From Branchiostoma floridae (taxonomy: Eukaryota > Chordata > Leptocardii > Amphioxiformes > Branchiostomatidae), in the NCBI RefSeq assembly GCF_000003815.2, contig NC_049995.1, forward strand, positions 16,812,301-16,876,300: 64,000 nt of DNA, in the 5' to 3' direction. Positions 1 to 64,000 of this stretch are shown here, one piece after another. The notes under the pieces were generated by a model. It was not told the DNA's origin and searched no databases. It was given only the letters and a program-made list of their open reading frames with translations. Numbering within the stretch: the first letter of the stretch is position 1; every line of letters starts with the position of its first letter. The position numbers and the translations under genes were made by a program.

Positions 1-884
1 ATCCAAGACATGCTTGGAACTTATCTGTTGAATTTCTGTGTTACACAAGAACTGAACTATTCTGGCTCACAGGAGCCATGAGTTTGTGATTGCTGAAATT
101 TGCTGTTTTGTGAGGCAGATTATAATTACTGCATTTTGAGTATAACTGCCCCCCCCCCCCCCTCCAAAATAAAATTTCCATGTGTGCGTTTGGAATTATT
201 TTTTGTTGTGTGTTTCGAGCGATTTTTTAATTGTTAGTGATTGAAGTGATTAAAGAGATAGTACCTTAAATGGTTCAAAATAACATTTTTTCCTGTTTGA
301 AGCCGGATTTTACAGAACATGTCCAGATTGATTGATTGAATATTGTCATACTCCTCCTAATAGAATTATATCCCCAAGCAAACAGACATATGACCAACAC
401 CTGTCTGGCTGTTTAGTTATTTAGTAAATAAGTTACTTAAATGGTTGTAATCATTTTACACTTTAGCAGAGGGGGGCTGTGGATATTTCTGGAAAATGAC
501 CTAGTTCCTAAGTTAGTTCCTAGTTCCTAAGTAGTTCCTAAGTTACAAATTGGTTTATTCTCATGTTATTATTGTCTGTAGTGTGGCAGAGATATCTTTT
601 ATCAATATATATTCTTAAAGATTTCAAATAGGCTTGAAGCTGGCTTCACCCCGGGTTGATACACTGTGTACATACATAAAAAAATTTGAAAATTAATGAT
701 CCAAGAAATCCTGTCACATTTGGTGCCAATTTGATACATTCTGTACAACACTTATAGTGGGGACCCCAAAATACCTGAAATGGCTCATTGTCTTCCCCTA
801 CTGTTGGACCTGCCCAAAGCAAACATGTACGTCATCTGTACTTTGACTTGAGGTGGGGCTGCCACATCAGCAGGTAACACAATC
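1..884. repeat. 5' flank of TRIM gene 1, part of a tandem duplication unit
   Basis: No gene is seen here. The segment from about 245 to 884 recurs before the second TRIM gene at about 4580-5190. The last ~450 bases are almost identical in the two copies, with about one mismatch over a 150-base stretch that I compared by eye. The start of the unit (about 44-125) recurs again near 3305 and at about 7668-7775, so the duplicated unit begins here and the array probably extends to the left of the window. Confidence 0.7.
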
Positions 885-2783
885 ATGGCGGCTGCACCGT
901 CAAGTTTGGGGACACATTTTAGAGAAGAATTGACCTGCAGCATCTGTCTGGAGCTGTTCACCAGGCCCAAGGTGCTGCCCTGTCAGCACACCTTCTGTCA
1001 GGACTGTCTACAGGACCTTGCAAGTAGGCGAGTTCCCTTGCAGTGCCCAGTCTGTCGTCAGCAGGTCAGGCTGCCACGCCAGGGGGTTGCAGGTTTGCCC
1101 GACAACCACCTGGTTACAAGTCTGTGCGAGAGGCTGCAAAACCAGGCTACACTGTCAGGGGAAACAAGGGAACAACCCCAGTCTGGAAACAGGTGCAGCT
1201 TTCACCCCTCAGAGGAAGTCAAGCTCTACTGTAAACAGTGTAATGTGCCAGTTTGTTGTGAGTGTTGCGAAGAAGCCCATGATGTACATCCTACCACAGG
1301 CCTTAAAAAAGCTGCACAGGAAAGGAGATCTACAGTTCAGGCCTTGATCAATGAGGGGAGAAACATTCTGGAAAGTTACTGCAGCTTCATCAGAGGTCTG
1401 AGAGAAAAAGAAAAAACCCTGAATGAACAGAAACAGCAGAGAGACAACAGCATCATTCAGGCGTACAACCAAATGGCGCAGAAACTCACAGAGAGAAAAG
1501 ACTACCTCTTGTCTGAATCCCAACAAAATCACAGCGAGAACTTGGAGAACATACAGACTGAAAAGGACAGAGTGTTACCAGATATCAATGAACTGTCTGC
1601 TGCCTGTGATCGAGCAGAACAAGAACTGCAGCAGGGGTTGGTAGAGTTTCTCAGTCAGCAAACCGCTTTAACAGAGGTGGTTGAAGAGTACAGAGGAAAA
1701 GCAGCACCAACTCCTGTACAAACCCAGCCTGCTGTCTTTCAGCCCACAGACACCCCAGTGCCAGTATTGGGACATGTGACGGTCCAGTCTCTCCCATCTG
1801 CATCAGAACCTGCAGCAAGGGACAGAGGCCGTTCCAAGATTGGTATCAAAAGGCCACCAAGGCCAGTACCTTCAGAAATGGGCAGGGGTCAACACCATGG
1901 TAACCAAAGACAAGGGAAGCATCAGCCTCAGAAGTTGACAATTGGTAGAGAGGGATCAAGAACAGGACAGTTTGATAATCCATGTGGTGTTACAGTGTCA
2001 GATGAAGGGGAGATTTTTGTAGCAGACTGGAGGAACGAAAGAATCCAAGTCTTCACCTTGCAGGGAACATTTGTGAGACAGTTCCCAACAATTGTGTCAG
2101 ATGAAATGAAGATGTGCCCAGATGATGTGGCCATGGACGTGGAGGGGAACTTGTGGGTGGTGGGAAGGCTATATTTTAATTACTTTTCTGTGCAGTACAA
2201 CAAACAGGGCAGGGTGCTGAGGAAGCTTGACCTACAGAGAACAGTTATGCACATAGGAGTTGCCGTGGACACCAGGAGGAACCACATCCTCATCACACAA
2301 ACCACAGGAGACATGGACAACCAGCATGACATGAGTGGGGAAGTTTTGGTGTTCAGGCCAGATGGGACATTTGTGAGAACTGTGGAGAGAAAACGATGGA
2401 ACTTCCTTTGGACTCGCCAGGGGATGAAGGACCCACGGTACATCACTGTGGACGCGGAAGGGAACATTCTTGTGTCAGACTTTGAGAACCACTGTGTCTA
2501 TGTGTACAATGAGGACGGACAGTTTCTGTTCCAGTTTGGAGGTGAGGGAAGTGATGAAGGTCAGCTGCAGTGGCCCAGTGGCATCTGTACAGACGGGGCA
2601 GGTAACATCATCGTGGCAGACAGTGGGAACAGGCGTGTGGAGATGTTTGACAAGACAGGAAAATTCCTCAAACACATCACTACAGACATGCAGTATCCAT
2701 GTGCTGTTGCCATGGCAACACAGGGACAGCTGGTGGTGACTGAAGTAATACGTAACACAGTCTCCATATTTTGCCACTACTAA
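885..2783 (+). CDS. TRIM-NHL protein, RING/B-box/coiled-coil/NHL (probable E3 ubiquitin ligase), intronless
   Basis: This is a single-exon frame of 632 residues. A RING finger of C3HC4 type has ligands C18, C21, C33, H35, C38, C41, C54 and C57. A B-box follows (C104, H107, C116, C119, C124, C127, H132, H135), then a coiled coil at about 140-275 and a low-complexity linker. From about residue 350 to the end there are roughly six NHL blades with repeated GVTVSDEGEIFVAD-like motifs. TRIM-NHL proteins are usually cytoplasmic E3 ubiquitin ligases whose NHL propeller binds RNA or protein; this role is inferred from family. The start lies in a good context (ATCATGG) and is shared with the neighbouring paralogue. 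The frame is intact, so expression is plausible. It matches the TRIM2/3/56/71-like group, but I cannot assign an orthologue. Confidence 0.93.
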   Translation: MAAAPSSLGTHFREELTCSICLELFTRPKVLPCQHTFCQDCLQDLASRRVPLQCPVCRQQVRLPRQGVAGLPDNHLVTSLCERLQNQATLSGETREQPQSGNRCSFHPSEEVKLYCKQCNVPVCCECCEEAHDVHPTTGLKKAAQERRSTVQALINEGRNILESYCSFIRGLREKEKTLNEQKQQRDNSIIQAYNQMAQKLTERKDYLLSESQQNHSENLENIQTEKDRVLPDINELSAACDRAEQELQQGLVEFLSQQTALTEVVEEYRGKAAPTPVQTQPAVFQPTDTPVPVLGHVTVQSLPSASEPAARDRGRSKIGIKRPPRPVPSEMGRGQHHGNQRQGKHQPQKLTIGREGSRTGQFDNPCGVTVSDEGEIFVADWRNERIQVFTLQGTFVRQFPTIVSDEMKMCPDDVAMDVEGNLWVVGRLYFNYFSVQYNKQGRVLRKLDLQRTVMHIGVAVDTRRNHILITQTTGDMDNQHDMSGEVLVFRPDGTFVRTVERKRWNFLWTRQGMKDPRYITVDAEGNILVSDFENHCVYVYNEDGQFLFQFGGEGSDEGQLQWPSGICTDGAGNIIVADSGNRRVEMFDKTGKFLKHITTDMQYPCAVAMATQGQLVVTEVIRNTVSIFCHY

Positions 2784-3337
2784 ACCAGTTTATACTAAGA
2801 TTCCACAATCATTATGTAACCTTATGGCATAAAGTGAACAGTATTAACTTGGCAATTCTACATTATTTATATATTATAGTAACTGAAAATTCTGGACAAC
2901 TTGATCTGTTAAACACTTTCTCTTCTGGTAATTTGAATGAAATTTGTTAGAACAATATTATTGTACCCTTGACTACAACTACTACTACTACTAGGTTTTT
3001 TACAATCGTGTGGCAATACTATTGTAACATCTCATGCAAATCTGTAGGTTTGTTGTAAAAGTCTGCTCTCAGCCCCTGATGATTGTTATTGATGTCAGTC
3101 ATAATCCACTAAGGTCAAAGGTCAAAGCCTGCACAATGAGTGTGTAAATGGTACTATGTAGGACCAATGCAAAGTCTGCCCTTGCAGACTTTGGTCCCAG
3201 AATGCCCGCTCCTGGTGGCTAATGTTTAAACAGTAAACTTTGCTAAGAAATGCTCAGAATTAATTCAGATCCGTAATGATAGAGAAAATTCTTTGTTACC
3301 CAAAAATGGAGCTATTCTGGCTAACAGGAAGCATGAG
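2784..3337. other. 3' flank of TRIM gene 1
   Basis: No reading frame of note is present. The sequence after the stop resembles the 3' flank of the second TRIM gene (7075-7560), including the start 'gtttatactaagattcca' and a shared stretch with the words 'agcccctg' and 'gtcagtcata'. It is therefore part of the same duplicated unit. No clear polyadenylation signal was identified. Confidence 0.6.
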
Positions 3338-4256
3338 CAGTGCTCGAAATACTTTTTTCAGCCAGGTTGCGCAGGTGGCAACCTGAATCAAAAACCAACT
3401 TGCGCCATCAGCATTTCAGGTTGCGCCACGTTGTTACTTTCTCCAAATTAGCTACTTATCCATTATCTGTAAAAACAGTTCATTTTTAGTTGAAGAAATA
3501 TAACAAAACAAAGGTGCGTTCACAGCGCACTTTTCTCAATAAACAACATCCATTTATCGATCTTTTGAAAACAAAGACTGCAACAAAAGTAATATCTCAA
3601 AGAACCGTGAAAAATTAGCGATCTCCGTGGAACATTTTCTACGAATTCAGTGCCGACAGCGCGCCCCTCCCCAGTATAACGTTAGTTATCGTCACATTAG
3701 TGGTTGTTTTTCCCGCATTCCACGGACAGTATTGTCCCAAACAAGAAAAAAAACACCAAAATAAGCCTATACATGTACTTATCAGCAAGGACGTTAGGCA
3801 TTCGATGAGTTTTCGTAAACATTGTCCAAGTGTCACGCTTTGCTGCGTGATTTTTCCCGGGAACACAGCGTGGAGACATCAGATATTCCACCAATAGTAG
3901 CGCCCAGGCGCGCTACGTCACGCCGAAATGGCCAATGGGGTGCGACTCTCGCGATTCGCAAGATGTGAGTTAGTGCGAGATTGCGCGAGACTTGAAGACT
4001 TGAACATTACAAATGGCGGCTCCAGAAGGCCGAAATCGGCGATTTTTGAACTTTGAGTGAAGTTTCCGGCGGAAAATTAGGGCTTACCAAAGGCGTACAT
4101 TTTCTGATATTTTTAGTAAAGGGCCTGTAACTAAGGATTGTTTTGTTTACCCCAGAAATCTACTTGCGCCGCGCGCAACCTGACTTTCTGAACAACTTGC
4201 GCACGGAGAAAACTACTTGCACGAAGGGGGTGCGCAAGTGGTTAATTCGAGCCCTG
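3338..4256. mobile_element. hAT-like non-autonomous DNA transposon, CAGGGCTCGAAAT family, copy 1
   Basis: The left end reads CAGTGCTCGAAATAC and the right end ATTCGAGCCCTG, which are imperfect inverted repeats. Both flanks contain CATGAG, and the TRIM gene 1 flank has the uninterrupted 'gccatgagtttg', so this is an insertion with a 6-8 bp target duplication. The 919-bp interior shows subterminal 'gttgcgca'/'cttgcgc' words and no transposase frame. The terminal sequence and target-site size point to hAT, but family assignment is inference. Confidence 0.65.
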
Positions 4257-5190
4257 CCATGAGTTTGTAATTACTAGTATTGAGATGTGCTGTGATGCAG
4301 ACTATGTTGTATGTATTTGAGAATAACCTAATGTCCTCTCCAAAAAGTCTCTGTCATACCCTGGAATGAAAAAAAAAATTGATTACCAAATATATGTGTG
4401 TGTTTAGGGTGATTTTTGCTGTTGTTGAGGACATTTGTGTCTGACCTCCTTGGTCTGACTAAGTCCTTTTCTAATCAAGGACCCTAACATATGGGAACAT
4501 AGGTCTGGAGTGTTAGAACATATGGGCTTCAGAACATAGGGCTAAATTCATAGGGGTCTGATTTTACTGTCGCTGTTTAAGAGAAATAACATTTTTTCCT
4601 GTTTAAAGCCGGATTTTATAGTCAGAACATGTCTAGATTGATTTGTTGAATATTGTCATATTCCCCCCAATAGAATTATATCCCCAAGCAAACACTCATG
4701 ACCAACACCTGTCGGGCTGTTTAGTTATTTAGTAAATAAGTTACTAATGGTTGTAATCATTTTACACTTTAGCAGAGGGGGGCTGTGGATATTTCTGGAA
4801 AATGACCTAGTTCCTAAGTTAGTTCCTAGTTCCTAAGTAGTTCCTAAGTTACAAATTGGTTTATTCTCATGTTATTATTGTCTGTAGTGTGGCAGAGATA
4901 TCTTTTATCAATATATATTCTTAAAGATTTCAAATAGGCTTGAAGCTGGCTTCACCCCAGGTTGATACACTGTGTACATACATAAAAAAATTTGAAAATT
5001 AATGATCCAAGAAATCCTGTCACATTTGGTGCCAATTTGATACATTCTGTACAACACTTATAGTGGGGACCCCAAAATACCTGAAATGGCTCATTGTCTT
5101 CCCCAACTGTTGGACCTGCCCAAAGCAAACATGTACGTAAGTTGTACTTTGACTTGAGGTGGGGCTGCCACATCAGCAGGTAACACAATC
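4257..5190. repeat. 5' flank of TRIM gene 2, second copy of the duplicated unit
   Basis: From about 4580 this stretch repeats 245-884. It includes the triple 'agttcctaagt' word and the 150 bases before the start codon almost unchanged. No gene is seen. The flank is more conserved between the two copies than the coding sequence that follows. Confidence 0.7.
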
Positions 5191-7074
5191 ATGGCGGCTG
5201 CATCGTCAAGTTTGGGGACACAGATCAGTGAAGAACTGACCTGCGGCATCTGCAAGGACCTGTTCACCAAGCCCAAGGTGCTGCCCTGTCAGCACACCTT
5301 CTGTCTGTCACCATGTCTGGAGAACCTTGCAGGGAGGGGAGGGGCCTTCCAATGCCCAATCTGTCGCCAGCAAGTCAGCCTGCCACCCCAGGGGGTCACA
5401 GGTTTTCCAGACAATCTCATGGCAGCAAATATGTGTGAGAGCCTGCGAAACGAGGCCACACTGTCAGGGGAAACAAGGGAGCAACCCCAGTCTGGACACA
5501 GGTGCAGCTTTCACCCCTCAGAGGAAGTCAAGCTCTACTGTAAGCAGTGCAATGTGCCAGTTTGTACTGACTGTTGTGAAGAGGGCCATGATGGACATCC
5601 TACCACAGGCCTTAAAAAGGCTGCACAGAAAAGGATATCTACAGTCCAGGCTTTGATCAACGAGGGGAGGAATATCCAGAAAAGTTACTGCAGCTTCATC
5701 AGAGGTCTGAGGGAAGAAGAGAAAACCCTGAATGAACAGAAACAGCAGAGAGACAACAGCATCATTCAGGCCTACAACCAAATGGTGCACACAATGGAGC
5801 AGAAGCTCACACAGAGAAAAGACCACCTCTTGTCTGAATCACAAGAAAATCACAGCAAGAACTTGGAGAAAATACAGACTGAAAAGGACAGAGTGTTACC
5901 AGATATCAATGAACTGTCTGTTGCCTGTGATCGAGCAGAACAAGAACTGCAGCAGGGATGGGCTGAGATTCTCAGTCAGCAAACCGCTTTAACAGAGGTG
6001 GTAGGAAAGTACAGAGGAAAAGCAGCACCAACTCCTGTACAAATCCAGCCTGCTGTCTTTCAGCCCACAGACACCCCGATGCCATTATTGGGACATGTGA
6101 TGGTCCAGTCTCCCCCATCTGCACCAATCCCAGCAGCACCTGCATCTAGTACTAATGCAGCAAGGGGCAGGGGTCATCACCATGGTAACCAAAGGCAAGG
6201 GGAGCCTCAGTCTCATAATCAAAGGGTGACATTTAGTGGAAAGGGATCTGGACCAGGAGAGTTCAATGGTCCACTTGGTGTTACAGTGTCAGATGAAGGG
6301 AAGATCTTTGTAGCAGACATGATGAACCAGAGAATCCAGGTCTTCACCCTGCAAGGAACATTTATCCGACAGTTCTTAACAGTCATGTCAAATGGACAGA
6401 AGATGGACCCACATGATGTGGCCATGGACGGGGAGGGGAACCTGTGGGTGGTTGGGTGGACAGGCTCTGCTCACTGTGCTGCGCAGTACAACAAACAGGG
6501 CAGGGTGCTGAGAAAGTTTGACCTACAGAAGACAGGGCCAGGGTGGTATGGAGGAGTTGCCGTGGACACCAGGAGGAACCACATCCTTATCACACAAACC
6601 ACAGGAGGCATTGGCAACCCACATGGTGAAGTTTTGGTGTTCAGGCCAGATGGGACACTTGTGAGAACTGTGGGGGCAAAACAGTGGAACTTACTACGGC
6701 GACAACAGAGGATGAAGTGGCCTCGGTACATCACTGTGGATAGGGACTTAGGGAACATTCTTGTGTCAAATGGGGACAATCACTGTATCCATGTGCACAA
6801 TGAGGACGGACAGTTTCTGTTCAAGTTTGGAGATTTGGGAAGTGGTGAAGGTCAGCTGTACAGTCCCCATGGCATCTGTACGGACAGGGCAGGTAACATC
6901 ATTGTGGCAGACAGTGGAAACAGCCGTGTGGAGATGTTTGACAAGAAAGGCAGATTCCTTAAACACATCGCTACAGACATGGAGAAGCCACAGGCTGTTG
7001 CCATGGCAACACAGGGACAGCTGGTAGTGACTGATTATGAGAACCACACAGTCTCCATATTTCCCACCTACTGA
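5191..7074 (+). CDS. TRIM-NHL protein, second tandem paralogue, intronless
   Basis: This single-exon frame of 627 residues is a tandem paralogue of the gene at 885-2783 with the same domain order: RING, B-box, coiled coil, linker and about six NHL blades in the C-terminal half. The RING differs from its neighbour. After C33, H35 and C38 the next cysteine is C42 instead of C41 (CLSPC), so one residue is inserted in the usual C-x2-C, before C55 and C58. The coiled coil carries a four-residue insertion (HTME) relative to paralogue 1. An E3 ubiquitin ligase role is inferred from family. The start is set by the conserved ATCATGG context and flank. Confidence 0.92.
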   Translation: MAAASSSLGTQISEELTCGICKDLFTKPKVLPCQHTFCLSPCLENLAGRGGAFQCPICRQQVSLPPQGVTGFPDNLMAANMCESLRNEATLSGETREQPQSGHRCSFHPSEEVKLYCKQCNVPVCTDCCEEGHDGHPTTGLKKAAQKRISTVQALINEGRNIQKSYCSFIRGLREEEKTLNEQKQQRDNSIIQAYNQMVHTMEQKLTQRKDHLLSESQENHSKNLEKIQTEKDRVLPDINELSVACDRAEQELQQGWAEILSQQTALTEVVGKYRGKAAPTPVQIQPAVFQPTDTPMPLLGHVMVQSPPSAPIPAAPASSTNAARGRGHHHGNQRQGEPQSHNQRVTFSGKGSGPGEFNGPLGVTVSDEGKIFVADMMNQRIQVFTLQGTFIRQFLTVMSNGQKMDPHDVAMDGEGNLWVVGWTGSAHCAAQYNKQGRVLRKFDLQKTGPGWYGGVAVDTRRNHILITQTTGGIGNPHGEVLVFRPDGTLVRTVGAKQWNLLRRQQRMKWPRYITVDRDLGNILVSNGDNHCIHVHNEDGQFLFKFGDLGSGEGQLYSPHGICTDRAGNIIVADSGNSRVEMFDKKGRFLKHIATDMEKPQAVAMATQGQLVVTDYENHTVSIFPTY

Positions 7075-8296
7075 ACCTGTTTATACTAAGATTCCATGAT
7101 GTAACATTGTGGCATAATGAACAGAATTAACTTCATAATAATTCTACATTAATATCAAAATAACTGAAAATTCAAGACAACTTGAACTGTTAGAATATGT
7201 TTCTCATCAGGTAATTTGAATGTAAGACTCAACAATTATACACCTTTTCAATTATAATGAAAAACAAACATGACTACAATGTACCGGTATGTACCAGGTT
7301 AGGTTTTCAAAAATCATTTGCTCGACATGAGAATTTGTTATCAATGTTAAAGTCTGCTGGTAGCCCTTGTTGGTCGTTATTGATGCCAGTCATATTATCC
7401 ACTAAGATCAAAGGTAAAATGGGACCATGTGGGACCAAAGTCTGAGAGAGAGCAAACTTTGGTCTCAAGATGACCGTTACTGCCATTGTTTAAATAAGAC
7501 TAGCTGTAACAAATTTGCACCGAAATGCTCTAAATCAGTTAAAGTTGTATGAGGGTTGGACATCCAGTAAACATTATCAAAAATTCAATCCCTTCAACTA
7601 ATTAAAATGCAAATGTTTTTATCCAATTGTATAGATTAAAAATATAATTCATAAAGAAAAGTGTGTGTTACACAAGAACTGAACTATCATAGAGTATTAG
7701 TGTATTCTAGCTTCCAGGAACCAAGAGTTTGTGGTTTTTAAAATTTGCTGTTTTGTGAGGCAGACCATGTAACGTAGGAAAATGGGGGTGTAGGAACAGG
7801 CCTATAGTATAGGGGTGTTGAAACATAAGGGTGTCGGAACGTGCTTGCGAAAACAGAAAATAAAGATGTTTATCAAGGAATATTACACAAATTTAAGGCT
7901 CATTTTTTAAATGTTCTTTCATTGTCTTTTGCTACCCTTTATATTATACTTTTTGTTCCCTTAGCCAGGTGTCCAACTGACCCCAGTTTGGAAGTATAAC
8001 TGTCAACGTGACAGTAACATCCGACAATCAAGTTTAACAACACAAAAGTTTTTACATACATACATTGTATGTCCATACTTTACTGTTGTGACTGCATCTG
8101 TAACTAAGCAGTGTGTGAACCAGTGAGAATTGCCCTATGAAGAACGTGACAAACTGTCACCAAAATGATAGTGTGAAAAGAGTCTCTATCTTCAATGAGG
8201 ACTGCCAACCTGATAAAACTATTCAGGGTTGGCACAATTCAGTTCCACAAAGTAAAGCTTCTGTAGAATGATGCATTCTTATCATTGAATGAAGTT
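7075..8296. other. 3' flank of TRIM gene 2 and start of a third duplication unit
   Basis: The first ~480 bases resemble the 3' flank of TRIM gene 1. At about 7668-7775 the words 'acaagaactgaactat' and 'tttgctgttttgtgaggcaga' return, matching the beginning of the duplicated unit at 44-125. No third TRIM frame follows, so the third unit is truncated or lost. The rest is AT-rich with nothing else recognised. Confidence 0.55.
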
Positions 8297-8390
8297 CAAC
8301 TGAGTGTTCATGAATCCATGTCCATCCCCAGACGAGGCCCTCACCCTCCAGAGCAGTATGTCGTCATGCCAATGTTCGTCCAAAATTTTC
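8297..8390 (+). pseudogene. Decayed partial copy (5' end with acceptor) of the terminal exon at 8883
   Basis: The stretch 'ccccagacgaggccctcac' and what follows to about 8386 align with the first ~65 bases of the exon at 8883-9045 and with part of the intron before it (ATCATTGAATGAA occurs in both). After that the similarity stops. The AG acceptor is kept, but the rest of the exon and its stop are missing, so it cannot serve as a terminal exon. Confidence 0.7.
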
Positions 8391-8542
8391 CAAAACTTCC
8401 AAATGCTAATTCCAAGCAGGCCCTTTAGTCTGTCAAACTACAACACAATCCCACAAACACATTGTCATACTGTGGTTATTCAGTCCCACAAGCTAAGCTT
8501 CAGATCAGATTCTGTAATAAATTCAGATTATTTCTTAGTGTT

Positions 8543-8825
8543 CTAGCCTGCCTGAAATGTTTTCTGTCCCCTGGGTTTTGAATGGAAATTATGTCCAGCG
8601 GGGAAGGGGTGAGACAATCCTTAAGAGGTCCTGGGTAGCAACACCCCCCCCCCCCCCAGGAAAATTTTGAAATCTATACCCTCAAACTCTTTCCTGCATT
8701 TTGAGGGGCAGATTTTGCTGGTAAACTCAGCTTGGTTCAGTGGCATCTGTTTTGGTTTGTCTGTCTACACTTGACTTCCAAAATTCCATCAATTGACGGA
8801 AGGACAGATGCTGGCTTGAACCCTG
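8543..8825. mobile_element. MITE, CAGGGTTGTAGCCAGC family, copy 1 (left end degraded)
   Basis: The interior ('gaaaattttgaaatct', 'tcctgcattt', 'catctgttttggt') and the right end 'gatgctggcttgaaccctg' match the copies at 13156-13525 and 15264-15561. The left end is worn down to 'tagcctgcctgaaatg'. No coding capacity is seen. It lies just upstream of the terminal exon. Confidence 0.65.
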
Positions 8826-8882
8826 TATATCATTGAATGAACTGTTATTAAGTGTTAATCATTCAAAAATGTCCCTCCTCAG

Positions 8883-9045
8883 ACGAGGCCCGCCCCCTCC
8901 AGAGCAGTACGTGGTCACGCCGATGTTTGTCCCCACCAAGATGGAGACGGAACAGCTGAACGAGGACAGCGAGGACTACCAAGGTCGCGGGAGATACCAC
9001 CAGTCTACCGTCATGAGGGGGGAGGAGTATGACAAGTTCGAGTAA
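8883..9045 (+). CDS. Orphan 3'-terminal coding exon, gene unknown
   Basis: A good acceptor (TCCCTCCTCAG) precedes a frame that reads RGPPPPEQYVVTPMFV, continues through a tyrosine- and acid-rich stretch, and ends in EEYDKFE and a stop. The exon codes for about 54 residues. The codons look real, because the partial copies at 8321 and 9125 have decayed while this one stays open. No upstream + strand exon of the same protein is visible, and both TRIM genes lie on the 5' side. Either the rest of the gene lies beyond the window, with the TRIM genes in a long intron, or this exon is stranded. I do not recognise the protein. The ATG at 8833 in the same frame would lie in the intron. Confidence 0.55.
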
Positions 9046-9097
9046 AAAAAAAAACTTCTAAATTCATTTCATTGTGGCTAAAATTATACATTGTACA

Positions 9098-9350
9098 GTC
9101 AAACCTGTCCATTAGTGACCACAAAAGAAAAGGACAGCTAAGATTACCAAGGTCGCGGGAGATACCACTAGACTACCATCATTAGGGGGGAATAGTATGA
9201 CCAGTTTGAGTAAAAAAAAAACACAAAATAGACAAATTTTCTTTATTATACTGAGGCATGAAGTATGCATTAAAACCTGTCTATAGTGGCCCCTAATGGG
9301 ATTTGAAGAAAACCAGTGAATGGGAAAGTCTACGACAAGTTTGAGTAAAA
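9098..9350 (+). repeat. Two downstream partial copies of the terminal exon 3' end, with transposon ends between them
   Basis: At 9127-9212 the sequence repeats the end of the exon at 8961-9050, including GGTCGCGGGAGATACCAC and the GAGTAA stop followed by A's. At about 9318-9347 a shorter copy reads TACGACAAGTTTGAGTAA. Each copy is followed by a left end of the CAGTCAAACCTGT transposon (9098, 9266, 9409). Exon end plus transposon end therefore form a unit duplicated about three times, and only the last transposon is complete. Confidence 0.7.
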
Positions 9351-9408
9351 CAAACAAAACACAACAAAAATGAAAGGAAGAAATTTTCAATCATAGGCAA
9401 GGGATTTA

Positions 9409-9602
9409 CAGTCAAAGCTGTGTATAGTGACAGCTCAAAGGACTGAAAAATCAACGTTATTGGGCATTTAAATTGTAGAAGGGATTCCAAATCTTTTCCA
9501 TGGAAAAAATTTTATAACTGGCAACCAAGAAAAATGGCCACAATGACATCTCTGCATAAGGTGTTCCTTATGCAGAGGTGGTCACTAGAACAGTTTTGAC
9601 TG
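9409..9602. mobile_element. MITE with TA target duplication, CAGTCAAACCTGT family
   Basis: The left end CAGTCAAAGCTGTGTATAGTG and the right end CAGTTTTGACTG are inverted, flanked by TA on both sides. A cleaner member of the same family lies at 37984-38161. The TA duplication suggests the Tc1/mariner superfamily. No coding capacity is seen. Confidence 0.65.
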
Positions 9603-10785
9603 TAACAGTTCTATGTAAGCATCTGAAGAGGGCTGGAAATACCCAACTGCAAGCTGCAATATGCGGAATAAATGTCGATATTGCACTAAAAAAATACACT
9701 TTCCACGATTAGAAATTTTAGGCTTGAATGATGAATTACAATTCAGCCAATAATAATGTAGTATGACAGGAAAAATTGGCTTCATCCAAATTTTGAAGTA
9801 CTAGTACGTTGTTGTAAAATTTTTGACAACTTGCAATATTGCTGGTTGCGAGAGTGTTTCGAGCCCTCTTTACTATAAAAAGTGTACCACTAAATCTTAG
9901 ACTATTGGTCTTCCCTCAGTGACTGTGACAGTACATTTTTTAGGGAAAAGCGACTGTTTTGGGAAGTTGTGGTTTGGGATAATAATGAGTTAAAGTAAGG
10001 TTTAGATTGTTGCTCAGGTCTTGGTTTTCTCAATGCTTTGTTGTCCGTGAAAAATTGTCAAAGATTACAGCATATGTTGTAAAGGATTTCTATGTTTTAG
10101 ATCAGAATTTGTGCTCTATTTGGTACTTGTGCTACAAGCAGATCCTACGGTTGGATAATATAGTATCATAAGCTGGCTGAAGGAGTATAGCTTGCCTTGG
10201 AGTGTGATTTTATTTATCCCACCGTAGGATCTGCTTGGAGAGTACTACATATACATTTGTACTTGCAGTACATAGCATCATAAGTGTGCAAGCATTTCTT
10301 AGTGTTGGGAAGCTTTGTATAATCGTTGATCTGTAATCCATTGAAGGACAAAGGAAGAAAATGGAGAAAAATTCGTGAAAACTTCTTCCAAGATTTTGAT
10401 AGTCCGCCGTGTTTTAAATACATTGTAGGGTTAGAGAAATCCTGTCCAGTACAGATTAAGGTTCGTAAAGTAACGCACATAATTACCCAAGAATTCAGGT
10501 AGCCTTAACCAGACTTAGTGTAAATAACCAGAGGTATAGTAAGTGAGCTTTCTGAGTAGTGGCAGTGTTATATTGTGCAATGTATGTATCATTTATGATT
10601 AGTCAGATATAGCCAGTTATCAATTGGTTAATGAGGGGAACATGGTTTAATTGAAAATTCCATTTGATGAGTTGAATTCTACATGTAGGTATGGCTGTCT
10701 TTTACTTGTCTTTAATAGGAAACTTTTCTGACAGTATTAAACCATTGTGTTATTAGTCAATAAATGACCAAATGATTGTGAAACG
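9603..10785. other. Intergenic, AT-rich, with one small inverted-repeat element at 10135-10239
   Basis: No gene is supported here. A small element at about 10135-10239 has ends reading CAAGCAGATCCTACGG and, inverted, CCGTAGGATCTGCTTGG. These form an approximately 19-bp terminal inverted repeat around ~70 bases without coding potential, so it is probably a MITE. Confidence 0.6.
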
Positions 10786-11040
10786 CTAGTTCACAACAGC
10801 CCTACAGCTTTTGCCATGACTTAACAGCTCTACACAGGAATGACAGTCTCTGCCACACAGGGCACATCTGTAATAAGCTGACTCAGGTCTGTTGCAGAGT
10901 TCTTTCCCCAGGATCCGCTTTTCTTCTGCCATGCGCATCAGTCTGGTTTCTCCTGATTTTAGCTGCCTGGATTTTAAACAGCTGGATCTGTCATTTGCAT
11001 TTAGGTCCTCACAGTGCTCTGTGTTCCACCAATATGCCAT
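10786..11040 (-). mobile_element. LINE C-terminal fragment with zinc-finger-like motif
   Basis: The - strand frame contains RMAEEKR, then CALCGRDCHSCVELLSHGKSC. I recognise this as the C-terminal C2H2-like motif (CGRDCHSRVGLYSH type) found at the end of some LINE reverse transcriptase polyproteins in lancelets and other invertebrates. No reverse transcriptase core is nearby, so it is a 5'-truncated remnant. The first methionine has no meaning as a gene start. Confidence 0.5.
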
Positions 11041-12651
11041 CTGCTATGATCGTTCAACTCTTTACTCGCGTAAGCTCTTTCTATATATTATGATTGTGGA
11101 TTTTGGCTGCACTGCCGCTGTACCTTATATATCAGAAAAGGTAAAAAAAAGCTTAAAAGATGAGTAGTTAAAACATCGTAATATATTTCAGGTTGCTTGG
11201 TAAATTTTCTTCACTGGATCACTGAGCATTCCTCTTGTTTGCTGCATATCTGTTATTTCCAAAATTAATATTATTTATGCGACAATCATGCTATAGTTAT
11301 CGCTTTTCGGCTGAAATTATGCCTCCCACCTTTTCCTGTTTGTAATATATACTGCTTATTGTATATGTACAAATTATTGATGTATATGACATAAGTTTAT
11401 ATGATTATGGTATGAAAAATGTATATGTTGTCATTGTTGGATATGGTGAGTGGATTCTTGAACATTATAATATAGTGGAATTTTATGTATCATTCTGTTA
11501 ATTATAATGTTGTAAAGGACATACTGTAAGTTATAGTTAGATGCCATCTATATGTATATATGGGAGACTAAGAGTGTTTAAGAGAAAGTAACATTGCGCG
11601 TGTTATGTTCAAGTATTTGATCAAGGTAACATGTAGGTATGCAAAATGTAGCTGTGCAATATGTTGAAATTTATGGGATGGACACTTTGTTTGCATTGTT
11701 ATGTTCTTTGGTGCAATTTTGTGAAGAATTTTCTTTTCTGAGTTGTGACGACTTTGTTGTATATTTTGGGGAACGTCAGCTGTAGTTTTCAGACACAAGA
11801 ATGTTGTTTTTGTCATTATCAGATGACCACTGCATACTGAGGTTTAAACTTAATTGTGTAGCCAAGGAAATGGTCCACAACACAGAAAGTCCTTGAGGTT
11901 ATACTGGTCTTGTGGTGAGATTTGTATATGGCTTTGTGTATGTTGTCAAACAAAAGTCAGTTTCATTTGAAGTCATGAAAAAAGTATTGTTGATATGATG
12001 CTTGTACCTTGGTTAACGTTGTCATAATGTCGATGATATAACATGAAATGTTAATTTAATCAAGAGTCAAGACCCATTCCAAAATTATCATTAATATATA
12101 TATATACAGATACTGTATCTGCAGAATATTGTGATTGGTCAATAAAATTTTATGTAAAATTCAATTTTGTCATGGTGTTGCTTTATTTATTGTTGGGCCT
12201 ATGAAATAAGTGTTGTGTTACATGTATACTGTTTCAGTCCTCAAAAAATAGGGTCAGGTAGAATTTTCTATATTTCATTTTTTAGTGCACAAGGGGAGAA
12301 AATAGCCTCCGATGCATTTTTTGAACGAAGCTGTTTTTAAATTGGGGAGGGGGGCAGGTTGATTTTCGATTTTCAACATTCAATTTCGCTAGGTTCTCTT
12401 ATGCCGGGAAAGCAAGTTAGCCGAGAATGGTAGTTTCACCCATCTCGTTTTCGTTGGGGAAAATTCCTTTCCAAGGCAAACTTCCTTCCTCGGCATTGTC
12501 TTTCCCCACATAAGAAACCTACTAGCCAATGTCGAAAATCGTGAAGACTGCAAAAAAGACTGCAACTGAGGCTAGGAGGGAGACAGCACAGTAAAACTGA
12601 TCTAGGAGAAGGCTATTCAGCACCAAGGGCACAAACAATTTCTGTTTCAGG
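11041..12651. other. AT-rich intergenic DNA, no gene seen
   Basis: No supported coding or RNA gene was found. The stretch contains runs of AT and TATATA (for example 12092-12108). A piece at about 12233-12262 ('ttcagtcctcaaaaaata') is an inverted match to the right end of the foldback element at 12652-13065. Confidence 0.5.
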
Positions 12652-13065
12652 AATATCGTGGTAAGGCCTAGGAAAAAAAATGTTGTGTTTCCTGTTTCCC
12701 TACCTTCCTTAGAAAAACCTGCCGACCCTAGACTTTTTTGGGGGATGGGCAGTGGAGTCACAAAGCTTCCAGTTAGAATTTTCATTCAGTCTGCTTCCTA
12801 TTGAAGTAAAAACAGTCTGCTTGTCCTATCTAATGAAGGATTAATGTATCTATTGTGCACAAAATCAAAGTTTGACATTGAAAGACAAGTGTCCTCATAC
12901 ATTTCAGTTTCCTTTGTTCAACTGTATTGTTACAGTAATATGTATCACTAGATTTTTGGCTAGCCTAAAAAAAATTACAAAAAAAAAAAAAAGATATCCC
13001 CTACCTACCGACCCTAATTTTTTCAGGACTGAAACAGGAAACACAACATTTTTTTCCTAGGCCTA
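12652..13065. mobile_element. Foldback or MITE-like element with ~37-bp terminal inverted repeats
   Basis: The left arm at 12652-12689 (TAAGGCCTAGGAAAAAAAAT then GTTGTGTTTCCTGTTTC) is the near-perfect inverse of the right arm at about 13026-13065 (GAAACAGGAAACACAAC then ATTTTTTTCCTAGGCCTAAG). The interior of about 340 bases has no coding potential. A phrase 'accgaccctaa' occurs near both arms in the same orientation, so the arms are not simple inverted copies throughout. Confidence 0.6.
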
Positions 13066-13150
13066 AGTGCCTTTTCCAAAGGCACAAGATCAGGAGCACA
13101 ACAGGATTTGAACCCAGGACCTCTTGCTTCTGGGCCAAACACCCTTCAGT
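13066..13150 (-). mobile_element. tRNA-derived SINE-like fragment
   Basis: On the - strand the sequence contains GGTCCTGGGTTCAAATCCTG, which resembles a tRNA B box and T-loop. Upstream of it, GGCATAACTGAAGGGTGTTTGG could be a worn A box, and 'cttgtgcctttggaaaaggcac' follows. There is no foldable complete tRNA, so a SINE remnant is the best reading. Confidence 0.4.
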
Positions 13151-13155
13151 TATGC

Positions 13156-13525
13156 CAGGGTTGTAGCCAGCCTGAAATCATTTTCAGTCCCCTCTATTTT
13201 GAATCCGAAAGAACGAGACGTCGAACCAAAGGCATAATGTTCCTAAGGGGATCTGGGGGCATACTCCCCTGAAAAATTTTGAAATCTAGACCCTCTGAAA
13301 CCCAATTTCCTGCATTTCGAGGTGTAGATTTTGTTGGTAGACTAAGCTGTAACAGTTCATCTGTTTTGGTGAAAACTTACACAAGAAGACAATTTTTTAT
13401 ATCTTCACTGACTTCACATGTAGCTTTTTGTCCATTACAGAGGACAGAATGGGCAAAATTTTTTTCTGTCCCCAGCTGCAAAATTCCTTCAAAGGACTGA
13501 AGGACAGGTGCTGGCTACTACCCTG
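13156..13525. mobile_element. MITE, CAGGGTTGTAGCCAGC family, copy 2
   Basis: The left end CAGGGTTGTAGCCAGC and the right end GCTGGCTACTACCCTG are inverted repeats of 16 bases with one mismatch. The 370-bp interior is shared with copies at 8543-8825 and, inverted, at 15264-15561. There is no transposase frame. Confidence 0.75.
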
Positions 13526-14486
13526 AGTTATGCCAAACAAAAATCAATACATTTACACAAAGTCACTGAATAACGATTTGTATTCAGATTTCATAAAGCA
13601 CTGCTCAACAATAAAACATCATCTGCAACTAAAACTAAATAAAGCTCCTTGCTATGAAAAAACAATTCTTTGTTACATCTATAGAATGTCTTAAGTTACC
13701 TATGCCATAGCTATAACACAATACATCAACAATACTGGTAATTTCACTGAACTACTTAATAATCATTTTATGATATGTTAAAGTCCAGAACTTTAAAAAA
13801 TACGAAAAAAAATTGTTAATTGGTCCATTCTCAGAGCCAGAATTATGTTATAAAATCACACTTGGCCTTCAAGAAAAAAAAATTGTAAAAACAATGACAA
13901 TTCTGTAGCAATTAGAGAAGATAGCTTCAATTATGTAGCAAAATCTTTAAAATACAGAATAAAATAGCAAAATCTTTATAATACTTATTACCATTTTGAC
14001 AGTATTCGAAACAAAAGTGCAACTCTTAAGGGCTTAAAACTGCTGATCATCTTATCCATTAAAGGTACAAATTGACTCCTTATGAAAGCTACATTTAAAA
14101 AGATCAAATGCTTTTGTTAAGTTGTTTGGAATCTAATGACTGTAGAATTGATATCAGTCCATTTTCTTCATTGGTTACTTCTCTGCAAGATGACATGGCT
14201 TTTAAAGACTCCCTCCATTGTTACATAATGTGCTTGCTCATTTATTTCTACTATGTGTATCATGGTATCTGCAATGTCTGCAATGAAATACTAGCTGTTA
14301 TTTGTGCAAACTACATTTGTAAAGTCTAGGATGTTGGTCAAAACTAGTCACTGGTTGATGAAAAATTCTATTAACTGTTTACATACGTGACTAATGAACC
14401 TCTTCAACGATAGGATGTTGGAGTTTTCTGTTGCATGACCAGTAATGTCTTCTGTCTGCCTACAACTGTATATAACGGCAAGAAGC
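13526..14486. other. AT-rich intergenic DNA, no gene seen
   Basis: No supported gene, RNA or transposon was recognised. The base composition is AT-rich with several A-runs. Confidence 0.5.
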
Positions 14487-14980
14487 AGCAATCGAGTCAG
14501 AAGCTCTGAGGAAGATGTTTGACATCGAAACGTAAGCAGATGAGAGACTGGCCAAGAAAGGCCTTGAACCTGTCTGTAGTGGGCCAGAATCCGCGTGGGC
14601 GCCCCAAGAGGAGATCGGTAGACAATGAAGATCTTAGAAAACTGCAAAAAGCCAACCCCCTTGACAGAAATGGATGGAGGGCAGCAATTAAACCAAAACG
14701 TCTTGGCGACACGTCCAACCTCTGCAAGACAGGGAAGAACGGATGCTAAACTGGATAGTGAGTGAGTGAGAGAGACATTACTGTAGCCTGAGTACCTCTG
14801 TATCCTCCTATATCCTCCGTAGTGACCGCTGGCTCAATATTTTTACTTTCCGTGGCTAGCAAGCGAAAGTATAGAGTCAGCAGTCACTATGAAGGATGGT
14901 ACTCAGGCTAACATTACTGGTTGTGTAAAAGAAAACTCCAATGTCCTGTGTTCTACCAACCCAATGAAATTATTTTCCAA
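14487..14980 (+). mobile_element. LINE 3' fragment (coding part 14519-14749) nested in another repeat
   Basis: The + strand frame around 14548-14749 reads LARKALNLSV-like sequence, then NPRGRPKRRSVDNEDLRKLQ and LDRNGWRAAI. This is the C-terminal signature of LINE polyproteins in invertebrates (RGRPKKRW...DLDRNEWRR type). The surrounding words 'gctctgaggaagatgt', 'gaaacgtaagcag' and 'atgaaattattttc' also occur together at 43310-43440 without the LINE piece. The fragment thus interrupts a separate repeat. It is 5'-truncated and not functional. Confidence 0.6.
14784..14910. mobile_element. Short MITE with 9-bp target duplication
   Basis: The ends TAGCCTGAGTACC and GGTACTCAGGCTA are perfect inverted repeats. 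ACATTACTG flanks the element directly on both sides, a clear target-site duplication. The 127-bp interior is non-coding. Confidence 0.75.
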
Positions 14981-15135
14981 AGTATAAACTTAAGCCTGTC
15001 ACAGTCTTTCCAATGTTTTTGCAGAATAAAATTTTAGCTTAAATTAACCTCCTTTCTGGCGCCTTACCCTGTAATCAGTACAAAATTTTTAGCTAGAAGG
15101 CTGCCTCAGTAGAAAGAGGGTTAGATGAGAAGTTT

Positions 15136-18100
15136 TTATTCCTTCTTGGTTGCCTTGGTGATCCCTCCAATGATCTTCCTGCGTTGTCGGACCATGTGGA
15201 AATACAACTGGGGAAAAACTGGGGAGAAAAAAAATCAACTTGATGATACAACCTGGTATAGATCAGGGTTGTAGCCAGCACCCATCCTTCAGTCCTTTGA
15301 CGGAATTTTGCAGCTGGGCACTGAAAAATTGTTTTGCCCATTCCGTCCTCTGTGACGGACAAAAGTCGATATGTAAAGATATAAAAAAAACTGTCTCCCT
15401 TGTGTAATTTTTCACCAAAACAGATGCCGTTTAACAGCTTAGTCTAGCAGCAAAATTTACACCTGAAATACAGGAAATAGTGTTTCAGAGGGTCTCTTGG
15501 GCGCTTCATAGGATTCAAAATCGGGGGGACAGAAAATGATTTCAGGCTGGCTACAAGCCTGGTGTAAGCAAGCATTTTCAATCTATTCAATTCTTAGACT
15601 ACCCGGTAACCAATTTGTAATAATCTCACAGAGGGAAAGTCAAAATGAAAGCAACAACAGGCTGGGATACTAAGATAGACTCACATGCTTCCACAGCATT
15701 TTCACTCATTCAAGGGAATAATTGATTTGCAAAAATTTGCATGTGGAAAGACAAAATAAAAACAAGGGATTCTTTCCTTTGGGTTTGAATTAAAGAAAAA
15801 TGAAGCAGGCAAATCCATGAGCAAGAAAATTATATTTGATATGATCCTGGTGCCTTACAGCTAAGTGTATACATAAATACATGTTGAGAGAATTATGCAT
15901 AATCAACAAATACAATAACCAAAAACTTAAACTCGTCTGGTATGATAGCTTACCTGGTATGTACGTGAGCATGATTCCCACCAGGAAGTAGTGGTAGTAG
16001 AAGGAGAAGTTGATCGGGTTGGGCAACTCCAGGGAAAATGCCTTCTGCTCAGCTGCTGGTGTCACTGCACTGTAGATGGCTAGGAGCTCCCCCTGGTGGA
16101 ATAGGAGGCAAGTGCATGACACTTTTGAACACTGAAGTTTGCAGACATTTTGCACATAACCTCAAAAGGCCTCTTTATTCATACAGACAAAAGAGGCATG
16201 TAATTTTCTCAAATTTTTTTTAATTCTTACCAGGCTGGTATATGTACTAATTTACATAGTAATCTGTAGCAATGATTTTTACCCTTGCTGGTTGCTTTGT
16301 TGGCCTCACCAGACTTAAATCTACCTCAAAAGTTACTAAATCTACGTACTATAAACAAGAACGTCATACTTACAGACACACCAATCGGGTACAGTACTAT
16401 GAAAAACGTATATCTGAAAAAAATATGATAACACATTACATTATTGTCATATACACAATATCAAGTTATACTTCATAGCATTGGATAGCACTTCTTTGAC
16501 ATGAGAATTTCAAACTTGAGGATACAATCACATTTGAGTACTTGTCTGAAATCATTAAGCATCTAGAACTTAGTAGAAGCATAAGCCCTGTCATACTGCT
16601 TTTTTTTTTTAGAAAAATTGAGTACCCTAAAAATGATTTATGATGTAAGAACCTAACATAACAATGGAAATGGGTGCCAGCTTTTACATTTTGGCACTGG
16701 GGAAAAAGTAGAATATATGGATGATACACTAATCCTTGTTGTGAATGTGAGAGAGACTCACCTGCACCACTGTAGTATGTAGGGTTTCATGTTGAGCAGA
16801 GCAAAGGTGTAGAAGGAGTGAATGAGTGAGAGAGAGAGAGAGAGAGAGAGAGCCTTACCTGCACCAGATTCAGATTCAGATTCAGCTTTATTCCTGGATG
16901 ACTTGGCATGTATATACACATGAAATACGTCATCAGTAACAGAATCAACTTTAAAACATTAATACATTTACAACATTTAAAATTAGACAGCAATCGGATT
17001 AAGAAAATATACATGACAGAATCAACATTCTTTACCGATCATCTAGCACTTTCGTACAGCAATCGTACAGAGCGGGGTGCAAATGACATCTCATGTCGCT
17101 TCGTTTTACTTCTAGATGCCCTGTATCGGGCTTCCCGACGAAGACTGTACGAACTGTCCTGAGGTGAAGTAAAGAACTCCCTCAGCGGAGAGCTACTGTC
17201 CCGCAGTATGTCTTGTAGAGTCTTCAGCGTCGCTGCGTCCCGTCTGTCTGATAGTGAGGGCAGAGAGTCAGATGGGATACCAATGATTCTAAGACAGCGC
17301 CTCTGCATGGCTTCTAGCTTGTCTGACAGGTGTTTCGGCAGTCCTCCCCACACCGGACTGGCATACTCCAGTAAGGGGCGTAGGAATGTTAGGTAAATCT
17401 GGAGCAAGACATCAGTAGGGAGACCAGCCTTCTTTGCTGCTGCAAGGTAATACACACGTGGACGGGACTTCGTCAACATGAAATGAACGTGTTCATCCCA
17501 GGTAAGGTTGGCAGTGATGTGTACTCCAAGTAGTTTGAAAGACGTAGTCCTCTGAATCACATGTCCGGATATTGTCGGATGAGGAGGGACAGGAATGTTT
17601 ACCTCCTTCCTTGCGCTGATAACCATGTCCATTGTCTTTTTCCCGTTTACCTTGAGAGAGTAGTCCTCCCCCCATTCAACAATGGAGTCAAGTGCCTTCT
17701 GCGTTTGACCAGGAAGTGACGCCATTAGCATTTCAGAGGTTGTCAGATATAAGGTTATACCACTGTAAGATGTAAGGTTTCATGTTGAGCAGTGCGAAGG
17801 TGTAGAAGGAGTGAATGAGTGAGAGAGAAAGAGAGAGAGAGAGAGAGAGCCTTACCTGCACCACTGTAAGATGTAAGGTTTCATGTTGAGCAAGGCGAAG
17901 GTGTAGAAGGAGTGAATGAGTGAGAGAAAGAGAGAGAGAGAGCCTTACCTGCACCACTGTAGTATGTAGGGTTTCATGTTGAGCAGTGCGAAGGTGTAGA
18001 AGGAGTGAATGAGTGAGAGAGAGAGAAAGAGAGAGAGAGAGTCTTACCTGCACCACTGTAGGAAGTAAGGTTTCATGTTGAGCAGTGCAAAGGTGTAGAA

Positions 18101-21100
18101 GGAGTGAATGAGTGAGAGAGAAAGAGAGAGAGAGAGAGAGAGCCTTACCTGCACCACTGTAAGATGTAAGGTTTCATGTTGAGCAAGGCGAAGGTGTAGA
18201 AGGAGTGAATGAGTGAGAGAAAGAGAGAGAGAGAGCCTTACCTGCACCACTGTAAGATGTAAGGTTTCATGTTGAGCAAGGCGAAGGTGTAGAAGGAGTG
18301 AATGAGTGAGAGAAAGAGAGAGAGAGAGCCTTACCTGCACCACTGTAGTATGTAGGGTTTCATGTTGAGCAGTGCGAAGGTGTAGAAGGAGTGAATGAGT
18401 GAGAGAAAGAGAGAGAGAGAGTCTTACCTGCACCACTGTAAGATGTAAGGTTTCATGTTGAGCAGTGCGAAGGTGTAGAAGGAGTGAATGAGTGAGAGAG
18501 AAAGAGAGAGAGAGCCTTACCTGCACCACTGTAGTATGTAGGGTTTCATGTTGAGTAGAGCGAAGGTGTAGAAGGAGTGAATGAGTGAGAGAGAGAAAGA
18601 GAGAGTGAGCCTTACCTGCACCACTGTAGGATGTAGGGTTTCATGTTGAGCAGTGCAAAGGTGTAGAAGGAGTGAATGAGTGAGAGAGAAAGAGAGAGAG
18701 AGAGCCTTACCTGCACCACTGTAAGATGTAGGGTTTCATGTTGAGTAGAGCGAAGGTGTAGAAGGAGTACCGGATGATCTCTGTGATGGTCCAGGCAGCA
18801 ACACATAGGCTCATTCCCAGGCTGGTCTGGGCCTGGGAAAATATACAGAACAGATCTTACATACTGTAGTCCTAAAATGCATGGAACCTAAGCTAGCCTG
18901 CTTGAAGTACTGAACAGGCAGCAACACATAGGCTCATACCCAGACTAGTCTGGGCCTGAATAAAATAATGAACAGGCAGCAATACATAGACCCAGACTGG
19001 TCTTGGCCTGGTAAAATATACAGAATACAATTGTTACATGCACCGCATATGAGGATGAACTGAACAGTATGTCCTACACAACCTAACTAGAACCCAGGCT
19101 ATTAGCTATAGGTCTGCAGAAAGTACAAATCATCTTGAACTATAACCAATAAGAAAGCCCTAGGCAGCCTGCAAGCATATTTTGCATAGTCAGAACTTTT
19201 TTTCAGCTAATAACTATGGACATAGTTTGCTATCACAGCTATACAGTGAAATACAGTAACAAGTAAATGTAGATGAATATTGTTAAGTGACAAAATTCGT
19301 CTTTGTGACAATTTTTGTCAGCATTTTCTATGGGTAACATGCCCCAGATAAAAATTAGCAAATACTTGAGTTTTTACAGACTAACGTTACCTCCTTAAAA
19401 GGATGTGCCACGCCCCAGACCAGGAACACCCGTGAGAAGACCTGGAACGCCGTCAGGAGAACATTGGAGGGGACGATACCCAGCGCCGCGTGCACGATCT
19501 AAACATTACAAGAACACAAGATCTAAACATAAGAAGAGCACATGAAAGGGTTAAATATGGATAACAAACATGCAAGCACCATGAACATAATATTTTCCTA
19601 TTGTTGTAGAGTTGAATATGGCATTAGAAAACAAGAAAGAGCAACAAGAAATGATGATATTGTATTTTGGTGTCAAAGTCAGACAACACATAATAATTTG
19701 ATGATATATTTCTTGCTTATAAAATACCTCCTAGAAACCAAGGGACTGGAATACTTTCAGCATATATAAACTTGGTACTAATACTAGTACTGATCAGAAA
19801 GCAAGTACACTTAATATATACTATTCGGTATTATCAACAACTATTCAACAATGTCTGTAAGTATTTCCCACTCACCTCCAGGATAGCGAGTGACTGGAAC
19901 ACTTTCAGCACCACCTCTACACTGTCATATATCCCTGAGTACATCTGTGGGGGGCTGGGGTTGGTCAGCATGTGTATCAGGTACACATAGAGGACAGCTA
20001 TCCAGCTGTAATGGGATGGTAAAGTAAAAATATCATCGTCATATATCCCTGAGTACATCTGTGGAGGGCTGGGGTTGGTCAGCATGTGTATCAGGTACAC
20101 ATACAGGACTGCTATCCAGCTGTAACAAGGTAAAACACTTTCACTAGTTTCAGCACCACCTCTACACTGTCGTATATCCCTGAGTACATCTGTGGGGGGC
20201 TGGGGTTGGTCAGCATGTGTATCAGGTACACATAGAGGACAGCTATCCAGCTGTAATGGGATGGTAAAGTAAAAATATCATCATCATATATCCCTGAGTA
20301 CATCTGTGGAGGGCTGGGGTTGGTCAGCATGTGTATCAGGTACACATACAGGACTGCTATCCAGCTGTAACAAGGTAAAACACTTTCACTAGTTTCAGCA
20401 CCACCTCTACACTGTCGTATATCCCTGAGTACAGCTGTGGGGGGCTGGGGTTGGTCAGCATGTGTATCAGGTACACATATAGTACTGCTATCCATCTGTA
20501 GGGCAAAACAAATGTAAAATGTCTATGTTGAACAACCCTTGACGCAATGTGCCGTGAGGTACTTTGTCTGGTACTGTGTAGAAGTGGAACCCTGACTATG
20601 TACACACAAAGGTGAGGGTATCGGCTGTAGTGCTAGTGGCTTGCACAAATGTGTGGCCCAGGGGCTACAAAAATGGAGATGGGCACCACCCCATTAGTAA
20701 CCATCTGTTTTAGACCTACAGGTAACTGAAGTAGCTTCCATGATTTTGAATTCTTGGCCTGATTAAATCTCACTTACAGCGGTCCGCCCAACATCCGCCA
20801 GCCAATTACAGTCCGGGACAGCAGAGTTTGTGTTACACATACACAGACTAGGGAACTCTTAGCTTTTAACAATAGTTTTATCTTATGGTTTACTCAGTAG
20901 GAATTTTGACACTGGCTTATCAATTATCTGCCTTGAGCATTTTGTTGAAATATATCTAAAGACTTTAGGCCAACAAGATAAAAGATCACAAAAGAGTGAC
21001 TTAAATATACAAGTGATTTTATCAACAGGATTAAATATACATTTGAGTCTGCTGTGTCCCAGTATTGAGGACATCCTTACTAGTACGCACACCCCACAAT

Positions 21101-22626
21101 GTAAACAAAACTATCTGATAACAGTTTGAAATCTCAGGAATGCACACCAACACTACACACAAGTCATACGAGAACCAGTCAAGGTGACACTGTCCAGATA
21201 ATATTGGATAATGGTAGACTCCACCCGGCCTTCCTACAGGGTCAGGGACTCAGGGTTGTAGAATTTGATGAGAATAAGGCGAAAAATGGGCTATAAGAGC
21301 TAGTCAGAGTTAAGTTTAGTCAGAATCTTATCCTTTTGGTCAACATTTCAAACTGTTTGGATGAATCTTATGTTGCCCAGTTATTCTCCCTAACTGTTAC
21401 CATATAGCCAGTAGTTATAGTCAGTATACTGTGGGCTAAGGAAATGTCAGATGACTTGGTCACTGTTTTAGAAATAGCAGGGCTCGAAATACTGGGTGCA
21501 TGTGCACCCAGGTGCACCCAAAATTGGAACTGTGCACCCATTTTTTTTCAGTGGGTGCACAGGGTGCACCCAAATATTTTCTTAGGTTTATGTATGGAAA
21601 GATATCAAGTATACTATTATGCATCATATTCTGGACATCTAAGTGTTAGAAAGATAATAAAAATGTCTGTCATGTTACTTGTTTAAGAATTTGATAGCTT
21701 TTAACTATGTTTTGTTATTAGTTTTTTTTGACATTCTACTTAAATTTAAGTGGTGCACCCAAAAATGTTTTGGTGCACCCAATTTTTTTAGCTGGGCGCA
21801 CCAGTGCACCTATTCCCAAAAATGAATTTCGACCCCTGAATAGAGAAATGAAAAACGAAATTCTGAAAGCAAAATCTCACTTTCAATATCTAAGATTTGT
21901 TGTTTGTTTATAAATATTTATCTACAAGTTACTCAGGCAAGATTCTAGGTGTTAATTGTGAATATAGTTGTGTAAAAACAGTCGTAAATATGCAAAAATG
22001 CCATGCCCGTCGCCACGCCCCTTTTTGCCCCACCCAAGACCAAGGTCGATCGTTTTACGTTATCTGGGTTTAAAATAGAAAGATAATTATTTCAGTCTAG
22101 TGGAGTAAAGTTGAGCATGGAGTGGGGCACATGTACACACATGGAAGGATAAAATAATACATTTCTTTTTTCTCAATTCCTACACGTACGTTACATTTTG
22201 ATTGCAAATGGACAAAGGAAAATGATATTACGAGCATATAAAAAATTTAAGCTGCCAGGATCGCACCCGAAACGTAATATATTGTATATTTCTATTGGAG
22301 GGTTAACAATATCGTCTAAAACTCGAGTACAACTGCAAGATTTTTCTCTCACTCTGCAAAAACGGAACGCAAGGGTCAAAGTCTTTCTTATCCGGTACCG
22401 TTGTAAACAAATTATGCATGATTTTAGCATGGTCACTTTCTCTGCATGTAACAACGTTTTTCAAAGGAATTACACGTCCCAAACACAGAACGAACACACA
22501 GAATAGCTGTACTAACCCTGCTGTAAGTACGATGTTGTACAGAATGAGCCAGCCGCGCGCCAGAGGCCCGGGGCCGGCCCGAGGTTTGGGGGGAGACTTC
22601 GGCCCAGCTTTGCCACCTGCCGCCAT
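15136..22626 (-). CDS. HACD: Very-long-chain 3-hydroxyacyl-CoA dehydratase, 7 exons
   Basis: The enzyme catalyses the third step of very-long-chain fatty acid elongation in the ER, dehydrating 3-hydroxyacyl-CoA. Exons on the - strand in transcript order are 22626-22517, 20005-19876, 19498-19391, 18832-18711, 16413-16374, 16092-15954 and 15218-15136. They give 732 nt, or 243 residues, close to the family's length. Recognisable stretches are [46 protein letters not shown] and [12 protein letters not shown]. The catalytic Tyr and Glu lie seven apart in LYPIGVSGELL, split between exons 5 and 6. All junctions are GT/AG with matching phases, and the product is multi-spanning. The C-terminus ends KATKKE, an ER-retrieval-like lysine motif. 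Oddities: exons 2 and 4 are surrounded by many partial copies, and a LINE lies in intron 4. The gene is clearly HACD1/2-like; which of the two I cannot say. Confidence 0.93.
15264..15561. mobile_element. MITE, CAGGGTTGTAGCCAGC family, copy 3 (inverted), in HACD intron 6
   Basis: Starts CAGGGTTGTAGCCAGC and ends GGCTGGCTACAAGCCTG. The interior is the reverse complement of the copy at 13156-13525. It begins 46 bases upstream, in transcript terms, of the last HACD exon. Confidence 0.7.
16762..18710 (-). repeat. Exon-intron minisatellite: about 11 partial copies of HACD exon 4 3' end with splice donor
   Basis: Each unit of roughly 90-105 bases holds the last ~58 nt of HACD exon 4 (from TTCTACACCTT to GTGCAG), then a GTAAGGC or GTAAGAC donor and a CT-rich tract (GA on +) ending in CACTCATTCACTCC. 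Copies begin near 16769, 17760, 17861, 17951, 18051, 18151, 18244, 18338, 18432, 18525 and 18620. The intact exon at 18711-18832 caps the array. None of the copies has an acceptor or the first ~64 nt of the exon. The first copy is separated from the rest by a LINE at 16862-17753. Sequence differences between copies are few. Confidence 0.9.
16862..17753 (-). mobile_element. CR1/jockey-type LINE, 5'-truncated, reverse transcriptase C-terminal part
   Basis: The - strand frame at 17731-17039 encodes 230 residues with hallmarks of non-LTR reverse transcriptases: [17 protein letters not shown], then [18 protein letters not shown] and [13 protein letters not shown]. After the stop comes an AATAAA-like word and a 3' tail of GAATCT repeats (16862-16885), as in CR1-type elements. 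The catalytic core is absent, so it is a dead 3' fragment. It interrupts a copy of the HACD exon 4 array: GCACCA precedes it and ACCACTG follows, leaving a possible 4-bp ACCA target duplication. Confidence 0.85.
18913..19022 (-). repeat. Two partial copies of HACD exon 4 5' end with splice acceptor
   Basis: Segments at about 18913-18962 and 18972-19022 repeat 'ggcagcaacacataggctc' through 'gtctgggcctg', the first ~45 nt of HACD exon 4 and its acceptor. In the second copy the intron side CTGTATATTTTACCAG is kept, and in the first TATTTTATTCAG. Both lack the rest of the exon and a donor. They lie upstream of the intact exon in transcript order. Confidence 0.75.
20006..20510 (-). repeat. Exon-intron minisatellite: four partial copies of HACD exon 2 with acceptor
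   Basis: Acceptor/exon borders fall at 20495, 20364, 20250 and 20119, plus the intact exon at 20005. The spacing alternates 131 and 114, giving a 245-bp higher-order unit repeated about twice. Copies at 20364 and 20119 keep about the first 82 nt of the exon (to GGGATATATGAC), while 20495 and 20250 keep about 103 nt (to GTGCTGAAA). None has the GAG/GTGAGT donor that only the last copy has. They read open through the copies, which explains long spurious frames here. Confidence 0.9.
21213..21430. repeat. Interspersed repeat shared with 35325-35520
   Basis: 'ctccacccggccttcctac' through 'atagccagtagttatagtcagta' resembles 'ctccaccaggccttcctaa' through 'tatagccagcgtagtcagtc' at 35325-35515. Both copies are about 200 bases and non-coding. 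Class unknown, possibly a MITE. Confidence 0.4.
21478..21838. mobile_element. hAT-like MITE, CAGGGCTCGAAAT family, copy 2, in HACD intron 1
   Basis: Left end CAGGGCTCGAAATAC, right end ATTTCGACCCCTG. The interior has subterminal repeats of 'gtgcaccca' in both orientations and no coding capacity. The flanks share AATAG. Confidence 0.7.
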
Positions 22627-23307
22627 GATGGGAGTACTGGGGGTTAAAGGTCATCGAAAATGGCGGGAAATTTCGATGTTCAGTGCTGCGCCCTGAGTCG
22701 TATTCAAGCAGATGTAAGGTGCCGCTCTTTTTTCTGCCTTTCATACGATTTCCTCGCGAAAGGCGAAGAAAGACCACTAGTCACCCACCCCAACCCAATA
22801 GCGCCTCCTATCCTTTGATTTGGACCCTACATGTGTATGCTGTCTTTCGCTCCAGAGGTGAACGGGAACGACCCTACTAACGTTAACGTTACGTATGAAT
22901 AAACAAAGGTTCAAACAACAAACAAACTGTTGTGACCTTTGATAACCTTACCAAGACTGGTCTGGCAATTTTGATAGAAGTGGTCGAACTGGTCGCTATA
23001 CATATAACGTTAGATCTATAAATAAAACGATAACTCACCCGAAGTGAGTGCCTCTTTGTCACAGTATCAAAAGAACCGGTCAGGTCACTATCGGTTGCCT
23101 AATTAACGAAGACAGTACTGACGGCTACAGCAGACAACGTGTTTTGAGTGTCTTTCTGATCTGTGGATTTTTGATCAGCGCTTCTTAGTGTAGTTTTCTA
23201 CAATGATGTGCCTCCTGTGAAGTGAGAGGTTCGTCGCTGGCTCTGCTAGTGTGTGCTTGAAGACTCCTTGAAGCTAAGAAAATCACAGAAGCGACGAGTC
23301 GGTAAAA
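22627..23307. promoter_or_regulatory. Divergent intergenic region between HACD and the SLC6-type gene
   Basis: The two start codons are 681 bases apart and point outward, so both promoters must lie in or near this segment. The HACD-proximal part is GC-richer (22540-22640), with a 'gccgccatg' start context. No TATA box was recognised in either direction. That the promoter is bidirectional is inference from spacing. Confidence 0.5.
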
Positions 23308-24639
23308 ATGGCAGAGACTGAGACAACACTTCTCGTGGGAAAGGTTGGTTTCCTCTACTATTTGTTTGTTTGTTTATTTTATTTTAGACTTTTTTTTACT
23401 ATAAATCTCCAAGCAGAGGTAATGATTCGGCTCGAGCTCGGTGATTGACAATCTTTAATTCTTACGTGGAAGCAATTGAAGACTCAGAAGTGTATAATAA
23501 TAAAATACACTAAGAGACACTGAGCGTTGCAGATTAGACTGCATTCTTCACTATAAATCTCCAAGCATATTTACGTGTATCTTTGGTTTTACGTGTAGTG
23601 CTATGTGGGGGCGATTACACTTATCGTTTAATACTACATCTACTAACAAGTGACACTAAAGTGACTAAACGTTGCAAAAAGTCGCAATTAATCTAATGCG
23701 TCTTCTGCCATGTGTTTGTCTTGTTTTCCTGTACGTATTACCAAGGAGGTTATATCAGATATAACCTCATTGGTATTACAAGGTAGGTATGTATTCGACC
23801 AAGGAGGTTATATCAGATATAATCTTATATATCTGATATAACCTCCTTGATATAACCTCCTTGATTCGACGTAAGGGGTTATACCACACCGTCGGGGTTA
23901 TACCTCCCCTTACGGGGTGGCATACCCTTTCGAGGCTGATGCTGTCTGAAACGTCTGACCATTTCCAAAACTTCGCTTTATCAAGTTGCTTGAGTATTAA
24001 ACTATATTATTTAGCGTATCTTATTTCCTGGATATCTAACCTTCATCGACGTACCCTACTTGTGATTTGCTAACGTTATTTGTGCCTCTTCTGTGTATGT
24101 TAACAGCGGGCTAACAATGCCCCAGACGAAACATCGCCCAGTTCTGCAGAAGATGCCAAGTTCTCCTCCAAGCTGGGGATGTTCCTGACGTCCATCGGGT
24201 GTGCGGTGGGGACAGGGAACGTTTGGAGGTTCCCGCGGATCGTCGCCAACAACAGCGGAGAGAAAGGTGGGAGGGACTAATGATGATGTAGTACAATCTC
24301 TTTCTGTCTCTGTCTGTCTGTGTCTCTCTGTCTGCCTGTCCCAGTCAGTCAGTCCGTCTGTCTATCTCTGTCAGTCTGTCTGTCTCTGCCTGCCTGTCTC
24401 AGTCTGTCTGTCTGTATCTGTCGGTCTGTATCTCTCTGTCCGTCTGTCTCTCTGCATCTGTCTTTCTGTCTGTCTCTCTCTGTCTGTCCCTGTGTGTATG
24501 TCTGTCTTTCTCTCTGTGTGTGTTTTTCGGTCTGTATCTTTTTTTCTCTCTCTCTCTTTCTGTCTATTTCTGTCTGCCTGTCTTTGTTTATTTGTACTGT
24601 CTGTCTGTTTCTCTGTCTGCCTGTCTGTCTGTCTGTCTG

Positions 24640-24700
<61 letters not shown>

Positions 24701-27130
24701 GGAAAGGACACAAAGGGGTTCTGAAGGGTTTTGTAGACTGTTCTGACTGGATGTCTACGTTTTATCTTTATCGTCCGCAGGAGGTCTACAGTTCCTGCTA
24801 GTCTGGGTGGCGTTCCTGTTCCTGTGGTCGATCCCGCTCATCGTGCTGGAGTACGCCGTCGGGCGGTTCACCAAGAGGGCGGCCCCGACGACTTTCTACA
24901 GACTCCTCGGTGGGAAAACCACCTGGATGGGCCTCTGGATCAACATGATCAACTTTCTTGTTGGGTAAGTTGTTTTGGCATATAGAAAGGTTCTTCCAAC
25001 AAAAAAAAGTTTTTATTGTTCGAACTTCGAACCCTGGAAGACTGGTCCTAAATAAGGCTAAACAGTATCGTAATAAAGGAATGGAAGGCAAAGGATGCTA
25101 CCTGAAACAAATGTTCGTTGCTTGAGTAACTAGTATTTGGCGTTTTTCCCAGTGTAAAGTAGAGTAGATTCATTCCTCAAGCAACCGACACCTTGCACAC
25201 TGCAGTCGTCACTCAGAAATACATCTGGAGCCTTATAGTTTTGCACTTTTATTCGGCCTGTCGGCCAAACTAGTTTTGCTTTGTACAGCTTTTTTAGTGG
25301 CCAGAGGCTAAATTACCTATTCGACGTTTCCCCCAGTGGCTACTACAGCGTGCTAGTGGGCTACACCCTGTTCTACATGGCTTTAGTAACTGGTATTTGG
25401 TGTTTCCCCCAGTGGCTACTACAGCGTGCTGGTCGGCTACACACTGTTCTACATGGTCCACTGCATGTTCTTCCCACTGCCGACAACTCTGCAGGACAGC
25501 CAAGCCATCTGGAGGGGGTTCGTCGATGTAAGCAAAAACACTCTTTGAAAATGCTTGCTAATTAGTGTCATTGTGCATCTGTAGATGTTGGCGTCGACTT
25601 TCAAAAGTCGGGAATTTGATTCGGGCTCATAGAAGAGAACAGCATGGCAATAATGTAAAGTTACAAAAGTCAGAATTTGGACATGGGTTTCAGGCTCGAA
25701 GAAGAGAGCAACCCCCTCTCCTTTCGCTCTCTTTCTATCTCTCTCCCTCCCTCCCTCTCTTTCTGTCTATTTATCTCACTCTCCTGCTTTCCGTCTTTCT
25801 CTCACTCACTATATATATTTCTCTCTCTTACACACTCTCACAATCGCTCTGTATATTCACTCTCACCCTTTCTCACTATCTAATAACGGTGCTAATACAC
25901 CTCTCTATCTCTATTTATCAATCTATATTTCTGTCTCGCAAGATATATACGGATCGTCCTGACAAGTAGACAGATCAAGCAACACTACATGAGAAGTTCC
26001 CCCAACTTACCAAATTACACTTGACATTAAATCTTATAAGAATCTTATTTCTCTCCCATCCAGGAAAGTAGTCTGCCTGTTGCCACCCATTTCGTGGTGA
26101 CCCTGGGCTGTACCATTGTGATCTGGAGGGGAGTGGAGAGTATAGAGCGGGTGATGAAGTTCATCATCCCGTGGTTGTTGGTGCTGGTTCTGGTGATCTT
26201 CATCTGGACATTGACATTGACCGGCGCATGGCAAGGGGTAGTGTACCTTTTCACGCCAGACTGGGGTAAGTACTGTTGGAGTAAATTTTCAGTCATCTGT
26301 ATAATGTGTAATTGTTGAAGCAATTGCTTGGGAATCACAAACGCTTTCAATACATCGGTATGCTGGATTGTCTTTAAGCTGTGATTTGAATTGTACAACC
26401 TGATAAGATAAGAAAGAGAAATGAAATATCAAAAATGAATGCTAACTGTATTCGCCGCTACAAATTATTGTCCTTACCAAGACTTTCGACAGTCAATGAA
26501 TTAAACAACCACATGCAGCCTTTTATTTTTTTACCTACATCTGTAGAAGTGTGGAACAAAGATGTAACGTCACAATGTCGTTATACTAAAACAATAAGAT
26601 AGAACTTTGACGTGAAGTCACTGTTTTCCCCATTGTCCTCTCAAGATGGTGAGAAAAATATAAAACAAAATAATTATCATACTACTGCTACTGATGACGA
26701 AGAAAAAACAATGACGACACCATCATATTTCATATTCAGCTTTGTTGGGAACCCCGAGACTGTGGGTGGACGCGCTATCCCAGAATGCAGTGGACACAAG
26801 CGCGGGCTGGGGCCAGTATCTGGTCTTGGGGACGAGCATGGCCGCCAATCAGGGCGCGGTGCAGATGGGCGTTCTCGTTCCCACGGCCAACAACGCTATC
26901 AGGTGAGACATCTTGTTTGTTTATTTGTGTACTGCACGGGTAGAGAGTTTATTTCATTTCTTATTTATCAATCTTGCAGGGTGGTCCCTTCAGTTGTCAA
27001 CAATTGACTGTTTCAACGCTCAAACGTACGCGTGCACTGGCTTGTTACCAGTGATTCGCCCCATAGCTAAGAGTATGTCTGCATCTTTCGCTTTTCGTTC
27101 GCTCTCTCGCTCTCTCCCTTCATTGTCTTC

Positions 27131-27167
<37 letters not shown>

Positions 27168-30100
27168 TGTCCTTCGTCACTCTTTTTCTCTGACGACCCC
27201 TTCAGCACTGCCAGTGCTTACAGAGGAGACCGTTACTTTTGTATATTTGCTTCTCTGGGTGTGCGTATTTTTAGTTTCTGTATGATCTGCCAGCTGAGAA
27301 GGTATAGAAAACTAGGTGTGCCTCTGATCGCCCTGTTCAGTATTTCGTAATTTCATTCCACTCTGTGTTTTTATAGGTACGCAGCCGATATTTACCTTCG
27401 CCAAGAAGGTTATGTTTTGAGTAGCGTTAAATATGTATGATGAGAAGACTAGCATAACTCGACAGATCGCCTGGATGGATATTATTGATAGTATGTTGGT
27501 AGCTATAGGTCTTGGTGAGACCTGGAAACGATTAGATTTTGGACCCCAAACAGCTATAGGTTTGGGCCCCCTAACGGCATGTTTTTTAACCACAGGGCAG
27601 GTTTAGTATCAGAATTTATGGGGTCGTGGAACGCTAGTTGTTCTAATTTTCTGGTCGTTCTTCTTTTAAGTCTGATGAGCGCGGCGATGACCTTCGCCAC
27701 AGTGTTCTCCATGTACACCAGGCTGAACCAGGGACAGTCGGCAGGGGGCGCTGTGAAACTGCTCAAGGAGAACGGACCGGCCAACACTGGGCTTACTTTC
27801 ATCTGGTACGTTTGTATATTAGATTTAGAGCAAACGTTTAATATCACTAACTGCAATTCCAGATATCCAAATATAGCAACTTCAATCAATAACGTTTGAT
27901 GCAAGACTAGAATTGCCTTAACACATCATTGTAGATGAAGTTTGGACCTCTAGATAATAAGATCTCTTAGTCTGACGTCTGACCGTTTCCAAAATCATAT
28001 CCAGTTAACGTTGCTTGAGTAATTGCTTTTCACGTACACAATTATGTGTGTAAAAACGGTACATGCTACTTTCCATGCTTAACACTCAGTAGTTGGGACA
28101 GAGTATGGGAGTTGATGAACACGGACCACTGCCAGTGGACTATAATCACCCAAGTTGTGTGGCCCAAGAGCCATATTGACAGGGAGATGGGCACCGCCCT
28201 ATGCACCATCAGGCGCGGGAAGGACTTTAATTTTGACTTTTTAATAATTAATGCTATTATTCTAATATTCAGGGATCTATCAGTGTACTGTAGCCATTGA
28301 AACAATAACATTCCACTCATGTAACTTCGAAAATCCTGCGTTCTAATGTTCTTGTAGTTACAGCAATGTTCCCTTGTTTGGGATAGACTTTTTTTAAGAT
28401 GCTAAGCAACTTATTATCCCCTTATTTTCCCTCAGGATGCCGATCTTGTTCTCCAACATGACGGGAGGCCGCGTCATCGCCTCACTATTCTTCCTGGCGC
28501 TGGCCATGGCGGGGGTCAGCAGTTACGTCATCATGATCAACACTTCCGTGCAGCCATTGGTGGATCTGGGACGTACGTATCTTCATTCTGTCGTTTTCCT
28601 CTCTTCCATTGTCCTCCAAGAACAGTCCTGAATTGAAATTCATTTCCATATACAAACACACAAATATTAATAATAAGGAATAAGGTCACCAAAGTTGAAA
28701 TAAACCGTTCTGAGAAACCCCGCAATAACGGCTCATCAGTACCACTTCCTTGGCGCTTGACCCCAACAAAGGGGTGAAGTTGTCCAGTACATCACCATAA
28801 CCAGTTCCTTCCTGCTTTCTTTAGCTTTATTAAAACCCGTGTACTGCTGCTGTTTTTTTTCAATCTAAACTCCCAGATCTGCTTGCTCCATTAGATCAGT
28901 AAAACTTGACCTCGTCTGTGCTACTGCTGAAGATTTACTTCCCCCTTTAGAATGTTTTGTTGTGGTATGCCACATTGATTATTTGATTGTGATTTTGATT
29001 TGATTTGATTTGATTTATTTGTTTCCGTATTTCCCGACAGTGAGGAGGGAAGTGTCTGTGGTATTGCTGAGTCTGTTGTCTTTCCTTCTCGGCATCCCGA
29101 GCGCACTGAGCCCCAAGGTTCTGGCTAACCAGGTTTGTCTTTTATATCATCACATTCTGTATATAACTGCACGTTTTATCGGAACTGAGGCAGAAGTGCT
29201 GTAAGCAAACCTTGTATACCTTTTTGTCTACTTAAGCACTGGCATTCGACATTTTCCTTATAAATGTAATGTACTAAAATATTACTTTGAACAAAGATGA
29301 CTCAATTGGTTCTGTTCAGATCATTATTGTGCCTAGACTCACATAGAGCAGAATGTTTCCTTGCTGTTCATGCAGGGTTTATCTTTAATGATGGGTGTTG
29401 CTAGTCCTTCCCCTTCTAAAAGCACCCGCACTGAAAGAACCAGTCCTCCTAGAACACAGAATCACTCGTCCCTCCAAATAGATGAATGCAGCCGAGATGT
29501 TTTCTAACTCTAAGGAGGTGAGCTGGGGTCTCCTAGTTACCAACTAACTGGAACCAGGAGCTCAACTGTGAAGTTGCTACCAGTTGGGCTACAGGGGTAT
29601 CTCTCTTTGACGTGTATACGTACTACTCATCATCCTCAATCTGGATAGTTTCATTAATATTTTTTTCCAGGATTTTGTGTGGGGCGCATCTCTGATCTTC
29701 TCAGGGCTGATGTTGGTGTTCCTGTTCTGGAGATACGGGTCGTCTGATTTCAGGGTCAATCTGGTCAATCAGGTAAATTGTCTTCCTTTGACTTGACTTT
29801 GATTTTATTGACGATGAGACAAGTCATTACAAGGGTCTGCCTAGGCAGCTTTGAGCTGATAGCGACAGAACCTACAAAAATGCGGACGAACATACAAGGA
29901 ATTCATAACAGGAAACAATGCAATATAATGCAACAATCTACTTTAATAACAAATTATTATTTCTTGAATCAGGCTGCCGTAATAACATAATATTATTCCC
30001 TTGAGACACATATATAATTTGGTCATAAACTAAAGAGTTGTACATGTACTCACGGGTTTACGCTTTTCAAATACGTCTCTGAAATGTAACAAGAAAGAAG

Positions 30101-31314
30101 TGACCTTTGTTACGACCGGGCGGATACATGTTATTATACAAATATGACTCTGTTAATGACGGTGGTTTACGTTACAAGAGCAAGTAAATAGCATCATACT
30201 CTGATCCAAACATTTTCCAGGCAGGCGCCGAGGATGGTGACTGGAAAGTTCCCAAAGCCTACGAATGGCTCGTCAAGTAAGTTGCTATCAAAGAAAGGAT
30301 AAATCACACAGAACTATATACAATCTCGCCACTTCTTCGGATTAAGACCAGACGTAATAAAGAAACTCGAGTGTTTTTTGCTTTCATATTTTGCGTTATG
30401 AATACTGTACTAGTCTATAATTCGGTCTAAGCTTCCTATATGCAGACCTCTTTTCTTCCTATCGTCTTTGGAACCATTTCGCTATGTCTTTAATCAATAG
30501 CTCTCCTGTACTCCCTTAGGTATGTCCTGCCCATTGAGGGAACAGTTGTTGTTGTGTGGTGGGTTGTCCACACCGTACAGAAAGAGACAGTCCCCTGGTA
30601 CGAGATCGGCATCGATACGCTGACGACAGCATTCCTAGAGGTGAGAAGTTTAACCGTCTGTATGTCACCACTTTCTGTGTTTCTGAATTTCAGTTTCTGT
30701 ATGTCCTGCAAGGGGTCGCAGTGCCGATAATGTGTGTTCTATCAGAGGACGCCCGTCCTCTTAAGGGTAGATTCTGCACGTACTATAAGAAGGTGCAGTG
30801 TAAATAAGTTCTCCCATATTACCTTTATCGTTTGAGAAGGTGAAGTGTGTCATCTCTGATTGTCCTATGTACAGTTGTGACAGAGCATAGCGACTCTAAT
30901 AGCATGACGTTACAAAAGATTTGTATCGATCTCTTTGACGTTGCCGAATGCATCGTAACGTTATAAGACCCCTCGGGGGGTATGCACATGCGCTACGTTG
31001 TTCTATAGAATATTTCTTTCTATCACCAATACAAACATAAGATTATTTCTTTAATATTGACTACAAATGTCTTTATATATTGTTATTTTCAGTGGACAAT
31101 ACTTTTCACACTTCTCATCGGACTGAACATCATCCTCTGCGTCTTCCAACCACAAGTCTCGCACTGGTGGAGGTCCTTGGCTGCTGCCAGTCATGACAAC
31201 TTTTCCAGGTGTTGTAAGAAGAGGAAACGGGAAGATGATAAAGACATCGGACTCGAGGAGTTGAACCCCTCTTCTCAAGCCAAAAACGTGGGATATGATA
31301 CACTACAGAGATGA
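23308..31314 (+). CDS. SLC6/NSS-type Na+-coupled symporter resembling prokaryotic family members, 13 exons
   Basis: Exons: 23308-23343, 24107-24266, 24781-24964, 25413-25527, 26064-26265, 26740-26902, 27596-27805, 28436-28572, 29041-29132, 29671-29772, 30221-30276, 30520-30640 and 31093-31314. They sum to 1800 nt, or 599 residues, with all phases consistent. TM1 carries the unwound Na+/substrate motif AVGTGNVWRFPR, and TM2 ends in LIVLEYAVGRF. TM6 reads YLVLGTSMAANQGAVQMG; TM8 contains SLFFLALAMAGVSSYVIM. Exon 7 uses the acceptor at 27595, because the 25 extra residues complete TM7, including an Asn that aligns with the Na+-site Asn of LeuT; the AG at 27670 is in frame but would truncate it. 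There are about 12 helices and a basic cytoplasmic tail. The TM3-TM4 loop is short with no disulfide-bearing glycosylated loop, and GTGN-WRFPR matches bacterial SNF proteins better than animal transporters. The substrate, probably an amino acid, is unknown. Confidence 0.9.
23741..23935. repeat. Cluster of palindromes in SLC6-type intron 1
   Basis: GAGGTTATATCAGATATAACCTC is palindromic except at its centre and occurs at about 23745 and 23803. A rearranged version, 'atatctgatataacctcc', follows near 23830, and 'gtaaggggttatacc' pairs with 'ggttatacctccccttac' at 23872-23917. The segment would form several alternative hairpins. Confidence 0.7.
24300..24698. repeat. TCTG/TC-rich simple repeat in intron 2
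   Basis: About 400 bases of degenerate TCTG and TC repeats end in a pure TC run at 24641-24698. Long open frames here are low complexity and not genes. Confidence 0.9.
25300..25380 (+). repeat. Partial copy of SLC6-type exon 4 5' end with acceptor
   Basis: At 25337-25380, after the acceptor TTTCCCCCAG, 44 bases repeat the first 44 of exon 4 (25413 onward: TGGCTACTACAGCGTGCT...), with three differences. No donor follows; the text runs into the intron before the true exon. The copy lies 76 bases upstream of the real acceptor. Confidence 0.85.
25730..25970. repeat. CT-rich simple repeat in intron 4
   Basis: About 240 bases of degenerate CTCT, CTAT and CACT repeats, non-coding. Confidence 0.7.
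29515..29600 (-). mobile_element. tRNA-derived SINE-like fragment in intron 9
   Basis: The - strand reads TGTAGCCCAACTGGTAGCAAC, like a tRNA A box, followed by 'gagctcctggttccagttag', like a B box. No complete tRNA fold is evident. It is a tentative SINE remnant. Confidence 0.35.
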
Positions 31315-32848
31315 CGTTATCAGGAAATGTTGAAGAACTAGCTCAACCGAAAGCAATTTCATCGGGTTGGTAGAACATAGGACCAGGAGTTTTCGTTTGT
31401 ATCACCAGTAGCATCTCACAAATGCTTATTTATACGTTATATCACAGGAAAAAGCTTTGAGGAATATGTCTGATATGCACCTAATAGATATATATCCTAT
31501 ATCTCTATAAAAGTTTCATTCTCAGGGAATATCAATATGAAGAAGTTGTATATAGTTTGAAGTGATAATTTGTATCATACCAATTATAGCACTATTTGCT
31601 ACATCTTTGAGTGGTTACCGTGGCGATTTCAGAAACTTTAAAGAACTAAATCGTAACGTGGTCTAAAGAAACATAATTTTATAGATATTCAATCTAAGTT
31701 TAAAGACAACAAATGTAATCCACATAACATTCTCCTATGGCGTCCACTACACCAACAGCAGATTGGTTACTACGCCAACAGTTTAGTTCACTAAAATGCT
31801 CAGTTTAGAATCAAACATCTGAAAGTATTGATCTGTGTTGACACTTGTTTTCATAATAAAACGCATCTCCACATCGTCTGTGTACAGAATGGTGTTTTCT
31901 TTAGAAGCATGAGTACAGAATATTTCAACTTGACAACCAAGGGCAACAATGCAACATTTCTGTGATTGCAGACCGTTCATATAGATTAGATGTTGATATG
32001 CCCTTTGGCATATAAATGGATAAAATACAGCAAAATTGCAGTCCAACTCTGAGGAAAAGTACAAGAAAGTAGACATTGACGGAACATTTCTTATTAGTAA
32101 TACTCAACAGTAGATCCAATTATGCATTGTACATGCATCCGGTGATTTTATTTGCATTGCTACCTGTACATGAGTACTTCTCATCCAAGATCAAGTATAA
32201 AGTCAATGAACTGTAGAACATTATAACATGCGGAGAGATCAAAGAATAAAGATGCAACTATAACATAGCACAATTCTTTCCATAATGCACTGTTCTGTAA
32301 AGCAGCATTTCACAACATGTTTGCTGAAAAAATACTAACACGTAAAGTTAATTATTGCAGCATATGAATGGCTCTACATCAGGAAATATAAACTCGACCA
32401 AACTTTACCTTATATGGCTGTGACGTAAGCATTTTCCGCCATGTTGGATAATAGAACCTGGAAGTTAGCAGGTGATGCCAATGCAACTATCCTTAACGGG
32501 TTTGATCAATGCAAGGCCATTTGACCACTTTAAGGCAATAAAGACCAACAAACCATGCCAAATTGACAACGTTTGTACCACGAAGAGGGCTCAGAGCTAT
32601 CATGGTATTTTCAAATCTGTTATAGCCAAAGTTTGTTTTAATTCGTGATGGCAATCTTTTATGTACAGCTTTGAAAAATGGGTCCAGATTTGATACTAAG
32701 TAAAAAATCAAAGCAATGAAGCTTTAATTCTGACACCTGAACATGTCACTGTGCATGTGTAGGTCTTCAATCAGATTAAAATAGAACCTGCTTGGTCTTC
32801 CAGCTTTAACCAGCCAACATGGCGGCTGTGACGTCACGAATAAACCCA
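31315..32848. other. Convergent 3' region between the SLC6-type gene and the unknown - strand gene
   Basis: No gene is supported. Candidate polyadenylation signals AATAAA for the + strand gene lie at 31855-31860 and 32245-32250. The rest is AT-rich. Confidence 0.5.
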
Positions 32849-35800
32849 CTACACGATAGGCGGCGCGACATACACGCTGGTAGCCTCGCTATCGGTCCTC
32901 TGGCGTGACGTCACCGTTGGGACCACAATCCTTGGCGCGTCTTCCCATGATGCCTTCTTCTGCTCGGCCATGCGCTGCATGACCTCCCACTCGGTCACCT
33001 GACCTTCCCAGCAGCACTTGCTCTGCTTGAGCGAGCTCCTTGGGCGACCCTGTATTCAGATGGAGGGGAAAGAAAATAAGTAGGTGTAAAAAGACAGCAG
33101 TGCTTGCGAAGAGTCTATATCACGCACCGAGAACACATCTCAAATGCTAAAGTACGAAATAAATATTGGTCATTGGCCCATACGAAGACACAAACCAAAG
33201 CTCCTAACCACACAAAAGAGAAAACTGAAGTGGTACGACTCATGGTGATCGGAACTAGCCAAAACTATAACGCAGGGATCCGCCTGGGGAGGAAGTGAAA
33301 CACTAGAAATCAGAAAACCGAGAAGGGTGGAGAAAACTGGTGCCAACTGTAAGTAGTAAGACTAAGGGATAGATGAGGAGACACCCAGTACAAGACTTAG
33401 AAGGAAGGCTAGAAGGCTAGAAAGGATAATTCTATGCGTCAATTCACCGGGCTGGCCACTGAACAAAAAGATGACCACTTTTGGACGGTGGAGCCCATCC
33501 CTCTTCTTCTATCGCGTCTTACCTCCCCAAAGACCCCAAAACAAAATAAAGTATCCCACTTGATTAAGAAAAGTCTTACTAAGTGCCTTTCCCAAAGGCA
33601 CAAGATCCTTACCTCGAATCGCACCTTGTCCTTCGTGGTGACCTTGGTGTCCGCCTTCTTTCCGCTCGAAAATGACGTAGACGACGGTTTCCTTGGAAAC
33701 GCCCTTCGAAGCTGTTCGATCTTGACGGGCGCGCAGAGGGTCTTGGGATTGGTGTCCCAGTTGGGGTAGCTCTGGTTCAGTCGGAAGGTCACCCTCTTCT
33801 TCTTCCTCTGTTTCGCACAGCCGGCGCATGCGTACTCGCCGAGAATGCTGCAGTATTCCGGTTTTGGGTCGTCTGCCATCGGACTGAATGAATGAATGAA
33901 TGAATGAATGAATGAATGAATGAATGAATGAATGAATGAATGAATGAATGAATGAATGAATGAATGAATGAATGAATGAATGAATGAATGAATGAATGAA
34001 TGAATGGTTTATTTCGTTAATACATTGCAGCCGGGGAGGGCACATTAAAATCTAACCCATTGATAAAAACAACTGCACTATCTGGCAAAGCACCAACGTA
34101 CCTACTTTGTTGGCAAAAGATAACTAAATGAGAGAAATTGCCAAGTATATTACATGTCGATACTGATCGTAAAAGCTTAAAGAATTCTTAAGTACATTTA
34201 TAAAAGAATTTGTATCTCATGTTATCGTTAAGTAACCTTGTCAGGTATGGAGCAGGTAAGTCTCTATATCTGTGTGTTTTATACTTAATAGATCTGAATT
34301 TGTTTGAGTTTCTAGTATTCATACTACGAAACAGAATACTAATACAGTAGAAGCAAGTTAATTGCACAACGGATTAACGCACACTTCTGTTAGCTGCACG
34401 AAATCCCAAAACCCCAAACCGGTGCGATCCACCTAGATAGCTTCACATTATTGCACCATCCGGATAATTGCACGAAATTTACTGGCAGATAGGCCGTGCA
34501 ATTAAGCGACTTCTACTGTATTCTTACTGTTTCTGACACGTTCTCGTTCCCAGCTTGTGGTCCTCTCGTCTCTCGGGTAGCGGGGTGACGGCTCGGGTCG
34601 GGCAGGGGTCAAACCGGGACATGAGAGAGAAGTGGTCTTTTTTTGGAGGCGGCGCCGCCATCTTCCCGTTCGTCCTGGTCCACTTGTTGAACGTCAGGAG
34701 TTCAAGTTCGACCGCTCGGCGCATGGCCTCGACGTCATGTTCGGTGATCTCGTCGACGGTCGGCGAACGGTTCCGATCTTTGCCGAAGATGCGTCGGGAA
34801 ATGTCGACGTTGAGGGAGTCGCGCCCGCGAAACGTGCCTAGCGGGCGAAACCTGTGGTAAAACAAGACCATAGCATGTCCAGGTAAAAAGATATGAATAA
34901 TAAATTGAAGTTCTGCTGCAGTACCAAGGTCACACACCAGGGGGGGCCAAAAATGAAATTGACCTTCGTCTTCCCAACCTTTACTTACATACCATCATCG
35001 TAGTCCATCAAGAGGTTCTAAAGTTATGCTTACCACAAATATCCGGAAAGACAAACACACACACACACAGACAGAAAGACACAGACAGACACACCAAAAA
35101 ACTATACCTCAATTTTTCATGGAAGTAATAACACGGATTAGAAAATATAATATAATCGGGAAATGGAGGTGTTGAGAGAGTCGCGACCCCGAAACGTGCC
35201 TAAAGGGCGAAACCTGTGGTGAAATAACACGGGTTGAAAATATGGTATATATTACGGGCTTTTCAATAAAGCAATTCTTCATGTGTCAGGAAAGGGTACC
35301 CCTGTTCATCGTTGCTTAGTTTCAACATAACCTCCACCAGGCCTTCCTAAGGGGGTTAGGATAATAGAATTCGGCGAGTCTCAAATTTGGACAATGAATT
35401 GTCCAGGAGAGTCAGTACAAGCTATATTAAAGGTGAACATAGCAGAGTTCCCCTCTAATATTAAGCAAATTATTCTTATAGCCCTGTATAGCCAGCGTAG
35501 TCAGTCTGGTACAGAACAATGTTAACGCAGCTATAACCATGCATGTTTACAAGGGGAGAAAGGTACTGCACACTGGACTGTAACTAAGATACCAAGTTCT
35601 TACGCTAGTGTTGTGACGTGAAAAATGTTGTGAAAAATGTGACGCTTACATGGCTCACAAGTGATCGTAACAATATACTTGTATGCACATAAAATTACGC
35701 TCCGGTTGGTTCCATTTTGTATACACCTCAGTTAAAACTTTTTAAAGAACTTAAATTATAGCAACATTCACAAGAGATATCGCAATACCGATATCATACT

Positions 35801-36150
35801 TGTATGCACATAACATTACATTACGGTTGGTTCCATTTTGGTAACACTACAGTTAAAACCTTTTTACAGAACTTCACGAAAAGGTAGGATTTGATACTTG
35901 TTACTAAAATGTGAAAAACATCATAAACAAAGCAGACATCGATATTTTACACTGTACATGTATGTATATTGCACTCATTACACTCCAGTGGTCCTATTCG
36001 CTATAAAAACCTCAGTTAAAACTTTTCACAGAACTTGTAACATATCTTCACAAAACACCTTTACCTTTCTGTTGGCATTGAACGCCCCGGCTGCACCTTG
36101 ACTTGCACTGTGTCTCTTCTGATGATACTCGGCAGTCTGTACGAAGCCAT
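32849..36150 (-). CDS. Uncharacterised basic protein, 4 exons
   Basis: Exons in transcript order are 36150-36065, 34851-34528, 33883-33613 and 33049-32849, giving 882 nt or 293 residues with consistent phases and GT/AG borders. The protein begins MASYRLPSIIRRDTVQV and continues RFRPLGTFRGRDSLNVDISR. It has no signal peptide, membrane helix or recognised domain, and is rich in Arg, Lys, Ser and Pro. One cysteine pair, CAGCAK, sits before a KKKRVTFRL stretch in exon 3. Start choice: the first ATG in frame before a donor that fits exon 2. A shorter start at MADD in exon 3 is possible, but upstream exon phases match too well to ignore. The exon 3 acceptor lies at the edge of a microsatellite. Such composition is seen in microtubule- or cilia-associated proteins, but I assign no function. 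Confidence 0.7.
33886..34007. repeat. (GAAT)n microsatellite next to an exon
   Basis: About 30 uninterrupted GAAT units. On the - strand this is (CATT)n running directly into the exon border at 33883, where CATTCAG supplies the acceptor. Confidence 0.95.
34345..34518. mobile_element. TA-flanked MITE, CAGTAGAAG...ATTGCAC family, in intron 2 of the unknown gene
   Basis: Ends CAGTAGAAGCAAGTTAATTG and, inverted, CAATTAAGCGACTTCTACTG, flanked by TA on both sides. A related element is at 56261-56434. The right end lies only about 9 bases downstream of the exon 2 donor at 34528/34527 in transcript terms. Confidence 0.75.
35158..35213 (-). repeat. Partial copy of exon 2 5' end (unknown gene) with acceptor
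   Basis: The 56 bases match 34796-34851, the first part of exon 2, with about 10 changes. The acceptor TTCACCACAG is kept. No donor follows. It lies about 360 bases upstream of the real exon in transcript order. Confidence 0.75.
35325..35520. repeat. Interspersed repeat, second copy of the family at 21213
   Basis: Shares its two ends with 21213-21430 as described there; the interior is more divergent. Non-coding, in intron 1 of the unknown gene. Confidence 0.4.
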
Positions 36151-37635
36151 TTCCTTAGTCTTAAATGTAGACCAAATTCTCTCACTACAGTGTTGAAAAG
36201 CGCTCCTAGTTTGAGCACTTTTACTCACGATTACGCCCTGAATACTCAAGTCCAAAAGCGTCCGAAAAACTCAGCTGGTGCTTAGTTACATGCCTGATGT
36301 ATGATTCATTATACAAAACCTTACAATAGTAGACTTAAAAACTCATTTGGCAGAAAGCTTGCACTGGTCACCCCTACAGTGACTTGTACTTGTCCAAACA
36401 TTACAAAGCTTTCACCAGTTATGGACCTGACCATTCGGTAAAGGGGGGTGGGGTTCGAAAAATAGGTCAGGAAGGGCTTTCTTGACAACGCGCGCCGGCA
36501 GCGGTGGCAGGTAAACACGCCCTTTTTATTTTGCAATTAAGCGTTAAGCTTCCATTCTTCGCACAACAGCAAACGGTGACGGCCTTAATGGTCGTCATGG
36601 TTACCATCGACCAAACGAGTTAGGAGTGACATTAAGGAGATCAATTGGTCAAAGAACACCTTTCCTTTGCAATTACGTTTGGTAAGACTTTGATGAAAAA
36701 GCTTTTCGCGAATGTTCGCCGCACAATTTGCGTCTATTATTATTTAACGTGTTTCAAAGTCGGGGAGGTAAGAACGAAGAAAAGTAACTTCTAAGGGTTG
36801 AGAGCTTGAACAAACAGTAGTATTAGGAGAGCGGTAGCCAATTCTTGCACCCGTAATCCGATTAGGAGTCATAACTAAACTAGGCACAGAAAGGTTGGGA
36901 TATTAACTTTGATATTATATTTCCCTTATTTCTGCATACATTTCAATGTATTATATATTAATAGAAAGCAAGTGTGATTTCCTTTCCTATGGTATCAAAC
37001 TCATTATCATTTTTAACTAATGGAACACGCACAAGGCCTGCTTACGTGAGTGGGTCACCCAAATTCCCCTACGCTAAGTACTTCGCGTGTGTCAGTGATT
37101 CAATCAATCCTCTTTTCACGTCACGTTTGTTATACAGAACATACAAGTTTGTTTTAGCACATTTGAGTAGAGTATATCTGCCCTTTCGGCAGTTGGAGTT
37201 AATATTCCAAACTTTTTGTGCCGAGTTTAGAAAGGGTCAGGGTACACATGGTCTACATGAGCAAAGTTTTCGTCGTACAAGCCATGCAATTAAGAGAGTT
37301 TTGACTTTGACTCGTCTTGAAATCACTTAATTTTCATTTTTGGTGAAACCATTGCGCGTTAATTCTTCAACACCTTTACGTGTGGGTGAAGGAATCAAGC
37401 TAGACATACCCACTCGGTCTCCTGAAAAGATTGGTCTCGTAATTGTAGCTATTCAACAGGGTGGCCTATCGGATTTTCAATCCATGTGTGCACGCGAAAA
37501 AAAAAATTGTATATCTTTATGGGAATAGTAAAACTTGGCCGAAATAGGGGGATAGTTTGTCAGAGGATTTGACCGGTCTTAGGATTGTACAGCCACCTAC
37601 ATAAGGTCAATTTAAACCCTCATTGACTGATATTA
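36151..37635. other. Upstream region of the unknown gene, no other gene seen
   Basis: Only short shadow frames are present. The first ~100 bases would hold the 5' UTR and promoter of the - strand gene. No TATA box was identified with confidence. Confidence 0.5.
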
Positions 37636-37840
37636 CTGTAAATGCAGAAATGTTCGCGGTGGATTAATATTCGCGGTTTTGGCGGCGACCACTTCACCGC
37701 GAGCTTAAATCCACCGCGAACATTTTCTATTAAGGTATTAGACTGCAGTCGATGGTGTTACCGCGAACTTAAATCTACCGCGAAAAGTCATTTTCCCCGA
37801 TACCGCGAAATTAAATCCCCGCGAACTTAAATATTTACAG
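37636..37840. mobile_element. TA-flanked MITE with internal CCGCGAA repeats
   Basis: Ends CTGTAAATGC and ATATTTACAG are inverted and flanked by TA. Inside, the word ACCGCGAACTTAAAT, or its inverse, occurs at least five times. No coding capacity. Confidence 0.7.
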
Positions 37841-37983
37841 TAATCCTGCTATTCGTAAGGGAGTTTTAGAGCCCTTGTGACACCTGTGTATATGGGTAGG
37901 ATAATTCGACAAAACATGCCTTAAAAAGAAAACCTCTTTTATTTCAAGAAAACCTCTTTTATTTCCATCAATCTATACAAGTA

Positions 37984-38161
37984 CAGTCAAACCTGTCTAT
38001 AGTGGCCACTCAAGGGACCGGACAAATGTGGCCACTATAGACAGGTGGCCTCTGTATAGAGGTGGCAACTTGTAGATAAAATACACAAGGGACCGACAAA
38101 ACGTGGCCACTATGGACAGGTGGCCCCTCTGTAGAGGTGGCCCCTAATACAGGTTTGACTG
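37984..38161. mobile_element. TA-flanked MITE, CAGTCAAACCTGT family, intact copy
   Basis: Ends CAGTCAAACCTGT and ACAGGTTTGACTG are perfect 13-bp inverted repeats with TA duplications. The interior repeats 'gtggccactat' and 'ggacaggtggcc'. It is the clean reference for the worn copies at 9098-9602. Confidence 0.85.
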
Positions 38162-38864
38162 TATAAAATTTGAGCGAAATAACATACTATACGTGATCAA
38201 TGAACGAATAAGCCTAGACAACAACAAGTCGGTGGGAAAATGCACAACGGGAGTGAATATAAACTGTCTAGAGTAGTACCCAGGTACAACATTAAAAATA
38301 AAAATGCAGGAAAAACAGAGCACAAGTAGCCAAATTTGGAACTGCGTATGTGAAGTGTAATGCATTGTGAGAAATATGTCAAATTATTGTTTACAAATTA
38401 GAGGCCTACAATTTAAATTGTGAAACATCTTATCATTGAACAAGTCCCTTGGATGATGTAACTTCTGAGACAAACCGTGCTAAAGCTAAGGCACATAACA
38501 TCAACTTGATAATGAAAAGGTGTCCCACCTTGATAAGTAAGACAAAAAGTAAGGTAAAGGAACTGGAATGAACTACCTCACTTGACTAAAATAAACCGAC
38601 ACCCAGTAAACCTGAAAAATGCGAAGCTATCATCTGAAAATAGTCCTTCCTCGCCACTTTACTCTACATGCCCTTATGTACATGCATATGTCGATGAATG
38701 TTAGACATCAGGTAATAAGATATGCCAAATTGCCATTACATGTACCAGCAAGTCAGACAGCTCTGGTTGCATCCAACAAAAAATAGTGGATGCTATCTGA
38801 AATTATTCACCTTTTCCAAAAACATATTCAGTTTTCTGAGTCAATGCTAGTCGGCATCCTTATG

Positions 38865-39102
38865 CAGGGCTCGAAATACCACCTGCATATGCAGGTTAGT
38901 GCAGGTAAAATTGGAGCTGGGCAGGTATTTCTAGTGTCTACCTGCACCGGTCCACGTAGTGGGTTTTATACATAGATGTCCTATGATATAGGTGTACATA
39001 GATTATTATCGCATTGACTGTTACCACCTATAAAGTATAGAAGAATAAATATGCCTCCTGAACAATTTTAGTATGATGCAGAAGAAAGTATTTCAAGCCC
39101 TG
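38865..39102. mobile_element. hAT-like MITE, CAGGGCTCGAAAT family, copy 3, abutting the Kelch gene 1 end
   Basis: Ends CAGGGCTCGAAATACC and GTATTTCAAGCCCTG. The interior has ACCTGCATATGCAGGT and 'tagtgcaggtaaaattgg', shared with the copy at 53898-54215. Its right end is 12 bases from the ancestral stop codon of Kelch gene 1, so it sits in that gene's 3' UTR. Confidence 0.75.
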
Positions 39103-39113
39103 CTATGACCACC

Positions 39114-42100
39114 CTATGCAGTAAGACCCGGCAGGTAGATGCGTGCCACCGGGAGCATGTGGACACTTGGCGCGTAATAACTGTGTGGCAGGGTGGCCTG
39201 TAGGTCTTTCCAAGCATCTGCAGACCTGTCATACACATACACGAGAGGGTTTTCGTCGTCATCTGTGGCAGCTGCATACTAGGGCTGTAACCATACATGC
39301 AGCTGGTTCTCCAGTACAAAAAGACGGGGGCCGTTATAGACAGTCAGGTTTCCTGGGTTCGGCCAGCCTTGCAGGACCTGCCAGCAGTCAGACTCTGTGT
39401 CGTACACCATGGTCTTGGTAAACTTCTTGTCTGTGCAGAAGATCTCTGTTCCCATGGAAACGGCTGTGCAGACCTTTGGCATAACTTTCGGTGGAGTCCG
39501 CTTGCACCAACGGTCCTGGCTTGGGTCGTAGCGATACATGTCTGTGTTCATGATCAAATAGAGGTGAGGACCACAGGACAGGGCCTGAGAATAGGACATT
39601 GGCACTTTACTGTCAAGTTCCAGCTGTGAACACTCCTGCCACTGGTCCTTGTGCCAGGTGTACTTGATGATTTGGACCAGAGCACTAGCATTTTTCCTTG
39701 TCCTTCCGGCCGACAGGCGATACAAAACCCCATCAACGCCTATCAGGCACTGCCTCTTGATGTGGCGTATCTTTTTAGGCCAGCGTATTGGAGGTATACT
39801 CGTACGTTCCCACACATTACCAGCATTGTTGAACTCAAACACAATCGACTTTTCATTATTGAAATCCAAATAGTCCCCCACCATGATGTAGATGTCGTTG
39901 TCACTGGTAACGGTTAAGGTCCCCTTTAACCGAATGACCTCTTCAGGATAGCTGCAAGTGATGTACTTTCCTGTCCGAGGGTTCATGAAGAGCATCCCAT
40001 GCTCTCCAGGCTTGAGCTCATCATTGTCCCTGGAGACAAGAGAATTTACTGTTAGTAAGACTGGCAATAGAAATCGACTGCAAATTCACAGCAGCATATC
40101 AAGCAAGCAAACAAGAAAATGACACTATAAAAGCTGGGAAATATTTTCTCTCTTTGCTGCTTTGTGACGTAGACGTAGTAAAGGGCATTGTGCAACAACC
40201 AAGGTTGCCGAGGAGTTACCAAAAGATAAAAAAGGGAGGGTAAACATTTAATTTTGTGATGATCGACAAATGCTGATGAAACAATGTAGGGTACACCTTA
40301 CATCGTGACACAAACTTCTAACACATGAATGTAGAAAAATCAAAGGGAGCAACTAGCCTCTGTTGGCTGATGTCATGGATTATGCCAATTTGTTCTGGAA
40401 TAATCGTTGTGTGTCTTCAGCTTGACTTTGGCTTAGCTTTGTTTTCTTTGGAATCCAAATTGTCTTCAGTCTGAATTGTCTTACAACCTTTCCTATTGGA
40501 CATCTGAAATTGTCTTCATTCATAGTTAGAGTATAAAAGACCTGTTTCTTGCAGATCACTTCAGTGTCACTGACGAAGGAAAGTGGATTCTTTCCGAAAC
40601 GTCTGAACGTTTCAAAACCATATCCAGTTGCTTGAGTAACTATTTTTGGCGTATCTTATTTACCTGGATGTCTAACCTACATCGACGTGTTGTGTGTCAT
40701 TGTTTTCTCGTTTCTTGGGGGGGGGGGGGCAAATAAAAAAAATTCACTGGAATAATCCGAAGACCTGTCTTGTACCAGCTTTGGAGACATATAGGTGTAT
40801 GTTGGAATCAGGTGCATCTATGGGACTAACACTGTTGTGGAATACACTAAGTGTTGAAGTGATAAGAAGAACAATATGAATGCATACTCTGGGAAAATTA
40901 TGGCCATTTCCATTGTGTCCATCCCGAATCTCTTCATCTCATTGGAGGCCTCCTTTACCACATTCCTGATGGCAGATCTCCCAGGATCCTCCCTGACCAG
41001 GGGGTGATCCAAGATGGCCACCATGTTGTACGGGGTCAGCAGGTTGAAGCGTATGTGAGGGAGGATGCTGGGTAGGTGGTGCAGTCTGTAGGGTATAGGG
41101 AAAGGGTTACTGATCACATTGACATCTGATCACAAGTGGAATCTGGAACTTTGAGGTCTCTTTTCTGTGCTGAATACAAAATGATTCAGAAAAACATTAG
41201 AACCTTTAGATCAATTCCCCCACGGTTGTGAATGGGAATCTTCACTGCATTGTTGGTTTGCTTGTCTGTTTGCTTATTTCTTTATAAACTGACAATAGTA
41301 TAAGCTGATATTAGATGCCACCATACAATGTACTTCCTGACCTAGAACAAGGATCATAGGTACCAATAAAGAGAAATTAACCGGATACTGGTTGTACCGT
41401 ATATCAACTTAATGAATCTATTCATAAAACTGAGAGACACTTTTGTATAGCACCCACCTGTCCTCCCTGCTGTGCTGCACCCATCTCACCACAGCCTCCC
41501 ACACTGTTGTCTCCTCTTTAACATCCAGCTCATCATGGCTGATGATCTCAGTCAGCTGATTCACACTCAGGCTGCAGAAATCCTCTCTGGAGGCAATCTG
41601 TGGATGTACAGGGCACAAGTACATGTGGAGGATTATGGATATGTGTCTGACAATTTCCCATGGCACCACTTGAGGCATACTCAATTTGACTTGCTTGCCT
41701 TTTGTACAGCTTTCCAAAACTAACAGAATATGTTATCATGGTCAATACATGCTGTTGCAATAATTTTGAAACTAGAAAATATACTATAGCCACCATAACA
41801 TTAAAGTTTGCTGTCTCAAGAAGATATTATCAATACATTAAATTTTGTTACTTCTTATCACTACATTGAAGAGACAAACCTTCTTAAAGTGCCTATAGAT
41901 ACACTGCAGTTTCAGTACACTGCCCAGAGAGAAGACATCAGCAAACTTGTACAGGTCCACACAGGTGGAGTGATGCACGTTCATGGCCATGTAGCTGCTG
42001 CAGGTGTCTCTCACATAGTCCAGTTGGAGGAGGTCGGCTGCCTGGTACAGGGGCTGCACTTTGTCCAGGGACACATGGAGGGTTCCCGAGTAGATGTAAC

Positions 42101-43029
42101 TCAGGATCTCCCCAAAAAGGTCTGCATCCAAACCCTTGAGAAGAATAACAATGATATTGAAATTAACATCTGTAAAATGGCAGTAAGAAGCAACTAGAAA
42201 AATGTTGTTAGATGTTTTGGGTACCATTCTATGCCTAAATTTGTCAGTGACTAATCAAGAACTAGGAATTGATATGTAAATGAGCAAAAGAATCTTTAGG
42301 TAGTCCAGAATAGGCCTTTCATTGTCTTTAACTCATTAGCATATCAATTCAAAGTTTACAGACGCCATGACAGATTACAGCTATTGATCTACAAACCTTT
42401 AGTTTCCACAAAACATTTTGGAGCTTAAACTACAATTGTCAGGGTTTATCTTCTTAATTTAGGGTTAGAATCGGCACTAAAAGAGTGGTATTGCGCTTCG
42501 TATAGCTTTGGGTGAAGTGTAGAAACCTTGTAGATGTGTGTGTATGTGGTGTGTGTAGGGGGGGGGGGTGTAGGGAACGACCACAAATAGACCTGCCTCC
42601 CATTCAACAGGTTATTTGGTGGGGAGGGGGGCAAAACGTACAGTATAAGGAAACGGCCCCAAATACCTCCCACCTTCCCCAGTTTTCAAAAGCTTATTTG
42701 TTATCAATGTTGCACGATTCGTTTTCACTGGCTCAATACTATCGTTAACTACACCAAAGCGGCCCTAACGTTACCTGTATGACAACCGTCTTCTGCCGAC
42801 TTTCCGCCATGTCACTTGTAAACATGGCCCTGAAGTAGGGGCTGGCCGCGGACAGAACAAGCCGATGGCAGGGAAACAACCGGCCATCGACTTCAAGGAC
42901 GACATCCTGCAGTACCCGAGCCTTCTGTAAGTCGCCCACAGTTCCAAGAAACCCGTGCTGATAGCTCTCGTCTTGGTAGGAACGAGGACGAACTGCGCTG
43001 GCGTGGCGTCTTCTCTCTACGGCAGCCAT
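39114..43029 (-). CDS. BTB-BACK-Kelch protein, paralogue 1, with in-frame stop before the last Kelch repeat
   Basis: Exons in transcript order: 43029-42775 (BTB, ESYQHGFLGTVGDLQ), 42134-41880 (rest of BTB), 41597-41458 (BACK), 41085-40888 (BACK) and 40029-39279 (Kelch). They encode 532 residues, ending at TAG 39279-39281. Reading on in the same frame gives about 54 more codons with a normal last Kelch motif ([16 protein letters not shown]) to a second TAG at 39114-39116, matching the other two paralogues. The stop therefore truncates an otherwise complete propeller, by mutation or sequencing error. KLHL-type proteins are typically substrate adaptors of Cullin-3 ubiquitin ligases (family inference). 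The exon 4 donor is GA/GTATGC, chosen because it alone keeps phase with exon 5. Confidence 0.85.
40375..40690 (+). repeat. Interspersed repeat in intron 4 of Kelch gene 1
   Basis: Contains 'aattgtcttca' words, 'tataaaagacctgtttctt', 'gtcactgacgaaggaaagtgg', 'gaaacgtctgaacgtttc' and 'ttgagtaactatttttggcg'. The same series occurs in Kelch gene 2 intron 4 (45410-46220), and pieces recur near 23940, 25120, 27970 and 63390. Class unknown. Confidence 0.6.
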
Positions 43030-43100
43030 GTTGATGATGATGACGGCGCTGTACCTCCCAGGGGGACCCTCGCCTGATTACCCACATATGTAGCGGTATG
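43030..43100 (-). promoter_or_regulatory. Conserved upstream element of Kelch gene 1
   Basis: On the - strand GCTACATATGTGGGTAATCA followed by GGCG lies 40-65 bases before the start codon. Near-identical words precede the starts of the other two paralogues (51092-51118 on - and 51436-51460 on +). Its position suggests core promoter or 5' UTR, but no function is shown. Confidence 0.55.
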
Positions 43101-43283
43101 GCGTAGACAACTGAATCAAATCATGTAAAGTATATCCAACACAGTGGTATCTTTAGAACACTATCCCAAACGTGGCTTAGCTTGTACCCCCCTTCGTCCC
43201 GGTTCATCACTGGGGTGGATTTTCTTATCCAGACTGCTAAGCCATATTGGGATAGTGTTCTTGCCGCAAAAGCGCCACCTACA

Positions 43284-43440
43284 TCGGCTACATATAGCGA
43301 CAACAAGCAGAAATCCAGTTAGAAGCTCGGAGGAAGATGTCCGATAGACATAGAAACGTAAGCAGGTGAGAAAAACTGGTTGTGAAAAAGAAAATTCTTA
43401 TGTCCTATGATCTACCTACCTGATGAAATTATTTTCGGAG
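43284..43440 (+). repeat. Interspersed repeat, uninterrupted copy of the family at 14487
   Basis: 'gctcggaggaagatgtccg', 'gaaacgtaagcaggtgaga' and 'gatgaaattattttcgga' match the two ends of 14487-14980. Non-coding. Confidence 0.55.
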
Positions 43441-44456
43441 AACCCAATCTTGTAAGGGCTATCAATAGTAAAAAAAAATAAATAAAGACACATATCACGA
43501 AAATACATCATTTCGTGATATATCTCTTTAGTTATCATTATACCCCCCTCACAATAGGCGCTATATATATATTGTAAGGGCTCCCTTGGAAATCAGTTAC
43601 CAAATTAACTGAAAGACTAGTAATACCCCCCTCACATTAGGCGCGATTCGATCGGACGACGCGTCTGCGAGCTCTAATTTACGAGGAGGCATGACCCTGA
43701 TGCCGACGAAGAAATGTCAGAGTTCCCCCTTCTGGTAACTGATTTCCAAGGGAGCCCTTACAAAATTGGAAGAAATTAAGACACAGAAAAACAATTACTA
43801 ACATAGAACTGAATGAATGACAAAGTCACACAAATTAACATAAGGTAATAAACATAAAAATTCCGGAACAATAGATGAAAACTCAAAAGAATAATAATAA
43901 TCATGAGCCAAAATTACCAGTGCAAACTAGATGGCTATGCCCTTACCAAGTTGACTGTGTAAATTGTTTGCCGTTGTTTTGACCTGTGTTTAGATCAACG
44001 AGTATAAACCTGTATTGGTAGAAATGTGTTTGTAATTAGTTTTATTTACAAAAAAACATCTTCTTGCAAAATACACATTCCAATAGCAGTAGCTGGAGTG
44101 ACAGCTCTGTCATAAAGGCATGCTATACTCAAGTCGGATGGTTATTTTCATTAGTAAATATATAAAAGTTCTTTTATTAAAACTTTGTTGGCAAAATTGC
44201 GCAAATAAATGTTATATCTTTCAGGTATAGTTCAGTGGCCTTCACGCATACGCAATTTACATGTTAAGTAGACTTTACATTTTCTGTAAAAGTGTTGTAA
44301 AGATTACCAAGACAAGCTCTACTATTTTAATTCTCTGACTGGACTACTACAATGTTTTAACAACTTTCTTTAAAAGGTTTTTCACTGCACAGGGTTAAAG
44401 TTGATCCGTATCTGTATCTGCAACTGCTGATAGATGGCAGAAGGGATAGGCCTTTC
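43441..44456. other. Intergenic between Kelch genes 1 and 2, with a perfect-TIR element
   Basis: At 43572-43763 a 192-bp element has perfect 30-bp inverted ends (TTGTAAGGGCTCCCTTGG then AAATCAGTTACC, and the exact inverse), typical of a recent MITE. Inside it and just before it the words 'tacccccctcaca' and 'taggcgc' occur twice. From 43764 to 44456 nothing else is seen apart from the Kelch gene 2 3' region. Confidence 0.7.
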
Positions 44457-47400
44457 CTAGAGGCATGCTGTACTCAGGTCAGTGCCCTTTGCTAGAAGGC
44501 ATGGTAGGTACATACGTGCCACTGGGAGGTGTGAATCTGGAGTTAAATATTTTCCACTAGGCATGCTGGCCTTCAAGTCTCTCCAGGTATCAGTAGACCT
44601 GTCATAGACATATACCAGATTGTCTGACTGTTTTGAGGCAGTGTTCAACTTCAAGGCTTCAAACCATACATGCAGCTGGTTGTCCAGGACAAAAAAATAT
44701 GGCAACGGGTCATCATAGAAATTTCCTGGGTCTGGGTCCAGCCAGTCTTGCCGTTCCTGCCAGCGATCAGACTCTGTGTCGTACACCATGGTCTTGCTGA
44801 ACTCTCTGTCAGTGCAGAAGATCTCTGTTCCCATGGAAACGGCTGTGCAGACTTGGAAATTTGGTGGGGTTGGCTTGCACCAACAGTCCTGGCTCGGGTC
44901 GTAGCGATGCATCTCTGCGTCTATGAGGAAATAGATGTGCGGACCACAGGACAATGCTGTGCAGACGTCCACTGGTGATAATCTGACCATAAGTTTGAGC
45001 TGTGAACACTCCTGCCACTGGTTTGTATGCCGGTCATACTTCCTGATCCACACCGATGTACTGATTTCTCCCCTTTCCGCAAAAAGGTAATATAAAATCT
45101 TATCAACTTCAACAAGGAACTCGTGAAACTCATTTCCTGACATGTCATCAGGCCTTTGAAATGTGGACATACTAGCACGCTGCCACACATCAGCTGCATG
45201 GTTGTACTCTAACACAGCCAACTGATCAGTACCCTTCGGTTCTTCAGTCCCGATGTAAATATTGTTGCCACTGGCAGCAGTTATCGGATTGATTGATGGA
45301 AGGTCCTCCTGAGAATAACTGCACCTGATGTACTTCCCTGCTCTGGGATTCATGTAGAGGATCTCATGGCCAATGCCATTGGTGCTGCAATGGACAGAAC
45401 ATAGTGTAGACTACGTCGATGTAGGTCAGACATCCAGGTAATAAGATACGCCAAAGAGTACTTACTAACTGGATATGGTTTTGGAAACAGTCAGACCAAA
45501 ACAACAGGAGCTAATTGACTCATTTGCATTAACTGTGTCTTAGCTTGTTTCCTATTGAAATCCAAAATTGTCTTTAGCCTTTCCTTTTGTTTTGTATTTG
45601 AATCCAAATTGTCTTCAACCTAAACTTATGTCTTACAATACAAAGTTTCCCATTGGACAGCTAAAAATTGTCTTCATTCAGAGTAAGGGTATAAAATACG
45701 TCGACGTAGGTTAGACATCCAGGTAATACAATACACCAAAAAATAGTTACTCAAGCAAATAGATATGGTTTTGAAACGGTCAGATGTTTCGGATAGAATC
45801 CACTATCCTTCGTCAGTGACTGAAGAGATCTGGAAGAAACAGGTCTTTTATACTCTAACTATGAGTGAAGACAATTTCAGTTGTCCAATAGGAAACGTTG
45901 TAAGACAATTCAGACTGAAGAAAAAACAAACAAAGGTACGTCAAAGTCAAGCAAAGGATAGCAAGGCTAACACACAGTTAATGCAAATGAGTCAATTAGC
46001 TCCTGTTGTTTTAGTTGCAGGAGCTAAAAGTTGTGTTTAGGGGGGGTAGTGCTATGTCCCAAGTGCCAGAACTTTTTTTTGGTGTAAGGGTGTAAAAGAC
46101 CTATTTCTTCCAGATCACTTCAGTGTCAGTGACAAAAACTGGTGGATGCCAGTTGAAATGGTGGATGCCATCTGACCATTTCAAAAACCATATCAAGTTG
46201 TTTGAGTGACTACTTTTTGGCATATAGTGTAGACTATCAATAAAACAGGATTGCGAATTCAAGTCAAAATTTCAAGCAATCATACATACAACAGTGTACG
46301 CGGTGGCCTACATTTAAGTGGACGTCTGACTGAAGCTGCTGTACATGTACTTTGACGACAGAACCAGTTCTAAACTAAATTTGTGTTACCCTTGACATAG
46401 AATGGGAATATCATGCTGACATGCAAAATGGACATGTGGAAAAACAACAAAACTAGAAAAGGTTAGTTTTCTATCATTTTTTTTCTCATTTTTCATCCAT
46501 CCATCCATCCATTCATCCATCCATCCATCCATCCATCCATCCATCCATCCATCCATCCATCCATCCATCCATCCATCCATCCATCCATCCATCCATCCAT
46601 CCATCCATCCATCCATCCATCCATCCATCCATCCATCCATCCATCCATCCATCCATCCATCCATCCATCCATCCATCCATTTATTCTTGTACTGACGTTT
46701 CCATGATAATCATGGCCATTTCCAGTGTGTCCATCCCAGGTCTCTTGTTCACATTGGAGGCCTCCTTTACCATGTTCCTGATGGCAGATCTCCCAGGATC
46801 CTCCCTGACCAGGGGGTGATCCAAGATGGCTGCCATGTCATCTGATGTCAGTAGTTTGAAGCGGATGTGAGGGAGGATGCTGGGTAGGTGGTGCAGTCTG
46901 TAGGGTACAGGGTAGGGGTTACTGATCACATTGTCATCTGAAACTGATTAGATGACCGTAATCTGAAATACCACACCAAAATAATCAACAAAGACATCAG
47001 ATTTTGAAAACTTTCAGATTATTTTCTCCTATACAAGATCACTTCCAGACAGCAAGTTTATAAACATATGACAGATAACAGTGTAACATGACTAACAAGA
47101 AAACATTTTTCCAATGACCTAACAGCTTGATGAAGCTACTCTACTAATCATATAACTGAAATGTTTTTCAAATGTCTCATTTCTCAACAGTTTTCTGGAC
47201 ATTTACAATCCACATTGTATTATTGGATTTTCCTACATCAAAATATCATGTTTATATTTAAAAAAATCATAATTATGTCATGCCTGGGCCGCAAAAATGT
47301 TTGATACAGGTGTTCCGGACCGTGTCATAACTTTCTGTATCACACGGGTTCTAAGTTGTATCACACGGGCTTCCTTCGAGTAAATCTATCTATTTCGAAC

Positions 47401-50400
47401 AGGCTGAATACGGCACGGTTGAAAATTCGAATACTGGATTCGGACGTTGGAATTGCTGTTGTTACAATCGTTTCTCAACTTCTGGTGCATTTTGCATCAA
47501 AACATGCATTTTCTCAGGTGGGTATGACATAAATAAAATACAACACGTTGTATTCCGCATCACCCTCGGTCCCAGCCCTCCCACGGGTCGGATCACCTTC
47601 CGGTCTTCGGCTGTCGGGCGATCCTTCCCTTAGTCGGGCAGGGAACATCAGTTGATATGGAATACACCGTGTTGAATTCTATATATATATACATATATAC
47701 CCACCTGTCCTCCCTGCTGTGCTGCACCCATCTCACCACAGCCTCCCACACTGTTGTCTCCTCTTTAACATCCAGCTCATCGTGGCTGATGATCTCAGTC
47801 AGCTGATTCACATTCAGGCTGCAGAACTCCTCGCTTGAGGCAACCTGTGAAGGTGTACATAACACTGTTGACATGTTGGTCTTGTTCGAGTTACCCAGAC
47901 AAGAAGCAAACAAACAAACATTACGTTTCTGATACATTATTTATTTATTGGAGTGGGTACCAGTATAATGTAAGTGGAAAAAATAGGTATTTCTTACAAA
48001 GATTTACCACCACCAGCAGTGGAACCGAGTGCTGATATAAAAAAGTAGCGGGTTCCGAACTGAATTTACCAGTGCTCTGGAACTTTTCAGTACTGGAAGA
48101 CCAGTGCTGTAAAAACTTCAGCTCTGGACGTAATAGAAATATAGTACTAATGTACTACTACGTAATCAGATTCAGGTCATGTCCAGTCCAGACTTGGACC
48201 TGATCCTTTGAACCTGGACTGGACCTGGACCAGAATTTTCTAAACTGGTACCCAAAAAAGTTTTAACCAAGTACATGCAAGCTAAACATGTAGCTAACTG
48301 TCTTTTCTAGTGATAAATTGTCATCTTTATATGCGCAATTGCATATTTGAATCTCAAAACAAGTTTTCTTGAGTTTCAACTGCAAAATTATCACGATTGT
48401 CATTGATGATTCCGGATTTACTTATCCAGAAGTCTTAAAAAGTGCTAAAAAAAAGTGATTTAGTTTGTTTAGGTCCGGACCTGTACCTCAACAATTTTTT
48501 AGGTACGGTACAGGTACAGGTATTTAGGTACACAGCCCTACTTAAAGGCATCCTAAGCAATATTACAGCATTAAAGGTGGAAATATTCTGAATAAGGCAG
48601 TCTGTATAATGTTGACATCTAATGCACTCTTTTAGCACATTTACTTCTTTATTTCATGAATCAAGCTGTTAAAAACAGCACAGGAACAAGTCGCATGACG
48701 CATNNNNNNNNNNNNNNNNNNNNNNNNNNNNNNNNNNNNNNNNNNNNNNNNNNNNNNNNNNNNNNNNNNNNNNNNNNNNNNNNNNNNNNNNNNNNNNNNN
48801 NNNNNNNNNNNNNNNNNNNNNNNNNNNNNNNNNNNNNNNNNNNNNNNNNNNNNNNNNNNNNNNNNNNNNNNNNNNNNNNNNNNNNNNNNNNNNNNNNNNN
48901 NNNNNNNNNNNNNNNNNNNNNNNNNNNNNNNNNNNNNNNNNNNNNNNNNNNNNNNNNNNNNNNNNNNNNNNNNNNNNNNNNNNNNNNNNNNNNNNNNNNN
49001 AAAACAAAATCTATAAATACAGTTTATTTTAGAATATATATACATCCCTGCAATGAATGAGACCAACCTCAGCAAAGTGCATACAGATAAAGTGCAGACT
49101 GCACTTCAGAACACTGCCCACAAAGAAGACATCAGCAAACTTGTACAGGTCCACACAGGTGGAGCGCTGCATGTTAATGGCCATGTAGCTGCTGCAGGTG
49201 TCTCTCACATAGTCCAGTTGGAGGAGGTCGGCTGCCTGGTACAGGGGCTGCACTTTGTCCAGGGACACATGGAGGGTTCCCGAGTAGATGTAACTCAGGA
49301 TCTCCCCAAAAGCGCCTGCATCCAAACCCTGCAGAAGAAGGGTAATAAGTAATCATTTCACACATTCGACCATGCAAGGGGGGTAACAGGATTGGTGGAC
49401 TTGTACTGCTGTCTCGATTGTCTCAATTTGCAAAACAGTATCCAGACTAGCTTTGTTAATATCTAGCGGGTCTTTGATATAGTATCTACCTTACTATCTT
49501 AAAATGTATTATGTCCTATCATACCATAACTCTACACCATGACCACAGTTAGACAAATAAATGAATGAAATTCATATATTCCCCAATGGTAAATATTCCC
49601 CAATGGTAATCCAGTGACGACAAATAAGCCCCACTGGTAAAAAAGTGACGACAAATATTCCGCACTCTAGGAAACAAACTGCTGGGACCCACATTGTGTA
49701 ATGCCGGCATTATTGTTTACTGAAGAAAAAGGAATCATTGTTCCAGTTGAGGGGATTTGAAAGTTAAAGCACTTAAAGTTATACTATCGTTGCCAATAAA
49801 TCTAACAGTAACATGACTATGTGAATTTGGGTGTTTTTGTTGCATATCGAAACCAGCACTGGAACGTTCTGCTATTAGGACGTGGTCACTGGAAGCCCAG
49901 TACGGAAATGATTTCACCACTCATACGTATATACTAGTACTGTCATAGTCCAGTGCCGAAGAGTCACCGATCACTGGAAAACCCAGTGAGGAACTGGTGA
50001 CCTCGATGATTCCGCACTCGGTGTCCAGTGACGAATGACGTTCATCACTGGGCTCGAGTGACGAGCGGAGTTCATCACTGGAAATCAAGTGACAAGTCAA
50101 GGTTCAACACCGGAATTCCAGTACCGAGAAAGCTTAATCACTGGCACAAAGCAATTCATCACCGGAAAACCAGTGACAAACTTTCTTGCGAACTGGTGGC
50201 CTCATCTTCCTTTACCCGGTGCCTCACATTTTGAGGGGTATTCTCTCGGGCTTCACGCACTGGGAAACTGGTGTACACGGTTGCATCCGCAGAAAAACGA
50301 AGGAAAACTCGGATGATGACGGCAGTGACTAGTCTACGCATGACTATGAATGCCTGTTCAGGCCGCTTCCGAGCCAAGACTGTGGTTATTGGTTGGTGTA

Positions 50401-51071
50401 GTCAGGTGACCTGCAATTCCCTGACCAGTACTCCGCCTCACGGCGCGGTACTAACCATGTCAAGTGACGACGCCATTTTGAATATATGTTCGTCACTAGA
50501 AGCCCAGCGATGAACCCGTGACCCGCATATCCTTGCTTCTGTTTAAGGCAATATTGTGCTTAACTGTTCCAAAAAAAAGTGCGCTGGAAGAAAAATCACT
50601 GCAAGTGTACACCTACCCCCCCAACTCCCCCCCCCCCCCCCCACCCCAAATGAGAGTGGGGAGGAGGGCAGAAGACGGATCGATCTCGTGCAGTTCAGTT
50701 TATCCGTCCCAGGTCTCAAGCCCACACTCTTTCCTGTTTGAAACACTAGTTTTGTCATAATTTAATACTGTCCGCATTTCTGCCTTCAATACATGTGAAC
50801 GCCACGCCAACCCTACCTGTAAAACAACCGTCTTCTGCCGACTTTCCGCCATGTCACTTGTAAACATGGCCCTGAAGTAGGGGCTGGCCGCGGACAGAAC
50901 AAGCCGATGGCAGGGAAACCGCCGGCCCTCGACTTCAAGGACGACATCCTGCAGTACACCAGTCTGCTGTAAGTCTCCCATAGTTCCAAGAAGCCCTTTC
51001 AGGTAGCTCTCGTCTTGGTAGGAACGAGGACGAACTGCGCTGACGTGGGGTTCTTGGTCTGCGGCAGCCAT
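44457..51071 (-). CDS. BTB-BACK-Kelch protein, paralogue 2
   Basis: Exons in transcript order: 51071-50817, 49328-49068, 47844-47705, 46897-46697 and 45384-44457. They give 1785 nt or 594 residues. BTB begins in exon 1 ([20 protein letters not shown]) and finishes in exon 2 ([12 protein letters not shown]). BACK spans exons 3-4, and the Kelch propeller is wholly in exon 5, ending [17 protein letters not shown]. The start is taken as the MAAADQ methionine at 51071, aligned with both paralogues; an in-frame ATG at 51119 lies in the conserved upstream element and is less likely. A likely Cullin-3 adaptor by family. Intron 2 holds a 297-base N gap, and intron 4 holds a long CCAT microsatellite ten bases from the donor. 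Confidence 0.9.
45410..46225. repeat. Inverted repeat pair in intron 4 of Kelch gene 2
   Basis: A - oriented copy of the repeat seen at 40375-40690 covers about 45704-46020, and parts in + orientation lie at 46085-46225 ('ttcttccagatcacttcag', 'catttcaaaaaccatatca'). Another - piece is at 45410-45480. Transcripts could form a long hairpin. An open frame at 45765-46040 is part of the repeat, not a gene. Confidence 0.6.
46492..46680. repeat. (CCAT)n microsatellite in Kelch gene 2 intron 4
   Basis: About 47 CCAT units with a single imperfect one (CATTCATC near 46510). It ends ten bases from the intron 4 donor (GTCAGT, 46696-46691 on -). The long MDGW-repeat frame on the - strand is an artefact of it. 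Confidence 0.95.
48704..49000. other. Assembly gap (297 N)
   Basis: The sequence is unknown here. The gap lies in intron 2 of Kelch gene 2 and does not affect its exons. Confidence 1.
49590..50190. repeat. Degenerate palindromic minisatellite in Kelch gene 2 intron 1
   Basis: The word TTCATCACTGGAAA...CCAGTGACGAA, itself an imperfect palindrome, recurs with decay at about 50041, 50071, 50103, 50134 and 50156, a period near 30. Related words lie at 49600, 49640, 49890, 49960, 50025 and, past the array, 50488. The copies are too diverged for a young satellite. Confidence 0.6.
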
Positions 51072-51480
51072 GTTGATGATGATTATGACCCCTGCCTGAT
51101 TATCCAAATATGTAGCCATACCACGGCCATACTGAAAGAAGACATTATAAGCTTGTTCACCATTCCGAGTGCGAATGTGCAGCTACATATAGCGCAACAT
51201 GCCAAATGTAAAGGCCCCTGACCCGTGAACACTTGTGACATCGCTTGTCTTAAGGCAGGGCGTTGTGCTCAGACCCAAGAGGAGAGAGGTCCCGAGTTCG
51301 AAACCGTAACGTGCTTATGGCCCTCAGCCTAATAATAACGAAGAATAAGAAGAACAGTCCTTGTTGCGACCATATTGTCTCGATTTGCATAACGAACATC
51401 TTACATTAGTTGTATAATGTCGTTTTTCAATATCGCTACATATTTGGGTAATCAGGCAAGGGGTCATCATCATCATCAAC
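51072..51480. promoter_or_regulatory. Head-to-head promoter region of Kelch genes 2 and 3
   Basis: The start codons are 409 bases apart and divergent. The first ~50 bases upstream of each are inverted copies: GCTACATATTTGGRTAATCA, then 'ggca', 'ggggtcat', a CAT-rich stretch and 'caacATGG'. The gene pair therefore arose as an inverted duplication that included the proximal promoter. Confidence 0.65.
51236..51325 (+). mobile_element. tRNA-derived SINE-like fragment between Kelch genes 2 and 3
   Basis: 'aggcagggcgttgtgctcag' resembles an A box region, and 'gaggtcccgagttcgaaacc' a B box with T-loop. There is no full tRNA fold. It lies inside the shared upstream region. Confidence 0.4.
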
Positions 51481-54400
51481 ATGGCCGCCTCAGACCTCGA
51501 ACCCCACGCCAGTGCAGTTCGTCCTCGTTCCTACCAAAATGAGAGCTATCTGCACGGGTTTCTTGGAACTGTGGGCGACTTGCAGAAGGCTGGGGTACTG
51601 CAGGATGTCGTCATTGAAGTCGAGGACCGGCGGTTTCCCTGCCATCGGCTTGTTCTGTCCGCGGCCAGCCCCTACTTCAGGGCCATGTTTACAAGTGACA
51701 TGGCGGAGAGTCGGCAGAAGACGGTTACTTTACAGGTGAAGTTGGCGGAAATTTCCTTGTATCGAAGACAGCAGTACAGGTAGTAATAATAATAACAAAA
51801 ATATGGTCTACAATTGGGGAAAGGGGTAGGATTGCGATACCCCCCCCCCCGAAGTTTCTTCTGCCCCCCCCCCCCTCCCCACATTTCTTTGTCTCTTGTG
51901 CATGTCAAATCTGGGCATTTTGGGGCTTGCTCTTGCAGTCGTTTTCTTTCCAGCGCACATCTTAGGAAGCACTTAAGTAGAAAATGGCCTTAAACAGACT
52001 GGGATGTAAAATCTAACTTTTATAAATTTGTTGATCATTCCAAGTTCGTCTTCGCAGTGACAGGAATTGTGGGTAATATGTCAAAGGTGAATGCCTCTGA
52101 TACATTATAACTTTTGAAAAATTGAATTAGAATTTGGTCATTTGAGTAATTTAGTGAATTTATCTATTTCAATTGATAATAAAGAAATTAATATGATGAC
52201 AGTGTTGTGTGTTCTAGCTGTTATTATGATAGACAGAATACATTTGATGCTTCAAATATCATTCAAATATTGTTTTTCAGGGTTTGGATGCAGGCGCTTT
52301 CGGGGAGATCCTGAGTTACATCTACTCAGGAACTCTCAATGTGGACAAAGTGCAGCCCCTGTACCAGGCAGCCGACCTCCTCCAACTGGACTATGTGAGA
52401 GACACCTGCAGCAGCTACATGGCCATGAGCGTGCAGAGCTCCACCAGTGTGGACCTGTACAAGTTTGCTGATGTCTTCTCTCTGGACAGAGTTCTAAAGC
52501 GCAGTCTGCATTTCATCTGTATGCACTTTGCTGAGGTTGGTCTCTTCACTTTAGAGGTCTATAAATAAAAACAATGAATGAATGGATGAATGAAAGATCT
52601 TTATTGTACATTCATGCCTCAACAGGCTAGGTACAGGTCACTGATAACAGACATGACAGACATAAGCATAGACAAGATACAGATTAACTATTTGAAGTTG
52701 CCAGGTCAACATCTTCTCGCTTCTTTGTGCAGGTGTAAATATAAGAACAGATAATGTTTGATATACAGGGTTTATCTAGGCGCATCAAAAATAGAAATTT
52801 ATCCGTTGCATTAAGATGTTCAAAATATGGGAACTCTTTTCTGATATATTCATAAAGCACAGTTCGTTCCTTATGGTAAAATTTGTACTCAATAATTTTT
52901 GCCGGTACCAGGTGTCGATACCCACCGGCCTATTTTTTATTTGAAACTTAACGTATTCCTTAATTTCTGCTTGTTTCCGTTAACTGGCCAAGGACCCACA
53001 TTTCAACTGTGTCATTCATGTACATGTACTCTGCGCCTCCACAGGTTGCCTCCAGAGAGGAGTTCTGCAGCCTGAGTGTGAATCAGCTGACTGAGATCAT
53101 CAGCCATGATGAGCTAGATATTAAAGAGGAGACAACAGTGTGGGAGGCTGTGGTGAGATGGGTGCAGCACAGCAGGGAGGACAGGTGAATATCATACTAT
53201 CAAATATAGACTACAGCTCAGTTTTATATATAATTAATATATATAATAATTATATATAGATTATTATTTTAATTATTATATAACTTCATCAGGATTGTAG
53301 GACATTTGAATATTGAATTCTTGTTAAAAAAACTTATCTGCATGTGCCCTGCTATTTTGATAAAAGACTGACAGCCTCACATCAGAAGATGCTCTGAAAT
53401 TTTGTAAAATCTTATAAATATTGGTGAATAATTTTATGTCCAGTTGTGAAAAGTGACCACAAGATACAGTTGCAAATTCCAATGTGATCAGTAACCCCTA
53501 TTCTGAACCCTACAGACTGCACCACCTACCCAGCATCCTCCCTCACATCCGCTTCAGCCTGCTTACTGCAGATGACACGGCAGCCATATTGGATCACCCC
53601 CTGGTCAGGGAGGATCCTGGGAGATCTGCCATCAGGAACGTGGTGAAGGAGGCCTCCAACGAGAAGAAGAGAGCGGGGATGGACACACTGGAAATGGCCA
53701 TGATTTTTATCTGCGATCGTTTTCATAGGTCAGTGTACAACAACATGTTCCAATTCTTGTACTTTACCATTCAGATGCACAAGGAGCCAGAAAAAGTGTC
53801 TTTTGTTCTGTAATAAGTCACTTCTATTCTGTAACAAAGCTTAGTCCCATAACAACAGCACACATAGGAGTAGCCATGTAAGGAACTATTGGCAATGCAG
53901 GGCCCGAAATACCACCTGCATATGCAGGTTAGTGCAGGTAAAATTGGAGCTGTGAAGGTATTTCTAGTGTCTCCCTGAACCTAACCTGCACTGGTCCATG
54001 TACTACGTTTTATGCATTAATGTCAAAAGATGTAGGTGTTATAATTATAAAGTACACTATAAAGTACAAAAGAAAGTATAGCAATTTTTCCTAAACAATT
54101 TTAGTAAGATACATCCTAAATTCAGAGTAGTGCAGGTAAAATTTGTCTGGTGCAGGTAATTTTCCATGTTACCTGCACCAGTGCAGGTATGCAGAAAAAA
54201 GTATTTCGAGCCCTGCCATGTAAAGCAGGTATCTCACTAAATCTGAGGCACATTGGCGGGGGTACTGCAACCGAGCGATTTGAATTGAATTAAACCTTAA
54301 ATACTTTGTGTGTTCTGTAGCTTTGCAGGTTTTTCAGATTCAGTTTAGAACACAGTGACGCCGCCAATTTATTGCAGCTTCAGTGACAAACCAACTGAAG

Positions 54401-55436
54401 AGTAGACAACTGTGTGCCATGTTTGTTTGACCGCATTACATTTTTACATAAATTAACATTCCCCTTTTATTGACAGTTTACAATATGTTTTGTCCCCTGC
54501 AGGACCAAAGGCAATGAGGTCCTCTACATGAATCCCAGGGCAGGGAAGTACATCACCTGCAGGTATTCTGAGGAGGAACTGCCGAATGTTTGTCCTATGG
54601 CTGTTGCCAGTGGCAACAGTATTTACGTCATGAAGAGTGGAGATCCAATGATAACCAATGAGTTGGCTGTGTTGGAGTACAGCCATGCAGGCAATGTGTG
54701 GCAGCGGGCTAACATGTCCTCATTTTGTAGGCCTAACATAAATGACATCGAAGAGTTTGATGAGTTCCTTGTTGAAGTTGATAAGATTTTGTATTACATT
54801 ATCGTGGAAACGTTACTAGACAGTACATCGGTGTGGATGAGAAAGTACGACAGGCACACAGACCAGTGGCAGAAGTGTTCACCGCTGCACCTCAGGATCA
54901 GCAAACCAACAGGGGTATGCTCTTACTACACGGCTGTACCCTGTGGTTCGCACATCTATTTCCTCATGGAGCCAGAAATGCATCGCTACGACCCGATCCA
55001 GGACTGTTGGTGTAAGCGGACCCCAGTATCGGAACTAGACTGGTATGGAATCTGGACGGCAGCTGCCATGGGAACCGAGATCTTCTGCACAGACACAGAG
55101 TTCACCAAGACCTTGGTGTACGACACAGAGTCTGACAGCTGGCAGGAACTGCAAGGCTTGCCAAACCGAGACCCAGAACTTGACAGCAATGACTACGTCT
55201 TCACAGTCCTTTTTGTACTGGAGAACCAGCTGCATGTATTGGTTAAGATATTAAAGACAGCCTTACAACCGTCAGAGGAGGCTGTGTATGTGTATGACAG
55301 GTCTACTGATACCTGGAGGGACTTGGAGGCCAACGTGCCTAGCCTAGATTTTTCAACACAGTCTGGGCTCTGCCCAGTGGCACGTATATACCTACCGTGT
55401 CTTACTGCAAAGGCTATAGGTGCACAAGGGCACTGA
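51481..55436 (+). CDS. BTB-BACK-Kelch protein, paralogue 3
   Basis: Exons: 51481-51735, 52281-52535, 53045-53184, 53516-53728 and 54503-55436; 1797 nt or 598 residues with the same intron positions and phases as its two paralogues. BTB reads [24 protein letters not shown] includes [20 protein letters not shown]. The propeller is in exon 5, where repeats show VLEYSHAGNVW, MHRYDPIQDCW, VYDTESDSW and VYDRSTDTW. Relative to paralogue 2 it lacks two residues in the BTB end (TLNVDKV against TLHVSLDKV). It ends YLPCLTAKAIGAQGH. Likely a Cullin-3 adaptor by family; no specific KLHL name is assigned. Confidence 0.93.
53898..54215. mobile_element. hAT-like MITE, CAGGGCTCGAAAT family, copy 4, in Kelch gene 3 intron 4
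   Basis: Ends CAGGGCCCGAAATACC and GTATTTCGAGCCCTG. The interior is closely related to the copy at 38865-39102 and repeats 'tgcaggtaa' words in both orientations. Confidence 0.75.
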
Positions 55437-55582
55437 CTTGAGTACAGCATGCCCTTAGAAAATGACTGATATATGGTTAGCCCTTTTTTGTCAGATCGAA
55501 CTGCACATGAGTAGGTCAATGGTTTTTCCCCTGATTTGGGAAGAGTTGTTGTCTCAACCATGCTTTAAAAATATAAGATTTT

Positions 55583-56090
55583 CTTCTTTCAGATCAAGCC
55601 CACAGTCATAGTGATAAATATTCTGGCTTGAGACTGTGTCTTATTGCAAAGGCTATAGGTACACAAGGGCACTGACTTCGGTACAGCATGCATTTAGGAG
55701 ACAATTATCTCTTCATGCCATCAACTTTTACTATTGGGGATAGGTATCACTGTATTTTTGTAATGGAAGTTTAGGTAGAAATGTCACAGTGCATATAGAT
55801 ATCATTGCGTAGATATCACTCTTACCATTTTTCTTTTACTAGACAATCAGCTGCATGTATGGTTTGAAGCCATACACTTCTTGCCCTTCACAAAGTGGGA
55901 GTATCTGGTATATGTCTATGACTACTGTCTACTGAAGTATGGAGAAAGCTGAATGCCACCGTGCCTAGGCCTACTGGAGATGTTTTCATTCCCGACGCGC
56001 ACCTCCCAGTGGCACGTATGTACCTACCATGTCTCACTGCAAAGGGCACTGACTTGAGTACATATACATCAAGCCCCTAGGAAAGGCTTT
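55583..56090 (+). pseudogene. Remnants of Kelch gene 3' ends downstream of paralogue 3
   Basis: At 55628-55694, 'tgtcttattgcaaaggctat' and 'acacaagggcactgactt' repeat the end of paralogue 3 (55396-55450). At 55842-56085 a second remnant starts like paralogue 2's last Kelch repeat (GACAATCAGCTGCATGTATG, then GTTTGAAGCC) and runs through a damaged propeller end to 'ctcccagtggcacgtatgta' and 'aaagggcactgacttgagta'. Frames are broken. These are partial tandem copies and not functional. Confidence 0.7.
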
Positions 56091-56260
56091 TCTCTCCTAT
56101 CATCAACAAGTACTAGTACATTGTAGTTGCAGAAATAGATTTAGATGAACTATTGGAAAACGGTGAAAACAGTGAAAAATGTTGGCTGTGAAAACGTTGG
56201 AAAACGTTTTGAAGGAATTTGTTAACAATATTGTAGTAATCCAGTTAGAGAATTTGAATA

Positions 56261-56434
56261 CAGTGGAAGCCAGTTAATTGCACATTGGATAAACGCACAC
56301 TTCGATCAATTGCACGCAATCCCCAAATCCCGTGGCGGTATGGTCCAACTGGGTAACTTTGCGTTATCCCACACGCCGGATAATTGCACGGAATTGGCAG
56401 GCAAATTGGGTGTGCAATTAAGCGGCTTCCAGTG
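56261..56434. mobile_element. TA-flanked MITE, second copy of the family at 34345
   Basis: Ends CAGTGGAAGCCAGTTAATTG and CAATTAAGCGGCTTCCAGTG, with TA on both sides. The interior words 'gcacacttc' and 'ggataattgcacg' are shared with 34345-34518. Confidence 0.7.
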
Positions 56435-56820
56435 TAGTATAGTCTGTCTTGGAATGGTTAATTATATACTGCATTTTGTCCATGAGAAGGATACCAAAGT
56501 CTTAAGGGTTTTCATAATCATTCAATGATACAAACTTTATCAAGCAGTATAAGCCTAAATTAATAGTACCTGCCAGATGTCTGTACCCTTGCCAATATGA
56601 ATGTGCTCATTTTTGTTTTGTTATGTTGTCTTTGTTGTTTGTACTAAAATCACTGAATAAAAACATTTTGGCCTGTGGCTTTGCCTAACTTATGAGGAGT
56701 GTACTTGCAATATGTTTGATATTTATTGATTTATGATAAGCTTATACATGTACAACATATTATCTTGGATACCCCCCTCCCCAACACAGACCCAGTATGT
56801 GTGTGTGTGTTTGTGTGTGG

Positions 56821-56852
<32 letters not shown>

Positions 56853-58317
56853 ACTGTGTGTGTGTGCACTGTGTGAGTGTGTGTGTGTGTATGTGTGTGT
56901 ATGTTTGTGTGTGTGGTTGTGTATGTGTGTGTGTGGCTGTGAATGTACGTTTGTGTGTGTGTGTGTGTGGGGGGGGGGGGGCTGTGTATGTGTGTGTGGT
57001 TATGTATGTATGTTTGTGTGTGTGTGTGTGTGTGTGGCTGTGTGTGTGTTTGGCTGTGTATGTAAATGAGTGTGTGGCTGTGTATGTATGTGTGTGTGTG
57101 TGTGTGTGTTTGCAGCTGCAATCAACAGTCTGTGCTATGGCTCTGAATTTTGAAAAACTAAAGTCAGAAAAGTTACTTTTTTTCTTTTGATGCAACCAGA
57201 GGAGCAAAATGAAGCTTGTAACTGTTGCAGGTTAGTTTCCAGACCACTTTCCGACCTATCGCAGGGATTGGTCGAGAAATTGTGTCAGGGTCTTCAGTCT
57301 ATTCGATATTCATTTAATTTCATAATTGTTACAAATTGGCAGCTGGTCAAAATGCGTCATAGTATAATGTAATTTGATAGTCTAAGACCTAAATACATTA
57401 TTCACTGAACATTTCACTTAAAACAAATTGCGACATATTTGCAGTACACGTGTTTTCTTAGTACATAAGAATTGAACTCATGTGATAAGATATTTTAGGG
57501 CGCAGTCACACAGGTCGTCAAATCGTCGTGAAACCAACCGCCGACATGGATCCAAAATAGCATTTTGCGTACCAAGACAGTTGAACTTTGCAGAAGACGT
57601 ACATTTGTGTCCTCCGAAGTGAGCTATCGTACGACCGTCGCACAACCTATATTACCGCGCCCTTTTTTTAAATCATACCCCTGTCTTCGGGCGTATCGAT
57701 GTAAGATCGGCCATATTTAAGAGTGACAGAGGGTTGCGCGTATTTTTCCCCTGAAAACTGTCACATATAAGCCATACTTTGTACCTTACACAATTGTTGT
57801 GCAATAAAGTAATCATTATAAGCGAGGCTCGGGCGATCGCCGCAGAATCGTCGCCCGATCGATTTTCGCCCAATACGGACTAGTAAAACAGCAGCAAACA
57901 GAAAGCGAGGGGAGATTAGGTTGTCGATAGCAGTGTATCTATAACTTAGAACAGTCGTTATTACTTTTATCATTTCTTAGAACATGTATGTTTGAAATTT
58001 GCGCGGCGAATTTATTCAATTCCCAATGCAAAAACGCACTGTCTTTATACTACTGTCCTCTCGTATTGTTTCAACATTCGAACATCCCATTTCACCTCCT
58101 ACGCAGTGAAAACAATTTCCTTCCATGCTGAATAATGTATTAAGGCCCCAGGTATCAAGATGTTACGAAATGAACACATGTGAGAGCAGACCTTATTAGT
58201 CTCACTCTTACGTGACCAAACACACATTTTTCAGTGTGCGCGCTTATTCAATGCCCCTTTCAATATCTTGTGCTCACCGAGTAATTCTCTTGCCTTTTCT
58301 TCGTACGTACACCCAAG
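56435..58317. other. Intergenic with GT-rich microsatellite at 56796-57112
   Basis: The GT/TGTA-rich simple repeat spans about 320 bases with a G-run at 56969. An AATAAA at 56656-56661 could end a long Kelch gene 3 transcript. At about 57496-57665 'ggcgcagtcacacaggtcg' and an inverse-like 'gcacaacctatattaccgcgccc' suggest another MITE, weakly. No gene is supported. Confidence 0.6.
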
Positions 58318-61293
58318 ATGTCGCGAAGCAAGAAGGCACTGATTTTACTTCTCTTGGTTTTTAATCCAGTTACGGAGCTTTCATTATCTTCACGTTGCCC
58401 AGACAACTGTCGTCGGATAAAAAACACAAGATCGGAAGATCTTACCTGTCACTGCCCAGATGAAAAAGGGAACGGTTCATCTTGCCAATGGGATGGACCC
58501 AGAGGAACTATCAACATTTCAGTTTGCCTAGACGCTTTACCTACGGGCTTCGAAAGGGACACCAAATCAATCATCATCATGTACCTCCGTTACTCCACGC
58601 TCCACGAGCAATCCTTCCCAAGTAATCTGAGCACCACGACAATTCAACTCGAACGGTCAGATGTATCCGAGATTGAGCCGGGAGCTTTCCGCGGTCTGCG
58701 GTCGGTTACAGAACTCGGCCTCGATGACAATCGAATCACTTGTCTCGGTGAGTTAAATTTCTAAGTAGTGATGTCAATCTGATAATGGACCGATCCTGTC
58801 AAACAGAACTAGAAAGAACCCATATTCTATTTCGAGCACGTCCGTCAAAAACTGCCCCATTGGACAGACATGGTTATTTTTGACGGAGGTGTTCGAAACA
58901 GAACCATGATCGAACAAGGGGCGGGATTTTGGGATCGGTCCATTCTGCCCGGTCCCCATAGATCGCTTCATATAAAAGAAATGAGGTTAAGGATCTCCAC
59001 TAAGATCTCCGAAGACACAAATTAAAGCAAGTTTTATCCTCGAAGGAAACCCTTAGATCGATACTTATGAATGTAATTTTGTAAATGCGTATCTCTTAAG
59101 GTATTTTACCATCTGTTGAAACGTTTCTGTAAAATTGGATAATGAATAAATGCCTTAGATCATTACTTTTGAATGTAATTTTATAAATCTGTATGTTATA
59201 AAGCATTTATCTGTCACCAAGTTTTTCTAGCACAATCCGTTTGGGAGCTATATGACGTCAAAGTTGTCGCAGACACTTTTAGCCCCCCCCCCCTTCCCCC
59301 GGTCTGGATAGGTTTAGATCATTACTTTTGAATGTAAATTTGTATCTCATAGAGGATCTTTTTTTTTAATTCTTAGGTCCAGATGCTTTCCTTGGACTTG
59401 AGAAACTAACCCGCCTGTCTGTTCAAAAGAACGCGATATCCGCCATATCCCGGCACGCGTTCCGTGGTCTACCTGAGCTTGGTACTCTGCTCCTGTCCTC
59501 AAACCACCTGACAGCAGTGCCCGTGGGCGCACTGCTGGTGCCTGTGAAGTTAAAGAAAGTGTATCTGCACAGAAACCGCATCACGACTGTTGACAGCCTC
59601 ATCGCGTGCTTAACTGAGAAACACAACATGCTGAGCATAGAAATACAGGTTTGTTTGTTTCTTACGTGTTACGTTTGTTTGTTGTTTTGTTATGTTGTTT
59701 ATGTCATTTCGACCCTTTCTTAGCTCATGAGTGAAAACATATATATATATATATATATATATTATGTTTTCAAAGAAGAAGTCAAAACCCGCAATAGTAA
59801 TGAAGGTTTTAGAATCGTATTCAATATTCTGCATGTACATACAATCAGTTAATCTTTGTATGTTAGAATTTAGTTAGTATCTACTCGTTTTCAATCAATT
59901 CAAGTGTTTGATTTTGTTCATCCATCCACCCATCAATATATTAGACCACACTGATTTAATTTTGTGAATGACATCCACATTGATTTTCGCTTGATATAAA
60001 ATACAACAACAACAACTGTGGCCATACTATGCCATCCATAATATCAAGTTAGTTTTGCCTTAGTTTTTTTTAAATTAAATTTATTGTATGGCATTTCAGA
60101 TACACGGTAACCAACTCACCTGCGACGGGAAGCTCACGTGGTTTATCTGCCACCTGTCACACCTGGGCCAGATCGCTTATCCAGACTTCTTAAAATGCGC
60201 GTCTCCTCGCAAACTCAAAGGAACTCTTCTCATCGACTTGCAGAAAGACGTGTGTCATAACATCACGGACTTGTCAGGTCAAGGGATGCAGTGCGATGAA
60301 ACGTTTATCACTCGAAACAAGGACACAACGTGTACTCAAACCACCAACCCGTATGTTCATAACACTACCCGTTCATCCGGCAGATGCAATGAAACGTTTG
60401 TCACTGCAAACAATGGCACAACGTGTCCCGAAACCATATGGTATATTCAAAACACTACCAGTTCAACCGGGGACTACACAGAGATGACATACACACCCCA
60501 CGAGTCATTCTCGGAAAAAGTGACAGAGCTTGACTATGTCATTCTCGTTGGAGGAGAACCAGCCAAAAACTTGGTCGACAACAGCGTCTCTACTTTGATC
60601 ACTGCAGGTGCGCTTCCCCTCGTCTTGGTGTTGACAATAATGGTTACCATCGTCTTGTGCAGTTGCTGCTGTGGTTCGCCATGTTGTACGGAAGACGGAA
60701 GAATCGAGCCTTACGCAACCGTCTACTCCGAATCAACTGATCTGCAAAGTTCGGACAGGAACTTGAATTCGTCAGACAGACAGCCATCTGGTGCTGGAGT
60801 TCCAGCATCAGAAGACAGTGATACGATTGAACCATATGCAGTGGCGTATGGGCAACAGGGCCGGCTATATGCAGTGGCCCGTGTTGAAGACCCAGGTCAA
60901 AGTAGTCAGTTATATACACTGACCAACGATGGCGACCCCGGTTCACAGCTACAACTATGTGCAGTCGCCTATGAGGACGCAGGGTCACAGACACAACCTT
61001 GCTCACTGAGGCAGGAAGACCCAGCTGGGCCGCACTCAGTGACCCACAATGAAGACCCAGGGCGACAGCTACAACCAAACTCAGTCACCCACGATGAAGA
61101 CCCGGGCCCACAGCTAAAACCATATTCTATCACCTACGAAGACCCAGGCCAAAAGATACAACAAGACTCACTGACCTACGATGAAGACCGAGGGTCACAG
61201 CTGCAAACCTGGTCATCAGTGACCAATGATGACCAAGAGCCACAGCTTCATCCATACTCAGTGACCTATGAAGACCCAGGGCAACAGCAATAG
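58318..61293 (+). CDS. LRR single-pass transmembrane receptor with tyrosine-containing cytoplasmic repeats
   Basis: Exons 58318-58747, 59377-59648 and 60100-61293 give 1896 nt or 631 residues. A signal peptide (about 1-25) is followed by a cysteine-rich LRRNT. Four to five leucine-rich repeats come next, with AFRGLRSVTELGLDDNRI and AFRGLPELGTLLLSSNHL. An LRRCT follows (NQLTCDGKLTWFICHL, then CASPRKLKG), then a stalk with several N-x-T/S sites. The membrane helix is at about 400-425 and is followed by CSCCCGSPCC, a possible palmitoylation cluster. The tail of about 200 residues has roughly 12 degenerate repeats of ~16 residues, from IEPYATVYSE to PYSVTYEDPG. Such proteins are cell-surface recognition or signalling receptors by architecture; the ligand is unknown. 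Confidence 0.88.
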
Positions 61294-61430
61294 TCATACT
61301 CAGTGACCCATGACGAAGACCCAGGGCCACGGCTACTGCCAGGACCCATACGTACAGACCCAGGGTCACAGCAATAGTCATAATCAGTGACCCACGATGA
61401 AGACCCAGGACCATTTTCAACATTCGTTTA
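60700..61430 (+). repeat. Degenerate ~48-bp coding minisatellite in the LRR receptor tail, continuing past the stop
   Basis: Units encode variants of QLQPYSVTYDEDPGP. After the TAG at 61291-61293 the same repeat continues in frame (SYSVTHDEDPGPRL and later SVTHDEDPGP), interrupted by more stops at about 61375 and 61381, until about 61420. The coding array was therefore longer, or the copies past the stop never coded. Confidence 0.75.
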
Positions 61431-61734
61431 GAAATTTTGGACGGGCCCGGGATAAACTGGGTTAAAGTGTTGTTATAATTGCTTAGGCTGACAAATTATC
61501 TTGGGGGCCAGATGTAGTATTTGCTTGTAATATCAGACAATCTGACTTTTAAAAAAAATTTCTATTTGCTTTTGGACAGACGAGGACAATGTGGCACTGC
61601 ACTCAAGTTAGTAACTTATATTAACAGTGCCACATACACGGTACAGACAGAAGGTAAAGATAGTCCTTTTACCCGACCAAAGTCATGTACCCATTTTTAC
61701 ACCTGGGTGAAGTTTGTTTGAAGTGAAAAGTGTA

Positions 61735-61910
61735 AAGTGACTTTCCCAAGGGCACTACGCCTGGGGCACGGCTGAATCTTTTGTCCGATTCGGTGGTCTT
61801 TCAAAGTTTCAAGATCGGTGACAAACCAATGGAGTCGAACCCAGATCCTCTGGTTTATGAATCGAACACCCTGCAGACTGCGCCACAACCCGCACACGTG
61901 AGTTCCTGGA
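61735..61910 (-). mobile_element. tRNA-derived SINE
   Basis: On the - strand GTGGCGCAGTCTGCAGGGTG (A-box-like) is followed by 'ggatctgggttcgactcc' (B box with T-loop) at the usual distance, then an unrelated body. It is the clearest of the SINE-like pieces in the window. Confidence 0.6.
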
Positions 61911-63440
61911 CCGCCCACTGAAAAACACCGCCCTACATCGCCAACAGGTAGACAAAACAATTAATCTCTATGTAGATGCAGCACAAGTCATCTTCTCGTG
62001 CCAGACAATTCATAACGTTGCTAAGATATACATGTATGACGTGTTGTCCTTGATGAGACTGTAGCTGACCAGTTGTTCTAAATTCACAGACATGTCACTT
62101 TATTTGTCTTTACGAAACCCATTTTATCTTTCTTTCATTTAACCACTCAGTTCAGTTCATCCATCCAGTGACACAATGAAGTTCTTCCATACGACCCTGT
62201 CGCGCATGACAGACAGGAGGGCTCCGTCATTAACCACTATATCTTCACATCTCGTGACTAGTAGAGTGTGCCATTGTTTTGAAAATACAGTGTTCAATGT
62301 TTTTTTTTAATATTCAATAGTTTTGGCCGCCTACATATGTAATATGTCTCGGTCTTGAGATCAATTCCCTGAGAACGGGTCCATTCTTATAGCCTCTTAT
62401 AGACAAAATGTCACAAATTCGCAATCCTTGCTCTTTTCAAGTTACCTAATGTAGACTATCAACATACCTCCAGGAAATATTTAGAGCTTTTATAGATTTT
62501 ATGCAAATAACTTGCACATTTACATTACTTATACATGTCGATGTTTATTGTCGACTATCATATACATGTCACAAGTATAAAATAAAGTCCCATTATCAAT
62601 CATCAGGCGGTTTTGCAATTTCCGCATATATTATGCAAATCAGTTCCTTATTAGCATATTTGGTATCTGCATATGTTAAATCTATCATAATCCACATGTG
62701 TTACATTCATTGAAGTCCATTTATTGAAAACAAATTGGAATTATGCAATGTTCACATTAATTATGCAAATTAGGTCCTCATTTTCATAATATGTATATCA
62801 TTATGAACATCTTTGCCTAAGCTACCCGCATTCTTAAAATGATGTCAATCTGCCATTCCTTTCTGCAGTTAGCCTCTTTGGAATGTCTTGACAAAAATGC
62901 CCTGCAGTTTCAAAATTAAATGTTAGGGGGCTGAAACTTGCCCCACTGTGTATGTGTCATGGCGCTGAAAGCTATGTACCACTAAAATGTCAAGACCATA
63001 TTATGTCCGGGACAAGAGATACATTAAAAACTGCCATGATAGAAAATTCACATCAATTCAAAATGTATTCCTATTTTGCATAATTAGTATTTTATTCTGT
63101 ACAACATTGTCTAATTGTGCCTACATACAAAAATGATGAAAATTCGACGTTCCCTTCGTGAGATACCCACTTTAGAGTTTTTTTTTGTTTTTTTTTGTAC
63201 AAAAATGCCCCTGCGTTTTTTATATCCTAGGCTATTAAGTGATATGCAAAAGGAATCTAGTTGGTGAGTATTTTTTATCCTGGGTATTAATTAATTTGCC
63301 GTAAGGGGGAATAAAAGAAATATATATATAACGTTATATTTATTTATTTTTAATTGTCTTCCTCATCTTTAAAATTTTTTCATATTATTACTGACAAAAG
63401 ACAACGGATTTTGTCAGAAACGTCTGACCGTTTCCAAAGC
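61911..63440. other. Intergenic between the LRR gene and PREP
   Basis: No gene is seen. AATAAA at 62581-62586 may serve the LRR transcript. ATGCAAAT occurs at 62501, 62632 and 62763 in AT-rich repeats ('attatgcaaat' with 'gtcctcattt'), probably parts of an old interspersed repeat. At about 63390-63455 there is a piece of the 'gaaacgtctgaccgtttcc' repeat. Confidence 0.5.
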
Positions 63441-63631
63441 CGTATCTAGTTGTTCGACGCCACTGCTTACCAGCTCGCTCCCTGGAAGCGTCGCCAAAAA
63501 TCGCTCATCCACTTCCGGGTCAGGGGTGAATTAACCGGTTCCGCACAGTCACGGCACTTTGCTTTGTTGTCAGACGTTTTGCGAAACTTGGCTCGGTTGT
63601 CTTCCGACAGAAAAGCAAAGTTTGTGTCGCC

Positions 63632-63700
63632 ATGTCTGCCATAAAGTACCCGGAAGCTAGGAGAGACGACTCTGCCATAGATGACTACCATGGCACGAAG
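63632..63700 (+). CDS. PREP: Prolyl endopeptidase, first exon only (gene continues beyond the window)
   Basis: The exon encodes 23 residues, MSAIKYPEARRDDSAIDDYH then GTK, and ends at a GTTGGT donor. The pattern YP-x2-x-RD-x-AI-DYHG-x-K aligns with the N-terminus of animal prolyl oligopeptidase, and the human first coding exon also ends after the DYHGHK lysine. The enzyme is a cytosolic serine peptidase of family S9A that cleaves after proline in short peptides. The start has a good context (GCCATGT). Only the N-terminal segment is visible, so the catalytic domain cannot be checked. Confidence 0.75.
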
Positions 63701-64000
63701 GTTGGTGCTTCGTTCTTTTGTGAGTGTGAGGTAGGGGGGAGGGGGGCAGCAACAACATGTGTGGAGTTGGCAGGTGGTCTAGAGGTGACAGTCTTTTCCA
63801 GTGATATATGTAATCCTATGGTAAAGTTGAGGCAAAATGTGTGAATATCTCAAGGATCAAAACCTCAAATCATAGAAAACTTATCCTAAAATTATAGCCT
63901 GTTCTGTTGTCATCAAAATTATGCTTTGATTTATGGCCTCCCCCCATGAAAGAGTTAATAATGTGTATTTTTGCGGCCAGTTGGTACCCAATCTGATTAA
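63701..64000 (+). other. Start of PREP intron 1, cut by the window end
   Basis: The sequence after the donor has no further recognisable exon up to the end of the window. A short open frame reading through the donor is an artefact. Confidence 0.6.

Follow-up and report, generated by a model that had tools for sequence, protein, structure and literature searches.

Partial exon copies in the lancelet Branchiostoma floridae: local duplications with largely synonymous divergence from the working exon

In the lancelet window analysed here (the whole stretch of 64,000 nucleotides), several genes carry truncated pieces of their own exons beside the intact ones, which raises the question of what these copies are and where they come from. 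A first-pass annotation had placed such pieces at six sites and described them as short tandem duplications with one breakpoint inside an exon. All six were recovered by BLAST self-comparison followed by reading, with E-values for the pairs ranging from 7e-9 (one 5' piece of exon 4 of the HACD gene) down to 0. The proposed geometry fits as well, since the copies form direct local pairs at six exons of five genes. Different families of local duplications in the window are considered below, together with kinesin and globin loci of the same genome.

Exon echoes in the window

Eight local-duplication families, each copying one exon border, account for the echoes, as the partial copies are called here; exon ends used in the counts were partly approximate. 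A ninth family (60288-60470) lies entirely within one coding exon. All exon echoes found were in direct orientation. The features are listed below (S and N, synonymous and non-synonymous differences from the intact exon).

8280..8381, plus strand: upstream 5' echo of the orphan exon, with acceptor but lacking a donor; exon sequence starts at 8332 (79% over 105 bp; 5 S : 2 N)
8883..9045, plus strand: orphan terminal exon, intact from acceptor to TAA, as read from the sequence
9131..9221, plus strand: 3' echo downstream of the orphan exon (term3), stop kept, no acceptor (88% over 91 bp)
16749..16866, minus strand: distal end of the HACD exon 4 (E4) array, past an inserted LINE fragment
17759..18710, minus strand: array of units of about 93 bp, every one carrying the last 58 bp of E4 and a consensus donor, the final unit being split by the LINE fragment (TRF)
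18711..18832, minus strand: E4, intact copy (the E2-E3-E4 join matches PTPLA)
18915..19025, minus strand: two 5' echoes upstream of E4
19876..20005, minus strand: HACD exon 2 (E2), intact copy, last of five (same PTPLA-matching join)
20006..20500, minus strand: four truncated, acceptor-bearing E2 copies with two spacer types
25120-25154, plus strand: older acceptor scrap upstream of the SLC6-family exon
25318..25380, plus strand: 5' echo upstream of the SLC6-family exon, exonic from 25337 (3 S : 0 N, the exonic stretch as aligned taking in 2 intron bases)
25413..25527, plus strand: SLC6-family exon, intact
34524..34851, minus strand: terminal coding exon, intact, of a gene without Pfam match
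35156..35230, minus strand: 5' echo upstream of the preceding exon, exonic at 35156-35213 (84% over 75 bp; 5 S : 4 N)
54504..55436, plus strand: terminal exon of Kelch gene 3, intact (Kelch matches)
55633..55697, plus strand: 3' echo with stop downstream of the Kelch gene 3 exon (89% over 65 bp; 0 S : 3 N)

Two gene identities were established by Pfam from joined intact exons with the copies left out: HACD against PTPLA (E=1.6e-29) and the SLC6 gene against SNF (E=1.6e-15). The orphan terminal exon had no Pfam match. It is accompanied by a third, tiny scrap (3 S : 5 N), and its 3' echo is neutral-looking (4 S : 7 N, with in-frame stops). The larger block 55822-56104 aligns to 44433-44705 and displays 15 S : 35 N; rather than a further echo of Kelch gene 3, it appears to be the terminal part of a different Kelch paralogue.

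The HACD gene holds the two arrays. The first exonic bases of the truncated E2 copies, all upstream of the intact exon, are at 20495, 20364, 20250 and 20119, and these copies are set in a higher-order repeat of 245 bp (2.4 units by TRF). The E4 array comprises 10.2 units of 93 bp (TRF), and ten complete donor-side copies plus one split by the LINE fragment were counted downstream of E4. Eight distinct exon-end types occurred among 11 E4 copies and four among five E2 copies. The four-gamete pattern was observed in 8 of 28 site pairs of the 11 E4 copies; units of the E4 array have recombined with one another. According to the translations, use of any of the ten complete E4 decoy donors, or of three of the four E2 decoy acceptors, would be followed by a stop codon, while splicing to the remaining E2 decoy, at 20119, would insert 38 residues in frame.

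Kinesin and globin loci, sides and placement

The first-pass annotation had also suspected a genome-wide process, which independent cases in kinesin and globin genes support. A DNA-level scan of kinesin loci, followed by reading, disclosed nine exon duplications (K1-K9) among 22 local-duplication families. K2 and K3, both in locus L040, are complete exon copies and K7 is an internal piece without donor. K8 is an array in L044 and K9 an array in L043 (1478-2185) with six decoys. A core-only exon test, applied to the best 74 of 134 kinesin matches (69 of the 74 with a locus) and 30 further ones, flagged K1 and K7 alone among the matches listed, because exon ends often fell outside the HMM match. 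The apparent echo at C10:11014706 was dropped as a wrong-strand read, its strand having been guessed by stop count, and a short myosin pair in L054 was scored as non-exon. The same scan recovered both published globin mirages, those of BflGb6 and BflGb9 (PMC3087553, PMC3902484), with their published unit lengths: spacings of 154, 158 and 158 bp in L070 against 150-160 bp published, and 157 bp in L066 against 157 bp.

The arrangement of the copies had been taken as informative in itself: 5' parts upstream, 3' parts downstream and a single definable full exon. This was true of 8/8 exon-border families in the window. Among the kinesin loci, the rule of sides was weakened by K7, which lacks a donor, and by a weak 35-bp pair in L042 with a donor-border scrap (about 7 exonic bases) lying upstream, contrary to the rule; the single full exon did not hold for K2 and K3. 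Geometry alone imposes the rule on every tandem duplication that has a single breakpoint within an exon. It is therefore no evidence for a special mechanism, and its use as a sign of one was rejected.

A preference of the duplications for exons was not supported by either count. In the window, 9 of 15 families touched exons versus 5.8 by random placement (p=0.077), and in the kinesin loci 9 of 22 versus 7.6 expected (p=0.34). The exon map for the latter count was obtained by tblastn: K3, K5 and K6 fall outside it, and its nine mapped families comprise six exon duplications by reading (K1, K2, K4, K7, K8, K9), two families in L012 and one in L042 that are not, or hardly, exon duplications. Overlapping kinesin loci were mostly excluded from the density count, L010 and L016 still overlapping. 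No exon preference was thus observed, and an exon-targeted process was rejected. Among 13 local inverted pairs listed, 12 could be checked against the exon map and none was an exon echo; the only one touching exons joins two inverted neighbouring Kelch genes.

Synonymous differences between copies and working exons

The new observation is that most differences separating the copies from the working exon are synonymous, the K9 array being contrary. Using the nearest copy, S:N was 48:21 over 16 comparisons, where a dead copy next to an exon under constraint should show 28.6 synonymous differences; globin included, it was 66:28 over 18 comparisons, versus 38.9 (the neutral synonymous share of globin being fixed at 0.26 by hand). 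The most cautious count, where K8 and K9 entered with all their sites and both 5' pieces of E4 were treated as one, still gave 69:35 over 17 families, with 43.0 synonymous differences expected for dead copies. None of 50,000 simulations reached it, the bootstrap range was 54-80% synonymous and 15 of the 17 families exceeded expectation. With a fourfold higher mutation rate at synonymous sites, this count would lose its significance (p=0.06). Pooled counts took one copy per comparison, except that sites were combined across copies for Gb6 and, where the cautious count is concerned, for K8 and K9; they excluded further array copies, K2, K3, the orphan scrap, the old K8 scrap and the Kelch paralogue block. 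Differences inside one family are non-independent.

In 13 comparisons, with numbers of synonymous and non-synonymous sites entered by hand, dN was 0.031 versus a dS of 0.19 and a flanking divergence of 0.19. Within the arrays, variable exonic sites were synonymous in 7/8 cases for E4 and 4/4 for K8. The full duplicates K2 and K3 displayed 10 S : 0 N and 6 S : 2 N, respectively. The K9 array showed 4 S : 8 N, opposite to the general bias, and the old K8 scrap 3 S : 4 N. Neutral-looking or mixed patterns were recorded for term3, the Kelch gene 3 echo, the orphan scrap, the old K8 scrap and the gene of exon 34524-34851. As a control, codon rhythm was sought in 19 pairs of non-coding local duplicates and none was found (76/150, p=0.58). 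The coding side of this control, K8 and K9 excluded, gave 62/87; eight further control families, K8 and K9 among them, had 25/47 differences in the best phase (p=0.41).

The flanking spacers of several echoes aligned little better than shuffled ones. Divergence in echo flanks was larger than ordinary allelic differences would suggest.

Relation to lancelet mirages and origin of the copies

Minisatellites called mirages have been published in lancelets for Adh3, globins BflGb6 and BflGb9, TnC and PGBD5 (PMC3087553, PMC3902484), a label that the first-pass annotation had applied correctly. They are described there as short tandem duplications across a 5' or 3' exon-intron border, with splice signals in many copies and concerted evolution. 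Instability of length, in germline or soma, is a further trait of mirages, reported for Adh3; the sequence read here is one merged haplotype, in which E4 units bear the mark of recombination. The window belongs to the same cephalochordate lineage. Its E2 and E4 arrays share the border-spanning repeat, and border-spanning single duplications occur at the SLC6 exon, at exon 34524-34851 and at the 5' end of the orphan exon. The borders concerned are 5' at E2, SLC6 and exon 34524-34851, and both at E4. The 3' echoes of the orphan and Kelch gene 3 exons differ in spanning the stop and 3' flank, with no intron border. As minisatellites proper, with several head-to-tail units, only E4 and E2 qualify, whereas the other window echoes have one to three extra pieces each. 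The HACD, SLC6 and Kelch genes, two genes without Pfam match and several kinesin loci are new, as are the measurements of a silent bias in most copies, the lack of exon preference and the departures from the rule of sides. In its main text, the globin mirage paper uses none of the terms "synonymous", "silent" and "gene conversion". The mostly synonymous differences had been overlooked in the first-pass annotation as well.

Could the echoes be debris, artefacts or functional exons? Tandem duplications simply decaying neutrally beside a constrained exon would suit term3, the Kelch gene 3 echo and the K9 array. Such copies should however be about 41% synonymous, against 66-70% whichever count is used, and their dN should reach about half of the flanking divergence, against the one sixth or so observed; the variable sites of the E4 and K8 arrays also speak against it. 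This reading is disfavoured for the pooled set and seems unlikely overall. The assembly deserves equal scrutiny: it was built from Sanger shotgun data of one diploid, whose separately assembled haplotypes were merged by HaploMerger2 according to its published description (PMC7269912). Two divergent haplotypes falsely joined in tandem at exons would, for single echoes, produce the same geometry and the same silent bias. The arrays, with eight E4 types in 11 copies and four E2 types in five, hold more than two haplotypes can supply. Many offsets are of 76-170 bp, shorter than one Sanger read, and the sole N run of the window (48704-49000) lies away from the exon-echo families. Published mirages, supported by RT-PCR and trace data, were recovered here with the right spacing. 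A two-haplotype join was therefore rejected for the arrays and less firmly for single echoes; as a general explanation it is quite improbable.

Selection through use, for instance as alternative splice borders, would account for the code-like substitutions, for the AG retained in 5'-type decoys read by eye, for the in-frame product predicted at 20119 and for the resemblance of the two full duplicates in L040 to mutually exclusive exons. Yet partial copies lack one border, most HACD decoys would lead to stops, and the globin and Adh3 mirages seemingly do not interfere with regular splicing according to their authors (PMC3087553, PMC3902484), which makes such selection very improbable. Templated insertion, the copying of neighbouring sequence into introns in the course of break repair, would agree with the copies of exon 34524-34851, K4 and K7, which show little homology beyond the exon part. 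It should also generate inverted copies, of which the 12 checked pairs offered no exonic example, and it is the explanation given least credence.

The echoes are, in our judgement, likely to be lancelet mirages, that is, local duplications with mostly young copies stemming from haplotype exchange in a polymorphic species. Short local direct duplications would arise throughout the genome and, wherever a breakpoint fell inside an exon, would leave on the forced side a shortened copy that retains a single splice site, the anatomy observed here. The gene would keep being spliced from its intact copy. The duplicated stretch would then behave as a small unstable minisatellite, with copies recombining, as those of the E4 array did, and presumably being gained and lost over time. 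Most copies are probably young relative to the divergence of exon alleles, and probably arose when unequal exchange brought together exons of different haplotypes in this highly polymorphic species. Descent from the exons of other haplotypes would explain why differences are mostly synonymous despite the intronic location; copies formed in this way probably persist only briefly. Counting against this reading are the K9 array, the neutral-looking or mixed copies, the sensitivity of the cautious count to a faster synonymous rate, and echo flanks more diverged than alleles would ordinarily be. A further-reaching version, possible but doubtful, has truncated intronic copies repeatedly swapping roles with the working exon by unequal exchange between homologues and forming a reservoir of functional exon-end alleles that purifying selection holds protein-true. 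Constraint on both copies would require that they had served as working exons on separate haplotypes, and the synonymous bias would then directly record that exchange.

Duplications that copy splice signals are also the raw material of intron gain by tandem genomic duplication (the AG/GT model of Rogers), a link proposed by the globin authors (PMC3087553, PMC3902484). By eye, no new intron was seen between duplicated AGGT sites in the window, where copies sit in existing introns or past the stop. K2 and K3, each with acceptor and donor, are comparable to mutually exclusive tandem exons at the sequence level; window copies differ, none being full, and being truncated they cannot serve as internal exons.

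Mirages thereby move from a few published curiosities to a countable frequency (nine exon duplications in the sampled kinesin loci), with exons untargeted. The silent bias of most copies provides a testable handle on the rates of birth, exchange and loss of exon copies in introns. This bears on the origins of new introns and alternative exons, and on how the correct border is chosen in splicing when many equivalent ones are present.

Exon copies in the window

Self-comparison, TRF and reading of the sequence verified partial exon copies at all places where the first-pass annotation had named them:

Partial exon copies in the window
HACD exon 2: five copies with acceptor; the donor is reached in the last copy only
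HACD exon 4: two 5' pieces upstream; ten donor-bearing complete copies and one LINE-split copy downstream
SLC6 exon: 5' piece on the upstream side
Terminal exon 34524-34851: 5' piece on the upstream side
Orphan exon 8883-9045: 5' piece upstream and 3' piece downstream
Kelch gene 3: 3' piece on the downstream side

The intact HACD exons, once joined, matched PTPLA (E=1.6e-29) and the joined SLC6 exons matched SNF (E=1.6e-15), so that the choice of intact copies was sensible. The 3' fragment of a LINE-like reverse transcriptase, together with a short tail repeat (16867-17758, minus strand), interrupted one unit of the HACD exon 4 array. The sole N run of the window lay at 48704-49000. Other features were a tandem pair of genes (852-2780 and 5158-7071), which we take to be TRIM/NHL-like, with 85% identity over 2.7 kb and a coding part without introns; three BTB-Kelch-like genes (39117-55436), two on the minus strand and one inverted on the plus strand; the partial 3' end of another Kelch paralogue (55822-56104); and two near-perfect microsatellites, (TGAA)n at 33885-34006 (~30 units) and (CATC)n at 46494-46680 (~47 units).

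Frequency and sidedness of local duplications

Local duplications were defined as direct repeats at most 1 kb apart, of at least 35 bp and at least 75% identity, low complexity being excluded. Under these fixed criteria the window held 15 families, nine of which overlapped the 35 mapped exons: eight involved an exon border and the ninth was internal to a coding exon. Nine overlaps are not significantly more than the 5.8 expected under random placement (p=0.077). Kinesin loci yielded 22 families in ~176 kb (12 in 117,569 bp and 10 in 58,009 bp), and here too the nine touching tblastn exons were no significant excess over the 7.6 expected at random (p=0.34). Myosin and globin loci displayed two families in 39.5 kb and six in 32.2 kb, respectively. 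Family density was higher in the window (2.3 per 10 kb) than in the kinesin loci (~1.25 per 10 kb). The local duplication process is not exon-specific and, given the lack of significant exon excess, truncated exon copies are an outcome of abundant short local duplications where genes are dense.

The side rule of the first-pass annotation, which placed 5' parts upstream and 3' parts downstream of the intact exon, stands as a pattern and falls as evidence for a special mechanism, since geometry forces it in any direct tandem duplication: one that starts in an intron and ends in the exon leaves a truncated 5' piece upstream, and one that starts in the exon and ends in an intron leaves a truncated 3' piece downstream. 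As this requires neither selection nor mechanism, the rule shows nothing more than that the duplications were direct and in tandem. Among the 13 local inverted pairs listed, 12 could be compared with an exon map, and just one of these touched exons; it pairs a BTB exon of one Kelch gene with that of the inverted gene next to it.

Kinesin loci and published mirages

By reading of the sequence, nine of the 22 kinesin families were exon duplications (K1-K9, in sampled loci numbered L):

Exon duplications in kinesin loci
K1, L033: two upstream 5' copies
K2 and K3, L040: full exon copies, both borders present
K4, L043, 3167-3386: upstream 5' piece
K5, L046: downstream donor-bearing 3' piece, assigned to the gene from position and open reading frame
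K6, L037: piece of the first exon, upstream
K7, L049: downstream internal piece without donor
K8, L044: three downstream donor-bearing copies in exact 134-bp units, and an old scrap
K9, L043, 1492-2146: six upstream acceptor-bearing copies, seven with the exon, units of 94-121 bp

The earlier statements that just one copy is a full exon and that 3' parts carry a donor or stop were contradicted here, by K2 and K3 and by K7, respectively. A weak pair in L042 placed a donor-border scrap (~7 exonic bases) on the upstream side, contrary to the side rule. K3 was identified by a kinesin motif. The two tandem full-exon duplications of the L040 gene (1687-1792/2138-2242 and 3583-3632/3702-3750) are candidates for mutually exclusive exons, judging from sequence; the first pair displayed ten synonymous and no non-synonymous changes, with a GC donor in one copy.

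As a positive control, the scan recovered both published globin mirages, with spacings of 154/158/158 bp and 157 bp, compared with published values of 150-160 bp and 157 bp (PMC3087553, PMC3902484). The assembly carries three extra units in the BflGb6-like mirage (L070:1036-1599), as published for haplotype 2. Mirages have been described for Adh3, globin, TnC and PGBD5; they are reported to evolve in concert and, for Adh3, to be somatically unstable, and the authors of the globin study suspected that they are a general phenomenon (PMC3087553, PMC3902484). The name 'mirage', already proposed in the first-pass annotation, holds for anatomical features, which the arrays and border echoes found here share with amphioxus mirages.

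Silent bias and origin of the copies

Synonymous and non-synonymous differences (S:N) were counted with one copy per comparison, scored against its own exon. Over 836 exonic bp, the initial 14 comparisons gave 44:20, with codon positions at 15:6:43. Addition of K8 and K9 (16 comparisons) gave 48:21, where a dead copy next to a constrained exon should yield 28.6 S; with globin added (18 comparisons), the ratio was 66:28 and the corresponding expectation 38.9. The most cautious count, using every variable site of K8 and K9 and merging the two 5' pieces of HACD exon 4, gave 69:35 in 17 families against 43.0 (reached in 0 of 50,000 simulations; family bootstrap 54-80% S; 15 of 17 families above expectation); weighting synonymous sites by 3 or 4 changed p to 0.001 or 0.06. 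Coding duplicates displayed a triplet rhythm (best phase 62 of 87 mismatches, 0 of 5,000 simulations), which was absent from 19 non-coding local duplicates (76 of 150, p=0.58).

That echoes merely decay neutrally beside a constrained exon is therefore unlikely for the ensemble, as pooled S exceeded this expectation under all three counts. Neutral decay also predicts a dN of about half of dS and flanking divergence; 13 comparisons gave dN 0.031 and dS 0.19, with 0.19 per aligned site and 33 gaps in the border-adjacent 36 nt. Some copies nevertheless look simply dead: the K9 array (4:8 by site), unlike most other arrays; the 3' copy of the orphan exon, which contains in-frame stops (4:7); and the Kelch copy (0:3). 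The copy of terminal exon 34524-34851 was mixed (5:4). The K9 ratio slightly raised our estimate for neutral decay and slightly lowered it for haplotype exchange, for role swapping with the working exon and for selected use. Selection of the copies for use, for instance as alternative splice borders, is very improbable: a stop codon would follow from use of any of the ten HACD exon 4 decoys and at three of four exon 2 decoy acceptors, although the fourth (20119, minus strand, penultimate copy) is in frame and stop-free, with a predicted insertion of 38 residues. Donors matched the consensus in all 11 exon 4 copies (ten decoys and the exon).

By reasoning, with a single working copy at a time per chromosome lineage, constant copying of the working exon should not lift the S share above ~41%; a higher share implies either that both copies are active today or that each descends from an exon that functioned on a separate haplotype. 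The second option would suit most families better, as a truncated copy cannot act as an internal exon: divergent homologues would have undergone unequal exchange, with rapid loss afterwards, K9 and older echoes being copies presumably retained long enough for decay. Among the 11 exon 4 copies, four gametes were observed in 8 of the 28 pairs of sites, indicating exchange within the array. It is possible, though doubtful, that mirage copies are mostly not dead and swap roles with the working exon between homologues. We consider it probable that the copies are lancelet mirages, mostly young and short-lived products of haplotype exchange. Silent bias of mirage copies was not reported in the open-licence papers searched. 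Mirages were already known; added here are the lack of exon preference, the exceptions to the side rule and the silent bias of most copies.
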